Assembly (NCBI GenBank): GCA_017938145.1
Contig: JAGBCB010000010.1
Coordinates: 1-64,000, forward strand
Source of the DNA: Lachnospiraceae bacterium
GTDB taxonomy: Bacteria > Bacillota > Clostridia > Lachnospirales > Lachnospiraceae
Length of the DNA: 64,000 nt
Direction of reading: 5' to 3'
Shown: positions 1-64,000 of the stretch, in pieces
How the letters are laid out: each line of letters begins with the position of its first letter
How positions within the stretch are numbered: the first letter of the stretch is position 1
Program-made: the position numbers and the translations under genes
Notes under the pieces: model-generated
Told to the model about the DNA's origin: nothing
The model's database searches: none
The model's input: only the letters and a program-made list of their open reading frames with translations

Positions 1-61
1 TGATATGATTCCCCTTAAGTAGACAAGGTAAATAACCAAATCTACTTAAGGGGGATTTTTT

Positions 62-742
62 ATGTATCGAAAATATACGCCAGAGGAAAAAATAAAAATT
101 GTCAGGGGATATATAAAGGGCGAATACTCTTGGAGTGAAAAGGCTCACGAACTCGGATATAATACACCTCCCGGATGTTTCAAACGTTGGCTTGCTCTTT
201 ATCGACAGCATGGTGAAAGGGCTTTTTATAAAACAAAAGGTAATGCATCATATACTAAAGAGTTTAAAATAATGGTTGTCGAGGAATATCTTGCTGGAGG
301 AACATCTGCTTGTGAACTTGCGGCAAAATATCAACTTAGCACAGCGGATGTTTTATTGCGATGGATTTCGATGTATAATGCTAATAGAGAACTGAAGGAT
401 TATTGTCCTAAACGGGAGGTCTATATGGCAGAAGCAAGAAGAAAAACAACCATTGAAGAACGCAAAGAAATCGTAGAATACTGTATAAATCACAACCGCG
501 ATTATAAAGGAACCGCAAGCATTTATGATGTCTCATACAGCCAGGTCTATTCCTGGATAAAAAAGTATGATGCACAGGGTGAAGAGGGACTAACTGATAA
601 ACGTGGGCGTCATAAAACGGATGATGAGGTAGATGAATTAGAGCGCCTTCGCAGGGAAAATGCCCGATTAAAGCGACAACTACAGGAAAAGGATATGTTA
701 GCTGAATTGTTAAAAAAAGTACAAGAATTCGAAGGGATGTGA
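62..742 (+). CDS. IS150-type transposase OrfA (HTH protein)
   Basis: This 226-aa protein is the DNA-binding half of the IS transposase. Three helix-turn-helix-like segments can be seen, near residues 5-50, 65-110 and 125-180, each with the K/R-E...Y...S...V..W pattern of HTH_Tnp domains. A C-terminal leucine-zipper-like coiled coil (about 190-222, ELERLRRENARLKRQL) follows and probably mediates multimerisation. The frame ends in ATGTGA, overlapping the GTG of orfB by 4 bp. An A7 run at 712-718 lies in the right phase (A AAA AAA) for a -1 slip into orfB. It is longer than the usual OrfA of about 170 aa because of the extra HTH. Confidence 0.9.
   Translation: MYRKYTPEEKIKIVRGYIKGEYSWSEKAHELGYNTPPGCFKRWLALYRQHGERAFYKTKGNASYTKEFKIMVVEEYLAGGTSACELAAKYQLSTADVLLRWISMYNANRELKDYCPKREVYMAEARRKTTIEERKEIVEYCINHNRDYKGTASIYDVSYSQVYSWIKKYDAQGEEGLTDKRGRHKTDDEVDELERLRRENARLKRQLQEKDMLAELLKKVQEFEGM
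712..719 (+). promoter_or_regulatory. Probable -1 programmed frameshift site (A7G)
   Basis: In the orfA phase the run reads TTA AAA AAA GTA, giving the slippery heptamer A-AAA-AAA. The -1 phase from here to the orfB GTG at 739 has no stop codon, so a slip would make a continuous OrfAB fusion. IS150 relatives are known to use A6G in the same place to make the active transposase. Slippage here is inferred. Confidence 0.65.
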
Positions 743-1704
743 GGTTTGGAAAACTTCGCTATGATTCAAAATTTATGGCAATAAAGTTTTTCTATGAAAC
801 AAAGAACTGGAGTATTAATTGGATGTGTAAGCAGCTTAAAGTATCAAGAGCTGCCTACTATAAATGGCTGCACCGCGAGATGCCTGAACAGGAAGCAGTA
901 AATATGAAGCTAGTAGAACTTATAAAGGAGTATGATGAACGATTTAATCACATCTTAGGATATAGAAGAATGACCTCGTGGATTAATCACTTCAACCATA
1001 CCAACTACAAACCGAAACGAGTACATAGAATTATGAAAAAGTTAGGAATTCATTCTGTAATCCGAAAGAAAAAGAAGAAATATGCTTCCTCAACACCAGA
1101 GTCTGTAGCAGAAAATAAGTTGGGCAGAGATTTTTATGCGGATGCTCCTAACAAAAAGTGGGCTACCGATGTGACTGAATTTAAAGTTCCAGGCGAGAAC
1201 AAAAAGTTGTATCTAAGCGCAATACTTGACTTGTATGACAGATATCCGGTTGCATATGTAATCAGCACCCGAAATGACAACAGGCTTGTATTTAGAACAT
1301 TTGATAAAGCACTGGCTGCCAATCCCAAAGCAAAACCGCTTTTTCACAGTGATAGAGGCTTCCAATATACTAGTAAAGTGTTTCAAAGAAAGCTTAGAGA
1401 ACATGAAATGGAACAGTCCATGTCACGGGTTGGACATTGTATAGATAATGGTCCGACAGAAGGGTTTTGGGGAATCATAAAAACAGAAATGTACCAAATG
1501 TACGATATTACAGATGAAACTTCATTAAGATTTGCAATAACGGATTACATTAGATTTTATAGCGAGGAGCGACCTCAAGATAGGTATCATTGTAAAACAC
1601 CATTAGAAGTAAGAATAGAAGCCCTTTCCGCTGGACATCCGGCTGAATATTTGATTCCTCGAAACAAACGAATTGAGAAATATAAAGAGAAATGGTGTGC
1701 ATAA
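739..1704 (+). CDS. IS150-type transposase OrfB (DDE integrase)
   Basis: This 321-aa integrase-core protein carries out strand cleavage and transfer for the IS. An N-terminal HTH_21-like region (about 45-105, including HILGYRRM) precedes the rve fold. The catalytic triad is visible: D144 in WATDVTEF, D205 in FHSDRGFQYTS and E241 in NGPTEGFWG. The D205-E241 spacing is the D-D(35)E arrangement of IS3. The frame is intact. It begins at a GTG overlapping the orfA stop and lies in the -1 frame relative to orfA, so it is likely made by coupling, as a frameshift fusion, or both. Confidence 0.95.
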   Translation: MRFGKLRYDSKFMAIKFFYETKNWSINWMCKQLKVSRAAYYKWLHREMPEQEAVNMKLVELIKEYDERFNHILGYRRMTSWINHFNHTNYKPKRVHRIMKKLGIHSVIRKKKKKYASSTPESVAENKLGRDFYADAPNKKWATDVTEFKVPGENKKLYLSAILDLYDRYPVAYVISTRNDNRLVFRTFDKALAANPKAKPLFHSDRGFQYTSKVFQRKLREHEMEQSMSRVGHCIDNGPTEGFWGIIKTEMYQMYDITDETSLRFAITDYIRFYSEERPQDRYHCKTPLEVRIEALSAGHPAEYLIPRNKRIEKYKEKWCA

Positions 1705-1707
1705 AAA

Positions 1708-1735
1708 AACGACCGCACAATTTTGTACGGTCGTT
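1708..1735 (+). terminator. Hairpin after orfB
   Basis: An 8-bp stem (AACGACCG with CGGTCGTT) encloses a partly self-paired loop directly after the orfB stop. There is no long T run, so termination is only probable. Confidence 0.5.
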
Positions 1736-1815
1736 CGCCAGCACTTCATTTTAGATATTTAACCTGTCTACTTGACAGGGGGCATATCAATAATCGGCTC
1801 TTTTAAATAAAAGGT

Positions 1816-2910
1816 TTAATTTTCGGTTCCTTCATCTTCCAGATAGAGACGTTCAATGAAATCCTTTAAATTGGAGTCAGATAACATTGCCTCTACCAGA
1901 GGGTCATAGGCTTTTGTTTTGTAGAAATTATTGTATTCATCCGTCTTACGCAGCTGCATACGATAATCCTGGCTTTCGGTAGAAATGTTACCAAGGAATA
2001 CAAACGGATAATTGTTATTATCCATTTTGATGATAAATTCATCTACACCCGGTGCAGGAGTCTTAATGTTAATGATTTTTGACTCGAATGCAACATATAC
2101 AACATAATCAAATTCCGGAACAATATCGGAACAGGAATATATCAAATATTCCGGGTTACGGTATTCTTCAATGTATTCGGTTGTTTTACGGATTTTTTCA
2201 TAATTTAAATAGGATGGATCTGTTACCAGGGAGGAAAGCAGTGCTTCGTCTACCGCAAGTTTTGCATTCATGTAGCAGCGAATCAGCTCTTTAATGTAAA
2301 GCTCTGATACAGACTTGGATGCACGGGATAAAAGTAATGCTTCCTGAACGTCGGTGTTGTCTGAGAAAGTAAGAACCGAAACGTTTTCTCCGTCTATAGT
2401 AACAAGATACTCTTCAAAGGTTGGAACAGGAACGTTGCTTCCTTCGTATAAAATGTCATAAGCAACATAAACAAAGTAATTAACGTCCGCAAGACCTTCT
2501 TTATAGTAGCAGGTAATGTTACTGATTTCTTTTACCTGTAAGTCTTCGTTGGAGTAGTAATTGTTTAAATAGTCGGATATTACCGTGGTTAATCCGGCGC
2601 CGATGTCATCAGTAGCCGGCTGGATTTCAATTAACGCATTCAGCTGTGCCAAAGATGGTGTTGGAGTTGGAGATGGTGTTGGCGTAGGAGTTGGTGTGTT
2701 GGTTGGCGTAGGTGTTGGCGAAGGAGTGTTATCCGGTGTCTTGGTTGGAGCAATGGTAGGTGTGTTGTCCGGTGCTTTGGTTGGAGCAGGAGTCGACACG
2801 CCTACAGTTTGTTTTGCAGGACCCGGTGCTTCAAAAGAAAGCAATGCAAGACCTAAAACCATAACTGCGGAACATATGTACAATAAGTTTTTTGTTCTTT
2901 TTATTCTCAT
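1816..2910 (-). CDS. Membrane-anchored protein with Thr/Pro-rich linker and duplicated extracellular domain
   Basis: I do not recognise a named family for this 364-aa protein. Residues 9-27 form one hydrophobic segment without a lipobox Cys, so it is an N-terminal anchor or signal peptide. Residues about 40-88 are a low-complexity linker of TPAP, TPTP and TKAPDNTP units, a typical wall-spanning stalk. The remaining 270 residues contain two related blocks, near 125-200 and 240-315. Each carries a YxVYVA(Y/F) core followed by P-x-EE/DEF and a DG/DNN turn, which suggests an internal duplication of a small alpha/beta (NTF2-like) domain. A GGGAG ribosome site lies before the ATG. The IS right end sits 26 bp past its stop. 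Location: extracytoplasmic face (inferred). Confidence 0.8.
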   Translation of the reverse strand: MRIKRTKNLLYICSAVMVLGLALLSFEAPGPAKQTVGVSTPAPTKAPDNTPTIAPTKTPDNTPSPTPTPTNTPTPTPTPSPTPTPSLAQLNALIEIQPATDDIGAGLTTVISDYLNNYYSNEDLQVKEISNITCYYKEGLADVNYFVYVAYDILYEGSNVPVPTFEEYLVTIDGENVSVLTFSDNTDVQEALLLSRASKSVSELYIKELIRCYMNAKLAVDEALLSSLVTDPSYLNYEKIRKTTEYIEEYRNPEYLIYSCSDIVPEFDYVVYVAFESKIINIKTPAPGVDEFIIKMDNNNYPFVFLGNISTESQDYRMQLRKTDEYNNFYKTKAYDPLVEAMLSDSNLKDFIERLYLEDEGTEN

Positions 2911-2942
2911 TAAAAATCTCCCTAATAAAATGTGGTTGATTG

Positions 2943-2977
2943 GAAAAATAATTCCTTCAGCACATGCTGAAGGAATT
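2943..2977 (-). terminator. Rho-independent terminator of tRNA-Arg
   Basis: A perfect 13-bp inverted repeat (AATTCCTTCAGCA at 2950-2962 with its complement at 2965-2977) is followed on the minus strand by ATTTTTCC. It lies 4 bp past the tRNA 3' end. Confidence 0.85.
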
Positions 2978-2980
2978 AGC

Positions 2981-3052
2981 GTTGCTGACTGGAATTGAAC
3001 CAGCGGCCCCTTGCTTCGGAGGCAAGTGCTCTATCCCCTGAGCTACAGCAAC
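2981..3052 (-). tRNA. tRNA-Arg (anticodon CCG)
   Basis: Read on the minus strand, the 72 nt fold as a full cloverleaf: acceptor GTTGCTG/CAGCAAC, D arm GCTC/GAGC, anticodon stem CTTGC/GCAAG with loop CTCCGAA, a 5-nt variable loop, and T arm GCTGG/CCAGT with loop TTCAATT. The anticodon CCG reads CGG (Arg). The 3' CCA is not encoded and must be added after transcription. Confidence 0.95.
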
Positions 3053-3062
3053 ATGCTGATAT

Positions 3063-3091
3063 ATTATAACCTATCCTGTGGAGAATTTCAA
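3063..3091 (-). promoter_or_regulatory. Promoter of tRNA-Arg
   Basis: On the minus strand TTGAAA (3086-3091) and TATAAT (3063-3068) are separated by 17 bp. The -10 box ends about 10 bp before the tRNA 5' end, so the transcript probably starts close to the mature end. Confidence 0.75.
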
Positions 3092-3200
3092 GAACCAGTC
3101 TTTACAAATCACAAATTTTTCATTATTATTAAAATAATGGGTTAAAATGCGTCAAATAAGGATAAAAAGCAACAAGACGTGAGAAACAAGGAGAGTTCAG

Positions 3201-4094
3201 ATGGCAGGAAAGAGAAAGAAATTCGAAGTTCCGGAGCAGAAAGAAAACGGCGTTCGTATTAATAAATATCTGGGAGATGCGGGAGTATGCTCCAGAAGAG
3301 AAGCAGATAAATTTATTGAGCATGGTAAAGTAACTATTGACGGCGTTGTGGCTGAAATGGGTAGCCGGGTCTTTCCGGGGCAGAAAGTTACTTTTAATGG
3401 TAAAGTATTAAAAAAGCAGGAAGAACAGGTGCTCATTGCTTTCTATAAGCCGGTGGGTATTGTTTGCACTACTGATACCAGAGAACCGGATAATGTAATT
3501 GACTTTTTAAATTATGGCAAGCGTATTTATCCGATTGGTCGTTTGGATAAGGACTCGGAAGGCTTGCTGCTTTTAACTAATGACGGTGATATAGTGAATA
3601 AAATTCTCCGGGCAGGTAATCATCATGAAAAAGAATATCTGGTTACGGTGAATAAACCGCTCACGCCGGAGTTTTTAAAGGGAATGGCCGGCGGTGTACC
3701 GATTCTTGATACGGTGACGAAACCGTGTACCATTGAACAGACCGGAAAATGCAGCTTTAAGATTATTTTGACACAGGGTTTGAACCGTCAGATCCGCCGT
3801 ATGTGTGAATACTTTGATTATCGGGTAATTTCTTTAAAGAGAGTGCGTATTATGCATATTCAGTTAGGACATTTGAAGCCGGGTACTTACCGGAATTTAT
3901 CCGAAGGTGAACTGGCAAGACTGCAGAATGTGCTTAAAAATTCCTCCGGTCTTCCTGCGGCAGTGGAAAAGCAGAGGAAGCGGGAACAGCAGGTAAAGGC
4001 TGAAGAAAGTGGCAAAAAAAAGACAGAAAACAAAGAGGTGCGAAGCCATGGAAAAAAGACAGAGAATCGAAGAACTGGTAGAACTGTTAAATAA
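3201..4094 (+). CDS. rluF: 23S rRNA pseudouridine synthase, RluB/RluF type
   Basis: This enzyme isomerises a uridine to pseudouridine in 23S rRNA. An N-terminal S4 RNA-binding domain (about 17-75, RINKYLGDAGVCSRREAD) precedes the catalytic domain. The motif GRLDKDSEGLLLLTNDGD carries the catalytic Asp116, and the ILRAGNHHEKEYLVTV segment is characteristic of RluF rather than RsuA. The family is clear; the exact target (U2604 for RluF, U2605 for RluB) is inferred. The tail beyond about residue 245 is Lys/Glu-rich and low in complexity. The start follows AAGGAGAG. The last 47 bp overlap the likely ligA start. Confidence 0.88.
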   Translation: MAGKRKKFEVPEQKENGVRINKYLGDAGVCSRREADKFIEHGKVTIDGVVAEMGSRVFPGQKVTFNGKVLKKQEEQVLIAFYKPVGIVCTTDTREPDNVIDFLNYGKRIYPIGRLDKDSEGLLLLTNDGDIVNKILRAGNHHEKEYLVTVNKPLTPEFLKGMAGGVPILDTVTKPCTIEQTGKCSFKIILTQGLNRQIRRMCEYFDYRVISLKRVRIMHIQLGHLKPGTYRNLSEGELARLQNVLKNSSGLPAAVEKQRKREQQVKAEESGKKKTENKEVRSHGKKTENRRTGRTVK

Positions 4095-5997
4095 AGCAAA
4101 CTATGCCTATGAGCAGGAAAACAGGGAAATTATGAGCAATTTCGAATATGATGCCCTGTATGACGAATTGAAGGCATTAGAGGAAGAAACCGGATTTGTT
4201 ATGGCCCAGAGTCCAACGGTGAATGCCGGCTATGAGGTGCTTTCCGAGCTTCCGAAGGAGCGTCATGTGGCTCCGATGCTTTCCTTAGACAAGACTAAGG
4301 ATGTGGATGCACTGGCGGACTTCCTTGGGGAGAAAGAAGGAATGTTGTCCTGGAAGATGGACGGTTTGACCAATGTTATTACGTATAATAACGGAGAATT
4401 GGTTAAGGCACTGACCAGAGGTAACGGTGAAATCGGTGAAAATATAACCAACAATGCCAAGGTATATAAAAACATTCCGTTGAAAATTCCGTACAAGGGA
4501 GAACTGGTGCTTCGCGGCGAGTCTATCATTACTTATTCCGAGTTTGATCGTATCAATGCGGAAATTGAAGATGTGACTGCCAAATATAAAAATCCAAGAA
4601 ATCTTTGCAGTGGCAGTGTGCGTCAGTTGAACAATAAAATCACAGCAGAACGTAATGTACTGTTTTACGTATATTCCCTGATTTCTGTTGGAGAGGATGT
4701 ACAGTTTGCAACCCGCAGTGAGCAACTGGAGTGGATTAAATCCCTTGGCTTTACCTGTGTAGAGCAGAAGAAGGTTACGAAAGCTACTATTCATGATGCA
4801 GTGGCATATTTTGCCGGACAGGTGGCAAAGAACGATTTCCCGTCTGACGGTCTGGTGCTTTGCTTTGATGATATTGAGTATTCCAAGAGCCTTGGCAGAA
4901 CCGCCAAGTTCCCAAGAGATTCCATCGCTTTTAAGTGGAAGGATGAAACAGCAAAAACAAAGCTTGTGGAAATTGAATGGAGCGCCTCCAGAACAGGTTT
5001 GATCAACCCGGTGGCTATTTTCGAGCCGGTGGAACTGGAAGGTACTACGGTATCCAGGGCCAGCATCCATAATGTAAGTATTATGGAGAGTCTGGAGCTT
5101 GGTATCGGGGATGAAATCGAAGTTTACAAGGCGAATATGATTATTCCGCAGATTGCTGTAAACCATACAAAGAGCGGTACAGCGACACCGCCATGTGAAT
5201 GTCCGGTGTGCGGCAGGGAAACCAGGATTTCTACCGAAGGCGATGTAAAAGTATTGTATTGTATGAATCCGGATTGCCTGGCAAAGAAAATTAAATCCTT
5301 CAGCCTGTTTGTCAGCCGGGATGCCATGAACATGGAAGGTCTTTCCGAGGCAACCATGGAAAAGTGGATTAACGAGGGCTTTCTTAAAGAGCCGGCGGAT
5401 TTGTTTAAGCTGGCAAGACATAAGGATGCTATTGTAAACATGGAAGGCTTTGGTGAGAAGTCTTATGAGAACCTGACTGCATCTATTGATAAGGCCAGAA
5501 CCACAACTGCAGAACGTTTGCTGTATTCCATCGGTATTCCAAACATTGGTGTGGCTACTGCAAAGCTGATTACCAAAGCGTTTGATGCGGATATGGAGAA
5601 AATCCGTCATGCAACCGTGGAAGAGCTGACGGAAATTAACGGTATCGGTGATGTGATGGCGAGAGGCTACGTGGATTATTTTGCTAAGGAAGAAAACCAG
5701 CAGCAGCTGGATCATATTCTGGTAGAAATTCGGTTAGAAAAGGCAGAAAACACAACGGAGGCAACGCTGGAGGGCAAAACCTTCGTAGTCACCGGAAGTG
5801 TTTTTCAGTTTAAAAACCGCAATGAATTAAAAGCTTATATTGAGGAACGGGGCGGTAAGGTGGCCGGCAGCGTCAGCAAGAATACAGACTATCTTATTAA
5901 TAATGACAACATGTCCTCCTCGTCCAAAAACAAAACCGCCAAGGAACTTGGTATTCCGATTATCACAGAAGAAGAATTTCTTGCCATGGTGCAATAA
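4048..5997 (+). CDS. ligA: NAD+-dependent DNA ligase LigA
   Basis: This enzyme seals nicks in replication and repair using NAD+. Counting from the ATG at 4048 (649 aa), domain Ia is seen near 20-45, and the nucleotidyl-transferase motif KMDG has the AMP-accepting Lys103. An OB fold, a four-Cys zinc finger (C-P-V-C ... C-M-N-P-D-C, about 385-410), helix-hairpin-helix repeats and a C-terminal BRCT domain (about 570-649, LEGKTFVVTG) follow. An in-frame start 39 bp upstream exists, but AAAGAGGTG at 4031-4039 positions 4048. The gene overlaps the end of the rluF-like gene by 47 bp, so the two are probably cotranscribed. It is slightly shorter than the 671 aa of E. coli. Confidence 0.95.
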   Translation: MEKRQRIEELVELLNKANYAYEQENREIMSNFEYDALYDELKALEEETGFVMAQSPTVNAGYEVLSELPKERHVAPMLSLDKTKDVDALADFLGEKEGMLSWKMDGLTNVITYNNGELVKALTRGNGEIGENITNNAKVYKNIPLKIPYKGELVLRGESIITYSEFDRINAEIEDVTAKYKNPRNLCSGSVRQLNNKITAERNVLFYVYSLISVGEDVQFATRSEQLEWIKSLGFTCVEQKKVTKATIHDAVAYFAGQVAKNDFPSDGLVLCFDDIEYSKSLGRTAKFPRDSIAFKWKDETAKTKLVEIEWSASRTGLINPVAIFEPVELEGTTVSRASIHNVSIMESLELGIGDEIEVYKANMIIPQIAVNHTKSGTATPPCECPVCGRETRISTEGDVKVLYCMNPDCLAKKIKSFSLFVSRDAMNMEGLSEATMEKWINEGFLKEPADLFKLARHKDAIVNMEGFGEKSYENLTASIDKARTTTAERLLYSIGIPNIGVATAKLITKAFDADMEKIRHATVEELTEINGIGDVMARGYVDYFAKEENQQQLDHILVEIRLEKAENTTEATLEGKTFVVTGSVFQFKNRNELKAYIEERGGKVAGSVSKNTDYLINNDNMSSSSKNKTAKELGIPIITEEEFLAMVQ

Positions 5998-6008
5998 ATG
6001 TGTATAAT
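5981..6008 (+). promoter_or_regulatory. Promoter of metA
   Basis: TTGCCA and TATAAT are separated by 16 bp. The -35 lies inside the end of ligA and the -10 just after it. The leader to metA is about 30 nt, too short for a SAM riboswitch or T-box. Confidence 0.6.
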
Positions 6009-6044
6009 ATAGGGAAGAGATAATGATTCGAAAGGAAAAAAATA

Positions 6045-6950
6045 ATGCCAATCAGAGTACAGAACGATTTACCTGCAAAGAAAATTTTAGAAGATGAAAA
6101 TATCTTCATGATGGACGAAAACCGGTCTTTGAGCCAGGATATCCGTCCTTTAAAGATTGCCATATTAAATCTGATGCCGTTAAAGGAGGATACCGAGGTT
6201 CAGCTCATGCGTTCTCTGTCCAACACTCCGCTTCAGTTGGATGTTACATTCTTAACTACTGTAACTTACGTTGGAAAGAATACTGCCACCAGTCATCTGG
6301 ATACTTTTTATCTGACCTATGAAGATGTAAAGGACCAGAAGTTTGATGGCCTGATTATTACCGGTGCACCGGTGGAAACCATGAATTTTGAAGATGTGGC
6401 TTACTGGGAAGAGTTAAAGCAGATTATGGACTGGTCCGAAACCAACGTAACCTCCACCCTGCATATCTGCTGGGGTGCCCAGGCCGGTTTATATCACCAC
6501 TACGGTGTGCGTAAGCTGGATTTGTCCGAAAAGCTTTCCGGCGTATACCGTCATGAGGTGTATCACAGAAGAGAACCTTTGGTACGTGGATTTGATGATG
6601 TGTTTTATGCACCGCATTCCCGTTATACCGAAATGTCCAAGGAAGACATTCTTGCCAATGAAAAGTTACAGGTTTTAGCGGATTCCAAGGAAGCAGGAAT
6701 TTTCCTTGTGCTGGCAGAAGAGGGCAAGAACATCTTTGTACTTGGCCATCCGGAGTATGACCGTGTGACCCTGGATAAAGAATATAAGCGTGATGTGAAC
6801 AAGGGTATCAATCCGGCGCTTCCGGTTAACTATTATCCGAACGATAACAGTGAGGAAAAGCCGTTGATGCTTTGGAGAGCCCATGCCAACACCCTGTACA
6901 CCAACTGGGTAAATTATTATGTATATCAGAAAACACCGTATGAGTGGTAA
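6045..6950 (+). CDS. metA: Homoserine O-acetyltransferase, MetA type
   Basis: This enzyme activates homoserine for methionine synthesis. At 301 aa it has the normal MetA length. The catalytic residues are all present: Cys142 in HICWGAQAG, and His235 and Glu237 in LGHPEYD. Residue 111 is Glu (GAPVE). In studied MetA enzymes Glu111 goes with acetyl-CoA and Gly111 (E. coli GAPLG) with succinyl-CoA, so this is probably an acetyltransferase although the fold is the 'succinyltransferase' one. It has its own promoter and terminator and is monocistronic. The start follows GAAAGGA. Confidence 0.93.
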   Translation: MPIRVQNDLPAKKILEDENIFMMDENRSLSQDIRPLKIAILNLMPLKEDTEVQLMRSLSNTPLQLDVTFLTTVTYVGKNTATSHLDTFYLTYEDVKDQKFDGLIITGAPVETMNFEDVAYWEELKQIMDWSETNVTSTLHICWGAQAGLYHHYGVRKLDLSEKLSGVYRHEVYHRREPLVRGFDDVFYAPHSRYTEMSKEDILANEKLQVLADSKEAGIFLVLAEEGKNIFVLGHPEYDRVTLDKEYKRDVNKGINPALPVNYYPNDNSEEKPLMLWRAHANTLYTNWVNYYVYQKTPYEW

Positions 6951-6960
6951 ATAGAATAGT

Positions 6961-7012
6961 AAAGCCGTTAGGAGTTTCGTTTTAGAAGCTTTGTAACGGC
7001 TTTTCTTTTTTT
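6961..7012 (+). terminator. Rho-independent terminator of metA
   Basis: The stem AAAGCCGTTA (6961-6970) pairs with TAACGGCTTT (6994-7003), followed by a T-rich run up to 7012. Confidence 0.85.
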
Positions 7013-7081
7013 GGTCATATTGCACAAAAAAAGTTTACGAAAACTCCGAAAATTTTGTAAGTCAGATTATATGTAAAAGCA

Positions 7082-7110
7082 TTGACACAAAAAGTTGAAA
7101 ATGATAGTAT
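7082..7110 (+). promoter_or_regulatory. Promoter of the large serine-rich-repeat protein
   Basis: TTGACA (7082-7087), 17 bp, TAGTAT (7105-7110). The leader to the ATG at 7214 is about 95 nt and A/T-rich. I see no clear riboswitch in it. Confidence 0.7.
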
Positions 7111-7213
7111 TTTTATTAGTATAATTATTAGTGTGTCTATGACTATACAATGCATCATGGTAAAGCAGTAAAGTGAACAAAATTGGATAAATTTGAATGT
7201 GGAGGAACAAAGA

Positions 7214-10200
7214 ATGAAGAAGAAAGTCAACGACATTTTAAAGGGTGTTGCCGGTGCAGGTGTTGCGCTGGGTGGTGCAGCTGCCTTCGGGGAGATGGAC
7301 GTGGTATATGCTTCTGAGTTGGAGGATGTAACAAGCCAAAATAATGCAGAAGAATATGACCTTGAAGACATGTATGCCAGCCTTGCGGCTAACTCCGAGT
7401 TGACGAATGATGAAAAAGAAGCATTGGAGTATGTTTCTACTGCATATAAGAACAGCTTAGCTAATAGTACTGCAGAGTCTGAATACATAAAAGAGTCCCA
7501 AGCAGCGTATACAAGTGCTGTTGAGGTGTATGGTTCTGAAACGGCGGATGTATTGTTAAATGAGACACAGGGAGATGTATACACTGTTGATGAAAGTGGC
7601 GATTTTCTTGTGGTAAAAAATGGTACATACACTTACTATTATAATAACGGTGCTGACAGTGTTACTCTGAATGCTGGAAATATATTAACAGCCGATAATA
7701 GTAATTTAGCTAAAAACCCGAACGGTGTAATTTCCGGAATTAGTTTTGATGGCTTTTATCTGAATGGAAATGGAAAGATTGTATCTATAGCTACACATAT
7801 TGACTATAATCCAAATTACGGAAACAAGGTTTTCATTGATGGTAAATTGTGTTTAGTAGATGAAAATGGATATTGGCAGGTTGTTAGTATCAATTTGGGA
7901 AATGGAAAGACTGCTACTGTAAATTATGAGGGTAAAGTAGGTGCATCTTTCTGGAGAGAAGGCTGGGAGGCTGTCCAAATTAATGGAACCAGATATTTCC
8001 TGGATGCTTCGACACTTGACGGTAATAATGCTTCCTTTGGCGTATTTAATTCCTGGGGAGATAAGGATTGGAATGTTGATGAATTTTCTTATACATTATT
8101 ATCTGGGGAAAATAAATATAAACAAATTGAGAATGTAGTTTTAAATGAACAAACTGCATCCGATGAACAAGACGCATTTGAAGGAAGCCAGGCATCTATT
8201 GCAAATTCGGATAGCTTGGTTGAAAGTACGATTGATAGTTACTCTGAGAAATTTAGTTTAGTGGAAAGCACAGCAGATAGCCAGAGCTTAGTTGAAAGTA
8301 CAGCGGACAGTTTAGCAGATAGTACAGCGGACAGCCTTGCGGATAGCACTGCAGACAGTTTGGCAGACAGTACTGCAGACAGTCTTACAGATAGCACAGC
8401 AGACAGTTTGGCAGACAGTACTGCAGACAGTCTTACAGACAGTACAGCTGATAGTTTAGCAGACAGCACCGCAGACAGTTTAACAGACAGTACCGCAGAT
8501 AGCCTTGCAGATAGCACAGCTGATAGTTTAGCAGACAGCACCGCGGATAGCCTTGCAGATAGCACAGCAGACAGTTTGGCTGACAGTACAGCTGATAGTT
8601 TAGCAGACAGTACTGCAGATAGCTTGGCAGATAGCACAGCTGATAGTTTAGCAGACAGCACAGCGGATAGTTTAGCAGATAGCACAGCAGACAGTTTGGC
8701 TGACAGTACAGCTGATAGTTTAGCAGACAGTACTGCAGATAGCTTGGCAGATAGCACAGCTGATAGTTTAGCAGATAGTACCGCAGACAGCCTTGCGGAT
8801 AGCACTGCAGACAGTTTGGCAGATAGTACCGCAGACAGCCTTGCAGACAGTACCGTAGATAGCTTGGCAGATAGCACAGCTGATAGTTTGGCTGACAGTA
8901 CAGCTGATAGTTTAGCAGACAGTACTGCAGATAGCTTGGCAGATAGCACAGCTGATAGTTTGGCTGACAGTACAGCGGATAGTTTAGCAGATAGCACAGC
9001 AGACAGTTTGGCTGACAGTACAGCTGATAGTTTAGCAGACAGTACTGCAGATAGCTTGGCAGATAGCACAGCTGATAGTTTGGCAGACAGCACTGCGGAT
9101 AGCTTGGCAGATAGCACAGCGGATAGTTTGGCTGATAGCACAGCAGACAGTTTGGCTGATAGCACTGCAGACAGTTTGGCAGATAGTACCGCAGACAGCC
9201 TTGCGGATAGCACTGCAGACAGTTTGGCAGATAGTACCGCAGACAGCCTTGCGGATAGCACTGCAGACAGTTTGGCAGATAGTACCGCAGACAGCCTTGC
9301 AGACAGTACCGTAGATAGCTTGGCAGATAGCACAGCTGATAGTTTAGCAGATAGCACAGCAGACAGTTTGGCAGACAGTACCGCAGATAGCCTTGCAGAT
9401 AGTACCGCAGACAGTCTTACAGACAGTACAGCTGATAGTTTAGCAGATAGTACAGCGGACAGCCTTGCGGATAGTACCGCAGACAGTTTGGCAGACAGTA
9501 CTGCAGACAGTCTTACAGATAGTACAGCTGATAGTTTAGCAGACAGTACCGCAGACAGTTTGGCAGATAGTACCGCAGACAGTCTTACAGACAGTACAGC
9601 TGATAGTTTAGCAGATAGTACAGCGGACAGCCTTGCGGATAGTACCGCAGACAGTTTGGCAGACAGTACCGCAGATAGCCTTGCAGATAGCACCGCAGAC
9701 AGTTTGGCTGACAGCACTGCTGATAGTTTAGCAGATAGCACAGCAGACAGCTTGGAAGATAGTACCGCAGATAGCTTGGCAGATAGTACCGCAGATAGCC
9801 TTGCAGATAGCACAGCTGATAGTTTAGCAGACAGCACAGCGGATAGTGCGGCTGACAACTTAGCAGATAGTACCGCAGACAGCTTAGCTGACAGCACAGC
9901 AGACAGTTTGGCTGACAGCACTGAGGATAGTTTAGCAGATAGCACAGCAGATAGCTTAGCAGATAGCACAGCGGATAGTGCGGCTGACAACTTAGCAGAT
10001 AGTACCGCAGACAGCTTAGCTGACAGCACAGCAGACAGTTTGGCTGACAGCACAGCAGACAGTTTGGCTGACAGCACAGCAGACAGTTTAGCAGATAGCA
10101 CAGCTGATAGTTTAGCAGACAGCACTGTGGATAGTTTAGCAGATAGCACAGCTGATAGTTTAGCAGATAGCACAGCAGACAGCTTGGCAGACAGTTCCGC

Positions 10201-12187
10201 AGATAGCCTTGCAGATAGCACAGCAGACAGTTTGGCAGACAGCACTGTGGATAGTTTAGCAGATAGCACAGCGGATAGCTTAGCAGATAGCACAGCAGAC
10301 AGTCTTACAGACAGTACCGCAGACAGTTTGGCAGATAGCACTGCGGATAGTGCAGCTGACAACTTAGCTGATAGTACTGCAGAAAGTCTTACAGACAGTA
10401 CAGCAGATAGCTTAGCAGATAGCACAGCTGATAGTTTAGCAGATAGCACAGCTGATAGTTTAGCAGACAGCACCGCGGATAGTGCAGCTGACAACTTAGC
10501 AGATAGTACCGCAGACAGCTTAGCAGATAGCACAGCTGATAGTTTAGCAGACAGCACCGCGGATAGTGCAGCTGACAACTTAGCAGATAGTACCGCAGAA
10601 AGTCTTGCAGACAGTACCGCAGACAGCTTAGCAGATAGCACAGCTGAAAGTTTAGCAGACAGCACCGCGGATAGTGCAGCTGACAATTTAGCAGATAGTA
10701 CCGCAGACAGCTTAGCAGATAGCACAGCGGATAGTTTAGCAGACAGTACCGCAGACAGCCTTGCAGATAGCACAGCAGATAGTGCGGCTGATAACTTAAA
10801 GGATAGCACCGCAGAAAGTCTTGCGGACAGTACTGCAGACAGCCTCGCAAACAGCACAGCTGATAGCACTGCAGATAGTCTTGCAAATAGCGAAGCAGAC
10901 AGAAATGCAAGCAATCAGGCAAGTCAGGATGCAAGCACCTCTGCTAGCCAAGCAGCATCCGCAGAAGCTAGTACGGCAGCAAGTGAAGCAGCGTCTACAG
11001 CGGCTAGTAATGCGGCTAATGAATCTAGCCAGAGTACTGCAATTAGTGAATATGATAGTACCAGTGCTTTAGTAAGTGCCGGTGAAAGCACTGCGGCAAG
11101 TGAACGCGCTAGTGCTTGGGCAAGTCAGCAGGCATCTGCAGCAGCAAGTGAAGCAGATAGCTATAGAGCAAGTGTTGCAGCTAGTGAAACAAACAGCTAC
11201 TGGGCAAGCGTTGCAGCTAGTGAAACAAACAGCTACTGGGCAAGCGTTGCAGCAAGCGAAACAGCATCTACCGTAGCAAGCGAAGCAGCATCTACCGCAG
11301 CAAGCGAAGCAGCATCCACTGCAGCAAGCGAAGCGGCATCTACTGCAGCAAGTGAAGCAGCATCCACTGCAGCAAGTGAAGCAGCATCCACTGCGGCAAG
11401 TGAAGCAGCATCCACTGCAGCAAGTGAAGCAGCATCCACTGCGGCAAGTGAAGCAGCATCCACTGCAGCAAGTGAAGCGGCATCCACTGCAGCAAGTGAA
11501 GCAGCATCTACTGCAGCAAGCGAAGCGGCATCTACTGCAGCAAGTGAAGCAGCATCCACTGCAGCAAGTGAAGCAGCATCCACTGCGGCAAGTGAAGCAG
11601 CATCCACTGCAGCAAGTGAAGCAGCATCCGCTGCAGCAAGCGAAGCAGCATCCACTGCAGCAAGCGAAGCAGCATCCACTGCAGCAAGTGAAGCAGCATC
11701 CACTGCAGCAAGTGAAGCAGCATCCACTGCAGCAAGTGAAGCGGCATCTACTGCAGCAAGTGAAGCAGCATCCACTGCAGCAAGTGAAGCAGCATCCACA
11801 GAAGCAAGCACAGCGGCAAGCGAGAGCGAAAGCGCAAGCGAATCCGCAGCAGCAAGCGAAGCAGCAGACCAGTTTACCGAAATTGACGATGAGGATGTTC
11901 CTCTTGGTGGTCAGCCGGGCGATGTTACCGAAATCGAAGATGAGGACGTTCCTCTCGGCGTTATCGATGATGAAGACCTGGTAGACTTAGAAGATGAGGA
12001 TGTTCCTTTAGCCGGCGGTGTTAAGATGAACGGCGGTGAAGGCGAAGGTCAGAAGACCTGGTATTGGTGGATTCTTGCATTGATTGCAGCTGTAACCGGT
12101 GGCAAGATTGCATATGATAAGAAAAAAGCTATGAAGAAGGCAACTGAAGAAGCTAAGGAATCTGTAAATGAGACCGAAGAAAAGTAA
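7214..12187 (+). CDS. Giant serine-rich-repeat surface protein (aSec substrate 1)
   Basis: This 1657-aa adhesin-like glycoprotein candidate starts at the ATG after GGAGG; an in-frame TTG at 7193 has no ribosome site. Order: short basic N-region, glycine-rich hydrophobic core (GVAGAGVALGG) with likely cleavage after VVYA; a non-repetitive domain (about 30-340) as candidate binding region; about 100 copies of an 8-residue DSLADSTA unit (about 350-1225); an Ala/Ser linker; a second 8-residue array ASEAASTA (about 1340-1540); three DEDVPL(G/A) motifs; and a transmembrane segment (WYWWILALIAAV) with a Lys-rich tail. There is no LPXTG and no KxYKxGKxW. Position directly upstream of secY2-asp-secA2-gtf marks it as their cargo; the Ser/Thr repeats are expected O-GlcNAc sites (inference). 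Confidence 0.9.
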   Translation: MKKKVNDILKGVAGAGVALGGAAAFGEMDVVYASELEDVTSQNNAEEYDLEDMYASLAANSELTNDEKEALEYVSTAYKNSLANSTAESEYIKESQAAYTSAVEVYGSETADVLLNETQGDVYTVDESGDFLVVKNGTYTYYYNNGADSVTLNAGNILTADNSNLAKNPNGVISGISFDGFYLNGNGKIVSIATHIDYNPNYGNKVFIDGKLCLVDENGYWQVVSINLGNGKTATVNYEGKVGASFWREGWEAVQINGTRYFLDASTLDGNNASFGVFNSWGDKDWNVDEFSYTLLSGENKYKQIENVVLNEQTASDEQDAFEGSQASIANSDSLVESTIDSYSEKFSLVESTADSQSLVESTADSLADSTADSLADSTADSLADSTADSLTDSTADSLADSTADSLTDSTADSLADSTADSLTDSTADSLADSTADSLADSTADSLADSTADSLADSTADSLADSTADSLADSTADSLADSTADSLADSTADSLADSTADSLADSTADSLADSTADSLADSTADSLADSTADSLADSTADSLADSTVDSLADSTADSLADSTADSLADSTADSLADSTADSLADSTADSLADSTADSLADSTADSLADSTADSLADSTADSLADSTADSLADSTADSLADSTADSLADSTADSLADSTADSLADSTADSLADSTADSLADSTADSLADSTADSLADSTVDSLADSTADSLADSTADSLADSTADSLADSTADSLTDSTADSLADSTADSLADSTADSLADSTADSLTDSTADSLADSTADSLADSTADSLTDSTADSLADSTADSLADSTADSLADSTADSLADSTADSLADSTADSLADSTADSLEDSTADSLADSTADSLADSTADSLADSTADSAADNLADSTADSLADSTADSLADSTEDSLADSTADSLADSTADSAADNLADSTADSLADSTADSLADSTADSLADSTADSLADSTADSLADSTVDSLADSTADSLADSTADSLADSSADSLADSTADSLADSTVDSLADSTADSLADSTADSLTDSTADSLADSTADSAADNLADSTAESLTDSTADSLADSTADSLADSTADSLADSTADSAADNLADSTADSLADSTADSLADSTADSAADNLADSTAESLADSTADSLADSTAESLADSTADSAADNLADSTADSLADSTADSLADSTADSLADSTADSAADNLKDSTAESLADSTADSLANSTADSTADSLANSEADRNASNQASQDASTSASQAASAEASTAASEAASTAASNAANESSQSTAISEYDSTSALVSAGESTAASERASAWASQQASAAASEADSYRASVAASETNSYWASVAASETNSYWASVAASETASTVASEAASTAASEAASTAASEAASTAASEAASTAASEAASTAASEAASTAASEAASTAASEAASTAASEAASTAASEAASTAASEAASTAASEAASTAASEAASTAASEAASTAASEAASAAASEAASTAASEAASTAASEAASTAASEAASTAASEAASTAASEAASTAASEAASTEASTAASESESASESAAASEAADQFTEIDDEDVPLGGQPGDVTEIEDEDVPLGVIDDEDLVDLEDEDVPLAGGVKMNGGEGEGQKTWYWWILALIAAVTGGKIAYDKKKAMKKATEEAKESVNETEEK
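8263..10895 (+). repeat. 24-bp tandem coding repeat (DSLADSTA)n
   Basis: About 100 imperfect 24-bp units such as gatagtttagcagacagcac encode the octapeptide. Synonymous changes (agt/agc, gca/gcg/gct, tta/ttg/ctt) vary between copies, and blocks of several units recur almost unchanged. Occasional S-A-A-D-N-L insertions break the octad in the second half. The pattern fits repeated expansion and contraction by recombination. Confidence 0.95.
11245..11800 (+). repeat. 24-bp tandem coding repeat (ASEAASTA)n
   Basis: About 23 near-identical 24-bp units (gcaagtgaagcagcatccac and variants) form a second array with the same period as the first but a different peptide. It is more homogeneous than the first, suggesting a more recent expansion. 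Confidence 0.93.
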
Positions 12188-12228
12188 TTTTTCAGTAGAC
12201 GTAATATAGCTGAAATAATATAAAGAAT

Positions 12229-12270
12229 AATAAGTGACCACTTGGTTTCAGGTGGTCACTTATTTTATTT
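12229..12270 (+). terminator. Terminator after serine-rich protein 1
   Basis: A 13-bp stem (AATAAGTGACCAC, 12229-12241, with its complement at 12252-12264) is followed by TTTATTTT. Nearly the same hairpin follows serine-rich protein 2. Confidence 0.9.
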
Positions 12271-12303
12271 TGATAAACAAAGAGTTAATTGTTGTTTTCT
12301 GTG

Positions 12304-12332
12304 TTGACAAGCTGAAAGAATAGTGCTACTGT
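12304..12332 (+). promoter_or_regulatory. Promoter of serine-rich protein 2
   Basis: TTGACA (12304-12309), 17 bp, TACTGT (12327-12332). The leader is about 85 nt and includes short palindromic A/T stretches near 12350-12380. Confidence 0.65.
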
Positions 12333-12423
12333 GAAGATGGGGTCTTATAAGTATGCTTACATATGCTTAATATATGTAAATGAAGTAATCAAGCGAAATT
12401 GATTATACTACGGAGAAATGTAT

Positions 12424-13953
12424 ATGGAGAAGGGAGTAAACAATGCCTTAAAAGGTCTTGCCGGCGCCGGTATTGCTCTTGGCGGAGTGGCTGCGTTTGG
12501 TGAAGCAGATGTGATTTATGCACAGGAATATGCAGAACAGCAGAGTAGTGAAAGCAGCATAGAAGAATACGCTGCATCTGAAACTTATCAGGTGGAACTT
12601 ACAGAAACAGATGCTGATGATTCTGCTTCCGAAACAGATACTTCAGCTGTAACATCATCTAAAACAAAAAACACAGTGGCTGAAAACTCCGGTTCGCCAT
12701 ATTATTATAACGGAAATTTCTGGGGAAATGATGCTTATGTTTTAGCAAAATATTTGTTATATGCTTGCTTGAGATGGGATTCCAGTGTCTTTTGGGATGC
12801 ATGGAGTGCATTAATTTCATATTATAATTCAACCGGTAATGAGGAAGGAAAGCAAGAAGCAGAAGATTGGTTTGAGGATAAAGAAGAAGAGATTGAGAAT
12901 ATTGCCAAGCCAACAGCAACGCCAACTCCGAGTCCGGCGCCAACAGTAGCGCCAACGGCAACTCCAACGCCAACAGTGGCCCCAACGATAGCACCAACAG
13001 CCACCCCGGCACCAACAGTGGCCCCAACGATAGCACCAACAGCCACCCCGGCACCAACAGTTGCTCCAACGGTAGCACCAACAGCCACCCCGACACCAAC
13101 AGTTGCTCCAACGGTAGCACCAACAGCCACCCCGGCACCAACAGTTGCTCCAACGGTAGCGCCAACGGCAACCCCAATGCCAACAGTTGCTCCAACAGTT
13201 GCTCCGGTAATTATTCCGACTATAAATACTTCCGATGTGGCAAGTCAGTCTGCCTCCGTAGCTGCCAGTGAATCCGCAGCAGTAAGTGAATATACATCTG
13301 TAAGTCAGTCTGTAGATGCAAGTATGTCTGCAGCAACAAGTGAATATGCATCTACCAGCCAGTCTGTGGAAACAAGCTTGTCTGTAGCAGCAAGTGAATA
13401 TGCGTCTGAAAGCGAAAGACAGAAAGCGGATTCTGTTACCAGTCAAAAGGAGAAAGATGTTCAGTCTGCAGCAACAAGTGAATCTATAGCTGCAAGCCTT
13501 TCGGCAGTAACCAGTCAGTCTGCAGCAACAAGTGAATCCGTATCGGAACAGTTGTCTGTGGCAGCAAGTGAATCTGTGGCTGCAAGCACTGAAGCAAGTG
13601 AAGCAACAAGTGAAATTGTATCAGAAAGCGAATCTGCAGCAGCAAGCGAGACCGGAACTATCGATGAATCCGAATTGTCTGATGAGACAGTAAATAGATT
13701 TACAGAAGTGGAAGATGAAGAGGTTCCGCTTGGTGTAATTGATGAAGATGATTTAACAGAATTAGAGGATGAAAAGGTTCCGTTAGCATTCGGTGTAACT
13801 ATGGATGCTGAGGATGCGGCTGCTGTTAAATGGTATCTGCCGGCCGGATTAATCGCTTTACTTGCTGTTATCGTTGATAGAATTGCACATATCAGAAAGA
13901 AAAATGCTGAAAAGAAAGCGGAGAAGATTAGAAGACAGATGTATCGCAAGTAA
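12424..13953 (+). CDS. Serine-rich surface protein with Pro/Thr stalk (aSec substrate 2)
   Basis: This 509-aa paralogue of the upstream giant protein starts at ATG 12424, 8 nt after GGAG; the ATG at 12418 is too close to that site. The signal region VNNALKGLAGAGIALGG closely matches that of protein 1. An acidic, Ser-rich region with a small Trp/Tyr-rich part (about 78-145) follows. Next come about 100 residues of APTVAPTATP-type repeats, then a Ser-rich region (about 270-425) with SQS, AASE and SEY units. The end has EDEEVPLG and EDEKVPLA motifs, one transmembrane segment (YLPAGLIALLAVIV) and a Lys/Arg tail. Likely a second glycosylated surface protein exported by the adjacent SecA2/SecY2 (inference). 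Confidence 0.88.
   Translation: MEKGVNNALKGLAGAGIALGGVAAFGEADVIYAQEYAEQQSSESSIEEYAASETYQVELTETDADDSASETDTSAVTSSKTKNTVAENSGSPYYYNGNFWGNDAYVLAKYLLYACLRWDSSVFWDAWSALISYYNSTGNEEGKQEAEDWFEDKEEEIENIAKPTATPTPSPAPTVAPTATPTPTVAPTIAPTATPAPTVAPTIAPTATPAPTVAPTVAPTATPTPTVAPTVAPTATPAPTVAPTVAPTATPMPTVAPTVAPVIIPTINTSDVASQSASVAASESAAVSEYTSVSQSVDASMSAATSEYASTSQSVETSLSVAASEYASESERQKADSVTSQKEKDVQSAATSESIAASLSAVTSQSAATSESVSEQLSVAASESVAASTEASEATSEIVSESESAAASETGTIDESELSDETVNRFTEVEDEEVPLGVIDEDDLTELEDEKVPLAFGVTMDAEDAAAVKWYLPAGLIALLAVIVDRIAHIRKKNAEKKAEKIRRQMYRK
12898..13215 (+). repeat. Pro/Thr-rich coding repeat (APTVAPTATP-like)
   Basis: Imperfect repeats of about 54-60 bp (gcaccaacagccaccccggc and variants) encode an extended Pro/Thr/Ala stalk. 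Adjacent copies are nearly identical at DNA level. Confidence 0.85.
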
Positions 13954-14000
13954 GGAATAGCATTTTTCTGTAGACAATATAGTTAAAATAATGGTAAAAT

Positions 14001-14036
14001 AATAAGTGACCACTTGATTATAGGTGGTCACTTATT
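14001..14036 (+). terminator. Terminator-like hairpin between serine-rich protein 2 and secY2
   Basis: The same 13-bp stem as at 12229 recurs here (14001-14013 with 14024-14036), but the T run is interrupted (TTATTTACTATC). It is probably leaky, and no separate promoter is evident before secY2, so partial read-through may feed the aSec operon. Confidence 0.7.
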
Positions 14037-14064
14037 TACTATCATCACAAGGCAGGATAAAACA

Positions 14065-15270
14065 TTGAAGTATGGGTTTCAAAAAGAAAATTTAATGCTT
14101 TATAAAGTACTTTTTATGCTGTTTACGGTTGTCGCCTATATTATCGGAAAAAGTCTGCCGTTGTATATGATTGATGTGGAAGCTTATGCGGATGTTGCGA
14201 TTTCTGCGGAGGAAGTATTGTTGCAGGCCATCCGCGGCGATAGATATCAGTTTTCCTTATTTGCCCTCGGAATATCTCCGTATATGGTTTCAAGTGTTGC
14301 ATCCCAGTTGATTATTGCTCTCAAGAGTTCTGAAGCCAAAGCAAGAATTACACCCCAAAAAAAGAACCAATTTACAGTGCAAACTACATTGCTATTAGCT
14401 GTTTTTATGGCTGTGATACAGGTCCCGAAGCTTCATTTTAAAGTAAGCGGAGAACAGTTGTTGGTAGCACAGTGTATTGCCGGAATGGAAATGGTTGCCG
14501 GTGCAATGCTGATTATCTGGCTTTCTGACCGTAATAAAAGATACGGTATTGGTGGTCAGTCAGCGCTTATTTTCATCAATTTGTTTGACAGCTTTACCAC
14601 CAACTTAAAAGGACATACATCAAATCAGATGTTGGTTGCTTTATTATTAACTTTGATGTCGGTTTCTGTAATGGCAATTTTTGAGAATACGGAAAAGCGG
14701 ATTCCTCTGCAACGTGTATCTATCCATAATATCTATGCAGACAAAAACTACCTGGCTATAAAAATGAATCCTATCGGTGTTATGCCGGCGATGTTTTCTA
14801 TGGCGGTTTTTACCTTGATGAAGCTTATTGTGGAATTTGTCGGCTGGTTTGTTCCGGAACATTCAACCTGGCTCTGGTGGAGTGAAAACATGGTTTTAAA
14901 CAAGCCGTTTGGAATTTGTATGTATGTTCTTGGACTATATATTTTATCTATGGTTTTTTCCAGAGTTTTCTTGAGTCCTCAGGAAACAACGGAACAGTTT
15001 TTAAAGAATGGCGACAGTATTGTAAACATACACGCAGGAAAAGACACGAAAAGATATTTATCAAAAACGATTAATCGGTTATCCTTCTTAAGCGCTACAA
15101 TGATGGCAGCTTGTCTTGCATTGCCTTTAATATTACAAATGCAAGGGTATATGGAAGGTTCCTTGGCTGCGCTTCCTTCTTCCGCTATGTTTTTAGTTGG
15201 TATTGTATGTAATATTTTCAGGGAATTTGCAGCAGTAAGAGATTTAGAAGGATATGAACCGTTTCTTTAG
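14065..15270 (+). CDS. secY2: Accessory Sec translocase channel SecY2
   Basis: This 401-aa polytopic protein has about ten hydrophobic segments and a SecY-like N-terminus (LYKVLFMLFTVVAYIIGKSLPLY). It would form the membrane channel through which SecA2 pushes the serine-rich proteins. It is shorter and more divergent than housekeeping SecY (about 435 aa), as SecY2 usually is. Start: a TTG at 14065 behind GGCAGGA is preferred. The longer frame begins inside the terminator hairpin, and ATG 14095 is an alternative. It is first of a tightly packed plus-strand cluster, with asp1 starting 8 bp after its stop behind GGAGGA. Confidence 0.88.
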   Translation: MKYGFQKENLMLYKVLFMLFTVVAYIIGKSLPLYMIDVEAYADVAISAEEVLLQAIRGDRYQFSLFALGISPYMVSSVASQLIIALKSSEAKARITPQKKNQFTVQTTLLLAVFMAVIQVPKLHFKVSGEQLLVAQCIAGMEMVAGAMLIIWLSDRNKRYGIGGQSALIFINLFDSFTTNLKGHTSNQMLVALLLTLMSVSVMAIFENTEKRIPLQRVSIHNIYADKNYLAIKMNPIGVMPAMFSMAVFTLMKLIVEFVGWFVPEHSTWLWWSENMVLNKPFGICMYVLGLYILSMVFSRVFLSPQETTEQFLKNGDSIVNIHAGKDTKRYLSKTINRLSFLSATMMAACLALPLILQMQGYMEGSLAALPSSAMFLVGIVCNIFREFAAVRDLEGYEPFL

Positions 15271-15278
15271 GAGGAACT

Positions 15279-16904
15279 ATGATTTACTTTATTCCCGCCT
15301 GGTATCAGCAGGATAAATGGTGTGAAAATGAGCAGTATTGGTATCGTCGAAGAATGAAAACAGAGTTCGATGATACGGTAAAGCACATTCAGTTGTTTCA
15401 CCGCAGTCAGGTATATCCGTTTCAAATTGTGTTACTTAGTTATGCCCCGAATTTTCGACATTTTCTTCACCGGCAGAGTGCGTTTCATGCTCCGTACTGG
15501 TCTTGCTTTGATGCAATTCAGGAGGTTCGAAGAAAAAAAATTCGAATGTTTTCTTTTCATAATTTAAGCTGGCCGGAACATATTGAGTTTGTATATTCAC
15601 CATTTGCCATGATTGCCATGTTACGTGGAGAAAAATATGCCCAGGTGGAATTTGGTGAAGATGGAAATCCGATTCAAGTTGATATCTATCAGAATGGTTT
15701 ACTGTATCGCAGAAATATTTATGATGATAGAGGTTTTGTATCGGGAACAATTGTATATGAAAATGAGATACCCAGCTATCAAGATTATTTAACCGATACA
15801 GGTGTATGGAAGCTACGAGAGTTTTTTTCGGATGGGCATGTTGAGGTAAATCCAAAGTGTCCTACTTATCTTTTACAGTATCAGGAAACGGAGCAGATAA
15901 AGAGTTTTCAAAAATATTCCTACAAATGTATTGATGAAGTTATTCAAGAGGTATTTATTTCTTATCTTGCCTTGACTGATAAACAGGATATGTTTTGCGT
16001 GGCTGTTCATGAGTTACATAAGAATATGCTGCAGGAAGCATTAAAAAATAAGAAGATGATATTGTCTTTTTATGGTGAACGATATGATATTAAAAATTGT
16101 ATGGATCAGGTGCTCCCTATGATAAAGCAGGCAAAATACATCATAGCCGATTCCCAAGATACTTTGAAACGAATTCAACGTAGAGTGGAAAGAAAACTTA
16201 CAAATATTACAGATATTACTCCATTTGATTCTCGTGTTGATTTAGGAATCAGTCAACAACTTAATGTACAGAAAATACTGGTTCCGGTAGATGGATTGGA
16301 TGAAGTCTGGTTTGAAGAGGTAATACAGCGCCTGGGTGAATATCTTCCAATTAATGAAAATGCACAGGTGCATCTGTTTACCAGAATAGCTGATCTTGGT
16401 CGTAAAAGGCAATTGTTAGAGCAGACCAGACTGTGTTTGAAAAAGGCAGGATTAGAAGAAGGATGGGCAGAAATGCAGGAACAAAACCAAATAAGGGAGA
16501 ACTATTTGGATGGAGAAGAAAGTATTCCGGTACGTTTTTTTGTTGAACAATGTGTAGATGAGCTCTCTGTGAGTAAATGCGTTCGGGAACAGCGGATTGT
16601 GGTAGATATGAGAACATCGGCTGATTTATACTTACGAATCATGGGAATAAGCATGGGGATTCCGCAAATCGTATATCGGGATTCACAGTTCATTGAAGAT
16701 GGTAATAACGGTCTGATTCTCAAAAATCCTGCTATGCTTGGTGGCGCAGTTGCTTATTATCTGGACGATTTAAAAAATTGGAATGAAGCAATGATGTATG
16801 CATATGAACTTAGTAAAAAATATACCACAGATATTTTAATTGATAAATGGAAAGAGGTTATTAATTTTGTCGGACGTGATTCGGGTATTACAGCTGGGAA
16901 CTGA
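15279..16904 (+). CDS. asp1: Accessory Sec system protein Asp1
   Basis: At 541 aa it has the length expected for Asp1 and the typical beginning MIYFIPAWY. Asp1 has a glycosyltransferase-like (GT-B) fold without proven activity. In streptococci it forms a complex with Asp2 and Asp3 that binds glycan-carrying adhesin and SecA2. The C-terminal half here (from about 325, VQKILVPVDGLDEVW) resembles a GT-B second domain. There is no signal peptide, so it acts on the cytoplasmic face. It overlaps asp2. Recognition rests on the N-terminal motif, size and place between secY2 and asp2. Confidence 0.88.
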   Translation: MIYFIPAWYQQDKWCENEQYWYRRRMKTEFDDTVKHIQLFHRSQVYPFQIVLLSYAPNFRHFLHRQSAFHAPYWSCFDAIQEVRRKKIRMFSFHNLSWPEHIEFVYSPFAMIAMLRGEKYAQVEFGEDGNPIQVDIYQNGLLYRRNIYDDRGFVSGTIVYENEIPSYQDYLTDTGVWKLREFFSDGHVEVNPKCPTYLLQYQETEQIKSFQKYSYKCIDEVIQEVFISYLALTDKQDMFCVAVHELHKNMLQEALKNKKMILSFYGERYDIKNCMDQVLPMIKQAKYIIADSQDTLKRIQRRVERKLTNITDITPFDSRVDLGISQQLNVQKILVPVDGLDEVWFEEVIQRLGEYLPINENAQVHLFTRIADLGRKRQLLEQTRLCLKKAGLEEGWAEMQEQNQIRENYLDGEESIPVRFFVEQCVDELSVSKCVREQRIVVDMRTSADLYLRIMGISMGIPQIVYRDSQFIEDGNNGLILKNPAMLGGAVAYYLDDLKNWNEAMMYAYELSKKYTTDILIDKWKEVINFVGRDSGITAGN

Positions 16905-18378
16905 AGATTGGAGAAAGTGCTACAAGGTGCCGGATTATGTGGATTTTATATTTGCGAAGGATGTGTTTTCTGAGGTACCAAAGTCTCCCTATGACCTTGT
17001 TTTTGTAGACAGGGTGCTTCTTGATGAAGAGATTATGCCGCTTTGTCAAGCAACGAAAGCATATACTCTGTATGTGACAGACCGTGAGATTTGGAATGAA
17101 GGGTTACAGGAGTATTATTCTCGTAAAAATGGAAAACGCCTTTCCAGGGAAAAAGTACAGGACTTTTTAGACAAAGAGGTTAGAAATTATTTTTCAAAGC
17201 CATATGGAGAAAAATTCAGATTTCAAAATCTGGCAATTGCTCAGGGATTTTCAGGAAGTGTAGAATGGATTGGAAATTACAGCGTTAATGTAACTGGTGA
17301 TTTTGGTGAAGAATTGAGCCAGATTGCTTTCTGGCGGAATAATATTCCGATTATGGAAGGGCAAGCGATAGACCTTTGGCTGGAATACAAAAAGGATCCA
17401 CAAGTGGAGATTGCACTATCTGTTACTCAGTTTGTACGGGGAACTATTTCACAGGTCCAGCAGACATGGTTTTTTACGGAACAGGAACTGGAAAATACCG
17501 TTATTTTAGATAATCAGCTTGCCACAGGACCAGTGTTTGTTTCACTTTTAGCAAAGGGACAAGGCAACCTGCAGATTATCGCACTCAACGACCGATATTC
17601 CAGAAGAGGTCACGGTTTGTTTTTACCGGGAGGGCAGCGTTCTGTAACTTCAGAAAGAGAAGAGATTTTTTATTATTTTGATCCCGGTGATTTAAAACCG
17701 CCGTTAAATGTATATTTTTCGGGATATAAGACTCAGCAGGGATTTGAAGGTTATTACATGATGCGTAAAATGGGGTGTCCGTTTTTACTGATTGGTGAAC
17801 CAAGACTACATGGCGGAAGTTTTTATATGGGTTCTGAGGAGTATGAAAAAGAACTAATAAATATAATTAGTAAACATATGAAAAGGCTTGGATTTACCAG
17901 AGAACAGGTTATTTTATCGGGTCTTTCTATGGGTACATTTGGTGCCATGTATTATGGTTGTGACATCCAACCGTATGCAATGATTTTGGGTAAACCGTTG
18001 GCAAGTATTGGAGATGTGGCAAAAAATGAGCGCCTGCATCGTCCGGGAGGTTTTCCGACTTCGTTAGATGTTTTGGAATTTATTTCCGGTGGAAGTGACG
18101 AGAATGCAATCCAACGCTTGAATCATCGTTTTTGGGATAAATTTGATTCGACTGATTGGAGTAATTCACGTTTTGTTGTGTCTTATATGATAGAGGATGA
18201 TTATGATTCCACAGCATATAATACGTTAATAAGTCATTTAAAGTCAAATGGAGTAAAAGTATATGGAAAAGGAATCCATGGCAGGCATAATGACGAGTCA
18301 TTTGCAATTAACGCATGGTTTAAGAATCAGTATGATATGATTCTGAGGGAAGATTTTGGAAGAAAGGCGGAGCAGTAA
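16867..18378 (+). CDS. asp2: Accessory Sec system protein Asp2 (putative glycan O-acetyltransferase)
   Basis: This 503-aa protein has an N-terminal beta-rich carbohydrate-binding-like region and a C-terminal alpha/beta-hydrolase domain. The nucleophile elbow is GLSMG in ILSGLSMGTFGAMYYG, and a late His (GIHGRHND) and Asp can complete a Ser-Asp-His triad. Streptococcal Asp2 uses this triad to acetylate GlcNAc on the adhesin and is also needed for export. Start: TTG at 16867 behind AAAGAGG, inside the end of asp1; the longer frame from 16840 lacks a ribosome site. Its stop directly abuts the asp3 ATG. Confidence 0.88.
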   Translation: MSDVIRVLQLGTEDWRKCYKVPDYVDFIFAKDVFSEVPKSPYDLVFVDRVLLDEEIMPLCQATKAYTLYVTDREIWNEGLQEYYSRKNGKRLSREKVQDFLDKEVRNYFSKPYGEKFRFQNLAIAQGFSGSVEWIGNYSVNVTGDFGEELSQIAFWRNNIPIMEGQAIDLWLEYKKDPQVEIALSVTQFVRGTISQVQQTWFFTEQELENTVILDNQLATGPVFVSLLAKGQGNLQIIALNDRYSRRGHGLFLPGGQRSVTSEREEIFYYFDPGDLKPPLNVYFSGYKTQQGFEGYYMMRKMGCPFLLIGEPRLHGGSFYMGSEEYEKELINIISKHMKRLGFTREQVILSGLSMGTFGAMYYGCDIQPYAMILGKPLASIGDVAKNERLHRPGGFPTSLDVLEFISGGSDENAIQRLNHRFWDKFDSTDWSNSRFVVSYMIEDDYDSTAYNTLISHLKSNGVKVYGKGIHGRHNDESFAINAWFKNQYDMILREDFGRKAEQ

Positions 18379-18873
18379 ATGCTGGGAGAAAAATGGATAG
18401 TATATTGGAGTGAATATGCTTCTGATACCTATTTATACGGTTCAAAAATTACTTTTCATAAAAAGGATGACGTAGAATTCCAGAATTTACTAATGCCACC
18501 CGGAACAATTATTAAGCAATGGTATTCTAAGACTAATTTTCAAATGCAGAAGATTGAGCCAACGTTGCCGATTATTGACGGAGAAACGGAATACCAAATC
18601 ACATTAAATATTGTCACAAATGAAAATGAAACCTGTCTCGGCCGGTTGGTTTACTATGACAGATATGGTGTAGAGGCAGGAAGTCTTACGTTGCGTGATA
18701 AGGAAACTCTATTCCGGTGTCCGTTGAAGACGTACAGCTATCGGCTTCAGCTGATTAATGGTGGTGTTACAAATTTTCATTTTCACTCGGTGATAATACA
18801 GGAAGTGCTTCATGGGACAGAAGAAAACAATAAAAAATTTAAGAAGAGAATTAAAAAAAGTAAGAAGCAATAA
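18379..18873 (+). CDS. asp3: Accessory Sec system protein Asp3
   Basis: This small (164 aa) beta-rich protein starts at the base after the asp2 stop. In streptococci Asp3 is a carbohydrate-binding-like scaffold that bridges the Asp1/Asp2 complex and SecA2. Visible features are an IIDGETEYQITLNIVTNE strand pair, a YDRYGVE turn shared by Asp3 proteins and a very basic C-terminal tail (KKFKKRIKKSKKQ). It overlaps secA2 by 62 bp. Assignment relies on size, order and these short motifs. Confidence 0.85.
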   Translation: MLGEKWIVYWSEYASDTYLYGSKITFHKKDDVEFQNLLMPPGTIIKQWYSKTNFQMQKIEPTLPIIDGETEYQITLNIVTNENETCLGRLVYYDRYGVEAGSLTLRDKETLFRCPLKTYSYRLQLINGGVTNFHFHSVIIQEVLHGTEENNKKFKKRIKKSKKQ

Positions 18874-21148
18874 AGATTATATGGCATCTCTGTCGGATGA
18901 GGAGCTTTCCGGGCTGACAATACAGTTTAAAGAACGCCTTAGAAATGGAGAAAGTTTGGATTCACTTTTGCCGGAGGCTTTTGCTGCTGTTTGCGAGGCG
19001 GACTATCGTATCTTGGGAAAAGCTCCTTATGATGTTCAGGTATTAGGTGCTATTGCTATGCATCAAGGAAAATTAGTGGAAATGAACACCGGCGAAGGGA
19101 AAACACTGGTTGCAACGATGCCGCTTTATCTGAATGCCTTAACCGGAAAGAGTACTATTTTAATGACCAGTAACTCTTATCTGGTACTGCGCGATGCCGA
19201 AGAAATGGGACAGGTATATAACTTTATGGGACTTACCATAGCTGCAGGTGTCAGAGCCAGAGAAGAGGAGCAGTTTTCAAACGAAGATAAAAAAAAGGTT
19301 TATGCAGCAGATATTGTATATACTACACATGGAACATTTGGATTTGATTATTTACTGAATAATTTAGTTACATCAGCGGAGGATCGTTTTTTACGCGAGT
19401 TATATTACTGTATTTTAGATGAGGCAGATTCTGTGCTTTTAGATAGTGCTCAGACTCCGTTGGTTATTTCTGGTTTTCCAAGAGTACAGTCAAATTTGTA
19501 TGAGATGGCAGATTTCTTTGTTACTACGCTTGTAGAAGGAAGAGATTATGAGCATGAAGATCAAAAGGTATGGTTAACAGAAGATGGAATAAGATACGCA
19601 GAGACCTATTTCGGTATTGATAATTTTTATGGAGAGGAATTTTTTGAAATTAATCGCCATGTAACATTGGCTCTTAGGGCTCATGTTTTGTTTGAACCCG
19701 AAAAAGATTATGTAGTTAATAATAAACAGGAACTGCAACTTTTAGATAATGGCTCCGGTCGAGCAATGTCAGGAGTTAAACTGCGTGGTGGACAACATCA
19801 GGCTATTGAACAAAAAGAAAAGCTGGAAGTATCCAGAGAAAATCGTTCGATGGCATCTATTACATATCAAAATTTATTCCGGCTGTTTCCGAAAATGTCC
19901 GGCATGAGCGGAACTATTTCTGATGCAGAGGAGGAACTTAGTTCTTTATATGGTGTTAAAATGGTGGTAATACCTCCGAATCGTCCGTTGATGAGAAAAG
20001 ATTTAGATGATTTTTATTTTAAAAACAGTAGACAGCAGCTTAGTGCCGCTATGAATACTATCGCAGAGGTTCATTCCACCGGTCAACCATTGCTGATTGT
20101 GGTTTCGACCATTGGAGAGACAGAATTGGTTTCTAAGATGTTAATGGAAATGCAGATTCCGCATAGTGTGTTAAATGCAAATAATGCCTTTTGGGAGGCG
20201 GAGATTATTAAAGAAGCAGGACAGCTAAATGCTGTAACAGTCGCCACAGGTATGGCAGGACGCGGTACTGATATTCGGTTAGGCAAAGGCGTAAAAGAAT
20301 TGGGAGGACTAGCAGTTATTGGCATCGGAAGAATGGTAAATACGCGGCAGGAGCGCCAGGCAAGAGGACGTGCAGGACGTCAAGGAGATCCTGGTTTTAG
20401 CAGATTCTTTGTTTCACTTGAAGATGAAGTAGTCAAGAATAGCGGAGTGATAAAAAAAGAAAAGTATGAAAAAAAGAATTTGAAAATCCGCAAGAGAAAA
20501 CTCAGAAAAATAATCAATACAGCTCAGAAGATAAATGAAGAGAAAGCTATTAATTCCAGGCAAACCGCAATGGATTACGATCAGGTTTTACAGCGTCAAC
20601 GTTCGTTAATTTATGCTACCAGGGATCGTATGATGGATGGTGAGGAATTGGAAATGAAGAAAATTCTTCAGGTTGCAGGGGAGAACATCAATTGTTTTCT
20701 AAATGAGAAATCGGAATTGACGGAACAGACGATAAGAAGATATATATTGGATAATTTGTCTTACCGTTTGGATAAAGAATTTTTTGAATGTTCGTGTACT
20801 GATAAAACAGAAATGCTACGTTATCTTAGGGATTTGGTAGTTGACGGCTTGAGAGAACAGGAAAACAAACTTGGCAGTGAAACGGTCATGGGTGAATTCA
20901 TGAGGGTAGCAACTTTGCAGGCAATTGATGAGGCATGGATCGAGCAAGTGGATTATTTACAGCAGTTGCAGTATGCAGTTGCGGGACGGTCTACAGCGCA
21001 GAGAAACCCAATATATGAATACCAGAAGGAAGCGTTACTGTCATTTCGAAAGATGGAGAAAACAATCCAAAGAAACATGGTTCGGAATATTTTACTTAGT
21101 ACTGTTTCTTGGGACAAAGACGGGAATATGAAAATACTTTATCCGTAG
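18812..21148 (+). CDS. secA2: Accessory preprotein translocase ATPase SecA2
   Basis: This 778-aa DEAD-motor ATPase drives export of the serine-rich glycoproteins. Walker A is EMNTGEGKT, Walker B is ILDEADSVLLD, and motif VI is near QERQARGRAGRQGDPG. The preprotein cross-linking domain and helical scaffold are present, while the C-terminal Cys-rich SecB-binding tail of housekeeping SecA is absent. Length and missing tail fit SecA2. The ATG at 18812 follows CAGGAAG, overlapping asp3. It is the only SecA in the window. Confidence 0.95.
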   Translation: MGQKKTIKNLRRELKKVRSNKDYMASLSDEELSGLTIQFKERLRNGESLDSLLPEAFAAVCEADYRILGKAPYDVQVLGAIAMHQGKLVEMNTGEGKTLVATMPLYLNALTGKSTILMTSNSYLVLRDAEEMGQVYNFMGLTIAAGVRAREEEQFSNEDKKKVYAADIVYTTHGTFGFDYLLNNLVTSAEDRFLRELYYCILDEADSVLLDSAQTPLVISGFPRVQSNLYEMADFFVTTLVEGRDYEHEDQKVWLTEDGIRYAETYFGIDNFYGEEFFEINRHVTLALRAHVLFEPEKDYVVNNKQELQLLDNGSGRAMSGVKLRGGQHQAIEQKEKLEVSRENRSMASITYQNLFRLFPKMSGMSGTISDAEEELSSLYGVKMVVIPPNRPLMRKDLDDFYFKNSRQQLSAAMNTIAEVHSTGQPLLIVVSTIGETELVSKMLMEMQIPHSVLNANNAFWEAEIIKEAGQLNAVTVATGMAGRGTDIRLGKGVKELGGLAVIGIGRMVNTRQERQARGRAGRQGDPGFSRFFVSLEDEVVKNSGVIKKEKYEKKNLKIRKRKLRKIINTAQKINEEKAINSRQTAMDYDQVLQRQRSLIYATRDRMMDGEELEMKKILQVAGENINCFLNEKSELTEQTIRRYILDNLSYRLDKEFFECSCTDKTEMLRYLRDLVVDGLREQENKLGSETVMGEFMRVATLQAIDEAWIEQVDYLQQLQYAVAGRSTAQRNPIYEYQKEALLSFRKMEKTIQRNMVRNILLSTVSWDKDGNMKILYP

Positions 21149-21162
21149 GGAGGATGCTATTG

Positions 21163-21639
21163 ATGGAAGCAGAATCGGTATATCAATATCTTATTGACCG
21201 ACAAGAGTTTCGTTTGTTAGAAGAGAAAGATTTGTATTATGTATTTTTACCTGTACCGGAGTATTGGGACATTCGAGTGGATGGATATAATGGTGCAGTG
21301 ACCGATATGGGAGAAAAGAAAGCAATCATATATTTTAAAGCTCCTTCTGAAAAACGTTATGTACAAAGAGTAGAGTGGATTACAACTACCGGAACTGTAT
21401 ACAAAATTGATTACTACGGAAAGTATGGTTATGCATATTGTACGGAGTATCTGAATTCAGATGGAAGCAGTCGAATGAAGGAATACTATACTTCACAGCG
21501 TAAGCTGGTAGCAAGTAAGAATTCCAGCAATGGTGTAATTACTTTATTTGAGCAGGGGCATGTGGCGGCTATGTATGATTCGGAAAGTGTATTAATAAAA
21601 GAGGTAAGTGAGGAAACAGATGGCGATATATGTATTTAA
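21163..21639 (+). CDS. Stand-alone GtfB-like N-terminal (beta-meander) module
   Basis: This 158-aa protein starts at the ATG behind GGGAGGA, 14 bp after the secA2 stop. It aligns by eye with the N-terminal third of the GtfB encoded at 24673: PVPEYWDI matches VPEYWEIS, KKAIIYFKAPSEKRYVQRVEW matches the ERAKIFYSEPKHKRLVRVVDW region, and YYGKYGYAY matches YNRYGALYAR. It ends where GtfB continues with VTGDIIL. In GtfA/GtfB this beta-rich extension binds the acceptor adhesin. The frame is intact and overlaps the next gene by 20 bp, so it looks like a functional small partner rather than debris. A truncated relic cannot be excluded. Confidence 0.75.
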   Translation: MEAESVYQYLIDRQEFRLLEEKDLYYVFLPVPEYWDIRVDGYNGAVTDMGEKKAIIYFKAPSEKRYVQRVEWITTTGTVYKIDYYGKYGYAYCTEYLNSDGSSRMKEYYTSQRKLVASKNSSNGVITLFEQGHVAAMYDSESVLIKEVSEETDGDICI

Positions 21640-23158
21640 TCTTTTAGTTGGATATTATACCGGTGGCCTTGATACAGCACAAGGGGTCAGAAGCAGATAT
21701 CTCAGAAAAACAAAGCATACTGTTAAGTACATATTTGACACAGTTCCCACTTATCGCGAACTTTTGGTCTATCATAATCTGGGGATTTGTGTGGAAGAAA
21801 TGCTTTGTGCACAATTATTCATGACAGGAAATTACAATTTTGCAGGAAATATTAAAGTGTCTGATAAATTGCAGGAGCTGGTTGAAAAATTACAGGTCAA
21901 TAAGACTGTCGAAATAGGAAATAGTTTAAGATTATATCACGAGAACCAACTGGTGGCTTCCATAGAGCGAAAAGAGAATAAAGAATTCCTTTACCAAATC
22001 TCATATTATCATAATAATGGGAAGCTTATTTTGACGGAGTGGTATGGGGACAGTTTGCTTTACACAGATCATTTTGTGACAGCGGAAAAAGATGGGAAAA
22101 AGTATGCAAAGAAGGTAAAAACCTCTTTTTTTGATAAAAAGGGAACCAACGTTTATGATTGCTTATATGATATAAACGGTGAAGAGCTATATGTATATCC
22201 GGATGGACAAAGTTACAGTAAAACCCAATGGTTTTATAAGTTTATTCAGACTCTGAAATTATCAGAGGATGATATTGTTATTTTAGAACGTCCGTCTTTC
22301 AATTCCTATGTTCAACCATTGTTTCAGTATGGAGGAAAAGCAAAAAAAGTAGTGGTATTCCATTCGGGGCATTATTTTGAGCGTGGGGAAGATACCGGTT
22401 CTTTATATATGAACAGAGAATATTATTACTGGTTTAAGTATTCGGAAAAGATAGATTTGATGATTGTCTCCACAGAGGAACAAAAAGAAGATATTCGAAC
22501 TAAGCTACTGGAATTTTCAAAAGAAATACCAAGAATAGAGGTAGTGCCGGCAGGAGGGCTTGCTGACATTAAGAGAACAAAAGAGTTTAGGAAACCGCGT
22601 TCCTTAGTAACTGTGTCAAGGCTTGTTCCGGGTAAAAAGGTAGACTGGGTAATTGAAAGTGTTATAGAAGCCAGAAAGGGGATTCCCGAACTGACTCTTG
22701 ACATTTATGGAGAAGGAAAAGCTACATCCGCATTAAAAGAGCTTGTACATCAGTATAACGCAGAAGAATATATCCACTTCATGGGGCACTGTGATGTGAG
22801 TGAAGTGTACAAGAATTATGAGGGTTATATTTCGGGTTCTGTTTTTGAAACATTGGGACTTTCTGTGATGGAGGCTATTGGCTCAGGAAATGCTGTTATA
22901 GGTTTAGATGCCCGATACGGTAACCGGGTACTTATTGAGGATGGAAAGAACGGAAGATTGATCAAATTCTCACCGGATGATATTCAGAATCCACAAAGAG
23001 TAAAAGAAATTATTTCGGATATGGCAAAGTGTATTGTAGAAGTGTTTTCTGATGAAGAAATGCTTCTGGCTTATCAGGAGCATTCCTATCAGATTGCCGA
23101 ACGGTTTTTAAATGATAAAATCGAAAAGAAGTGGATTGACGTTATTGAATCACTATAA
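21620..23158 (+). CDS. Second GtfA-like glycosyltransferase (GT4) of the aSec locus
   Basis: This 512-aa protein starts at ATG 21620 behind GTGAGG. It is a paralogue of the GtfA at 23207 with the same layout: N-terminal Rossmann half, an inserted beta-meander (about 60-210), then a GT4 catalytic half. The E-x7-E motif (ETLGLSVME) that binds the nucleotide sugar is present, as is VSRLVPGKKVDWVIE. The N-terminus NLLVGYYTGGLDTAQGVRSR replaces the IGWASSGVEYAQAYR of true GtfA. It is probably a cytoplasmic glycosyltransferase for the serine-rich proteins, perhaps paired with the preceding mini-GtfB (inference). Sugar specificity is unknown. Confidence 0.85.
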   Translation: MAIYVFNLLVGYYTGGLDTAQGVRSRYLRKTKHTVKYIFDTVPTYRELLVYHNLGICVEEMLCAQLFMTGNYNFAGNIKVSDKLQELVEKLQVNKTVEIGNSLRLYHENQLVASIERKENKEFLYQISYYHNNGKLILTEWYGDSLLYTDHFVTAEKDGKKYAKKVKTSFFDKKGTNVYDCLYDINGEELYVYPDGQSYSKTQWFYKFIQTLKLSEDDIVILERPSFNSYVQPLFQYGGKAKKVVVFHSGHYFERGEDTGSLYMNREYYYWFKYSEKIDLMIVSTEEQKEDIRTKLLEFSKEIPRIEVVPAGGLADIKRTKEFRKPRSLVTVSRLVPGKKVDWVIESVIEARKGIPELTLDIYGEGKATSALKELVHQYNAEEYIHFMGHCDVSEVYKNYEGYISGSVFETLGLSVMEAIGSGNAVIGLDARYGNRVLIEDGKNGRLIKFSPDDIQNPQRVKEIISDMAKCIVEVFSDEEMLLAYQEHSYQIAERFLNDKIEKKWIDVIESL

Positions 23159-23206
23159 GAGAAACTATCCATTTGGCAGTGTATGCTGTCGGAAAGGAAT
23201 TTTGTT

Positions 23207-24700
23207 ATGATTTACAACTTTAACTTAGGTATCGGCTGGGCCAGCAGCGGTGTGGAATATGCGCAGGCGTATCGGGCGAAGATGTTGCGTGCCATCGGAG
23301 CAAAGGCAAAATTTATTTTTACGGATATGTTCCCAAGGGAAAATATCCAGCATATGACGGAGAACATTGGGTTCTTAGACTCTGAAGTAGAGTGGCTGTA
23401 TACTTTTTTTACAGATACCAAGATTGCACCGGTAACCTATACCTTAAAACAGCTGGAGGCGACCTTTGGTACAACGGAATATACATTTTCCAGAGACGGG
23501 AAAACTGCAAAGTATACCTTTCCGGGAAACAATAATTTTTATACGGTTTATATGGTGGATGAGAACTCAGACAGAGTGCATCGTGTGGAACTGGTATCCA
23601 ATGGTTTTCTCATCCGTAAGGATTATTTTACCTATTGCAGAATTTATTCCGAGTATTATGCACCGTTAGATAATAAGGCACATATGTATCAGCGCCGCTT
23701 CTTCAATGAAGACGGAAGTATTGCTTATGAAGAAATTAATGATAATGATGTGGTAACCTACCGGTTTCCAGACAAAATTCTCTGCTCCAAAGAAGAATTT
23801 GTGGGCTATATGGTGTCAAAGTTAAATCTTACCAAGGATGATATTGTCATTATCGACAGAACCACCGGTATCGGACAGGCAATCCTTATGAATGTCCGTC
23901 CGGCAAAAGTGGGTATCGTGATTCATGCAGACCATTTCAGTGAAGGAAGCAGTGACGAAACCAACATTCTTTGGAACAATTATTATGAATATGCCTTCTC
24001 GCAGTACGACAAAATTGATTTCTACCTGGCTTCCACGGATGCCCAGAATCAGCTGATGCGGGAGCAGTTTGAGAAATATTTGGGCGTTACTCCGAACGTA
24101 ATTACTGTTCCGGTGGGTGGTTTAAAAGAGTTAAAATATCCGTATAAGAGACGGCCGCATTCCCTAATAACCGCGTCCCGTCTGGCAACGGAAAAGCATG
24201 TGGACTGGGTTGTGGAAGCAGTGGCAGAGGCAAGAAAGACCATTCCTGATATTACCCTTGATATTTACGGTAATGGTGCAGAGGAAGGAAAAATCAAAGA
24301 AGCTATTGAGCGTCTTGGCTGCACCGGCTGCATTAAGTTATGCGGCCAGCAGGATTTAACAGAGGTTTATCAGAGCTATGAAGCTTATATAGCAGGTTCT
24401 ACCAGTGAAGGCTTCGGATTAACCTTGATGGAAGCAATCGGTGCCGGTTTGCCGATTATCGGTTTTGATGTACGCTACGGCAACAAGAATTTTGTGGACC
24501 AGGGAAAGAATGGCTATAAGATTCCGGTGCATGATAAAATGGAAAGTAAAGAGCGCATTGCAAAGTTGGCAGAATGTATTGTAAAACTGTTTACAGAAGC
24601 CGATTTGGAAGCGTTTCATGCGCATTCCTATAAAAAAGCAAAGGAATATCTCACAACAGAGGTGGAGAAACGATGGGAAACACTGTTAAAGACAATATAA
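23207..24700 (+). CDS. gtfA: Accessory Sec O-GlcNAc transferase subunit GtfA
   Basis: This 497-aa GT4 enzyme starts at the ATG behind GGAAAGGA. Its N-terminus contains IGWASSGVEYAQAYRAK and FIFTDMFP, which match GtfA of streptococcal serine-rich adhesin loci very closely. A beta-meander insertion and the E-x7-E motif (EGFGLTLME) follow. With GtfB it adds the first GlcNAc to Ser/Thr of the adhesin in the cytoplasm. It overlaps gtfB by 28 bp, so the two subunits are translationally coupled. The codon style is visibly more GC-rich than in the genes before 23160. Confidence 0.93.
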   Translation: MIYNFNLGIGWASSGVEYAQAYRAKMLRAIGAKAKFIFTDMFPRENIQHMTENIGFLDSEVEWLYTFFTDTKIAPVTYTLKQLEATFGTTEYTFSRDGKTAKYTFPGNNNFYTVYMVDENSDRVHRVELVSNGFLIRKDYFTYCRIYSEYYAPLDNKAHMYQRRFFNEDGSIAYEEINDNDVVTYRFPDKILCSKEEFVGYMVSKLNLTKDDIVIIDRTTGIGQAILMNVRPAKVGIVIHADHFSEGSSDETNILWNNYYEYAFSQYDKIDFYLASTDAQNQLMREQFEKYLGVTPNVITVPVGGLKELKYPYKRRPHSLITASRLATEKHVDWVVEAVAEARKTIPDITLDIYGNGAEEGKIKEAIERLGCTGCIKLCGQQDLTEVYQSYEAYIAGSTSEGFGLTLMEAIGAGLPIIGFDVRYGNKNFVDQGKNGYKIPVHDKMESKERIAKLAECIVKLFTEADLEAFHAHSYKKAKEYLTTEVEKRWETLLKTI

Positions 24701-26022
24701 TATTACTTTTGGACAATTATGGGGATGACAGCAAAAAGCTTCATAATTCCTTCAAATTGGCAGGAAAAAACTATCCGGTGTTTGTCATTGAAGAGGATGG
24801 CTTTCTGCCGGAGGACGTAACCTCTGTGTTCAGCTATTTCCTCGGAGATTTCAAGAAGGCAAAAGGTGTTCCGGGCAGACCGTTGTATTTTAATCAGATT
24901 AAGGTACCGGAATATTGGGAAATCAGCGCAAATAACAGCGGCGGAAGTGTGCATGATTTAAATAAAGAACGTGCAAAAATCTTTTATTCCGAGCCAAAAC
25001 ATAAGCGTCTGGTAAGGGTGGTAGACTGGTATGATGAAAGGGGAACAGTTTGTTTCAGTGACCATTACAACCGCTACGGTGCCTTATATGCCAGAACAAT
25101 TTTTAATGCGAAAGGACAGAGAGTAAACAAATCTTTCTTTTCTGCGGATGGAAAAGAAGTAGTAATGGAAAACTACGTAACCGGAGATATTATTTTAAAT
25201 GACGGTGACTTGGTTAAAATATTCCATACAAAGAAAGAATATATTGCATATGTTCTGGAAAAAGCCGGCTATGCAGACTACAGAATTTTCTTCAATACTT
25301 TGTCAACCTCGTTCTTTGTTTCACAGTTTTTGGGTGACAACGGAAAGGGTGATGTTTTATTCTGGCAGGAACCAATCAATAATGAGATTCCGGGCAATAT
25401 GCGGAGTATATTAAACGGAACATCAAAGCGTGCGGGTCGTGTAATGGTGCAGCGCAGGGATTCTTACGAAAAAATGCTTGCTCTTGGTGCTCCGGCAGAC
25501 ATTATCAGTCCTCTTGGCTTTGTATATCCTTTCAAAAAAGAAAATCAGGGTAAAAAAGAAGCTCTCATTTGTACCAATTCCGACAATATTGCCGAAATCA
25601 ATAAGATTGTGGAAGCCCTTCCGGAGGTTCATTTTGCAATTGCAGCCTTAACGGAAATGTCTTCCAAGCTTATGAGTATGGATCAATATAAAAATGTCAG
25701 TCTGTACCCTGGTGTGAAGATGAAAGTACTGGAGGAATTATTTGAACAGGCAGATATTTATCTGGATATCAATCATGAGTCGGAGATTGTATCTGCGGTA
25801 GAAAAGGCGTTCCTGCATAATCATTTGATTTTTGCATTTAAGGAGACACTTCATAATGCGCGCTACGTGCCGCAGGAACACATTTTTGTAAAAGACAAGG
25901 CAAATGAACTTGTGACGGATTTAAAGTCTGTTATGGGCAACACAGCGCTTTTAAAGGAGCGTTTGGAACGGCAACGGGCATTTGCAATGTTAGAAACCAA
26001 GGAAACGTATTTAGGTATTTAA
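24673..26022 (+). CDS. gtfB: Accessory Sec glycosylation chaperone GtfB
   Basis: This 449-aa protein is the partner that stabilises GtfA and binds the adhesin substrate. The N-terminal half carries family landmarks: VIEEDGFLPEDV, YFNQIKVPEYWEI, VDWYDERG and VTGDIIL. The C-terminal half is a GT-B-like fold without the E-x7-E catalytic motif, as expected for a non-catalytic subunit. The start overlaps gtfA behind AGGTGGAG. The next gene, fbp, follows after 18 bp in the same direction and may be partly cotranscribed. Confidence 0.92.
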   Translation: MGNTVKDNIILLLDNYGDDSKKLHNSFKLAGKNYPVFVIEEDGFLPEDVTSVFSYFLGDFKKAKGVPGRPLYFNQIKVPEYWEISANNSGGSVHDLNKERAKIFYSEPKHKRLVRVVDWYDERGTVCFSDHYNRYGALYARTIFNAKGQRVNKSFFSADGKEVVMENYVTGDIILNDGDLVKIFHTKKEYIAYVLEKAGYADYRIFFNTLSTSFFVSQFLGDNGKGDVLFWQEPINNEIPGNMRSILNGTSKRAGRVMVQRRDSYEKMLALGAPADIISPLGFVYPFKKENQGKKEALICTNSDNIAEINKIVEALPEVHFAIAALTEMSSKLMSMDQYKNVSLYPGVKMKVLEELFEQADIYLDINHESEIVSAVEKAFLHNHLIFAFKETLHNARYVPQEHIFVKDKANELVTDLKSVMGNTALLKERLERQRAFAMLETKETYLGI

Positions 26023-26040
26023 ACAGTAAAGGGGTTTACT

Positions 26041-27993
26041 ATGGATAATACGGAATTTCGTTATTTGGAACAGTTATCAAAGCTTTATCCTACCATAGGA
26101 AAAGCTTCCACGGAAATTATTAACTTACAGTCGATTTTGAATCTGCCAAAGGGCACAGAGCACTTTTTGTCGGACATCCACGGAGAATACGAGGCATTTT
26201 CCCATGTGCTTCACAATGGTTCCGGTGCTGTGCGGAAAAAGATTGACGATGTATTTGGGCATACCTTAAGTAATACGGATAAGTCTGCCCTGGCAACGCT
26301 GATTTACTATCCGAAGCAGAAGATAGAACTGGTAAAGCAGGCAGAGCCGGATATTGTCAACTGGTATAAAATTACCCTGTACCGACTCATTGAGGTGTGC
26401 AAGGTAGTTTCCTCCAAGTATACCAGAAGCAAGGTGCGCAAAGCCCTGCCGGAGGATTACGGTTACATTATCGAAGAACTAATTACGGAAAAATCCGAGG
26501 TGTTAAACAAAGAGGCGTATTATGAGTCTATCGTAAACACCATTGTGGAAATCGGCAATTCCGAGGAGTTTATTATTGCTCTGGCAAAGGTAATCCAGCA
26601 GCTGGTTATTGACCGTCTGCATATTTTAGGAGACATTTTTGACAGAGGTCCGGCACCACACCTGATTATGGACCGTATGTGCCGGTATCATTCCGTGGAT
26701 TTCCAGTGGGGCAACCACGACATTCTCTGGATGGGCGCTGCAGCAGGTCACATGGCATGTATTGCTAATGTCATCCGTAACAGCGTGCAGTACGGAAACT
26801 TAGGCATTTTGGAGGACGGTTACGGTATCAATATGCTGCCACTGGCAACCTTTGCGTTGGATACCTATGCTGAAGATGACTGTGCCTGTTTTGAATTAAA
26901 AGAAAAAAATCAGGTTTCTGACAGAGAAAATGACATGGTCATGAAGATGCACAAGGCCATTGTTATTATTAAGTTTAAGCTGGAAGGACAGATTGCCCGG
27001 GCAAGAGAGGATTTTGGACTGCAGGATCGCTGTCTGCTTCATCTGATTGATTATGAAAAGGGTACCATTGTGCTGGAAGGCAAGGAGTACGAGCTGTTGG
27101 ATAAGAGTTTCCCAACCATAAACCCGGCGGACCCATATGCTCTTACGGAAGAAGAAGCAGATGTTATGCGTCGTCTACGAAATTCCTTCCTGCACTGTGA
27201 GAAGCTACAGCGTCATGTACAGCTGCTGTTAAGCAGGGGCAGTCTCTATAAGATTTATAATAACAATCTCCTGTATCACGGCTGTGTGCCGATGAATGAG
27301 GACGGCAGTTTTACCGAGGTTACATTGTTTGGCGAAACCCATAAGGGAAAGAAGCTTTATGATATGCTGGAAAGCTACGTGCGTAAGGCATTTTTTGCAG
27401 AGGATAAGGAAGAAAAGGCCAAGGGCGCCGATATTATGTGGTACCTTTGGAATGCGCCGAATTCCCCGATTTACGGCCGCAGCAAAATGTCTACCTTTGA
27501 GCGGTACTTTATTGATGACAAGGACCTTTATATAGAGGTCAAGAACCCGTACTATCAGTTAATTGAGAAGACGGAAACTGCCATCAATATTTTAACGGAG
27601 TTTGGTCTTTCGGTGGAAACTGCCCATATCATTAACGGACATGTGCCGGTGCACCGCATGGCGGGAGAAAGCCCGGTAAAATGCGGTGGCAAGGTAATTG
27701 TTATTGATGGCGGTTTTTCCAAGACCTACCGCAGGGAAACAGGTATTGCGGGTTATACCTTGGTATACAATTCCTATGGTCTTACTTTAACGGCCCATGA
27801 ACCGTTTGTTTCCAAGGAGCTGGCCATCAGCAAGGAAATTGATATTGTTTCCAGACAGGAGGCGGTAGAGCGGATGTACCACCGTATGCTGGTGGGAGAT
27901 ACCGACCAGGGCAAGATGATTAAAGAGAGAATTGAAGATTTAAAGAAACTTATTGCAGCGTACCGCTGTGGTGAAATTGTGGAAAAGAGATAA
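26041..27993 (+). CDS. fbp: Fructose-1,6-bisphosphatase, class III
   Basis: This gluconeogenic phosphatase hydrolyses fructose-1,6-bisphosphate. At 650 aa it is the typical Firmicutes class III (Fbp/YydE type) enzyme with a calcineurin-like metallophosphatase core. Metal-ligand motifs are visible: LSDIHGEY, GDIFDRGP, WGNHDI and NGHVPVH. The start follows AAGGGG. A strong hairpin terminator shared with the convergent flippase gene ends it. Confidence 0.96.
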   Translation: MDNTEFRYLEQLSKLYPTIGKASTEIINLQSILNLPKGTEHFLSDIHGEYEAFSHVLHNGSGAVRKKIDDVFGHTLSNTDKSALATLIYYPKQKIELVKQAEPDIVNWYKITLYRLIEVCKVVSSKYTRSKVRKALPEDYGYIIEELITEKSEVLNKEAYYESIVNTIVEIGNSEEFIIALAKVIQQLVIDRLHILGDIFDRGPAPHLIMDRMCRYHSVDFQWGNHDILWMGAAAGHMACIANVIRNSVQYGNLGILEDGYGINMLPLATFALDTYAEDDCACFELKEKNQVSDRENDMVMKMHKAIVIIKFKLEGQIARAREDFGLQDRCLLHLIDYEKGTIVLEGKEYELLDKSFPTINPADPYALTEEEADVMRRLRNSFLHCEKLQRHVQLLLSRGSLYKIYNNNLLYHGCVPMNEDGSFTEVTLFGETHKGKKLYDMLESYVRKAFFAEDKEEKAKGADIMWYLWNAPNSPIYGRSKMSTFERYFIDDKDLYIEVKNPYYQLIEKTETAINILTEFGLSVETAHIINGHVPVHRMAGESPVKCGGKVIVIDGGFSKTYRRETGIAGYTLVYNSYGLTLTAHEPFVSKELAISKEIDIVSRQEAVERMYHRMLVGDTDQGKMIKERIEDLKKLIAAYRCGEIVEKR

Positions 27994-28001
27994 CATGTGA
28001 G

Positions 28002-28044
28002 AAGCCTCACAGGTGACCTATCAGTCACTTGAGAGGCTTTTTGT
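28002..28044. terminator. Bidirectional terminator between fbp and flippase
   Basis: The nested stem AAGCCTC/GAGGCTT with AGGTGAC/GTCACTT inside is followed by TTTTT on the plus strand. It overlaps the last codons of the minus-strand gene. Confidence 0.75.
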
Positions 28045-29322
28045 TGCTTTATGCAGAGTAAGAGCTTCTGCAACCGTTGTAAATCCCTGGCTTACCAGCA
28101 GGGTAAAGAAGTATGCCGCCATGCCATGGGTTGGGACAAGAAGCATCAGACAACCAATTTTGATTACCAGAGAGAGAACAGAAATGGTAAAGGTCTGATA
28201 CACCTTACCAAGACCGTTTAAAATGCTCCCCAAAGTAGAGGATAAGTACATAAACGGGCACAACCAGGCAAGAATACAGATGTATGTTCCGGCTTTTAAC
28301 TCATGAAACACAGCGTTTCCGAGAAAGTTACCGGACAAAAGGAAAAATGCGGTGCATGCAAAACCAAGGCCCCCGCTAAAGGTTAACGACATGCGGATAA
28401 CTTTATGCAGATACCCGGTGTTTTCTTCCTTATTTGCTTTGGATACCACCGGAAGCAACAGTACCGAAAGGGAACCGGTAAGGGCAGTAGGGAAGAAAAT
28501 AAAGGGAAAGGCCATGCCGTTTAAAATACCGTATTCACTGAGTGCCATGGTCTTGGTCATGCCGGACTGTTGCAGGGTGTAAGGCACCAATGTTGCTTCA
28601 AAGCTGTGGAGCAGATTGATAATCAGACGGTGGAAGGTTAGGGGCAGGGCTAACAGAGTAATGTCTGCAAGACCGCTTTTATGTAAGGATTTTGCACTGA
28701 TTTTTTTGCCTTTGCATTCCTTGGAGATTAAAGAAAGAATGCTGACAAGGGCAGAGGTGGCTTCTCCGATAACAAGTACAAGTACTGCCAACTCACAGGA
28801 AAAGTTAAGTCCTTGGAAGGTAAATACAATAAAGTAGGCACAGGCAATGCGGATGACTTGCTCTGTCAGCTGTGAAACAGCAGGCCCCCGGGAATTACTT
28901 TTGCCGTAATTATATCCGTTGCAACAGGCGGTAACAGCACCGAAAGGAAACATAAAGCTTAAAATACGTAAAGGTTGTATGGTCCGTTCGTCAAACAAAA
29001 AGTGGGTGGCAAGAAAAGGTGCACCTTCATACAACAGAAGAGATAGCAGAAGAGATAAAAACAGGGAAAGGGTCAGTCCGTGAAAAAAAACAGAAATTGA
29101 AGCCTTTCGCTCTGCAGTGATTTTTGATATGGCAGTTTGAATTCCTGAGGCATAAATGGTATAGCAGACGCCGGAAATGGGAAAAATCATCTGATAGATA
29201 CCAAGGAGTTCACTGCCTAAATGGTCGGAGAGCCAGATGCGGTAAAAGAAGCCTAAGATACGGCTTAAAAATCCGGCTGCGGTAAGAATAATAGTGCCTT
29301 TGGCAAGTGTACTTTTGAACAT
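28021..29322 (-). CDS. Polysaccharide/lipid flippase, SpoVB/MurJ-like (MOP superfamily)
   Basis: This 433-aa protein has about 12-14 hydrophobic helices and begins MFKSTLAKGTIILTAAGFLSRILGFFYRI, cut here as the AAGFLSRILGFFYRIWLS signature of the SpoVB/YtgP subfamily. Such proteins flip lipid-linked sugars or cell-wall precursors across the membrane. The ATG at 29322 lies behind GGAGG; an upstream ATG at 29355 has no ribosome site. It is monocistronic and divergent from the rrf2 operon. The exact substrate is not evident. Confidence 0.85.
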   Translation of the reverse strand: MFKSTLAKGTIILTAAGFLSRILGFFYRIWLSDHLGSELLGIYQMIFPISGVCYTIYASGIQTAISKITAERKASISVFFHGLTLSLFLSLLLSLLLYEGAPFLATHFLFDERTIQPLRILSFMFPFGAVTACCNGYNYGKSNSRGPAVSQLTEQVIRIACAYFIVFTFQGLNFSCELAVLVLVIGEATSALVSILSLISKECKGKKISAKSLHKSGLADITLLALPLTFHRLIINLLHSFEATLVPYTLQQSGMTKTMALSEYGILNGMAFPFIFFPTALTGSLSVLLLPVVSKANKEENTGYLHKVIRMSLTFSGGLGFACTAFFLLSGNFLGNAVFHELKAGTYICILAWLCPFMYLSSTLGSILNGLGKVYQTFTISVLSLVIKIGCLMLLVPTHGMAAYFFTLLVSQGFTTVAEALTLHKATKSLSSD

Positions 29323-29423
29323 AAAACCTCCGAGATTTAAGCGGAAAAACTGCATTTACCAAATGGTATGAAGATAGTGAAAAAAATAGAAGAAAAATAA
29401 TTGATAAATTATTAACAATAGGG

Positions 29424-29452
29424 TTGACAAGCAGCATATTTCGTAGTAATAT
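29424..29452 (+). promoter_or_regulatory. Promoter of the rrf2-iscS-iscU-mnmA operon
   Basis: TTGACA (29424-29429), 17 bp, TAATAT (29447-29452), a near-consensus vegetative promoter. Confidence 0.8.
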
Positions 29453-29460
29453 TAAATCGC

Positions 29461-29508
29461 AGTAAATTACTAGGAAATAAAAAAGTCGGAATTGATTTAC
29501 TGGGAATT
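29461..29508 (+). promoter_or_regulatory. Candidate Rrf2/IscR operators
   Basis: The palindrome AGTAAATTACT (29461-29471) overlaps the start site region. Two related elements, AATTACTAGGAAAT (from 29465) and TTTACTGGGAATT (from 29496), are spaced 31 bp apart, about three helical turns. The position downstream of the -10 suits repression by the first gene product (inference). Confidence 0.5.
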
Positions 29509-29525
29509 AAAAGGAGTTGATATAA

Positions 29526-29984
29526 GTGAAGCTTACAACAAAAGGACGTTACGGTCTGCGGGCGGTTATTGATTTGGCTATGTATGCAAAAAATGAGCCG
29601 GTATCTTTAAGCGATGTGGCAGAGCGTCAAAATATTTCCATCAGCTATTTGGAACAGCTGGTGGCAAAGTTAAAAAAAGCAGGTATTGTGCAAAGCACCA
29701 GAGGTGCCCAGGGCGGGTATGCGTTGGCAAAGGCACCGGAAGAAATCTCTGTTGGAGAAATTCTTAGGGCGTTGGAGGGCAGTTTAAGTCCGGTGGATTG
29801 CTCCGCTGTGGACGGAGAGGGAGAAACCGAGTGTTCCGCTTCCAATTTCTGCGTCACCAAATATGTTTGGAAGCGTATTAATGATAGTATCAATGATACG
29901 GTAAATAACATGTTTCTGTCCGAGCTCTTGGAAGAGAGCAATAACGTAAAAAGTGATGCAACCCAGGTAGAGCCGGGCTGCTAG
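29526..29984 (+). CDS. iscR: Rrf2-family regulator, IscR-like
   Basis: This 152-aa winged-helix regulator starts at GTG behind AAAGGAG. The N-terminal KLTTKGRYGLRAVIDLA and GAQGGYALAK wing are standard for Rrf2. Three cysteines (C92, C103, C109) in the C-terminal loop can bind an Fe-S cluster as in IscR. It is first in an operon with iscS, iscU and mnmA, so it probably senses Fe-S or cysteine status and represses its own operon. It could be CymR-like, but the three Cys and the context favour IscR. Confidence 0.88.
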   Translation: MKLTTKGRYGLRAVIDLAMYAKNEPVSLSDVAERQNISISYLEQLVAKLKKAGIVQSTRGAQGGYALAKAPEEISVGEILRALEGSLSPVDCSAVDGEGETECSASNFCVTKYVWKRINDSINDTVNNMFLSELLEESNNVKSDATQVEPGC

Positions 29985-30006
29985 ACATAAAGGGAGGTAT
30001 ATAGTC

Positions 30007-31200
30007 ATGAATAAGAAGATTATCTATTTAGATAATGCAGCAACAACAAAAACAAGACCGGAGGTAGTGGAGGCCATGCTTCCTTACTTTACCGAAAAAT
30101 TCGGTAATCCATCCAGCGTGTACGGATTTGCGTCTCAAAATAAAGAAGCGGTAACCGAGGCAAGAGAGCAGATTGCAAAGGCATTAAATGCCCCAACGCA
30201 GGATATTTACTTTACTGCCGGCGGTTCTGAAGCGGACAACTGGGCATTAAAGGCTGCCATGGAGGCTTACAAGGACAAGGGTAACCACTTAATTACTACA
30301 AAGATTGAGCATCATGCCATTTTGCATACCTGTGAATATTTAGAGAAGCAGGGCTGTGAGGTAACTTACCTTGATGTGGATGAAAACGGTGTGGTGGATT
30401 TAGAGCAGTTAAAGCGTTCCATCAAGCCAACTACTGTACTTATTTCCGTAATGTATGCCAATAACGAAATCGGTACTATTCAGCCAATTAAGAAAATCGG
30501 ACAGATTGCCAAGGAACACGGTGTACTGTTCCATACCGACGCGGTACAGGCTTTTGGTCAGTTACCAATTGATGTGGTGGCAGAAAATATCGATATGTTA
30601 AGCGCCAGCGGCCATAAGTTGAACGGTCCGAAGGGCATCGGTTTCCTGTATATCAAGAAGGGCTTAAAACTCCGTTCCTTAATCCACGGCGGCGGTCAGG
30701 AAAGAAAGCGCCGTGCAGGTACTGAAAATGTGCCGGGTATCGTAGGCTTTGGTAAAGCGGTAGAACTCGCTGTGGCAGGCATGGAAGCAAAAATTAAAAA
30801 GGAAACAGAGCTTCGTGACTACATGATTGACCGCGTACTGGCAGAAATTCCGTATGTGCGCTTAAACGGTCACAGAACTTTAAGACTTCCGAATAACGCA
30901 AACTTCAGCTTCCAGTTTATCGAAGGTGAATCCTTACTTATCATGCTTGATATGAAGGGCATTTGTGCATCCAGTGGTTCCGCATGTACGTCCGGTTCTT
31001 TGGACCCGTCCCATGTACTGCTTGCTATCGGACTTCCTCATGAAATTGCCCATGGTTCTTTAAGATTAACTCTTTCTGAAGAAACCACCAAGGAAGAAAT
31101 CGATTTCACCATCGACCAGTTAAAGGCAATTGTAGCAAATTTAAGAAACATGTCCCCATTGTATGAGGACTTTGTAAAGAAGCAGAATAAGAATAAATAA
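30007..31200 (+). CDS. iscS: Cysteine desulfurase IscS/NifS
   Basis: This 397-aa PLP enzyme takes sulfur from cysteine for Fe-S clusters and tRNA thiolation. Seen: the PLP-lysine motif SASGHKLNGPKG and the flexible-loop catalytic Cys in CASSGSACTSGS (about 318-330). Starting with IIYLDNAATTKT it is class I NifS/IscS. It is 22 bp after the regulator and 26 bp before iscU. MnmA at the end of the operon is the likely second sulfur acceptor. Confidence 0.96.
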   Translation: MNKKIIYLDNAATTKTRPEVVEAMLPYFTEKFGNPSSVYGFASQNKEAVTEAREQIAKALNAPTQDIYFTAGGSEADNWALKAAMEAYKDKGNHLITTKIEHHAILHTCEYLEKQGCEVTYLDVDENGVVDLEQLKRSIKPTTVLISVMYANNEIGTIQPIKKIGQIAKEHGVLFHTDAVQAFGQLPIDVVAENIDMLSASGHKLNGPKGIGFLYIKKGLKLRSLIHGGGQERKRRAGTENVPGIVGFGKAVELAVAGMEAKIKKETELRDYMIDRVLAEIPYVRLNGHRTLRLPNNANFSFQFIEGESLLIMLDMKGICASSGSACTSGSLDPSHVLLAIGLPHEIAHGSLRLTLSEETTKEEIDFTIDQLKAIVANLRNMSPLYEDFVKKQNKNK

Positions 31201-31226
31201 CTTTTAGTGAGAAGGAGAACAAAAGT

Positions 31227-31670
31227 ATGTATACAGAAAAAGTAATGGATCATTTTACAAACCCAAGAAATGTTGGAGAAATTGAAAATGCCAGCGGTGT
31301 GGGAACTGTTGGCAACGCAAAGTGCGGCGATATTATGAGAATTTATCTGGATATCGACGACAATCAGATTATCCAGGATGTTAAGTTTAAGACCTTCGGC
31401 TGTGGCGCAGCTGTGGCAACCAGCAGTATGGCAACGGAGCTTGTAAAGGGTAAGTCTATTTATGAAGCTTTACAGGTTACCAACAAGGCAGTTATGGAAG
31501 CTTTGGACGGACTTCCACCGGTAAAGGTGCACTGCTCTTTACTTGCAGAAGAAGCAATTCATGCGGCTCTTTGGGACTATGCGGAAAAGCATGGTATCAA
31601 GATCGAAGGCTTAGAAAAGCCAAAGAGTGACATCCATGAGGATGAAGAGGAAGAAGCTGAAGAATATTAA
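31227..31670 (+). CDS. iscU: Fe-S cluster scaffold IscU/NifU-like
   Basis: At 147 aa it is the IscU/NifU-N scaffold on which clusters are built. Ligand cysteines C33 (AKCGD), C59 (FGCGAA) and C103 (VHCSLLAEEA) are in place, with Asp35. A short acidic tail (EDEEEEAEEY) follows. Context with IscS and IscR fits the ISC-like system used by many Clostridia. Confidence 0.95.
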   Translation: MYTEKVMDHFTNPRNVGEIENASGVGTVGNAKCGDIMRIYLDIDDNQIIQDVKFKTFGCGAAVATSSMATELVKGKSIYEALQVTNKAVMEALDGLPPVKVHCSLLAEEAIHAALWDYAEKHGIKIEGLEKPKSDIHEDEEEEAEEY

Positions 31671-31682
31671 GAGGGACAAGCT

Positions 31683-32762
31683 ATGGCAAAAATTGTAGTC
31701 GGACTTTCCGGTGGTGTAGATTCTTCCGTGGCGGCATATCTGCTTAAAGAGGCCGGTCATGAGGTTATCGGTGTTACCATGCAAATCTGGCAGGAAGAAG
31801 ATAACGAGACTCAGGAAGAAAACGGCGGTTGCTGCGGACTTTCTGCGGTGGAAGACGCAAGACGTGTGGCATCCATGCTTGGAATCCCGTATTATGTAAT
31901 GAACTTCCGCTCGGAGTTTAAAGAGGCGGTTATCGATTATTTTGTGGCAGAGTATGAGGCAGGCAGAACGCCAAACCCATGCATTGCCTGTAACCGGTAT
32001 GTGAAATGGGAGTCCTTATATCACCGGGCAAAAGAAATTGGTGCCGACGGTATTGCAACCGGGCATTATTCCAGAATTGTGCAGCTGCCAAACGGAAGAT
32101 TCGCACTGCAGAAGTCTATTACAGATGCAAAGGACCAAACCTATGCCCTGTATAATTTGACTCAGGACCAGCTGGCACATACGATGATGCCGGTGGGCGC
32201 TTATTCCAAAGATGAAATTCGTGCTATTGCCGAAAAAATCGGTTTACTTGTGGCAAACAAGCCGGACAGCATGGAAATATGCTTTGTTCCGGACGATGAT
32301 TATGCAGGATTTATAGAAGACTACACTGGTAGAACGTTTCCGAAGGGGAACTTTGTGAATACAGCGGGGGAGGTTCTTGGGCCTCATCAGGGTATTATCC
32401 ATTATACGGTTGGCCAGCGAAAGGGCTTAGGCATTGCCCTCGGTTCCCGTATGTTTGTAAAGGAGATTCGTCCGGAAACCAATGAGGTGGTTCTGGCTTC
32501 CAACGATGAACTGTTTTCCAAGGTGCTCTATGCGGACAGACTTAATTTTATGTCCATCGAAACGGTTACCGAACCGATGGAAGTATGGGCAAAAATCCGT
32601 TATAATCATAAAGGTGCCAAGGCAGTCATTGAGCTGGTGGGTGAAGATAAATTAAAGGTTACCTTCGAGGAACCGCAGCGTGCCATTACCCCGGGTCAGG
32701 CCGTGGTATTGTATGATGGCGACATTGTTGTTGGCGGCGGAACCATCATAGGTGCTGAGTAA
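31683..32762 (+). CDS. mnmA: tRNA-specific 2-thiouridylase MnmA
   Basis: This 359-aa enzyme activates U34 of tRNA-Lys/Glu/Gln with ATP and inserts sulfur. The PP-loop GLSGGVDSSVAA is at the N-terminus. The catalytic cysteines are in NPCIACN and MEICFVPDD. The CCGLSAVEDARRVA segment is typical of the Clostridia group. It lies 12 bp after iscU in the same operon, which supplies its sulfur. Confidence 0.96.
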   Translation: MAKIVVGLSGGVDSSVAAYLLKEAGHEVIGVTMQIWQEEDNETQEENGGCCGLSAVEDARRVASMLGIPYYVMNFRSEFKEAVIDYFVAEYEAGRTPNPCIACNRYVKWESLYHRAKEIGADGIATGHYSRIVQLPNGRFALQKSITDAKDQTYALYNLTQDQLAHTMMPVGAYSKDEIRAIAEKIGLLVANKPDSMEICFVPDDDYAGFIEDYTGRTFPKGNFVNTAGEVLGPHQGIIHYTVGQRKGLGIALGSRMFVKEIRPETNEVVLASNDELFSKVLYADRLNFMSIETVTEPMEVWAKIRYNHKGAKAVIELVGEDKLKVTFEEPQRAITPGQAVVLYDGDIVVGGGTIIGAE

Positions 32763-32790
32763 TTCAGGTTTACAATAGGAGAAGGATATT

Positions 32791-33909
32791 ATGTATGATT
32801 ATTTAATAGTAGGTGCCGGTTTATTTGGTGCCGTATTTGCCCATGAGGCAAAAAAAGCAGGCAAAAAGGTGCTTGTTATCGATAAGCGTCCGCAGATTGC
32901 CGGAAATATTTACACAGAAGAAGTGGATGGAATTAATGTGCATAAGTACGGTGCCCATATTTTCCATACCTCCAACAAGAAGGTTTGGGATTATGTGCAG
33001 CAGTTTGCGGAGTTTAACCGTTACACCAATTCACCGGTGGCGCGTTACAAGGACGAGCTTTACAATCTGCCGTTTAACATGAATACCTTCAGCAAAATGT
33101 GGCCGGAGGTAAAAACTCCTGCCCAGGCAAAGGCTAAAATCGAGGCTCAGAAAAAAGAAGCAGGTATTACCGAACCTAAGAATTTGGAGGAGCAGGGTAT
33201 CAGTCTGATTGGCCGTGACATTTATGAAAAGCTTGTTAAAGGCTATACAGAGAAGCAGTGGGGCAGAAGAGCCACCGAGCTTCCATCCTTTATTATCAAG
33301 CGTCTGCCGGTTCGTTTTGTGTACGATAATAACTATTTTAATGACCTGTATCAGGGTATTCCTGTGGGTGGTTACACCAAGATGGTAGAAAATATGTTAG
33401 AAGGCGTGGAAGTGCGCTTAAATACGGATTTCTTTGCGAATAAAGAAGAATTCCTGGCATCTGCAAATAAGGTGGTATTTACCGGTATGCTGGATGAATA
33501 CTTCGATTTCTGCTACGGAGAACTGGAATACCGCAGCCTTCGTTTTGAAACAGAGCTTCTTGACGAAGAAAACTATCAGGGCAATGCGGTGGTAAACTAT
33601 ACGGAATACGAGGTGCCTTACACCAGAATCATTGAGCACAAGCACTTCGAGTTTGGCTGCCAGAACGGCAATTATAATCCAAAGACCGTGATTACCCGTG
33701 AGTATCCGGCTACCTGGAATAAGGGCGATGAGCCTTACTATCCAATGAACGACGAAAAGAACAATGCGCTGTTTGCTAAGTATAAGGAATTGGCAGACAA
33801 GCAGGACAAGGTTATTTTCGGCGGAAGACTTGGTATGTACAAGTACTATGATATGCACCAGGTTATCGAAGTGGCTTTAGCGTGTGCAGAAGTGGAGCTG
33901 AATTTGTAG
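32791..33909 (+). CDS. glf: UDP-galactopyranose mutase
   Basis: This 372-aa FAD enzyme converts UDP-galactopyranose to UDP-galactofuranose for cell-surface glycans. An FAD-binding GAGLFGAVFAHEA motif is at the N-terminus, and HKYGAHIFHT, EKQWGRR and GGRLGMYKYYDMHQ are family signatures. It begins 28 bp after mnmA behind AGGAGAAGG. It is likely part of the surface polysaccharide supply. Confidence 0.96.
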   Translation: MYDYLIVGAGLFGAVFAHEAKKAGKKVLVIDKRPQIAGNIYTEEVDGINVHKYGAHIFHTSNKKVWDYVQQFAEFNRYTNSPVARYKDELYNLPFNMNTFSKMWPEVKTPAQAKAKIEAQKKEAGITEPKNLEEQGISLIGRDIYEKLVKGYTEKQWGRRATELPSFIIKRLPVRFVYDNNYFNDLYQGIPVGGYTKMVENMLEGVEVRLNTDFFANKEEFLASANKVVFTGMLDEYFDFCYGELEYRSLRFETELLDEENYQGNAVVNYTEYEVPYTRIIEHKHFEFGCQNGNYNPKTVITREYPATWNKGDEPYYPMNDEKNNALFAKYKELADKQDKVIFGGRLGMYKYYDMHQVIEVALACAEVELNL

Positions 33910-33936
33910 TTTAAAGTATAGATTGTTATTTAAAAT

Positions 33937-34084
33937 AAAATTTAGAGGTGATATACTTCGTGTTCGCCTGCCTCCTCCGACAGTTGCATGTTCAGCCCGG
34001 AGCAAACAAAAATGTTTGTCCGTTCTGACCATACAACTATCGTTTGAGAGGTCGGACATGTGAAGTATATCACCTCTAAATTTT
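33937..34084. repeat. 148-bp long imperfect palindrome between convergent genes
   Basis: The outer arms (33937-33959 and 34062-34084) are perfectly complementary over 23 bp (left arm includes TTTAGAGGTGATATACTTC). Inside are further paired segments: AGTTG/CAACT, CGGA/TCCG and CAAACA/TGTTTG capped by AAAA. The whole stretch can fold into one long branched hairpin on either strand. It lies between the ends of glf (+) and the PHP gene (-). It may act as a double terminator, a MITE-like element or a structured RNA. No coding frame was seen. Confidence 0.8.
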
Positions 34085-34107
34085 TAGTTAGATAACAGCC
34101 AATATTA

Positions 34108-34935
34108 TTAAAATTTTACAAATTCAGCTTTCCGCTTCTTGTACACGTAATAACCGGGTATATTAAGTGATTTCAGTAGTTCTTCTGTCTTTGCAAACTC
34201 CGTTGCGATTTTATCCGGAGCATGTCCGTCGGAACCGATGGTAAGCAGTTCTCCGCCGAGTTCTAAATAACGCTTTAAAACATTGAGCTTTGGATGAAAA
34301 CATGGCAGGCCTTTAATCAGGCCGGCGGTGTTGATTTCCAAGGCTTTATTTTTTGTGATTAAGAGTTTGAAAATTTCATCAATGACTTCGGCATATTCTT
34401 TGTAGGAATAAGTTTTTCTTCCGCAGGAAGATGGGATATAACGGATTAAGTAATCCAGATGGCCTAAGGAATCGAAGTTATTGTATTCCTTAATGGAAGT
34501 CAGCATGTCATTGAAATATTTGCAGAGAATGTCCTTTGCGGTGCGTCCCTGCCAGTAGCTTTCGTAGTATGGGTCATCGTTATCAAGCAAATGCACGGAG
34601 CCCAAAACGAAGTCGAATGGATAGTCAGCAAGAAGTTTGTTCATCTGCTTGTTTAAATCTTCCCTTCCCGGACGAAGCCCCAACTCGATACCGATACCAA
34701 GGTATAGTTTGTCACTGTGTTTTTCTTTCAGCGGTGTGAGAGTGGAAAAGTACTTTTCCACATCAAACTCAAAGAGCGGGTCTTCTTTTGTGGTTCCCGG
34801 GTAGTCCAAATCCATGTGGTCGGTAAGGGTAAGCTGGTTTAAGCCTTTTTCTATAGCGCCTTGTACCATGGATTCCGGGGCTGCCTCGGAGTCTGTAGAA
34901 AAATTACTGTGGGTGTGTTGGTCTGCAAGTATCAT
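34108..34935 (-). CDS. hisJ: PHP-domain histidinol-phosphatase, HisJ family
   Basis: This 275-aa metallophosphatase starts with MILADQHTHSNFSTDS, whose two His are PHP metal ligands. LTDHMDLD, GIGIELGLRPG, GSVHLLD and SDGHAP supply the others. HisJ members dephosphorylate histidinol phosphate. No other his genes are nearby, so another phosphoester substrate is possible. The start follows GAAAGGT on the minus strand. The gene is downstream of rqcH. Confidence 0.88.
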   Translation of the reverse strand: MILADQHTHSNFSTDSEAAPESMVQGAIEKGLNQLTLTDHMDLDYPGTTKEDPLFEFDVEKYFSTLTPLKEKHSDKLYLGIGIELGLRPGREDLNKQMNKLLADYPFDFVLGSVHLLDNDDPYYESYWQGRTAKDILCKYFNDMLTSIKEYNNFDSLGHLDYLIRYIPSSCGRKTYSYKEYAEVIDEIFKLLITKNKALEINTAGLIKGLPCFHPKLNVLKRYLELGGELLTIGSDGHAPDKIATEFAKTEELLKSLNIPGYYVYKKRKAEFVKF

Positions 34936-34975
34936 GGTTCTTTACCTTTCTAAATGCTGGTCTACAAAAGTAGAA

Positions 34976-36754
34976 TTATTCTTCAAGCAATGTCATCGCG
35001 GAAATATCCGGCGTTGCTATCATGGAATAGTTGGTGTAGTATACTACAAATCCCGGTTTGCCGCCGGCAGGTTTCTTAACATGTTTCTTTTCAATGTAGT
35101 CGATTTCGACTTTTTCGCCGTCCCGGCCTTTGGAATAGTAAGCAGCCAGTGCGGCAGCCTCCTCAAATACACGGTCAGGAAGGTCTTCCGTAGCGACACC
35201 GCCGGTTTTTAATATAACGTGGGAGCCGGGAACGCCTTTAGCATGAAACCACCAGTCGCCGCCGGTGGCAAATTGGAAGGTCAGCTCGTCGTTCTGCAGG
35301 TTGTTTTTGCCTACATATAAGTGGAAACCATCGCTGGATAAGTAATGCAGCGGAGTATTCTTTAATTTTACCTTCTGCGGCTTCTTCTTTGTGTTTTTAT
35401 CGATATGACGGCGGAGATAGCCGCTTTCGATAAGCTCTTCCTTGATGGCATTTAAATCGTCCTCGGTAAGGGCCAAGTCTAAAGAAAGGCGGACAGTTTC
35501 CATGTAGTCCAAAGCTTCTTTGGTTTCTTTGATGTAGACGGAAAGAGCCTCATGGGTTCGCTTTAACTTGTTATACTTTTCAAAATATTTCTTGGCGTTT
35601 TCCATTGGAGTGAGAGTTTCATCCAGCGGAATAGTAATTTCTTCGTTGGTGTAGTAATTCAATGCCTGCATGGACTTGGAACCCGGTTCCACGCTGTAAC
35701 CGTAGGCTGTGATAAGTTCGCCGTAAACCTTGTAGTTTTCACGTTTTTCCGTATCCTTTAACTGCTTGGTCTGCAGGTCATATTTCTTTGCCTCACGTTC
35801 GATGGCAGTATTTACAATGCGGCGAAGGTCCGCAGACTTCTGGCGGATGCGGGTAATCTGGTTTTTCTTGGCGTAATAGTCCTCTAAAACAGCAGAAATG
35901 CTGCTGTACTTCTTGATTTCCATGCCTTCCTTAGGATGTTCCTCGTAGCAGGAGAGAGGTACTGCGGAAAATTCCACCGGAGCATCGTCCTGAAATACAA
36001 TGCAAGGAGTAAAGATACCCTCTTTGATGCTTTCTGTAAAGCGTTCCAGTACCTTATACAGGTGAACGCCAAAATCTTCGGAAATGGTATTGGCCGGAAT
36101 ATCAGAAGAAAGACTGGCCCGATGGCACAGTTCTTCTGCCATAACCGGGCTGATACCGGTAAGGCCGGTGTATAGTGCTTTGGAGAGCGGCATCGGTTTG
36201 TCCAGCACGAACTGCTTTAATTCTTCCTGCGTCAAAGTAAGCGGATTTGCTTTTTCTACGGTTTGAGGAATAAAGTAGTTACGTCCCGGCAACACTTCTC
36301 TGACAGAACTGACAAAGCCGGAGATGTGCTTGATACTGTCCACAATCACGTAGTTTTCATCACAGAGGATAATGTTACTGTGCTTGCCCATGATTTCGAT
36401 AATCAGGTGCTTTACCGTTAAATCGCCAAGCTCGTCCAGATGCTCAATTTTAATATCTAAGCTTCGTTCCAAACCCGGCTGGGTAATGGAAATAATACGG
36501 GCACTGTTGAAGTGCTTTCTTAGCAGCATACAGAAGTTTGGTGCAGTCAGCGGATTCGGCTTGGTGCTCTCGGTTAAGTATACCAGCGGAAGAGACGCGT
36601 CTGCGGATAAAAATAATTTATAAATATCATATTGTTTGATAGTAAGGATGATTTCGTCCTTTTCCGGCTGGGCAACCTTTTGGATGCGGCCGCCTGCCAG
36701 GGTATCGTTTAATTCTTTTGCTAAATTTGCTATTGTAATGCCGTCAAATGCCAT
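34976..36754 (-). CDS. rqcH: Ribosome quality-control protein RqcH (NFACT family)
   Basis: This 592-aa protein binds stalled 50S-peptidyl-tRNA complexes and adds C-terminal alanine tails. The NFACT-N domain begins MAFDGITIANLAKEL, and a helix-hairpin-helix and long coiled coil (about 285-430) follow. The NFACT-R (DUF814) domain carries GGDWWFHAKGVPGSHVIL. It was formerly annotated as fibronectin-binding protein A. With tmRNA-SmpB and RNase R at 55-59.7 kb, the window holds both bacterial ribosome rescue routes. Confidence 0.94.
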   Translation of the reverse strand: MAFDGITIANLAKELNDTLAGGRIQKVAQPEKDEIILTIKQYDIYKLFLSADASLPLVYLTESTKPNPLTAPNFCMLLRKHFNSARIISITQPGLERSLDIKIEHLDELGDLTVKHLIIEIMGKHSNIILCDENYVIVDSIKHISGFVSSVREVLPGRNYFIPQTVEKANPLTLTQEELKQFVLDKPMPLSKALYTGLTGISPVMAEELCHRASLSSDIPANTISEDFGVHLYKVLERFTESIKEGIFTPCIVFQDDAPVEFSAVPLSCYEEHPKEGMEIKKYSSISAVLEDYYAKKNQITRIRQKSADLRRIVNTAIEREAKKYDLQTKQLKDTEKRENYKVYGELITAYGYSVEPGSKSMQALNYYTNEEITIPLDETLTPMENAKKYFEKYNKLKRTHEALSVYIKETKEALDYMETVRLSLDLALTEDDLNAIKEELIESGYLRRHIDKNTKKKPQKVKLKNTPLHYLSSDGFHLYVGKNNLQNDELTFQFATGGDWWFHAKGVPGSHVILKTGGVATEDLPDRVFEEAAALAAYYSKGRDGEKVEIDYIEKKHVKKPAGGKPGFVVYYTNYSMIATPDISAMTLLEE

Positions 36755-36844
36755 GATTTTGTGTCCTTTGCTTGTGATTTTTTTATAATCCCGTTTTATT
36801 TCAATATTTTATCTAAAATGGAATAAGAATATTTTTGTGTCAGA

Positions 36845-38617
36845 CTAAACAAAGCCGCCAAGTTCAGGAGGCAACAAACAAGGAATTGAAAAGAAATCTT
36901 TTTGTTCCGTCAAGCCAAGCTGCTTTAATTTTGATATAGCAGTCCAATTATCTGCTTCAGGTAATACAAAAATAATAAAATTTCCTTTTATTTCGGAAGA
37001 TAAGGAACTAAAATCTTTGCAAGGAAGTATACAAGAATCGTCATTTGTAGGATTAGAAAGTATTCGATAATCCTCTTGCTTTAGAGAAAGCATTTTGTAT
37101 AAATTTTTCATTGCAAAGGATTCGTGACCGTAAAAGATTTTCTTTATACTTGTATTACACATAAACGGAATGGCAGCACATAATTGATGAGTTCTGTCTA
37201 ACTGGCGAGACATACTTTTGGTTAATATTTCTGTAGCACATTGTTTTCCCCAAGGAGTGCGATGGATTGTTTCATAGTAAGCTATATCGAGAGGAGAACA
37301 GGTGTATAATTTAATTACATCTCTTGCGTAATGGTATATTTTTTTATCTAAATCATGTAATTTTTTGCTTCGATATTCAACGGTGAAGTAATTCCATGTA
37401 TTATCGAGGTATAAGACTTTTTGTCCATAAATAACATTGAGGGCATCTTGATCAAAAAGTAATGATTCAGGATTCTTAATTAAATAGTCTAATACTTCTT
37501 CTTTCATATTCCCTTTATTTCGAATCTGGTGAAGATTAAGGTATAATACACCGGCATTAAAATATTTTTCTAATGTAACCAAATTATGGGTTATTGGATA
37601 TGGTAGGTTGGTAAACCATGGTCTGACTCCCAAATCCGGTATAGCGGCTAAATAGTAATCGGAGATATTGGTTTCCCATAATTCAGATATGTCGCCATTA
37701 ACATAGAGGTCCGCATCTAAATAAATTATTCGGTCAAGTTGCGGTAGTAATTCAGGAAGCATAACCCTGAACATTGTACCAACTGTATATTTACTGATTT
37801 GTTCCGGTAAGAAGGAGAATACTTGTGCATCTAAAAGATGAAAAACTATTTGATGACCACCACTATGCGCGACTTGTGTCAGTTTATATATGTTTTCTGT
37901 AGATAACGTATCGTCATGCAGAATGTGGAAACATATTGGTGAGCAAGTATGTTCTATGATAGAAGTCATAGTGGTGCCAACCCACATGCTGTAATCTCCA
38001 TTTTTATCATGTAGTCCAAAACCGATTTGAATCATATTATCAGTCTCTTCAATATAATTTGGCACATGAGTAGGAATGAGTGGTAACGCTAATGTAACAG
38101 CATCTAAAAGTATTTTTTTTATGTAGAGGCCTGCTGTTATGTGAGAGTCCAGATTATAGCTTTCATCACAAAAAAGATGTTTTGTGATTCCAAGACCAGT
38201 CAACATGTCAGAGGCTGCAATGGAATTATGAATGATGCAATCGGCCTTTTTGTACAGAGAAATATATTTTTTACGCAATTCGATATCGGTATCATTGGAA
38301 AGTACATCTAAATCATGCAATACTAATATAATCTTTGTATTTCTATATGCTTTAATTTTGTTGAATAAAAGACTCTCATATTCAAATTCATTTCTGGTGG
38401 GAAGCTGCATTATAACCACATCTTCCGACTCCATAGCTGCGATGATTCCGTCTAAACGCTTGTTTAATTCGGAGGAGGAATCTGTTTTTACTGCATAAGA
38501 GAAAATTCCCATTTCAGTGAATCCGAGTTCCCGACCGGCATTGGCAAAACGGTGCTGTTTTTCAACAAGTTCATCGTGCGGATTAAAATTGTATAAGTTT
38601 GTAATGTGAATTTTCAT
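36845..38617 (-). CDS. Fusion glycosyltransferase: Gtf3/Nss-like N-terminal domain plus GT8 domain
   Basis: This 590-aa protein has three parts. Residues 1-170 resemble the N-terminal half of streptococcal Gtf3 (Nss), the enzyme adding the second sugar to serine-rich adhesins: ITNLYNFN, KTDSSSELNKRLDGII, DVVIMQLPT and LVLHDLDVL. Residues about 190-450 are a GT8 (LgtC-like) domain with the DxD in YLDADLYVNGDISELWE and a DQDALN motif. The last 100 residues form a small domain ending IIFVLPEADNW...LGLTEQKDFF. The gene is more AT-rich than its neighbours. Though 10 kb from the aSec locus, its Gtf3-like part points to a role in extending the adhesin glycan (inference). Confidence 0.78.
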   Translation of the reverse strand: MKIHITNLYNFNPHDELVEKQHRFANAGRELGFTEMGIFSYAVKTDSSSELNKRLDGIIAAMESEDVVIMQLPTRNEFEYESLLFNKIKAYRNTKIILVLHDLDVLSNDTDIELRKKYISLYKKADCIIHNSIAASDMLTGLGITKHLFCDESYNLDSHITAGLYIKKILLDAVTLALPLIPTHVPNYIEETDNMIQIGFGLHDKNGDYSMWVGTTMTSIIEHTCSPICFHILHDDTLSTENIYKLTQVAHSGGHQIVFHLLDAQVFSFLPEQISKYTVGTMFRVMLPELLPQLDRIIYLDADLYVNGDISELWETNISDYYLAAIPDLGVRPWFTNLPYPITHNLVTLEKYFNAGVLYLNLHQIRNKGNMKEEVLDYLIKNPESLLFDQDALNVIYGQKVLYLDNTWNYFTVEYRSKKLHDLDKKIYHYARDVIKLYTCSPLDIAYYETIHRTPWGKQCATEILTKSMSRQLDRTHQLCAAIPFMCNTSIKKIFYGHESFAMKNLYKMLSLKQEDYRILSNPTNDDSCILPCKDFSSLSSEIKGNFIIFVLPEADNWTAISKLKQLGLTEQKDFFSIPCLLPPELGGFV

Positions 38618-38822
38618 TTTGTAATATCCTCCTGATTTTGGGAATAATCAAAGTTATTATACTACAAAATCTGTATCAACACAATTGTTTAATATAAATG
38701 TGCAATCCTTTTTTATACCCATTCTTTCCCTTTCTTTTCCCATTTACCCATGTTATGATGAATACAGTCAGAAGCGCAGAACGACTAATTTTTATATAAA
38801 AGAATAAAAGGAGAAACAAATA

Positions 38823-39530
38823 ATGAACAGAGACTTATTTATAAAGCAAATTTTACCGGCGACAGTAGACATAACCCCAATCGGAAGAATTTCCGATGAA
38901 TTATCCCCGGAGGAATTTGCGCCGGTAGCGGAGCAGTTTTTTGCTGATATTTTGGAAATTCATAAAGCGGATATTTCAGGGCTGGAAGGCTACGGAGAAT
39001 TTGATGAGGAAAACCAACTGGAGAATGCAACATTACGACAGTTTTTAGTGGAAGAGTTTGCAGAAGAGAAAGAGGGCTACTGGAAAAATTGGACCCGGAT
39101 GTTTGAAACAACCATGTTGTCTAAAGCCTTTTTTTACAAGTACTATGATAAGATGTTAGAGTATGCCGCGTTTTGTGAAGGAAAGCGGTTCCTGGTAAAC
39201 AACAACACCTTTTTCTGCAATATGATTGTGAAAGAAGACGGCAGGGTAGGATTTCCGGACTGGAGCCGCTCCGGTGTGTGTGACTTTCTGCTGGATTTCG
39301 CCATTATGGATTTAAACAAGCCATATTTGCAAATTCCTGAGAAGTTATATGATTACTTTAAGAAGAATGACATTAATGCGGAGCATTTCCATGAAAGATT
39401 TTTATGTATGGCATATTACAAGGGAATCGCAACGCTGATGTGGCATGCGTCCATTGACGATGAGGAATCCTGCATTTCCATTATGAAGTCTATTTCGGAA
39501 TTGGAAGAGAGGATTTGGGTGATAAAATAA
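38823..39530 (+). CDS. APH/choline-kinase-like protein with degenerate active site
   Basis: The 235-aa product resembles the C-terminal lobe of the aminoglycoside/choline kinase family. Where those have H-G-D-x4-N and then I-D-W, this has VNNNTFFCN followed by GFPDWSRSGVCDFLLDFA. The catalytic-loop Asp is replaced by Asn while the metal-binding DW Asp and the Asn are kept. It also lacks a recognisable Gly-rich N-lobe. It is therefore likely a pseudokinase or has a changed mechanism. The start follows AAAGGAG. No resistance function can be claimed. Confidence 0.65.
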   Translation: MNRDLFIKQILPATVDITPIGRISDELSPEEFAPVAEQFFADILEIHKADISGLEGYGEFDEENQLENATLRQFLVEEFAEEKEGYWKNWTRMFETTMLSKAFFYKYYDKMLEYAAFCEGKRFLVNNNTFFCNMIVKEDGRVGFPDWSRSGVCDFLLDFAIMDLNKPYLQIPEKLYDYFKKNDINAEHFHERFLCMAYYKGIATLMWHASIDDEESCISIMKSISELEERIWVIK

Positions 39531-39565
39531 TTTTGCTTTCAGAAAGCAGATGGGAGACACAGAAC

Positions 39566-40276
39566 ATGAAATACGAAAATGCAAAAGAGTTATTGCCGGA
39601 AGCACTGTTGAAAGAAGTGCAGAAATATGCCGGAGGTAAGCTGCTTTACATTCCGGTGGAAAATGAAACAAAGAGTTGGGGAGAGGCATCCGGGTACCGG
39701 CAGAAGCTTCTGAAACGGAATGTGATGATTTCGAACCGGTATAAATCAGGAGCAACCTTGTCGGAGCTGGCAGAGGAATACTTTTTGTCCTTAGATTCCA
39801 TTAAAAAGATTGTGTATGGTAAAAAAGAAAAGAATCTTTTGTTTGAACCGACAGTGGAATCGGCGGTGTGTTATGCCAATGCAGGTCTTTTGGAGGAATG
39901 GCTGACATTATATTATAAGGCTTTCCGGAATAATGAAAAAATAAGCTTTGACGAAGTGATTTGCTGCGGAGTCATGAAGGTACCTCTTCGTCTGATTGAA
40001 GAATGCATGGATAGGTCTACAAATGTAGAATGCTACGATGACAATCCGCTGGAACCACTGCTTATTACATATCGGGATGGCAAATTTGAAGTATCCTGCC
40101 AGCAGGAACTGTATAATGTGCTTAAGCAGAAAAAAACAAATGCATATCCTTCGCTGCTGATGGTACAAAAAGAGGAGTACAAACAGTTTGAACGGCAGTT
40201 CGGAAGATATTTTATATCAGTTTTCTTGTTTCAAAACAATTCTTCTGAAACAGAAGTCCTTGACATTCCGCCTTAG
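39566..40276 (+). CDS. CD3324-like protein with N-terminal HTH
   Basis: The 236-aa protein starts at MKYENAKELLPEALLKEVQKY behind GGGAGA (motif shortened: MKYENAKELLPEALLKEVQ). The first 90 residues (YIPVENE, GYRQKLLKRN, GATLSELAEEYFLSLDSIKKI) resemble the small Clostridia family often called CD3324-like, with a Mor/HTH-type DNA-binding motif at about 60-85. The C-terminal 140 residues are not recognised. It lies 35 bp downstream of the pseudokinase gene and is probably cotranscribed. A regulatory role is possible but unproven. Confidence 0.6.
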   Translation: MKYENAKELLPEALLKEVQKYAGGKLLYIPVENETKSWGEASGYRQKLLKRNVMISNRYKSGATLSELAEEYFLSLDSIKKIVYGKKEKNLLFEPTVESAVCYANAGLLEEWLTLYYKAFRNNEKISFDEVICCGVMKVPLRLIEECMDRSTNVECYDDNPLEPLLITYRDGKFEVSCQQELYNVLKQKKTNAYPSLLMVQKEEYKQFERQFGRYFISVFLFQNNSSETEVLDIPP

Positions 40277-40350
40277 AAAGAATATACTGATTTTTATGGA
40301 TTAATTTGTACAAACTAATAGAGTTTTACACATAGAAAGGAGTCTTAAGT

Positions 40351-41517
40351 ATGACAAAAATTGATATTATCTCCGGATTTTTAGGAGCAGGCAAAACAAC
40401 TCTCATTAAGAAGCTGTTAGACGGCGCTTTCAAGGGAGAAAAAGTAGTTTTAATCGAAAATGAATTTGGTGAAATCGGAATTGACGGTGGTTTCTTAAAG
40501 GATGCAGGAGTAGAAATTACCGAAATGAATTCCGGTTGCATCTGCTGTTCCCTCGTCGGCGATTTCGGCAAGGCATTAAAGGAAGTGGTAGACCGCTTTG
40601 CTCCGGACCGTATCATTATCGAGCCATCCGGCGTTGGTAAGCTTTCTGACGTTATTAAGGCAGTGCAGGATGTACAGGATGATTTAGAGGGCGCAGAACT
40701 TAATTCTTTCAGCGCAGTTGTTGATGCTTCCAAGGCAAAGATTTACATGAAGAATTTCGGTGAATTCTTCAACAACCAGGTGGAGAGCGCTAAGACCATC
40801 ATTTTAAGCCGTACCCAGAACGTAAAGGAAGAAAAGTTAGAGCAAGTTGTGGCAATGTTAAAGGAGCACAATGCGGATGCTACTATCATCACCACTCCAT
40901 GGGATGAGTTAGACGCTGCCCTTGTTCTTTCTGCTATGGAAAAGAAGACAAGCTTTGAGAATGAAATGTTAGAGGAGATGAAGCATCATCATCACGAGCA
41001 TCATCACTACCATGAGCATGGGGAAGACTGCACCTGCGGCTGCCATGACCATGAGCATCATCACCACGACCACGAAGAGCATGAACACCACCATCACCAT
41101 GAAGATGGCGAGTGCTGCTGTGGACATCATCACGATCATGAAGAACACGAACACCATGAGCATCATCACGACCATGGCGAAGGCTGCACCTGTGGCTGTC
41201 ACGACCATGACCACGAGGGTCATCATCACCATCATCATGCAGATGAGGTGTTTACAAGCTGGGGCAAGGAAACTCCGCATAAATACACCAAGGAAGAAAT
41301 TGAGGCTGTGCTCGTAAAGCTGGCTGAAACCAACGAATTTGGTACCATTTTACGTGCCAAGGGTATGGTAGACGGTGTGGACGGTCACTGGATTTACTTT
41401 GACCTTGTTCCGGGTGAATATGAACTGCGTGAAGGTCAGGCTGATTACACCGGTAAGCTTTGTGTTATCGGAACCGACTTAAAGGAAGAAGCACTGGAAG
41501 AAGCATTCCACTGCTAA
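40351..41517 (+). CDS. G3E-family metallochaperone GTPase with long His-rich region (CobW/ZNG1-like)
   Basis: This 388-aa GTPase has Walker A GFLGAGKTT (9-17) and the metal-binding C-x-C-C motif (C63, C65, C66). Residues about 212-296 are dominated by His with Asp, Glu and Cys (repeated HDHEHHHH and CTCGCHDH units) and could hold many Zn2+, Ni2+ or Co2+ ions. A CobW C-terminal domain follows. It is first in a cluster with a second G3E protein and an ArsR-type regulator. The likely role is metal storage or delivery to metalloenzymes; which metal is not shown. Confidence 0.85.
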   Translation: MTKIDIISGFLGAGKTTLIKKLLDGAFKGEKVVLIENEFGEIGIDGGFLKDAGVEITEMNSGCICCSLVGDFGKALKEVVDRFAPDRIIIEPSGVGKLSDVIKAVQDVQDDLEGAELNSFSAVVDASKAKIYMKNFGEFFNNQVESAKTIILSRTQNVKEEKLEQVVAMLKEHNADATIITTPWDELDAALVLSAMEKKTSFENEMLEEMKHHHHEHHHYHEHGEDCTCGCHDHEHHHHDHEEHEHHHHHEDGECCCGHHHDHEEHEHHEHHHDHGEGCTCGCHDHDHEGHHHHHHADEVFTSWGKETPHKYTKEEIEAVLVKLAETNEFGTILRAKGMVDGVDGHWIYFDLVPGEYELREGQADYTGKLCVIGTDLKEEALEEAFHC

Positions 41518-41544
41518 TTTGTCAGATAGAATCGAGGATATACT

Positions 41545-42492
41545 ATGAATGTAACACCTGTGTACCTGATTACAGGTTTTTTGGATAGTGGTAAAACCAC
41601 ATTTTTACGGGACACCCTGCAGGACAGTGAGTTCCTGGATGGAGATGAAAAAACAGTTTTGATTCTTTGCGAAGAGGGTGAAGAAGAGTACGATATGGAC
41701 ATTCTCAAAGAGAAGAATGTTACTGTACTCACCGTAGAAGAGGAAGAAGATTTAAATCCACGCTTTCTGATGGATATCAAAAAGAATTACAAACCGGAAA
41801 AGGTTATGATTGAGTTTAACGGTACCTGGAGTACCTCCAAGCTTTTGGAAAACGGTTTTCCAAGCGGCTGGGAGCTTGCACAGACCATTACAACCGTAGA
41901 TGCATCCACCTTTGAAGCTTACATGAGCAACATGCGCCAGATGATGGTGGAGCAGATAGGTCCGACAGAATTGGTTATTTTCAACCGTTGTACAGCGGAA
42001 ACCAAGAAGAATTCTTTCCGCAAGGCAGTTAAAACCTTCAACCGCCGTGCTCAGGTGGTTTATGAGGCACTGGACGGCGAAGACGGTGTGGAGGATGAAA
42101 TCGAACTTCCATACAACATCGATGCGCCGGTTATCGAGATTGAAGATGATGATTACGGCATTTTTTACCTGGATGCGCTGGATGACCCTAAGAAGTATGA
42201 AGGCAAGAAAGTGCAGTTTACTGCTATGGTATACCGTGGCAAGGAGCTTCCGAAGGGAACCTTCGTACCGGGACGTTTTGCCATGACCTGCTGTGCCGAT
42301 GATATTACCTTTATCGGTTTCCTTTGCAAGGGTGAACAGGCAAACTACTTTAAAATGCGGGAATGGGTTAAGGTTACCGCAAAGATAAAGTGTGAGTATT
42401 ACAAAGAGTACGAAGGTGTCGGACCGGTTCTTTATCTGGAGAAGATAGAACTGACGAAGAAACCGGAAGAACATTTACTTTACATGAATTAG
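41545..42492 (+). CDS. G3E GTPase fused to a YcgQ/DUF1980-like domain
   Basis: This 315-aa protein has Walker A GFLDSGKTT near residue 11 but lacks the C-x-C-C motif of its neighbour. The middle (IEFNGTW, TTVDASTF) is typical of G3E proteins. The last 100 residues (GKKVQFTAMVYRG, PGRFAMTCCADDITFIGFLC, WVKVTAKIK) resemble the C-terminal OB-like domain of YcgQ/DUF1980 proteins from zinc-responsive operons. It starts 28 bp after the first G3E gene. It probably works with it in metal transfer at or near the membrane (inference). Confidence 0.75.
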   Translation: MNVTPVYLITGFLDSGKTTFLRDTLQDSEFLDGDEKTVLILCEEGEEEYDMDILKEKNVTVLTVEEEEDLNPRFLMDIKKNYKPEKVMIEFNGTWSTSKLLENGFPSGWELAQTITTVDASTFEAYMSNMRQMMVEQIGPTELVIFNRCTAETKKNSFRKAVKTFNRRAQVVYEALDGEDGVEDEIELPYNIDAPVIEIEDDDYGIFYLDALDDPKKYEGKKVQFTAMVYRGKELPKGTFVPGRFAMTCCADDITFIGFLCKGEQANYFKMREWVKVTAKIKCEYYKEYEGVGPVLYLEKIELTKKPEEHLLYMN

Positions 42493-42502
42493 TAGGAGTA
42501 TT

Positions 42503-43429
42503 ATGAGTCAGAATATCAGTTTAAATCTGGATAATGCAGAACGGCTGGCGGCAATCGGTAAGGCCCTGTCATCCGAGGTGAGGATTGAGCTGTTAAAGCT
42601 TTTGTGCCACTGCAGTTTAAATGTAAATGAAATTGCAGAACGGATGCAGATTCCGCCGTCTTCGGCAGCCATGCATGTTAAGGTTCTGGAAGAAGCGGGG
42701 TTAATCCGCACAGAACTGCTTCCGGCAGTACGCGGCTCCATGAAGGTCTGCCACAAAGCAGTGGATGAGATATTAGTGGATACCAATACCTCCCTGGGAA
42801 TGGAAAAGGTGGAAATTATTAACATGCCAATCGGCGCCTATGTAGATTATAAGGTGGCTCCTACCTGCGGTATGGTCAGCGACAAAGGACCAATCGGTGA
42901 GGAAGATGAACCGCGTTGTTTCTATCATCAGGACAGAACGGCGGCCCAGCTTTTATGGTTTGGTGAAGGTTATGTAGAGTACCGTTTTCCGAATCACGTA
43001 CTGACTACAGCAAAAGAAACCCGTCTGGAACTTTCTATGGAACTTTGCTCTGAGGACCACGAGTATAATTTGGATTTTCCGTCGGATATCACGGTGTGGA
43101 TTAACGGTGTGGAAGCCGGAACCTGGAACTGCCCATCCGATTTTGGTGGAAGAAGAGGATCCTGGAATCCGGAATGGTGGCCGGATAAGAATACCCAGTA
43201 CGGTTTGCTTAAAACCTGGATTCTTGCTGAAAACGGAACTTTCCTTGAGGAAGAAAAGTTGAGCGGTACTACCATTAAGGACTATCGTCTGAATGAGTCG
43301 GATTTTATTTCGGTCCGTATCGGAATAAAAGAAGATGCAGTTCACAAAGGCGGAATTAACTTATTTGGCGATGGCTTTGGCGATTATGCCCAGGGAATCC
43401 GCATGGCGATTTATTACGAAGAAGAATAG
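42503..43429 (+). CDS. ArsR-type transcription regulator with large C-terminal domain
   Basis: The 308-aa product has a winged-helix ArsR domain (about 10-95, ALSSEVRIELLKLL, IPPSSAAMHVKVLEEAGLI). A 200-residue C-terminal region rich in Trp and Gly follows (WWPDKNTQYG, FGDGFGDYAQG) and may be a jelly-roll ligand-binding domain. It starts 10 bp after the G3E-YcgQ gene behind TAGGAG and is likely its cotranscribed regulator. Typical ArsR metal-binding Cys pairs are not evident, so the signal may not be a metal; sugar sensing is possible given the beta-rich C-terminus. Confidence 0.72.
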   Translation: MSQNISLNLDNAERLAAIGKALSSEVRIELLKLLCHCSLNVNEIAERMQIPPSSAAMHVKVLEEAGLIRTELLPAVRGSMKVCHKAVDEILVDTNTSLGMEKVEIINMPIGAYVDYKVAPTCGMVSDKGPIGEEDEPRCFYHQDRTAAQLLWFGEGYVEYRFPNHVLTTAKETRLELSMELCSEDHEYNLDFPSDITVWINGVEAGTWNCPSDFGGRRGSWNPEWWPDKNTQYGLLKTWILAENGTFLEEEKLSGTTIKDYRLNESDFISVRIGIKEDAVHKGGINLFGDGFGDYAQGIRMAIYYEEE

Positions 43430-43441
43430 GAACAAAGAATA

Positions 43442-43480
43442 ACCTCCGGCATATCTTGATAGAGAAGAGATACCGGAGGT
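43442..43480 (+). promoter_or_regulatory. Hairpin that buries the ribosome site of the amidase gene
   Basis: ACCTCCGG (43442-43449) pairs perfectly with CCGGAGGT (43473-43480), and the next bases ATATCT/AGAGAT extend the stem. The GGAGG in the right arm is the ribosome site of the ATG at 43486. The hairpin could control translation or act as a weak terminator for the upstream operon (ATTTT follows). Confidence 0.6.
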
Positions 43481-43485
43481 ATTTT

Positions 43486-44265
43486 ATGCCTAAAATTATT
43501 TTAGATGCCGGTCACGGCGGTTATGACAACGGTGCGGCATATAACGGCAGAAGAGAAAAAGACGATAACTTATCACTTACTTTAGCAGTTGGTGAAATTT
43601 TATCGGACAGCGGAATCGAGGTGGGTTATACCAGAGTGGATGATGTTTATCAGTCTCCGGTGGATAAATCCCGCATTGCCAATCAGCTGGACGGAGATTT
43701 TTTAGTATCGATTCATAGAAATTCCAGTCCGATTCCTAATACTTATTCCGGCGTGCAGTCTTTGATTTTTAAGGACAGCGGCATTATGGCCCAAATGGCA
43801 AACAATATTAACCGGGAAATGTCCCAGGTGGGATATCCGGACCTTGGAACGGAACTTAGAAGAAATCTGGCAATCCTTCGCCGCAGCGATATGCCGGCTA
43901 TTTTAGTGGAAGCCGGATTCATCAATACGGATGCAGACAATGCTTTGTTTGACCAGCGGTTTACCGAAACAGCCAAGGCCATTGCCGATGGTATTATCGG
44001 AACTCTGATTCAGACCGGAGAACTGGAATTTGAACCGGATGATGACGAAGAAATTTATCGTGTCCAGACCGGATTGTTCAGAAATAAAGAAAATGCAGAT
44101 GCCATGGCAAATAAACTTAGAAGCCTGGGATATCCGGTGGCGATTGAACTGTCCAAAGATTTATATGCAGTAAAGGTTGGGGAGTACGATGATTTAGATG
44201 ATGCCAGAGAGTTAGAACAGCAGCTCCGTCGCATGGGCTATGACACATTGCTTGTTTCCCGGTAA
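43486..44265 (+). CDS. N-acetylmuramoyl-L-alanine amidase (Amidase_3) with SPOR domain, no signal peptide
   Basis: This 259-aa zinc amidase should cleave the bond between MurNAc and L-Ala in peptidoglycan. Zinc ligands H10 (LDAGHGG), E24 and H77 (SIHRN) and the catalytic E142 (VEAGF) are present. Residues 183-259 form a SPOR-like domain (YRVQTGLFRNKENADAMA) that binds denuded glycan. The longer frame from 43456 lies in the hairpin and lacks a ribosome site. No signal peptide is visible, so export (lysis, spore compartment or non-classical) is unexplained. Confidence 0.85.
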   Translation: MPKIILDAGHGGYDNGAAYNGRREKDDNLSLTLAVGEILSDSGIEVGYTRVDDVYQSPVDKSRIANQLDGDFLVSIHRNSSPIPNTYSGVQSLIFKDSGIMAQMANNINREMSQVGYPDLGTELRRNLAILRRSDMPAILVEAGFINTDADNALFDQRFTETAKAIADGIIGTLIQTGELEFEPDDDEEIYRVQTGLFRNKENADAMANKLRSLGYPVAIELSKDLYAVKVGEYDDLDDARELEQQLRRMGYDTLLVSR

Positions 44266-44268
44266 CTA

Positions 44269-44333
44269 AAAAATAATGTTGGTCCGTGGTTTTTTAACAA
44301 AAAATATAAAACACGGACCAACAATTATTTTTT
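44269..44333. terminator. Long bidirectional terminator after the amidase gene
   Basis: A stem of about 20 bp (AAAAAATAATGTTGGTCCGTG with its complement, first 20 bases AAAAATAATGTTGGTCCGTG) is flanked by A and T runs, with a 22-nt A/T-rich loop. Confidence 0.75.
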
Positions 44334-44338
44334 ATCAG

Positions 44339-44367
44339 TTGACGGACGAAAAAAAATAATCTATAAT
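44339..44367 (+). promoter_or_regulatory. Promoter of yicC-rpoZ-lepB
   Basis: TTGACG (44339-44344), 17 bp, TATAAT (44362-44367). Confidence 0.75.
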
Positions 44368-44407
44368 GAATTGGATATATGTATAAATCAAGTGTGTGAG
44401 GTACATT

Positions 44408-45286
44408 ATGATAAAAAGTATGACTGGTTTCGGCAGATATGAGTTTGTCGGTGCCGAAAGAAAAATTACCGTAGAAATGAAGTCGGTAAACCACCGTTAC
44501 AGCGAATTTTCCGTACGCATGCCGAAAAAGCTGAATATGTTTGAGACAGGCATTCGTAATGTGTTAAAGCAGTACATCAGCCGTGGTAAAGTCGACATGT
44601 TTATTACCTACGAGGATGAATCCGAGGGCAAAGCATGTGTCCGCTACAACGAGGAAATTGCGGCAGAATATCTTGGATATTTAAGAAAAATGGGAGAAAC
44701 CTTCGGTTTAGAAAACGACATCCGTGTTTCCACACTTTCCAAGTATCCGGAAGTTCTTGTGTTAGAAGAACAGGCACAGAATGAAGAAGATATCTGGAAC
44801 GATATCGAAACCGCAGTCAGAGGCTGTGCAGAAAAGTTTGTACAGACCCGTATCGATGAAGGCAACCACTTAAAGGAAGATATCATCCAGAAGCTTCACG
44901 GTATTTTGGATATGGTTTCCAAGGTAGAAGAACGTTCTCCGCAGATTGTTGCCGAGTATCGTGAAAAGCTTACCAACAAGGTAACAGAGTTGTTAGGCGA
45001 TACCAAGCTGGATGAATCCGTTTTAGCAACGGAAATTACCATCTTTGCAGATAAGATTTGTGTAGATGAAGAAACTGTCCGTCTCCGTGCCCATGTAGAC
45101 AACATGATTAAAACACTGGACTCCGGCGAAAACATCGGCAGAAAGTTAGACTTCATCGCACAGGAAATGAACCGCGAAGCAAATACCACATTGTCTAAGG
45201 CAAATGATATGGAATTATCCAACATTGCCATCGACTTAAAAACCGAAATCGAAAAAATCAGAGAACAGATACAAAATATCGAATAA
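44408..45286 (+). CDS. yicC: YicC-family endoribonuclease
   Basis: The 292-aa protein begins with IKSMTGFGRYE, the family hallmark, and ends with the DUF1732 region (GRKLDFIAQEMNREANTTLSK). YicC proteins are now known as RNA-clamping endoribonucleases. The ATG at 44408 lies behind GTGAGG; the GTG at 44396 is less likely. It is followed after 15 bp by rpoZ, a common Clostridia order (in many genomes remA and gmk lie between). Confidence 0.9.
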   Translation: MIKSMTGFGRYEFVGAERKITVEMKSVNHRYSEFSVRMPKKLNMFETGIRNVLKQYISRGKVDMFITYEDESEGKACVRYNEEIAAEYLGYLRKMGETFGLENDIRVSTLSKYPEVLVLEEQAQNEEDIWNDIETAVRGCAEKFVQTRIDEGNHLKEDIIQKLHGILDMVSKVEERSPQIVAEYREKLTNKVTELLGDTKLDESVLATEITIFADKICVDEETVRLRAHVDNMIKTLDSGENIGRKLDFIAQEMNREANTTLSKANDMELSNIAIDLKTEIEKIREQIQNIE

Positions 45287-45301
45287 AAAGGAGAGAAAAA
45301 C

Positions 45302-45547
45302 ATGTTACATCCATCTTACGGAGAATTAATCCAGGCATTAAACAGTGACGTAGTAGAAGGCGAACAGCCGGTAGTAAACAGCAGATATTCTGTAGTTTTA
45401 GCTACAGCAAAGAGAGCAAGACAGATTATCAACGGTTCTGAACCGCTCTGCGACAAAATTCCATGCAGCAAGCCTTTATCCATTGCTGTAGAAGAAGTTT
45501 ACGAAGGCAAGGTTAAAATCGTAGGAGATGAGGAGCTTGAAGCATAA
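45302..45547 (+). CDS. rpoZ: RNA polymerase omega subunit
   Basis: The 81-aa protein has the omega signature SRYSVVLATAKRARQI and then KPLSIAVEEVYEGKV. It assists assembly of the beta' subunit of RNA polymerase. It starts behind AAGGAGAG and overlaps the start of the signal peptidase gene by 20 bp. Confidence 0.93.
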   Translation: MLHPSYGELIQALNSDVVEGEQPVVNSRYSVVLATAKRARQIINGSEPLCDKIPCSKPLSIAVEEVYEGKVKIVGDEELEA

Positions 45548-46073
45548 GAAGTTAGGCACTTTTATGGAGTATGCCGTCTATTTGTTTATCATTGTTTTTG
45601 TGCTTTTTATTGCGCCTAAATATTTGATAGAAAAGATTCTGGTAGACGGAACCTCTATGGAATGTTCCCTTTATAACGGGGAACAGGTTCTCATCGAAAA
45701 AGTGAGCCGTAATTTTAACGGACCGGACCGTTTTGATATTGTGGTTTTTACCAAAAACCACGGTACATACACAAAAACCTATATCAAACGTGTGATAGGT
45801 CTCCCGGGAGAGTCGGTACAAATTATCGGCGACCGCATTTTTATTGATGGTAAAGAAATAGAAGAAGACTTTGGCAAAGACCCGATGGACTCTGCAGGAA
45901 TTGCTGCAGAACCAATTAAATTGGGGGAAGGCGAATACTTTGTTCTCGGTGATAACCGCAAGGTAAGCATTGACAGCCGGAACAGGTCTGTGGGTGCGGT
46001 AAGCATTGATGAATTGGACGGAGTGGTAATCCTACGTGTGGCTCCGTTTTCTGCTTTTGGCAAAGTGGACTAG
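45528..46073 (+). CDS. lepB: Signal peptidase I
   Basis: The 181-aa enzyme has one N-terminal transmembrane helix (about 13-32) and the catalytic Ser43 (DGTSMECSL) and Lys87 (YIKRVIGLPGE), with the GDNR box VLGDNRKVSIDSR. It removes signal peptides on the outer face of the membrane. The start is uncertain: ATG 45528 overlaps rpoZ, and TTG 45537 and ATG 45564 are in frame, but none has an ideal ribosome site. Translational coupling to rpoZ is likely. Confidence 0.92.
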   Translation: MRSLKHKKLGTFMEYAVYLFIIVFVLFIAPKYLIEKILVDGTSMECSLYNGEQVLIEKVSRNFNGPDRFDIVVFTKNHGTYTKTYIKRVIGLPGESVQIIGDRIFIDGKEIEEDFGKDPMDSAGIAAEPIKLGEGEYFVLGDNRKVSIDSRNRSVGAVSIDELDGVVILRVAPFSAFGKVD

Positions 46074-46145
46074 TCGTCATTTTTACCAGTTTTTTTACTT
46101 TTGGACGCAGGAATGTCAAAAAAATCACAATTTGTAAAAAAAGGC

Positions 46146-46174
46146 TTGATTATTTGCCATTCTTTAGTTAAAAT
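46146..46174 (+). promoter_or_regulatory. Promoter of gap
   Basis: TTGATT (46146-46151), 17 bp, TAAAAT (46169-46174). A small hairpin GTCCG/CGGAC lies in the leader just after it. Confidence 0.65.
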
Positions 46175-46240
46175 ATGTTATAGGTCCGTTCTTTGGTACA
46201 AAAGCGGACAAGAACAATTTCTTTTTAGGAGGATTTCAAA

Positions 46241-47254
46241 ATGGCAGTAAAAGTTGCAATCAACGGTTTTGGTCGTATCGGTCGTCTTGCATTCAGACAG
46301 ATGTTCGACGCAGAAGGATACGAGGTAGTAGCAATCAACGACTTAACAAGTCCTGAAATGCTTGCTCACTTATTAAAATATGATACAGCACAGGGTAAGT
46401 ATAAGTATGCTGACACTGTAGAAGCTGGCGAAGGCTCCATCACAGTTAACGGCAAGAAAATCACAATCTATGCAAAGGCTAACGCAGCTGAACTTCCATG
46501 GGCTGAGCATGATGTAGACGTAGTACTTGAGTGTACCGGTTTCTACTGCTCCAAGGAAAAGGCTTCTGCTCATATCACAGCAGGTGCTAAGAAGGTAGTT
46601 ATTTCCGCTCCGGCTGGTAACGATCTTCCAACTATCGTTTACAACGTAAACCACAAGACATTAACAGCAGATGATACTATCATCTCCGCTGCTTCCTGTA
46701 CAACAAACTGCTTAGCTCCTATGGCTAAGGCTCTTAACGATTTTGCACCAATCCAGTCCGGTATCATGACAACAGTTCATGCTTACACAGGTGACCAGAT
46801 GATTCTTGACGGTCCTCACAGAAAGGGTGACAAGAGACGTGCACGTGCAGGCGCTGCAAACATCGTTCCTAACTCCACAGGTGCTGCTAAGGCTATCGGC
46901 TTAGTAATCCCAGAGTTAAACGGCAAGTTAATCGGCTCCGCTCAGCGTGTTCCTACCCCTACAGGTTCCACAACTATCTTAGTTGCAGTTGTTAAGGGTA
47001 AGGTTACTAAGGACGAAATCAACGCAGCAATGAAGGCAGCTGCTACAGATTCCTACGGTTACAACACAGACGAAATCGTATCCTCCGACGTTATCGGTAT
47101 GACATACGGTTCCCTGTTCGATGCTACTCAGACTATGGCAATCGCTATGGAAGATGGCAACACTCAGGTTCAGGTTGTTTCCTGGTACGACAACGAGAAC
47201 AGCTACACATCTCAGATGGTTAAGACAATTAAGTACTTTGCTGAATTAGCATAA
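46241..47254 (+). CDS. gapA: Glyceraldehyde-3-phosphate dehydrogenase
   Basis: The 337-aa glycolytic enzyme has the NAD-binding motif [14 protein letters not shown] and the catalytic Cys153 in [12 protein letters not shown]. Asp34 in INDLTS favours NAD+ over NADP+. The strong GGAGG site and highly biased codon use (AAG, GTA, TCC, CTT) show a highly expressed gene. It is followed by a terminator hairpin and then pgk and tpiA. Confidence 0.97.
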
Positions 47255-47272
47255 TTTTAATTGACTCAGTGA

Positions 47273-47305
47273 GGGTCCGGTCTTTAGGGACCGGACCCTT
47301 TCTTA
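47273..47305 (+). terminator. Terminator-like hairpin between gap and pgk
   Basis: GGGTCCGGTC (47273-47282) pairs with GACCGGACCC (47289-47298), followed by TTTCTTAAT. It may attenuate read-through into pgk. Confidence 0.8.
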
Positions 47306-47337
47306 ATAGTAAAAATAAGAAAGGCAGGAATCTACAC

Positions 47338-48531
47338 ATGTTAAACAAGAAATCCGTAGATGATATCAACGTAAAAGGCTTACGCGTTTTAGTTAGATGT
47401 GACTTCAACGTGCCATTACAGGAAGGCAAGATTACAGACGATACCCGTCTTGTTGCAGCACTTCCTACTATCAAGAAGTTAATTAACGATGGCGGCAAGG
47501 TTATCCTTTGCTCCCACCTTGGTAAGCCAAAGGGCGAGCCAAAGCCGGAGCTTTCCTTAGCTCCTGTAGCAACCGCTTTAGAAGCTTTACTTGGTCAGAA
47601 GGTTACTTTCGCAGCAGATGCAACAGTCGTTGGTGAAAATGCTAAGGCAGCTGTAGCAGCTATGAACGACGGCGATGTAGTTCTTCTTGAGAACACTCGT
47701 TACCGTGCAGAAGAAACAAAGAACGGCGAAGCTTTCTCCAAGGAACTCGCTTCCCTTTGTGACGTATTCGTAAACGATGCTTTCGGTACAGCACACAGAG
47801 CACACTGCTCCAACGTTGGTGTTACCCAGTACGTAGATACAGCAGTAGTTGGTTACTTAATGCAGAAGGAAATCGACTTCCTCGGCAACGCAGTAAACAA
47901 CCCTGTAAGACCATTCGTAGCTATTCTTGGCGGTTCCAAGGTTTCCTCCAAGATTTCCGTTATCAACAACCTGCTTGACAAGGTAGATACCCTCATCATC
48001 GGTGGTGGTATGGCTTATACCTTCATGAAGGCTCAGGGTTACGAAGTTGGTAAGTCCCTTCTTGAGACAGATTACCTTGACTACGCTAACGAAATGCTTG
48101 CAAAGGCAGAAAAGAACGGCGTTAAGTTATTACTTCCTATCGATACTGTAGTATCCAAGGAATTCTCCAACGATGCTCCTTTCAAGACTGTAGGTCTTGG
48201 CGAAATCGCTGCAGACGAAGAAGGTCTTGATATCGGTGAAAAGACTCGTGAACTTTACGCTGACGCTATCAAGAGCGCAAAGACCGTTGTTTGGAACGGA
48301 CCAATGGGCGTATTCGAAATGTCCAACTTTGCAAAGGGTACTATCGCAGTAGCAGAAGCTTTAGCTAACATCGACGCTACAACCATTATCGGTGGTGGTG
48401 ACTCCGCAGCAGCTGTTAACCAGCTCGGCTTCGGTGACAAGATGTCCCACATCTCCACAGGTGGCGGTGCTTCCTTAGAGTTCCTTGAAGGTAAGGAACT
48501 CCCAGGCGTAGCAGCAGCTAACGATAAGTAA
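47338..48531 (+). CDS. pgk: Phosphoglycerate kinase
   Basis: The 397-aa enzyme transfers phosphate from 1,3-bisphosphoglycerate to ADP. The start is at ATG 47338 behind AAGGCAGGA; the longer frame runs through the terminator. Seen: [44 protein letters not shown], and the C-terminal nucleotide site WNGPMGVFE and GGGDSAAAV. It is second in the gap-pgk-tpiA cluster. Confidence 0.97.
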
Positions 48532-48549
48532 TTAAACATACTTAAAATG

Positions 48550-48575
48550 CCAGGGGCTTTCTTGGCCCCTGGTTT
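48550..48575 (+). terminator. Terminator-like hairpin between pgk and tpiA
   Basis: CCAGGGGC (48550-48557) pairs with GCCCCTGG (48565-48572), then TTTATTAT. Confidence 0.75.
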
Positions 48576-48605
48576 ATTATGTTATATCAGAAAGGACATA
48601 AAGTC

Positions 48606-49355
48606 ATGCGTAAGAAAATTATTGCAGGTAACTGGAAAATGAATAAGACTCCAAGTGAGACTGTAAAGCTCATTGAGGAGTTAAAGCCATTAGTAAAGAA
48701 CGATGAAGTAGACGTAGTATTCTGCGTTCCTGCCATCTCTTTAACAACAGCTATTGAAGCTGCTAAGGGTTCCAACATCGAAATCGGTGCAGAGAACATG
48801 TTCTACGAAGAATCCGGCGCTTACACCGGCGAAATCGCTCCAAACATGTTAACAGATATCGGCGTTAAGTACGTTATCCTTGGTCACTCCGAGAGAAGAG
48901 AGTACTTCGCAGAAACAGACGAAACCGTTAATAAGAAGGTTCTTAAGGCGTTCGAACACGGCATCACACCTATCATTTGCTGTGGTGAGTCCCTCACTCA
49001 GAGAGAACAGGGCGTTACTATGGACTGGATCCGTATGCAGATTAAGATTGCATTCCTTAACGTAACCGCAGAGCAGGCAGCTAAGGCTGTTATCGCTTAT
49101 GAGCCAATCTGGGCTATCGGTACAGGTAAGGTTGCAACTACAGAGCAGGCGGAAGAAGTTTGTGCAGGCATCCGTGCTTGCATCGGCGAGCTTTATGATG
49201 AAGCTACCGCAGCAGCAATCCGCATCCAGTACGGCGGCAGCGTTTCCGCAAGCTCTGCTCCTGAATTATTTGCTCAGGCAAATATCGACGGCGGCTTAGT
49301 TGGCGGCGCAAGCTTAAAGCCTGATTTTGGTAAGATTGTAAATTACAACAAGTAA
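48606..49355 (+). CDS. tpiA: Triosephosphate isomerase
   Basis: The 249-aa TIM barrel interconverts DHAP and GAP. Catalytic Lys (AGNWKMNK), His (LGHSERR) and Glu ([14 protein letters not shown]) motifs are present, as is the phosphate-binding end GGSV and [12 protein letters not shown] 48606 behind AGAAAGGA is chosen over the in-frame ATG at 48579, which falls next to the terminator hairpin. Confidence 0.97.
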
Positions 49356-49374
49356 TTTTATAACGTTATTTTTG

Positions 49375-49402
49375 GGGAGGCTGCAGGTTGTGGCCTCCCT
49401 TT
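49375..49402 (+). terminator. Terminator of tpiA
   Basis: GGGAGGC (49375-49381) pairs with GCCTCCC (49393-49399); only a short T run (TTT) follows directly, so it is moderate in strength. Confidence 0.6.
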
Positions 49403-49441
49403 CACTATGTCTTTTTTTCCCTCCCTGTTTTAATACAGTCA

Positions 49442-50002
49442 TTATTCCTTTTGTAACAATCCATTTTTATACACAAACAATTCTCCGGAGGAACTCTCAA
49501 AGTACAGTTCGTTTAAATCCTCGGAGGCACCGTAAAGGAATAAGTCAGGCGCCTTTTCTTGCATTTGTTTACGTTCTTCTTAGGTTGTTTGAGTCAATAA
49601 ATCGTAGCTTCTGTCACAACGCTCTATCCATAAATACAGGTAGTTTTCGTGGGACAAAATGCGTTTTTTCAGATGGCTGATGTTTTCTATCCGGAATCGG
49701 TTGCACCATGTAATGTCGGCCTGGTATAACATCAATCCGGTTTCTCCGGCAACTATATCATCGTTATCATAAATGATTGGAATTTCTTTCAGACCATGCT
49801 TATATGCAACGTAGGCTCTGCTGTGCCCATCGGTTAAGGTATAACGTCCGTTGCCGTAATTATGAACGGTTAATGGTGTGAAGTTGCTTAAATCGTCCGG
49901 ATTAATCCATTTTTCTATGGATTCTATTTTGCTTTTGTTAAGATATATCTGGCTGAGGCCAAGGTCCAGCAATGGGTAATTCTTTATTCCTGTAAATTCC
50001 AT
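49442..50002 (-). pseudogene. ParB-like small protein interrupted by an in-frame stop
   Basis: The first 140 codons encode a ParB/sulfiredoxin-fold-like protein with YTLTDGHSRAYVAYKHG and WCNRFRIENISHLKKRI. They end ...DRSYDLLTQTT at TAA (49580-49582). Directly after that stop the same frame continues for 45 more codons (EERKQMQEKAPDLFLYGASE, then EDLNELYFESSSGELFVYKN) to a second TAA at 49442-49444. The continuation is protein-like, so the first TAA looks like a nonsense mutation (for example GAA or AAA to TAA) that truncates a protein of about 186 aa. It may still make a stable 140-aa product. Confidence 0.75.
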
Positions 50003-50143
50003 ATGAGTTCTCCTGAGTAAATATTTTGCAATATAATTATTTTACTATAATTCATCAGTTATGGGAAGAGAAATAGCTATTGAAAAAAATAAAAAATATG
50101 TTATTTTTGAATTGTAACATAATATAGAAAAAGGAAAATGTTT

Positions 50144-50414
50144 ATGTACTTGGGAAAAAGAACACTTAATTTTTATACATTGTTGATGCAGTTTCAGTGA
50201 TAGGACTAATTGCTTTTTTTTTGGTCCGGAATTATTTGTGAATATATTGGTAGCGGAGTTTATGCTGAAATACCGCGGATTGATGATATATCATTGTATT
50301 GTTTGCGGTTTATTGACCGGATTGTTACAAAAGCTTCATGCAGAGATTTCTGTGGAGATAAAGAAGTTACAGGACTGGATTATTGCAGTAGAAAAGAAAG
50401 TAGAAGAGAAATAA
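50144..50414 (+). pseudogene. Frameshifted remnant of a small membrane protein
   Basis: After AAAGGAAAATG the ATG at 50144 opens 18 codons (LGKRTLNFYTLL) and stops. Another frame then reads VDAVSVIGLIAFF up to a T9 run (50214-50222). A third phase continues GPELFVNILVAEFMLKYRG ... KLQDWIIAVEKKVEEK to TAA at 50414. Together they look like one two-helix membrane protein broken by at least two frameshifts. It sits in a 535-bp gap that otherwise holds only the regulator promoter. Confidence 0.5.
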
Positions 50415-50464
50415 TAGGTAAAAATCCTGTAAATGTGCTTAGGAACCTAAGTTGCTACCTATAG

Positions 50465-50493
50465 TTGCGGAATTGCTTACGGGTGTATATAGA
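50465..50493 (+). promoter_or_regulatory. Promoter of the XRE regulator gene
   Basis: TTGCGG (50465-50470), 17 bp, TATAGA (50488-50493). Confidence 0.5.
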
Positions 50494-50537
50494 GTTCTAC
50501 CGGCTTTTTAAGTATGCTTTATGTGAAAGGAGAAATT

Positions 50538-50984
50538 ATGTTATCAGAAAAATTATATCAGCTTCGTAAAAAGAGCGGACTTTCGCAGGAGCAGCTGGCT
50601 GAGCAGTTAAACGTGTCACGGCAGGCAATTTCCAAGTGGGAATCGGGAAGTGCATTTCCGGAGAGTGAGAAGCTCATCATAATCAGCAACTACTTTGGGG
50701 TATCGGTGGACTATCTGTTAAAAGATGAGGTAGAAGACGAGATAAAAACATCGAATACTGAAATAGGGAAAAATCCTAAAATGGTAGCCGGACTGATTAT
50801 TTGCATAGCCGGAATTGTGGCCATGATTCTTTGGGGACTGTTTTCCATCCTTCGTCCGGAAGCATCAAATCAGATGAGCGAATCTTCCATGATAACCATT
50901 GATGGAAACGGTATTTTCCTTATATTGTGTGTTGCGGCTGTGATTGCTGGTGCAGGTTTACTCCTAAAAAGTCAAAAGAAATAG
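50538..50984 (+). CDS. Membrane-anchored XRE-family regulator
   Basis: The 148-aa protein starts at ATG 50538 behind AAAGGAG. The first 60 residues are a classic HTH_3 domain (LYQLRKKSGLSQEQLAEQL, NVSRQAISKWESG). Two hydrophobic helices (about 84-105 and 120-140) anchor it in the membrane. Such regulators usually control a neighbouring membrane gene; here a 73-aa two-helix protein follows after 12 bp. Confidence 0.88.
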   Translation: MLSEKLYQLRKKSGLSQEQLAEQLNVSRQAISKWESGSAFPESEKLIIISNYFGVSVDYLLKDEVEDEIKTSNTEIGKNPKMVAGLIICIAGIVAMILWGLFSILRPEASNQMSESSMITIDGNGIFLILCVAAVIAGAGLLLKSQKK

Positions 50985-50996
50985 GAGGAAATTTAG

Positions 50997-51218
50997 ATGA
51001 AAAAGATTTATAATATTTTTATTGTTCTGGCCATTTTACTCAGTGATGTGATGTGTGCGGTGGTTGCCTATAATTTCGGCATATTGTATTTGGGCGGAAA
51101 ATATGGCATGTACAGTGCACCAACCTGGGTAGCATTTTTATATGGAATTCCGTTTGTTATAGGAATTGTAGTGTGTGTGATTGTGGCTGTGGTGATAAAA
51201 AAGAGGACGGTAAAATAA
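50997..51218 (+). CDS. Small two-helix membrane protein
   Basis: A 73-aa protein with two hydrophobic helices (about 4-28 and 42-66) and a Lys/Arg-rich end (IKKRTVK). It begins behind AGGAGG directly after the XRE regulator and ends before a strong terminator, forming a two-gene operon. The function is not recognised; it may be a partner or target of the regulator. Confidence 0.75.
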   Translation: MKKIYNIFIVLAILLSDVMCAVVAYNFGILYLGGKYGMYSAPTWVAFLYGIPFVIGIVVCVIVAVVIKKRTVK

Positions 51219-51246
51219 AAGTGACCGAGTGCTGAAGTCTTGTAGC

Positions 51247-51273
51247 GGGAGAGCAAATGCTCTCCCTGTTTTT
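51247..51273 (+). terminator. Rho-independent terminator
   Basis: GGGAGAGCA (51247-51255) pairs with TGCTCTCCC (51258-51266), then TGTTTTTG. Confidence 0.88.
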
Positions 51274-51297
51274 GTATCAAAGTTTATTCTTCCTTAA

Positions 51298-51326
51298 TTG
51301 ACGTAGGACCATATTCGCGGTACAAT
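51298..51326 (+). promoter_or_regulatory. Promoter of the MATE transporter gene
   Basis: TTGACG (51298-51303), 17 bp, TACAAT (51321-51326). Confidence 0.75.
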
Positions 51327-51392
51327 ATAGTGGGTTAGTTTGAATCGAAGAATTACAAACCAACATACAGAAAAGAAAAGGAAGAGAACTCT

Positions 51393-52748
51393 ATGGAAGA
51401 ATCAAGAGAAAAATTATTAGGAACCGCCCCTTTGGGCAAACTTATTTTTCAGTTGGCGCTGCCGGGCATTCTGGCGCAGCTGATTAACGTACTTTACAAT
51501 ATTATTGACCGTATGTACATCGGTCATATGGAAGAGGTAGGTGCCACAGCGTTAACGGCGCTTGGGGTTTGTATGCCTATTTTAGTGCTTGTATCTGCAT
51601 TTAGTGCTTTTGCGGGCATGGGAGGTGCGCCTTTGGCAGCTATCCAGCTTGGTAAAGGCGATAAGGCAAAGGCAGAGAAGATTTTAGGTAATGCAACTAC
51701 ATTGTTGATTACCTGCGCCATTATTTTAACCATTGTATTCGGTATTTTTAAGGAACCGATTTTATATGCCTTTGGTGCCAGTCCGGAAACCATCGGGTTT
51801 GCCATGGATTATCTGAACATCTATCTGGTGGGTACTATTGCAGTTCAGCTGGCCCTTGGTTTAAATACCTATATCAGTTGTCAGGGCAATGCGAAAACTG
51901 CCATGCTTTCCGTACTGATTGGTGCGGTATTAAATATCATTCTGGACCCGATTTTCATTTTTGCATTGGACATGGGCGTAAAGGGTGCCGCGTTGGCAAC
52001 CATCATTTCCCAGGCAGTCAGTGCCATCTGGGTAGTTCGGTTCCTGGTTTCCAAAAAGTCGGTTATCCGCATTAAGCTTGCAAACATGAAGCCGGACTGG
52101 AAGATTGTGGGCATGGTATGTGCCCTTGGTGTTTCTCCGTTTGTGATGCAGTCCACAGAAGCCCTTGTAACGATTGTTTTAAACATAGGCCTGCAGGAAT
52201 ACGGCGGAGACCTTTACGTGGGCTCCCTGACCATTTTACAGAGCGTAATGCAGTTAATTATCATTCCGGTCAACGGCATGACCCAGGGTGTACAGCCGGT
52301 TATCAGTTATAACTTTGGTGCAGAAAATTTTGACCGTGTGAAAAAAACCTTTAAAATCGTGTTGATTACCGATTTGGTGGTAACTGTTGTTTCCTGCCTG
52401 TTAACACAGTTCATTCCGGGATTTTTCGGTGCGCTGTTCACGGATGAAGCAGCCCTCATTGAACTGGTAAAAGAAGTGATGCCGGTATTCTTTGCGGGTA
52501 TCTGGATTTTCGGTGTACAGATGGCATGCCAGAGTGCTTTCATGGGTATGGGTCAGGCAAAGGTGTCCTTGTTTCTGGCGTTGCTCCGTAAGGTAATTTT
52601 ACTGATTCCGCTGGCGCTGATTCTGCCAAAACACTTCGGTGTCATGGGTATTTACTACGCAGAACCGGTAGCAGATATCGTTGCGGCAGTTACTACAGGT
52701 GTAGTATTCCTGATTTTAAGCAAAAAACTTTTAAATAAGCAGGAATAA
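51393..52748 (+). CDS. MATE-family efflux transporter
   Basis: The 451-aa protein has about 12 transmembrane helices and MATE signatures: FQLALPGILAQLINVLYNI (helix 1), DRMYIGH, and the second-half repeat FVMQSTEALVTIVLN. It is closest in style to the MepA-like branch of Firmicutes, which exports cationic compounds using Na+ or H+. Substrates cannot be read from the sequence. It is monocistronic with its own promoter, behind GGAAGAG. Confidence 0.9.
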   Translation: MEESREKLLGTAPLGKLIFQLALPGILAQLINVLYNIIDRMYIGHMEEVGATALTALGVCMPILVLVSAFSAFAGMGGAPLAAIQLGKGDKAKAEKILGNATTLLITCAIILTIVFGIFKEPILYAFGASPETIGFAMDYLNIYLVGTIAVQLALGLNTYISCQGNAKTAMLSVLIGAVLNIILDPIFIFALDMGVKGAALATIISQAVSAIWVVRFLVSKKSVIRIKLANMKPDWKIVGMVCALGVSPFVMQSTEALVTIVLNIGLQEYGGDLYVGSLTILQSVMQLIIIPVNGMTQGVQPVISYNFGAENFDRVKKTFKIVLITDLVVTVVSCLLTQFIPGFFGALFTDEAALIELVKEVMPVFFAGIWIFGVQMACQSAFMGMGQAKVSLFLALLRKVILLIPLALILPKHFGVMGIYYAEPVADIVAAVTTGVVFLILSKKLLNKQE

Positions 52749-52861
52749 CAAAGAAAAGTGCTTGCAAATCCTTCCACTTTGTGAGAGAATATAACGGTGT
52801 GTGAAATAATTCACATGGATAAACATTAGAACATGGATTTTTGAAAGGACAGGTATAAAAC

Positions 52862-54394
52862 ATGAGCAAAAAGCCAACAGTATTAATGATTTTAGATGGT
52901 TATGGTTTAAATGCAAAGGCAGAGGCAAATGCCATTGCAGAAGCTAAAACACCGGTTATGGATAAATTAATGGCCGAGTATCCTTTTGTACAGGGTGATG
53001 CATCCGGTCTCGCAGTAGGTCTTCCTGACGGACAGATGGGTAACTCCGAAGTTGGTCACACCAACATGGGTGCCGGCAGAATTGTATATCAGCAGTTAGT
53101 TAAGATTTCCAAGTCCATCAAGGACGGCGATTTCTTTGAAAATAAGGCACTGGTTGCAGCAATGGAAAACTGCAAAAAGAACGGTTCCGCTCTTCATTTA
53201 ATGGGTCTGTTATCTCCGGGCGGCGTACACAGCCACACAGAGCATATGTACGGCCTTGTAGAAATGGCAAAGAAGAACGGTCTTGAAAAAGTATATATTC
53301 ACTGCTTCCTTGACGGCCGTGACGTTCCTCCTTCTTCCGCAGCAGAATACATGGAAGATGCAGTGGCTAAGCTTGGCGAAATCGGCTTAGGTAAGGTTGC
53401 TACCATCGCAGGCCGTTTCTATGCTATGGACCGTGACAATGCTTGGGACAGAGTAGAAAAGGCATACAACGCATTAGTATTTGGTGAAGGCGTACAGGAA
53501 ACCGATCCGGTACAGGCAGTTAAGAACTCCTATGCAAACGGTGTAACCGACGAGTTCATGCTTCCTACAGTTGTAGAAAAGGATGCAAAGATTTCCGAAA
53601 ACGACAGCGTGGTATTCTTCAACTTCCGTCCTGACCGTGCAAGACAGATTACAAGAGCATTTGTAGATCCTGAGTTCAAGGGCTTTGAAAGAAAGAACGG
53701 TTTCTTTACCACCACGTTCGTTTGTATGGCACAGTACGATGCAGAAATGCCAAACGTATTAGTTGCATTCCCTCCGGAAGAGTTAACCATGACCTTCGGT
53801 GAGTATCTTGCAAAGAATGGCAAGACACAGCTTCGTCTGGCAGAAACCCAGAAGTATGCGCATGTTACTTTCTTCTTCAACGGCGGTGAAGAGAAGCAGT
53901 TCGAAGGTGAAGACAGAATCCTTGTAAATTCTCCAAAGGTTGCTACCTTTGATATGCAGCCGGAGATGAGCGCTTACGAAGTAGCAGATAACTTAGTAAA
54001 TGCTATTAAGTCCGACAAGTACGACGTTATCATCGTAAACTTTGCAAATCCTGATATGGTAGGTCATACCGGTATCATGGAAGCAGCAGTAAAGGCGATT
54101 GAGTCCGTAGACGAGTGCGTAGGCAAGGCATACGATGCGTTAATGGAAGTAAACGGTCAGATGTTCATCTGTGCAGACCACGGTAATGCAGAACAGTTAA
54201 TGGATTACGAAACAGGTACTCCGTTCACCGCTCATACAACCAATCCGGTTCCGTTCATTTTAGTAAACTATGATAAGGACTACACATTAAGAGATGGCGG
54301 TTGTCTGGCAGATATCGTTCCAACCTTAATCGAAATGATGGGTATGGAGCAACCTGCAGAAATGACAGGTAAGTCTCTGTTAGTTAGAAAGTAA
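52862..54394 (+). CDS. gpmI: Phosphoglycerate mutase, 2,3-BPG-independent
   Basis: The 510-aa alkaline-phosphatase-superfamily enzyme interconverts 3- and 2-phosphoglycerate using Mn2+. The catalytic Ser62 lies in QMGNSEVGHTNMGAG; metal ligands include DGYG at the N-terminus, NFANPDMVGHTG and CADHGNAEQ. Codon bias is strong, as in gap-pgk-tpiA. The start follows GAAAGGACAGG. It is followed by the secG promoter. Confidence 0.97.
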   Translation: MSKKPTVLMILDGYGLNAKAEANAIAEAKTPVMDKLMAEYPFVQGDASGLAVGLPDGQMGNSEVGHTNMGAGRIVYQQLVKISKSIKDGDFFENKALVAAMENCKKNGSALHLMGLLSPGGVHSHTEHMYGLVEMAKKNGLEKVYIHCFLDGRDVPPSSAAEYMEDAVAKLGEIGLGKVATIAGRFYAMDRDNAWDRVEKAYNALVFGEGVQETDPVQAVKNSYANGVTDEFMLPTVVEKDAKISENDSVVFFNFRPDRARQITRAFVDPEFKGFERKNGFFTTTFVCMAQYDAEMPNVLVAFPPEELTMTFGEYLAKNGKTQLRLAETQKYAHVTFFFNGGEEKQFEGEDRILVNSPKVATFDMQPEMSAYEVADNLVNAIKSDKYDVIIVNFANPDMVGHTGIMEAAVKAIESVDECVGKAYDALMEVNGQMFICADHGNAEQLMDYETGTPFTAHTTNPVPFILVNYDKDYTLRDGGCLADIVPTLIEMMGMEQPAEMTGKSLLVRK

Positions 54395-54440
54395 ATTTTT
54401 CGTGTTTTTAACACAAATCTGAAAAAGCGGAAAATTTTGC

Positions 54441-54469
54441 TTTACAAAACGGCAAATATTTTATATAAT
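54441..54469 (+). promoter_or_regulatory. Promoter of secG
   Basis: TTTACA (54441-54446), 17 bp, TATAAT (54464-54469). Confidence 0.8.
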
Positions 54470-54511
54470 ATACGTTAGTTGATTATTCCTGAAGTTTAGG
54501 AGGTGTGATAA

Positions 54512-54751
54512 ATGGCAGTTTTAAGAGTAATCGTGACAGTTTTATATGTTCTTATTTGTTTAGCTTTAGTAGTTGTAGTATTATTCCAGGAGAGCAAGAC
54601 TCAGGGTCTTTCCGGTTCCATCAACGGTGTTGCTGAAACTTACTGGGGCAAGAACAAGGGTCGTTCTATGGAAGGTGCATTAGAAAAGGGTACAAAGATT
54701 CTTGCAGCTCTTTTCATCGTATTATCTGTAGTTCTTAACCTGAACTGGTAA
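54512..54751 (+). CDS. secG: Preprotein translocase subunit SecG
   Basis: A 79-aa protein with two hydrophobic helices (about 3-23 and 58-77) joined by the SecG loop (LFQESKTQGLSGSINGVAET). It belongs to the housekeeping SecYEG channel. It lies upstream of rnr and smpB, the usual Firmicutes order secG-rnr-smpB. It is not part of the aSec locus; no Asp4/Asp5 is seen there. Confidence 0.93.
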   Translation: MAVLRVIVTVLYVLICLALVVVVLFQESKTQGLSGSINGVAETYWGKNKGRSMEGALEKGTKILAALFIVLSVVLNLNW

Positions 54752-54768
54752 TCATAATAAGAATTTAT

Positions 54769-54802
54769 AAGGCGTGTCTCGATTTGGGACACGCCTTGTT
54801 TC
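54769..54802 (+). terminator. Terminator of secG
   Basis: AAGGCGTGTC (54769-54778) pairs with GACACGCCTT (54788-54797), followed by GTTT. The short T run makes read-through to rnr possible. Confidence 0.7.
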
Positions 54803-54920
54803 ATGTTATAGAAAAATCTATAACATGAAACCGCTCCGCGTGGATGCGCACTCGCGCGAAAGGAAGTTTGTCGCATACTGCGACCGCACTCGGCGCGAGA
54901 GTTCCGTTAGCACGGAACTC
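54799..54920. repeat. Chain of perfect hairpins between secG and rnr
   Basis: Three consecutive stems can be drawn. A 14-bp perfect stem (54799-54812 with 54817-54830, loop AAAA) is followed by a two-level stem, CTCGCGC (54851-54857) with GCGCGAG (54893-54899), enclosing GTCGCA/TGCGAC (54870-54884). A 9-bp perfect stem (GAGTTCCGT/ACGGAACTC, 54899-54920, loop TAGC) follows. The GC-rich middle contrasts with the AT-rich surroundings. It resembles an intergenic mobile palindrome (MITE/REP-like) or a structured RNA; I do not recognise a known family. Confidence 0.7.
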
Positions 54921-54955
54921 TATGGGTAGGGGACTCCGTAAAAAAGGAGGATAGT

Positions 54956-57004
54956 ATGAAATTCGTAAGTAAAAACGGTACTGTTGTCAAAAGCGGCGAC
55001 AGTTTAATGACAAAGAAAATGAAGAAGCCGGCCAAGAAACCGGTGCCGGTCATCAAAGAAGGAACCTTTAGCGGCACGACCCGTGGATTTGGTTTTGTAC
55101 TCATAGAGGGAGAAGAAGACATTTTTGTTCCGGAGCGTGACACCAAGGGTGCGTTGCACGGCGACACCGTACAGGTGGAAATTGTCAGCGGAGAATCCGC
55201 AGGTAAGCGTAGAGAGGGTAAGATTGTAAAGATTACCAAGCACGACGCCGTATTCGTGGTGGGTACTTTTGAAAAAAGCAAGAACTACGGCTTTGTGGTG
55301 CCGGATAACTTAAAGCTTGGCAGTGATATTTACATTGCAAAAGAGCACACCAAGGGTGCGGTCAACGGCCATAAGGTATACGTAAAAATCACAGACTACG
55401 GTAACGAAAAGCGCAGTCCGGAAGGTCGTGTGGTAGAAATTTTAGGCCATATCAATGACCCGGCGGCGGATGTGAAAACTGTGCTGAAAACCTATGGCCT
55501 GGAGCCGGAATTTCCGCAGGAAGTAATGGACCAGACCGAAACCATGCCGGAATCCATTGAAGAAAAGGAAACTATCGGCCGCTTGGACCTGCGGGGCACA
55601 CTTACCGTTACCATTGACGGCGAAGATGCCAAGGATTTGGACGATGCTATTACAATAAAGCATCTGGAAAACGGCAATTACGAGCTTGGCGTGCATATTG
55701 CGGACGTTACCAATTATGTAACGGAAGGCTCTCCGTTAGATAGAGAAGCGCTGCATCGTGGCACCAGTGTATATTTGGTAGACAGGGTAATTCCTATGCT
55801 TCCTCACAGGCTTTCCAACGGTATCTGCTCCTTAAACGCAGGGATGGACCGTCTTTCCTTAAGCTGCATCATGGAAATTGATGAAAGCGGTAATGTGATT
55901 GGTCATAGATTGGCAGAAACGGTTATCCGGGTAACCCGCCGCATGAGCTATACGGAAGTAAACAAGATTCTGACCGTAATGCGTTCGGAAGAAGGTACGC
56001 CGGAGTTGGAAAACGAAAAAATAGAAATGGAAAAAGAATACGGCGAGTTGGTAGAACAGTTCCTGCTTATGAAGGAGCTTTCCGATATTTTAAGAGGTAA
56101 GCGCAGAGCCCGCGGTGCGGTGGACTTTGATTTTCCGGAAAGTAAAATCACTTTGGCGCCAAACGGCAGACCAATCGAAATCAAGCCTTATGAGCGTAAC
56201 GATGCCACCAAGCTGATTGAAGATTTCATGCTGGCGGCCAATGAAACCGTGGCAGAGGATTTCTTCTGGCAGGAGGCACCATTTGTATACCGTACCCATG
56301 AAAATCCGGATCCGGACAAAATCAAGAAGCTGGGTGTGTTCATCCGAAACTTTGGTTTGAATATTAAAGAAGGCAAGGACGGTATTCATCCAAAGGAACT
56401 TCAAAAGCTTTTGGATTCCCTGGAGGGTAAAGATGAGGCTCCGTTAATTTCCAGATTAACCCTGCGTTCCCTGAAGCAGGCAAAGTACTCCACCGAGTGC
56501 GAAGGCCACTTTGGTCTGGCGGCGAAGTACTATTGTCATTTTACCTCCCCAATCCGCCGGTATCCTGATTTGCAGATTCACCGCATTATCAAGGATAATT
56601 TGAATGGCAGATTAACCGAAGAAAGAAAAGAACTTTATCTGGAATTTTTAGAGGAAGTTGCGGTCCAGTCCAGCAAAACAGAGCGCACCGCAGAGGAAGC
56701 AGAGCGTGATGTGGAAAAGATGAAAAAGGTGGAATACATGGAGCGCCGTATCGGTGAAGTGTATGACGGTGTTATTTCCGGAGTTACCAACTGGGGCATT
56801 TATGTGGAACTTCCGAATACGGTGGAAGGAATTATCCGCCTGGAAAACATTCAGGATGATTTTTACCGCTTTGATGAGCAGAACTATCAGTTGGTAGGTG
56901 ACCGGTTCCATAAGGTTTACCGTCTTGGCCAGCATATTACCATCATGGTACTTTCCGTGGATAAACTTTTAAAAACCGTTGACTTTCTGCCGTTTAAAAG
57001 GTAA
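54956..57004 (+). CDS. rnr: Ribonuclease R
   Basis: The 682-aa 3'-5' exonuclease degrades structured RNA and, with tmRNA-SmpB, non-stop mRNA. After a basic N-terminus (TKKMKKPAKKPVPV), cold-shock domains (about 35-185) are followed by the RNB catalytic domain with DGEDAKDLDDAI and the Asp cluster. An S1 domain ends it (GVISGVTNWGIYVELP). It starts behind AAGGAGG. smpB follows 67 bp downstream. Confidence 0.96.
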   Translation: MKFVSKNGTVVKSGDSLMTKKMKKPAKKPVPVIKEGTFSGTTRGFGFVLIEGEEDIFVPERDTKGALHGDTVQVEIVSGESAGKRREGKIVKITKHDAVFVVGTFEKSKNYGFVVPDNLKLGSDIYIAKEHTKGAVNGHKVYVKITDYGNEKRSPEGRVVEILGHINDPAADVKTVLKTYGLEPEFPQEVMDQTETMPESIEEKETIGRLDLRGTLTVTIDGEDAKDLDDAITIKHLENGNYELGVHIADVTNYVTEGSPLDREALHRGTSVYLVDRVIPMLPHRLSNGICSLNAGMDRLSLSCIMEIDESGNVIGHRLAETVIRVTRRMSYTEVNKILTVMRSEEGTPELENEKIEMEKEYGELVEQFLLMKELSDILRGKRRARGAVDFDFPESKITLAPNGRPIEIKPYERNDATKLIEDFMLAANETVAEDFFWQEAPFVYRTHENPDPDKIKKLGVFIRNFGLNIKEGKDGIHPKELQKLLDSLEGKDEAPLISRLTLRSLKQAKYSTECEGHFGLAAKYYCHFTSPIRRYPDLQIHRIIKDNLNGRLTEERKELYLEFLEEVAVQSSKTERTAEEAERDVEKMKKVEYMERRIGEVYDGVISGVTNWGIYVELPNTVEGIIRLENIQDDFYRFDEQNYQLVGDRFHKVYRLGQHITIMVLSVDKLLKTVDFLPFKR

Positions 57005-57028
57005 GCTATAGAAAATGTAACAACAAAT

Positions 57029-57052
57029 TGCCCGGACTTTCGGGCACCTACA
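57029..57052 (+). terminator. Short hairpin between rnr and smpB
   Basis: TGCCCG (57029-57034) pairs with CGGGCA (57041-57046). No T run follows, so it is more likely an RNA-processing or attenuating stem than a full terminator. Confidence 0.35.
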
Positions 57053-57071
57053 TAGAGTCAAGGAGGATTGT

Positions 57072-57539
57072 ATGGCAAAGGATGGTTTTAAGCTGATTGC
57101 CAACAACAAAAAGGCATATTATGATTACTTCATCGAAGATAAGTACGAGGCCGGTGTGGCACTCCACGGTACGGAGGTAAAGTCTATCCGTATGGGTAAG
57201 TGCAGCATCAAGGAATCCTATATTAAAATTGAGGACGGCGAGGTGTTTATCTACGGTATGCACATCAGTCCTTACGAAAAGGGCAACATTTTTAATAAAG
57301 ACCCGATGCGTATCAAAAAGCTTCTCATGCACAAGTATGAAATCAATAAGCTAAACGGTAAGCTTCAGCAAAAGGGCTTAACTTTAGTGCCGTTGCAGGT
57401 ATATCTAAAAGGTGGCCTGGTAAAGGTTGAGGTTGGCCTTGCAAGAGGTAAAAAGCTTTATGATAAGCGCGACAGCCTTGCGAAGAAGGACATGAAGAGA
57501 GAAGCAGAAAAGGAATTTAAGATTAGAAATCTTGGATAA
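57072..57539 (+). CDS. smpB: SsrA-binding protein SmpB
   Basis: The 155-aa protein binds tmRNA and occupies the A site of stalled ribosomes. Signatures: [20 protein letters not shown] (start), [17 protein letters not shown] near the C-terminal helix. Its tmRNA partner is encoded 1.8 kb downstream in the same window. Starts behind AAGGAGG. Confidence 0.97.
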
Positions 57540-57561
57540 AGAACAGGGGAATAAATCTATT

Positions 57562-59217
57562 ATGACAACACATAAAAGAAAAATTACCGTTATCGGACAT
57601 AAAAATCCGGATACCGACTCTGTCTGCTCCGCCATTGCTTATGCGGAGTTAAAGAACAGGCTTGGCAATACCGACCTGTATGTGCCGCGCCGTGCCGGCG
57701 CCATCAATGCAGAAACCCGTTTTGTATTGAAGCATTTTAAGGTAGATGTGCCGGAGTTGGTAGAAGACGTGGGCACTCAGGTAAAGGATATCGAAATCCG
57801 CGAAATTGAGGGTGTAGCAGGCAGTATTTCCTTAAAGAAGGCATATACCTTAATGAAAGAGAAAAACGTTGTTACCCTGCCGATTACAACTGCAGACGGC
57901 TATCTGGAAGGTCTGATTACCATCGGCGACATTGCCACATCTTACATGGACGTGTATGACAGCAGTATCCTGGCTAAAGCAAAAACCTCTTACCATAACA
58001 TTATCGAAACTCTGGATGCAGAGCTTGTGGTGGGAGATGAGAACGCTGTTTTTGATGCAGGTAAGGTTTTGGTGGCTGCGGCAAATCCTGATTTGATGGA
58101 AGGCTACATTGAAAAAAATGATTTGGTTATTACCGGTAACCGCTATGAAACCCAGCTGTGTGCCATCGAAATGAATGCGGGCTGTATTATCATCTGTGAG
58201 GGAGCAAAGGCATCCCTTACTATTTGCAGAATGGCGGAGGCAAAGGGTTGTACCGTTCTTTCCACGCCACATGATACCTACACCGTGGCGCGTCTTATCA
58301 ACCAGAGTATGCCGGTAGCATACTTTATGATTAAAGATAAAATCGATAAGTTCCTTACCACGGATTTTGTGGAAGAAATTAAGGAAGTTATGACAAAGAA
58401 ACGCACCCGTGACTTCCCGATTTTAGATACGAAGGGTAAGTACCGCGGTATGATTTCCCGCAGAAACCTGTTAGACATGAAGAAAAAGCAGGTCATCTTA
58501 GTGGACCACAACGAAAAGAGCCAGGCGGCAGACGGCGTGGAAAATACCGAGATTTTAGAAATTATCGACCATCATCGTCTGGGAACCATGGAGACTATCA
58601 CTCCGGTGTTCTTCCGGAACCAGCCTCTTGGCTGTACCGCAACCATCATTTACCAGATGTATCAGGAAAGCGGAGTAGTCGTATCCAAAAAGATTGCCGG
58701 ACTTCTTTGTTCTGCTATTCTTTCCGACACCCTGATGTTCCGTTCCCCGACCTGCACTCCTGTAGATAAGGTAGCGGCGGAGAGTCTGGCACAAATTGCT
58801 GGCATCGATGTGGAATCCTATGCCAATGAAATGTTCCTGGCGGCAAGCAATCTTCGCAAAAAATCCGAAGAGGAAATTTTCTTCCAGGATTTTAAAAAGT
58901 TTTCCGCTGATGATATTTCCTTTGGCATCAGCCAGATTACTTCCTTAAACGAAGAGGAATTAAAGATGCTGGGTGCACGTTTAAAGCCTTGTCTGGAACA
59001 GTTTAGAAAGAATCAGCACGTAGAAATGGTGTTCTTTATGGCTACCGACATTGTGAAGGAATCTACCACACTGCTTTATGCCGGTGAAGACGTAGACAGT
59101 ATTTTAGAGGTACTTTACGGCCATGCGGGAACCAACGGCAGCATTGAACTGCCGGGTGTAGTATCCCGTAAGAAGCAGCTGGTACCTGCACTGATTCAGG
59201 CAATACAGCAAATTTAA
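57562..59217 (+). CDS. ppaC: Manganese-dependent inorganic pyrophosphatase with CBS/DRTGG domains
   Basis: The 551-aa family II PPase hydrolyses pyrophosphate. DHH motifs: VIGHKNPDTDSVCSAIAYAE at the N-terminus (first 18: VIGHKNPDTDSVCSAIAY), IIDHHRLGTM and ILSDTLMFRSPT. Residues about 70-300 hold a CBS pair split by a DRTGG domain, where adenine nucleotides regulate the enzyme. The C-terminal DHHA2 domain ends it. ATG 57562 is preferred because it starts the fold directly; a TTG at 57532 overlaps smpB. Confidence 0.93.
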   Translation: MTTHKRKITVIGHKNPDTDSVCSAIAYAELKNRLGNTDLYVPRRAGAINAETRFVLKHFKVDVPELVEDVGTQVKDIEIREIEGVAGSISLKKAYTLMKEKNVVTLPITTADGYLEGLITIGDIATSYMDVYDSSILAKAKTSYHNIIETLDAELVVGDENAVFDAGKVLVAAANPDLMEGYIEKNDLVITGNRYETQLCAIEMNAGCIIICEGAKASLTICRMAEAKGCTVLSTPHDTYTVARLINQSMPVAYFMIKDKIDKFLTTDFVEEIKEVMTKKRTRDFPILDTKGKYRGMISRRNLLDMKKKQVILVDHNEKSQAADGVENTEILEIIDHHRLGTMETITPVFFRNQPLGCTATIIYQMYQESGVVVSKKIAGLLCSAILSDTLMFRSPTCTPVDKVAAESLAQIAGIDVESYANEMFLAASNLRKKSEEEIFFQDFKKFSADDISFGISQITSLNEEELKMLGARLKPCLEQFRKNQHVEMVFFMATDIVKESTTLLYAGEDVDSILEVLYGHAGTNGSIELPGVVSRKKQLVPALIQAIQQI

Positions 59218-59274
59218 GATAAATTCTGGCATATTTGCCACAAATTTGTCATCAAAATATCATGGTTTTAACCT

Positions 59275-59303
59275 TGATTTCAAGGTTTTTATATGTTATA
59301 GTT
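59275..59303 (+). promoter_or_regulatory. Promoter of ssrA (tmRNA)
   Basis: TTGATT (59275-59280), 17 bp, TATAGT (59298-59303). This gives a 5' leader of about 67 nt to be trimmed before the mature tmRNA. Confidence 0.7.
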
Positions 59304-59376
59304 ATCACATCAGCGAAGGCGGATGAAGTTCCGCTTAGTAACTTTATCCGGGCGTTGCTAAAGCGTCCTTAAACCA

Positions 59377-59725
59377 GGGCTTGTACTGGTTTCGACGGGG
59401 GTTTTGAAGTTACGGAAGCCATTGGTGGCGGGGACCACCTAAAAACCTCAAAAAAAAATAAACGCTGAAGATAATTTAGCACTCGCTGCCTAATATGGCA
59501 GCTGTCAGACCTGGCGCACCTACACGCTAGGACCCTGGCATCGACTATGTAGGAAACGATGCATCCTAAGCTTTGCGGATGTAGGCGTATCATGAAGCTA
59601 CTAAGGTTCAAAGCGTGTCTGCTTGCGATGAACCGAGGGAATGGCGAAAGCAAAATAACAGACTGTAATGGGAGATGCCGTAGTGGATGGGCTTTCGGAC
59701 AGGGGTTCGACTCCCCTCAGGTCCA
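59377..59725 (+). ncRNA. ssrA: Transfer-messenger RNA
   Basis: The 5' part GGGCTTGTACTGGTTTCGAC and the 3' T arm AGGGGTTCGACTCCCCT form the tRNA-like domain. The acceptor pairs GGGCTTG with CAGGTCC (two G-U pairs). The tag frame is GCT GAA GAT AAT TTA GCA CTC GCT GCC TAA at 59464-59493, giving AEDNLALAA, a typical Clostridia degradation tag. Pseudoknot-rich sequence follows. The CCA end is not encoded. The mature ends are estimated from pairing. Confidence 0.95.
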
Positions 59726-59894
59726 TAAAAAAGAGTCTCACAGGACAAAGTCCTGTGAGACTCTTTTTTTCGTACACTTCGGGTCATCGAATTCGTAACG
59801 ACGAAAACACCTAGGGCTTTTGGACAGGGGTCCTGCTCACCAGTGGGGAGCGTTTAGGACGGACCGAGCCGGAAGGCGAGACTTCGACTCCCCT
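59706..59894 (+). repeat. 12-bp direct repeat flanking the ssrA 3' end (att-like)
   Basis: TTCGACTCCCCT of the tmRNA T arm (59706-59717) recurs at 59883-59894. GGACAGGGGT (59697-59706) recurs near 59823. The second copies lie in a stretch (59775-59900) that is not coding and looks like a degraded copy of the tmRNA 3' domain. tmRNA genes are common integration sites, so this may be an attachment-site scar beside the AbiE cassette. Confidence 0.5.
59727..59771 (+). terminator. Strong terminator of ssrA
   Basis: A perfect 20-bp stem (59727-59746 with 59750-59769, loop AAA) includes GAGTCTCACAGGAC and ends in a T7 run. Confidence 0.95.
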
Positions 59895-59983
59895 TAAGAT
59901 TCACTATGATTCTATATGGAATATGCTGTGTGAACAATAGATTTGTCTGACGAATCTGACATAATTAATTATAAACTCAATAG

Positions 59984-60029
59984 TTTACATTCTCGCTTAA
60001 AGATGTTAAAATATAAGCGAGAATGTAAA
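59984..60029 (+). promoter_or_regulatory. AbiE promoter with 16-bp inverted-repeat operator
   Basis: TTTACATTCTCGCTTA (59984-59999) and its exact complement (60014-60029) are separated by 14 bp. The -35 TTTACA sits in the left arm, and the -10 TAAAAT (60007-60012, 17 bp spacing) sits in the loop. The right arm runs into the ribosome site AAGGAGG. This is the arrangement expected for negative autoregulation by AbiEi. Confidence 0.85.
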
Positions 60030-60045
60030 GGAGGGCGCGTTAATT

Positions 60046-60639
60046 ATGAATAAAAAAATGTTGTTAGATCGATTAATTGAAGAGAATAATGGATATTTAC
60101 TTGCTTCTATGGTAACAGAACAGGATATTTCTAGAACATATCTTTCTCAATATGTAAAAGAAAAAGAATTAGAAAAGGTTGCAAGGGGAATTTATATTGC
60201 AGATGATGTATGGCCGGATGAGCTTTACATCATGCAGGTAAGAAACTCTGCAGTTATTTTTTCAGGAGAAACAGCCCTTTACCTTCATGGACTAATTGAC
60301 AGGGAGTATTCAGATATTTGTATTACAGTACCAACCGGGTATAATGCTACTCATTTAAAATCTGAGAATGTGCAGGTACAATATGCCCCAAAAGAAACTT
60401 ATGAAATGGGTGTCTGTGATGTTGCTTCCAGTAGCGGAAATATGGTTCGGGTATATGATAAGGAACGTTGCATTTGCGATTTGATTATCGATAGAGGCAA
60501 AGTAGAAGTACAGCAGTTCCAGACAGCAATGAAAGATTATATGTCAGGGAAAGATAAAAAACTATCAAGGCTAATTGAATATGCAGAACGATTAGGAATC
60601 CGGGATGAAGTAATGAAATACGTGGAGGTACTGGTATGA
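60046..60639 (+). CDS. abiEi: AbiEi-type antitoxin / transcriptional repressor
   Basis: The 197-aa protein has an N-terminal winged-helix (about 5-50, ISRTYLSQYVKEKELEKVARG, start of segment ISRTYLSQYVKEKELEK) and the AbiEi body with FSGETALYLHGL, VTVP-like ITVPTGYNAT and VRVYDKERCICDLI. In type IV AbiE systems this protein represses the operon and counteracts the toxin without binding it directly. It overlaps the toxin gene by 4 bp (ATGA). Confidence 0.9.
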   Translation: MNKKMLLDRLIEENNGYLLASMVTEQDISRTYLSQYVKEKELEKVARGIYIADDVWPDELYIMQVRNSAVIFSGETALYLHGLIDREYSDICITVPTGYNATHLKSENVQVQYAPKETYEMGVCDVASSSGNMVRVYDKERCICDLIIDRGKVEVQQFQTAMKDYMSGKDKKLSRLIEYAERLGIRDEVMKYVEVLV

Positions 60640-61493
60640 TTCGTACATCAAAGCAATTAAAAGATAAGGTTCGAAATATTTCTAAGGGAGATAATAATGT
60701 TGCAAAGGCAATGATAAGAACATTTATGATGGAACGTTTTTTGGAGCGGATTTCGTTATCTAAATTTAGAGATAATTTCATTTTAAAAGGTGGTATGCTA
60801 GTAGCATCTTTAGTGGGTGTTGATATGAGGGCTACCATGGATATTGATACTACAGTCAAAGCATTGCCTTTAAATGAAGCTGATGCAGAAAGGATTATTT
60901 CGGAAATCTGTGCTATTCCGTTGGAGGATGGTGTGACATTCCGTATTACATCTGTAACAAATATTATGACGGATTTTGAATATCCGGGAATCAGAATGAT
61001 GTTGGAAGCTACATTAGACAGAATGCGACAGAGCATAAAGCTGGATATTTCCACAGATGATGTGATTACGCCGTCGGCAATAGAATATAAGTATAAGCTG
61101 ATGTTCGAAGAAAGAACAATTTCTCTTCTTACATACAATACAGAAACACTGCTTGCAGAGAAACTACAAACAATTTTTACAAGAGGCATTGCAAATACTA
61201 GATTAAGAGATTTTTATGATATCTATGGTGTTTTTAAGATGGATGAAGATAGAATCAGTAAAGAAATTTTGCAAGAGGCATTTTGCGCTACCTGTGAAAA
61301 GAGAGAAACTATTTTTTCAGGAGAAGAAATGAAGGATGCGCTTGCTAAGATAGTAGCGAGTAAAGCTATGGCGCAGATGTGGGAGCAGTTCCGAAAGAAG
61401 AATTTTTTTGTTAGAGATTTGCAGTGGGATGAAGTACTACAAGAAGTAAGGAAGATAATGAATACTTATATATTTATGTTAATCGATAGTTAA
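60636..61493 (+). CDS. abiEii: AbiEii/AbiGii-type nucleotidyltransferase toxin
   Basis: The 285-aa protein has the nucleotidyltransferase motifs FILKGGMLVASL and MDIDTTVK (G-G then D-x-D), the EYKYKLMFEERT segment and LLAEKLQTIF ... RLRDFYDIY typical of AbiEii. Related toxins transfer nucleotides to tRNA and stop growth during phage infection. It is coupled to the antitoxin by an ATGA overlap. Cognate phage and target are unknown. Confidence 0.9.
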   Translation: MIRTSKQLKDKVRNISKGDNNVAKAMIRTFMMERFLERISLSKFRDNFILKGGMLVASLVGVDMRATMDIDTTVKALPLNEADAERIISEICAIPLEDGVTFRITSVTNIMTDFEYPGIRMMLEATLDRMRQSIKLDISTDDVITPSAIEYKYKLMFEERTISLLTYNTETLLAEKLQTIFTRGIANTRLRDFYDIYGVFKMDEDRISKEILQEAFCATCEKRETIFSGEEMKDALAKIVASKAMAQMWEQFRKKNFFVRDLQWDEVLQEVRKIMNTYIFMLIDS

Positions 61494-61521
61494 AAGAAAG
61501 ATTGTATGGAGAGATAAAAAA

Positions 61522-63249
61522 ATGGGAACCTCATTTCGAAAAAAATATATAGAGCAAATCAAAAAAATTGCGGAGGAACTTAGAAACCTGGAACTGCCGG
61601 CTGTGACAGAGGAGTTGTTTGCATTATTCGAGACGACAGGAAACCGCCTGAAATATGAGGAAGTGTATTTTATGCGCAGAAAATTTCTTGCGGTGTTTGG
61701 TATGGCGGCATACATTTGGAAACGGAAGGAAGATGTTGCAAAGCTTACGGAAGTTTTGGAGGACATTTGTGGTGAGGAATGCTGGGCACTGCCTGCCCAT
61801 GTGAACCGTAAAGAAGGGAAAGACTGGCGGGTTACCGTGGACTTATTTGCTTCGGAAACAGCGCAGGCGCTGTCGGAAATTCTGGGCCTTGTAAATAAAT
61901 CTTTGCCGGAGGAATGCAAAATTCCCGCGGAACTTTGCGCTAAGGTGGAGTCAGAAATTGAACGGCGTGTGCTGATACCGTTCTTTTCGTCGAAACCGAA
62001 TTACGGAGGCTGGGAATGTGCAGACCATAACTGGAATGCAGTCTGTGCCGGAAGTATCGGAAGCGCATGTATTTATCTGATGGAAGGAAAAAATGAAGAA
62101 CGGCTGGAACAATGTTTAAGAAGGATTTGCCATTCTCTGGAATTTTATTTAAACGGATTTAAAGAAGACGGCACCTGTATGGAAGGAATCGGCTATTTTA
62201 CATACGGTATGACTTATTTTACCGGGTTTGCGGAACAGCTTTTGCGATACAGTAAAGGGACCATAAATCTGTTTGAAAACGAAAAAGTAAAAAACATCGC
62301 CCGGTTCCAACAAAAAATGTATTTTAGCAGCGGAAAAACCGTTAGTTTTTCGGATGGGGACCGGGATGCTAAATTCCGGATGGGCCTCACCTGCTTTTTG
62401 GCAAAACAGTATGAGGGAGTCCGGATTCCGCCGGAAACCTTGGCCGCAGATTTCGAGACGGATCCCTGCTACCGGTTCATGGGGCTGATGAGGGATTATT
62501 TGTGGACAAAGGAAGAAAGGGTGACAGAAGCATTAGATACAGCGTCACGCCATGATATTCTTTCGGATGCCCAGTGGAGTATTTGTGAGGGAGCAAACGG
62601 GGCTGCCATGGCAATTAAGGGCGGAAATAACGCAGAACCGCATAATCACAATGATGTAGGAAGCTTTATTTATCTGGCTGATGAGGAATTTATGGTAACA
62701 GACCTTGGTGCCGGAGAATATACCAAAGAGTATTTTGGAGAAGGACGGTATCAGATTTTGTGTAATTCTTCGCTGGGGCACAGTGTACCGTTGATTGGCG
62801 GGCAGAAGCAAAAAAGCGGGGCAGAATATGGTGCGTCGGAATTTACTGCGGATGGTTGCGGACGGACAAAGGTGGAATTTGCGGGTGCATATCCGGGAAA
62901 TGTGGTAAATCGTCTGGTAAGGGAAGCGGATTTTTCTATGGACAGCGGTGCATTAACCGTTACCGATTGCTTTGAGTTACCAAAAGGAACTATTTTTTTC
63001 ACAGAGCAGATTGTAACACAATGCGACGTGGAACTTACGGAGCACGGGGCATGGCTTAGAGGAAAACAGCATGATTGCGTGTTACAACTGCCGGAGATTG
63101 TAAAATTTATCTGGTGTCAGGAAAAGGAGCATAAAAACCATCAGGGAGAAACAGAGATTGTCCGGCTGCTGCAATGGTCGGTACCGCTACAACCGGGAAG
63201 AGAAAATAAGGGCTCTACCTGGTTTGCCATGATAGCATACAAAAAATAA
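61522..63249 (+). CDS. Heparinase II/III-like protein (cytoplasmic)
   Basis: The 575-aa protein has an N-terminal alpha/alpha toroid (about 1-330, with NYGGWECADHNWNAV and GIGYFTYGMTYF) and a C-terminal beta-sandwich with EPHNHNDVGSFIYLADEEFM. This is the layout of heparinase II/III family polysaccharide lyases, which cleave uronic-acid glycans. No signal peptide is visible, so it probably acts on imported oligosaccharides. No sugar transporter or sulfatase is next to it in the window; the substrate is unknown. Confidence 0.85.
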   Translation: MGTSFRKKYIEQIKKIAEELRNLELPAVTEELFALFETTGNRLKYEEVYFMRRKFLAVFGMAAYIWKRKEDVAKLTEVLEDICGEECWALPAHVNRKEGKDWRVTVDLFASETAQALSEILGLVNKSLPEECKIPAELCAKVESEIERRVLIPFFSSKPNYGGWECADHNWNAVCAGSIGSACIYLMEGKNEERLEQCLRRICHSLEFYLNGFKEDGTCMEGIGYFTYGMTYFTGFAEQLLRYSKGTINLFENEKVKNIARFQQKMYFSSGKTVSFSDGDRDAKFRMGLTCFLAKQYEGVRIPPETLAADFETDPCYRFMGLMRDYLWTKEERVTEALDTASRHDILSDAQWSICEGANGAAMAIKGGNNAEPHNHNDVGSFIYLADEEFMVTDLGAGEYTKEYFGEGRYQILCNSSLGHSVPLIGGQKQKSGAEYGASEFTADGCGRTKVEFAGAYPGNVVNRLVREADFSMDSGALTVTDCFELPKGTIFFTEQIVTQCDVELTEHGAWLRGKQHDCVLQLPEIVKFIWCQEKEHKNHQGETEIVRLLQWSVPLQPGRENKGSTWFAMIAYKK

Positions 63250-63314
63250 AAGGAGCACTTTTGTCAATTCCGCTTTCCGGCCTCTGAAATGTCAGATTCT
63301 GAGCCTTAACCGCA

Positions 63315-63343
63315 TAGACAGGCAGAGGGGAAAAAAGTATAAT
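63315..63343 (+). promoter_or_regulatory. Promoter of the MoxR ATPase gene
   Basis: TAGACA (63315-63320), 17 bp, TATAAT (63338-63343). Confidence 0.7.
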
Positions 63344-63382
63344 TAAGGTAAATAAAACAAATAGAAGAGAGGGTTTTGAAAA

Positions 63383-64000
63383 ATGGAAGTAACAAAGTTT
63401 ATACAGTTTCGGGAAAAGGTAGTTGAGAATTGCTCCAAGATTATTTTAGGTAAGGAAAAGGCAATCGAAAAGATTGCAGTCAGCTTTCTTTGTAACGGAC
63501 ATGTGCTTTTGGAAGATGTACCGGGAACCGGAAAGACGATGCTGTTCCGTGCATTTGCAAAGACAGTAGGGGGAGATTTTAAGCGTATCCAGTTTACACC
63601 GGATGTTATGCCGTCCGATGTAACCGGTATCAATTTTTATAACATGAAGGAAGGCGATTTCGAACTGAGAAAGGGTCCTGTGTTTACCGATGTGGTACTG
63701 GCAGACGAAATTAACCGTGCCACACCAAGAACCCAGTCCAGCCTTTTGGAGGCAATGGCAGAGCATCAGGTATCCATTGACGGAACATCATATCCTTTGT
63801 CTCAGAATTTTATGGTAGCGGCAACACAGAACCCGTTGGAATCCCACGGTACCTTCCCGCTTCCGGAAGCGCAGTTAGACCGTTTCTTTATGAAGCTATC
63901 CCTTGGTTATATGACAAGAAAAGAAGAACTGGCGGTTATGGCAAGAGAGAATACAACTGCATTGCTGGATAAACTGGACTGTGTTGTAACAGCAGAAGAA
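63383..64000 (+). CDS. MoxR-family AAA+ ATPase (partial, runs off the window)
   Basis: From ATG 63383 an open frame continues for 206 codons to the last base of the window. Walker A is LEDVPGTGKTM, Walker B is VVLADEINRATPRTQSSLL, and sensor 1 is MVAATQNPLESHGTFPLPEA, cut here as VAATQNPLESHGTFPLPEA. This is the AAA_3/MoxR pattern. MoxR ATPases usually sit upstream of DUF58/VWA and transglutaminase-like genes and help assemble or activate them; those would lie outside the window. About 110 C-terminal residues are missing. Confidence 0.92.
   Translation, partial: MEVTKFIQFREKVVENCSKIILGKEKAIEKIAVSFLCNGHVLLEDVPGTGKTMLFRAFAKTVGGDFKRIQFTPDVMPSDVTGINFYNMKEGDFELRKGPVFTDVVLADEINRATPRTQSSLLEAMAEHQVSIDGTSYPLSQNFMVAATQNPLESHGTFPLPEAQLDRFFMKLSLGYMTRKEELAVMARENTTALLDKLDCVVTAEE

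Follow-up and report, generated by a model that had tools for sequence, protein, structure and literature searches.

A Lachnospiraceae-centred branch of accessory Sec with a putative short cargo signal

The 64,000-nucleotide stretch of Lachnospiraceae DNA analysed here (the window) is likely to hold a working accessory Sec system of a Lachnospiraceae-centred branch, in which the cargo has a conserved short signal whose occurrence from genome to genome follows that of the machine. We take the locus for a true accessory Sec on a branch of its own, with a machine that looks ordinary and a cargo address and tail that look unusual; export, glycosylation and surface fibres would be its expected outcome. 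Accessory Sec for sugar-coated surface proteins is known mainly from streptococci, and the present loci extend it to gut and rumen Lachnospiraceae. Literature searches confined to open-licence papers returned no account of the loci or of their short signal.

Organization of the locus

As seen in the ORF listing and translation of the window, the locus consists of 11 tightly packed genes between positions 7214 and 26022, all on the + strand, in the order SRR1, SRR2, secY2, asp1, asp2, asp3, secA2, a 176-aa GtfB-like ORF, gtfA1, gtfA2 and gtfB (Table 1). Every core gene is open and full length. This arrangement agrees with the initial annotation, which had described two serine-rich repeat proteins followed by secY2, asp1-3, secA2 and gtf genes on one strand; its placement of the SRR1 start at 7082, on the other hand, did not hold. 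The SRR1 start is most plausibly the ATG at 7214, which lies behind a GGAGG (7201-7205) and has an in-frame stop 15 codons upstream. The start candidates for Asp2 are the TTG at 16840 in the mechanical list and, by eye, a TTG at 16867 or a GTG at 16876; an in-frame ATG was looked for in the Asp2 5' region and is absent there. SRR2 has Thr/Pro repeats and a Ser-rich stretch. Upstream of the locus lies metA (6045-6950), and downstream is an ORF (26041-27993) that we take to be fbp and for which an NCBIfam search at E<=1e-10 returned no family.

Table 1. Coordinates of the genes and gene parts of the locus
Feature	Coordinates	Strand	Remarks
SRR1, serine-rich repeat cargo protein, 1657 aa	7214..12187	+	
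SRR1 putative short signal: basic start, LKG, G-x3-GG, predicted cut after Ala 33	7214..7312	+	
SRR1 N-terminal non-repeat region, possible binding region	7316..8128	+	remote relatives in L128, L081
SRR1 main repeat array, 24-bp unit, STADSLAD octads	8297..10783	+	
SRR1 second repeat array, Ser/Ala-rich	11141..11867	+	
SRR1 tail: three DEDVPL-type motifs, tryptophan-rich segment, lysine-rich end, without LPXTG	11855..12184	+	
SRR2, second cargo protein, ATG 12418 or 12424	12418..13953	+	signal and tail motif as in SRR1
SecY2, in-frame ATG at 14095	14014..15270	+	profiles and SecY tree
Asp1	15279..16904	+	profiles
Asp2, GLSMG motif retained	16840..18378	+	profiles
Asp3	18379..18873	+	profiles
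SecA2	18812..21148	+	profiles and trees
176-aa ORF, partial GtfB match (model positions 41-169 of 438)	21109..21639	+	
GtfA1, second GtfA-type glycosyltransferase, under GtfA cut-off	21608..23158	+	
GtfA2, orthologue of priming glycosyltransferase GtfA	23183..24700	+	
GtfB, partner of GtfA	24673..26022	+	

Assignment of the machine and the glycosyltransferases

Family calls were made by profile searches against curated NCBIfam cut-offs and Pfam cut-offs. Scores above the NCBIfam cut-off were obtained for Asp1 (TIGR03713, 429 bits, cut-off 136), Asp2 (TIGR03712, 536 bits, cut-off 211), Asp3 (TIGR03711, 124 bits, cut-off 67), SecA2 (TIGR03714, 978 bits, cut-off 930), GtfA2 (TIGR02918, 701 bits, cut-off 575) and GtfB (TIGR02919, 500 bits, cut-off 338), so that the locus contains the priming pair GtfA and GtfB. 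The Pfam Asp1, Asp2, Asp3, SecY and SecA domains are likewise above cut-off, and Asp2 matches both solved Asp2-type chains, 6oyc and 6lnw. SecY2 stays under the NCBIfam cut-offs, with 241 of 353 bits for NF009082 and 215 of 250 for TIGR02920; these SecY2 models are its best matches, the housekeeping SecY model TIGR00967 giving 153. The identity of SecY2 is settled by the SecY tree. Two further sequences are also under their cut-offs: GtfA1, with 349 of 575 bits for TIGR02918, which is the right best match, and the 176-aa ORF, with 83 of 338 bits for TIGR02919. The profile search that the initial annotation had proposed for Asp1-3, SecY2 and GtfA/GtfB thus gave passing scores for Asp1-3, GtfA2 and GtfB and a score below the NCBIfam cut-off for SecY2. 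Together with the ORFs, the profiles bear out the core of the complete accessory Sec locus that it had claimed, and its assignment of the host to the Lachnospiraceae was correct.

Two quick trees, one of SecA2 and one of SecY, have 54 rows apiece, and a careful SecA2 tree was made from 33 selected rows; none of the three includes a SecA2-only protein. All three place the window in a Lachnospiraceae-centred branch, with support of 100/98 in the careful tree, in which SecA1 is separate from SecA2 at 100/100; in the SecY tree, SecY1 is separate from SecY2 with an SH-aLRT of 100. A housekeeping origin of SecA2 and SecY2 is rejected by these trees. Neither of the outcomes that had been named as damaging to the accessory Sec reading, namely a failure of Asp1-3 against their profiles or a grouping of SecA2/SecY2 with housekeeping SecA/SecY, was seen, and the distinct branch that had been proposed is recovered apart from SecA1.

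The branch also includes Olsenella porci (Atopobiaceae) and Pseudoramibacter porci (Eubacteriaceae) and, in the quick SecA2 tree, an Oscillibacter MAG. Because these three sit within it, the trees suggest transfer between gut lineages. The comparison class is that of genome G685; judging by its signals, we take it to be Bacilli. Its SecA2s are not gathered in a single clade, with a p-AU of 0.046 in the careful tree, where branches are long; this is a marginal hint that the branch may have arisen among comparison-class SecA2s, which the long branches make unsafe.

Housekeeping SecA and SecY were not found in the window's assembly, which is 78% complete in 72 contigs. We put this down to assembly incompleteness, because among the 15 genomes searched SecA is above its cut-off in 14, the exception being the window's own, and SecY is found in 13, the exceptions being the window's genome and G358.

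A short cargo signal with a conserved glycine core

The first eight cargo N-termini examined all have a short signal. Its pattern is a basic start, usually L-K-G, then G-x3-GG, and an alanine before the likely cut; in both SRR1 and SRR2 the G-x3-GG glycines lie in the hydrophobic core, and the conserved alanine would place cleavage of SRR1 after Ala 33. A model of this signal, built from 20 rows and 35 positions, has four invariant positions, which are the three glycines of G-x3-GG (present in 20/20 rows) and the alanine before the likely cut. At E<=1e-9, a limit chosen after the gap was visible, the model matches 11 of 397 family genomes, and all are Asp2-positive (11/13 positives, 0/384 others; Fisher p 9e-20 for the short signal against Asp2 presence). 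Seven of these 11 genomes contributed rows to the model; G150, G264, G292 and G312 did not. Two Asp2-positive genomes are without a strong match: G267, and G358, in which a contig end interrupts the locus. Among Asp2-negative genomes the best match has an E of 0.014, and 16 genomes match weakly at E 0.014-0.1.

The window's genome has exactly two model matches, SRR1 and SRR2. Of the 15 genomes behind relative loci, several of which gave rows or had already been counted, 14 have matches at E<=0.01, and the Oscillibacter MAG is the sole miss. The exact G-x3-GG is found in 45 of 47 non-identical signals of at least 25 bits, and in none of the 47 is a KxYKxGKxW present in frame before it; exceptions to G-x3-GG within the branch are L318, L105 (14091-15965) and Olsenella porci, which has G-x3-GT. 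A count made independently of the model gave G-x3-GG within the first 140 aa of 25 of 26 serine-rich ORFs (>=400 aa, closed 5' end), the lone ORF that lacks it being N-masked, as against 27 of 500 low-serine control ORFs. The 35-position model provides a handle for finding cargo.

Relation to the long KxYKxGKxW signal

Canonical SRRP cargo, as described in PMC6973325, has an extended atypical signal of ~90 aa, an AST domain after this signal, large serine-rich repeats and an LPXTG anchor. The window cargo lacks the extended ~90-aa KxYKxGKxW signal. More generally, the KxYKxGKxW model (TIGR03715) is above cut-off in none of the 13 Asp2-positive family genomes and in 22 of 25 comparison genomes, the latter being those with a long Asp2 match among 29 with any match (four partial ones were left out). 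Run on these 25 genomes at E<=1, the short-signal model matches 18 times, in 12 of them. Since 14 of the 18, from 10 genomes, lie in frame 69-93 bases downstream of a KxYKxGKxW match, the glycine core and KxYKxGKxW are two halves of one signal, the core coming second. The exact G-x3-GG is present in 5 of 17 extracted non-identical comparison signals, from an extraction in which 9 of 26 printed loci were not parsed; the f146 signals are without the exact triad.

The spacing of G-x3-GG is that of G75, G79 and G80 in GspB, at the positions given in PMC5578698, where the G75L/G79A/G80C mutation is reported to re-route export to general Sec. The branch thus keeps the part that routes GspB, and lacks the region before it. 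The 'own substrate signals' of the initial annotation are therefore own in one respect, since the long KxYKxGKxW N-terminal part is absent, and shared in another, since the glycine core is kept from streptococcal-type signals.

To our knowledge, the reason why accessory Sec cargo has a long, odd signal has not been settled. A branch that seems to manage without the N-terminal part and still has the three routing glycines amounts to a natural deletion experiment, and shows which part to test.

Repeats and tails of the cargo

SRR1 shares with canonical SRRPs a large serine-rich repeat region. In its first array a 24-bp unit recurs 103.6 times, far beyond chance, with 77 exact STADSLAD octads. 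Across the 103 octads that were aligned, serine is conserved at its two positions in 100 and 100 and aspartate at its two in 103 and 100, while the synonymous codons vary (AGT/AGC and GAT/GAC, with ACN mixed). Because Ser and Asp are kept as synonymous codons mix, we read the array as the likely product of selection on the protein pattern, not of fresh slippage. Long ORFs on the opposite strand of the arrays (e.g. 8239-10914, - strand) are mirrors of the repeat.

For the N-terminal region of SRR1, structure prediction with three sequences gave a mean pLDDT of 44 and no confident fold, and Pfam searches with SRR1 and three relatives gave only below-cut-off matches. SRR1 is also below cut-off for the two NCBIfam models it resembles, NF033849 (ser_rich_anae_1; 126 of 650 bits, repeat match only) and NF033073 (LPXTG_double; 22 of 48 bits, positions 1-32 of 66, the first half of the anchor model).

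SRR1 and SRR2 are both without the LPXTG anchor of canonical SRRPs. Among 75 tails counted, three of which are not cargo tails (L057 3-464, L089 4679-5218 and the masked L105 ORF), an LPxTG-like pattern occurs in 5, to which L045 adds an APKTG by eye. A DE-x-PLA-like motif is present at least once in 64/75 and at least twice in 51/75, and a tryptophan cluster in 44/75. A 19-residue mean hydropathy of 1.6 is reached by only 12/75, including SRR2 (1.98) and excluding SRR1 (1.18), which makes a membrane anchor a weak proposal.

A probable second glycosyltransferase pair

GtfA2 and GtfB are an orthologous pair. Other loci, too, have members of the second GtfA-type group that includes GtfA1, and in several of them a second gene resembling GtfB lies alongside. 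Of 79 related ORFs that are complete, only three are shorter than 364 aa, and all three are copies of the window's 176-aa gene; the truncation is therefore private to the window's genome. A frameshift origin of this ORF is rejected, because the next gene overlaps its end and leaves no room for the missing C-terminal part. GtfA1 and the 176-aa fragment probably make up a second glycosylation pair that is partly reduced. Profile searches of the locus gave no sign of a GtfC-like protein or of another extending transferase, and the product is for this reason likely to be a simple glycan.

Proposed mechanism and alternatives

If the locus works as the known system does, GtfA2 and GtfB would act in the cytoplasm to place the first GlcNAc onto Ser/Thr residues of the repeat arrays, the sugars would be O-acetylated by Asp2, and Asp1-3 with SecA2 would deliver the cargo to SecY2 for passage through the membrane. 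We infer that in this branch the glycine core could by itself direct the cargo to SecA2/SecY2, with no need of the long KxYKxGKxW region. Given how few tails have LPXTG, the exported cargo would probably be held by a C-terminal segment or processed by a sorting enzyme.

The length and three-part layout of the short signal are those of an ordinary signal peptide, and the known N-terminal signal region is missing from the branch cargo. These features would suit an ordinary Sec signal, with the SRR proteins leaving by the housekeeping SecYEG and the accessory genes serving other cargo or decaying. We consider this unlikely, since the strong short signal is confined to Asp2-positive genomes, the exact G-x3-GG is rare enough in the control ORFs to be no general Sec feature, and the core accessory genes show no damage to their reading frames. 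That the SRR proteins do carry the long signal behind misplaced start codons is scarcely credible: the start codons are indeed predictions only, but in-frame stops lie 15-101 codons before the core in all of the 11 loci, out of 12, that could be resolved, none of these upstream stretches contains KxYKxGKxW, and with the absence of TIGR03715 from all 13 genomes a hidden upstream copy is rejected. A bolder form of the preferred reading, a short address for the accessory machine, holds that G-x3-GG is the complete address and KxYKxGKxW a comparison-class add-on with another job, and couples to this a second, C-terminal sorting signal (DE-x-[VT]-PLA, a tryptophan-rich segment and a lysine tail) for a non-sortase enzyme; we offer it as speculative.

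The second pair could also be functional, with the 176-aa ORF a minimal partner and not a decaying gene. GtfA1 aligns along its whole length to the solved Gtf1 (5e9t), the recurrence of GtfA1-type genes next to GtfB-like genes is in keeping with a joint role, and both ORFs are open and overlapping. The privacy of the truncation speaks against this, and we regard a functional pair as a possibility somewhat short of an even chance.

Comparison with known systems and distribution

The locus has the core genes, gene order and serine-rich repeat cargo class of the accessory Sec of streptococci, staphylococci and lactobacilli, and the glycine core of its signal is common to some of these. It differs from them in that the cargo signal has no KxYKxGKxW region, few tails in the branch are of LPXTG type, SecA2 and SecY2 lie in a separate branch, and GtfC or another extending transferase appears to be lacking. 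SecA2-only systems such as that of Clostridium difficile, as described in PMC3297441, resemble it in having a second SecA in a clostridial organism, whereas the window adds SecY2, Asp1-3 and Gtf proteins. In its section on occurrence, PMC6973325 names Lactobacillales species among commensals; PMC7676259 terms Asp1-3 Streptococcus-specific, and PMC6912079 counts accessory Sec proteins in the set of genes that only Pseudobutyrivibrio has.

The system is sporadic: Asp2 (PF16929) is above cut-off in 13/397 family genomes, with a weak partial match in one more (G096) and no match in G288, the sole genome of the same genus that was drawn. In a phylum sample 4/398 genomes pass, including the window's own, with two at 29-30 bits; in the comparison class 28/299 pass. 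A scan of species genomes found 155 relatives; Pseudobutyrivibrio, Roseburia, Agathobacter, Acetatifactor and others are among the best 80 of these 155 loci. Among 92 annotated loci, some of which are the same DNA fetched twice, secY2-asp1-asp2-asp3-secA2 are consecutive in 59; asp2 is before or without the others in 22 (Pseudobutyrivibrio and Butyrivibrio fibrisolvens 16/4 are named), and 11 have other arrangements, mostly from contig-end cuts.

Carriage on a plasmid is rejected: Asp2 matches 16 plasmid records (Staphylococcus, Enterococcus, Lactococcus), all at <60% identity, and the ORF at 26041-27993 has no near match among plasmid records. In a phage collection Asp2 matches two records labelled as S. 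aureus phages, at 36.6%, which are perhaps host DNA.

The gene 3' of gtfB and the organization of related loci

The ORF that follows gtfB in the window (26041-27993) is 96.9% identical in amino acid sequence to its counterpart in the related accessory Sec locus L040 (14808-16760), and the accessory Sec proteins themselves share 56-85% amino acid identity between the two. Agreement at fourfold sites is 0.58 for this ORF, compared with 0.35-0.46 for the accessory Sec genes. On sequence comparison, the window and L040 appear to be the same site, at which the accessory Sec locus would have undergone faster change or recombination. Among the loci fetched, the 176-aa GtfB-like ORF (21109-21639) is private to the window's genome.

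In 22 of the 92 annotated loci, some of which represent the same DNA fetched twice, asp2 lies apart from or ahead of the rest. In Pseudobutyrivibrio sp. YE44 (L020 5876-13918 and L300), contig C16 carries a cargo gene, a 343-aa ORF with no match in a Pfam search, and asp2; contig C23 carries secY2, asp1, asp3, secA2, gtfA, and gtfB without asp2. Two MAGs contain two differing accessory Sec loci apiece (L073 and L098; L095 and L097), which may be two systems within one genome or a product of mixed bins.

The SecA2 tree also places a member of this Lachnospiraceae-centred branch in an actinobacterial genome, that of Olsenella porci (L106, L315). The cargo signal there has the deviating form G-x3-GT, and by hydropathy the cargo tail lacks a hydrophobic end.

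Other features of the window

The open frame antisense to ligA is probably a composition effect.

Additional features, with window coordinates
Feature	Position	Strand	Location	Basis
IS3-family transposase ORFs	62-1704		5' of accessory Sec locus	family search
tRNA-Arg	2979-3052			
476-aa open frame	4285-5715	-	antisense, within ligA	
UDP-galactopyranose mutase	32791-33909			
GT8-family glycosyltransferase	36845-38617
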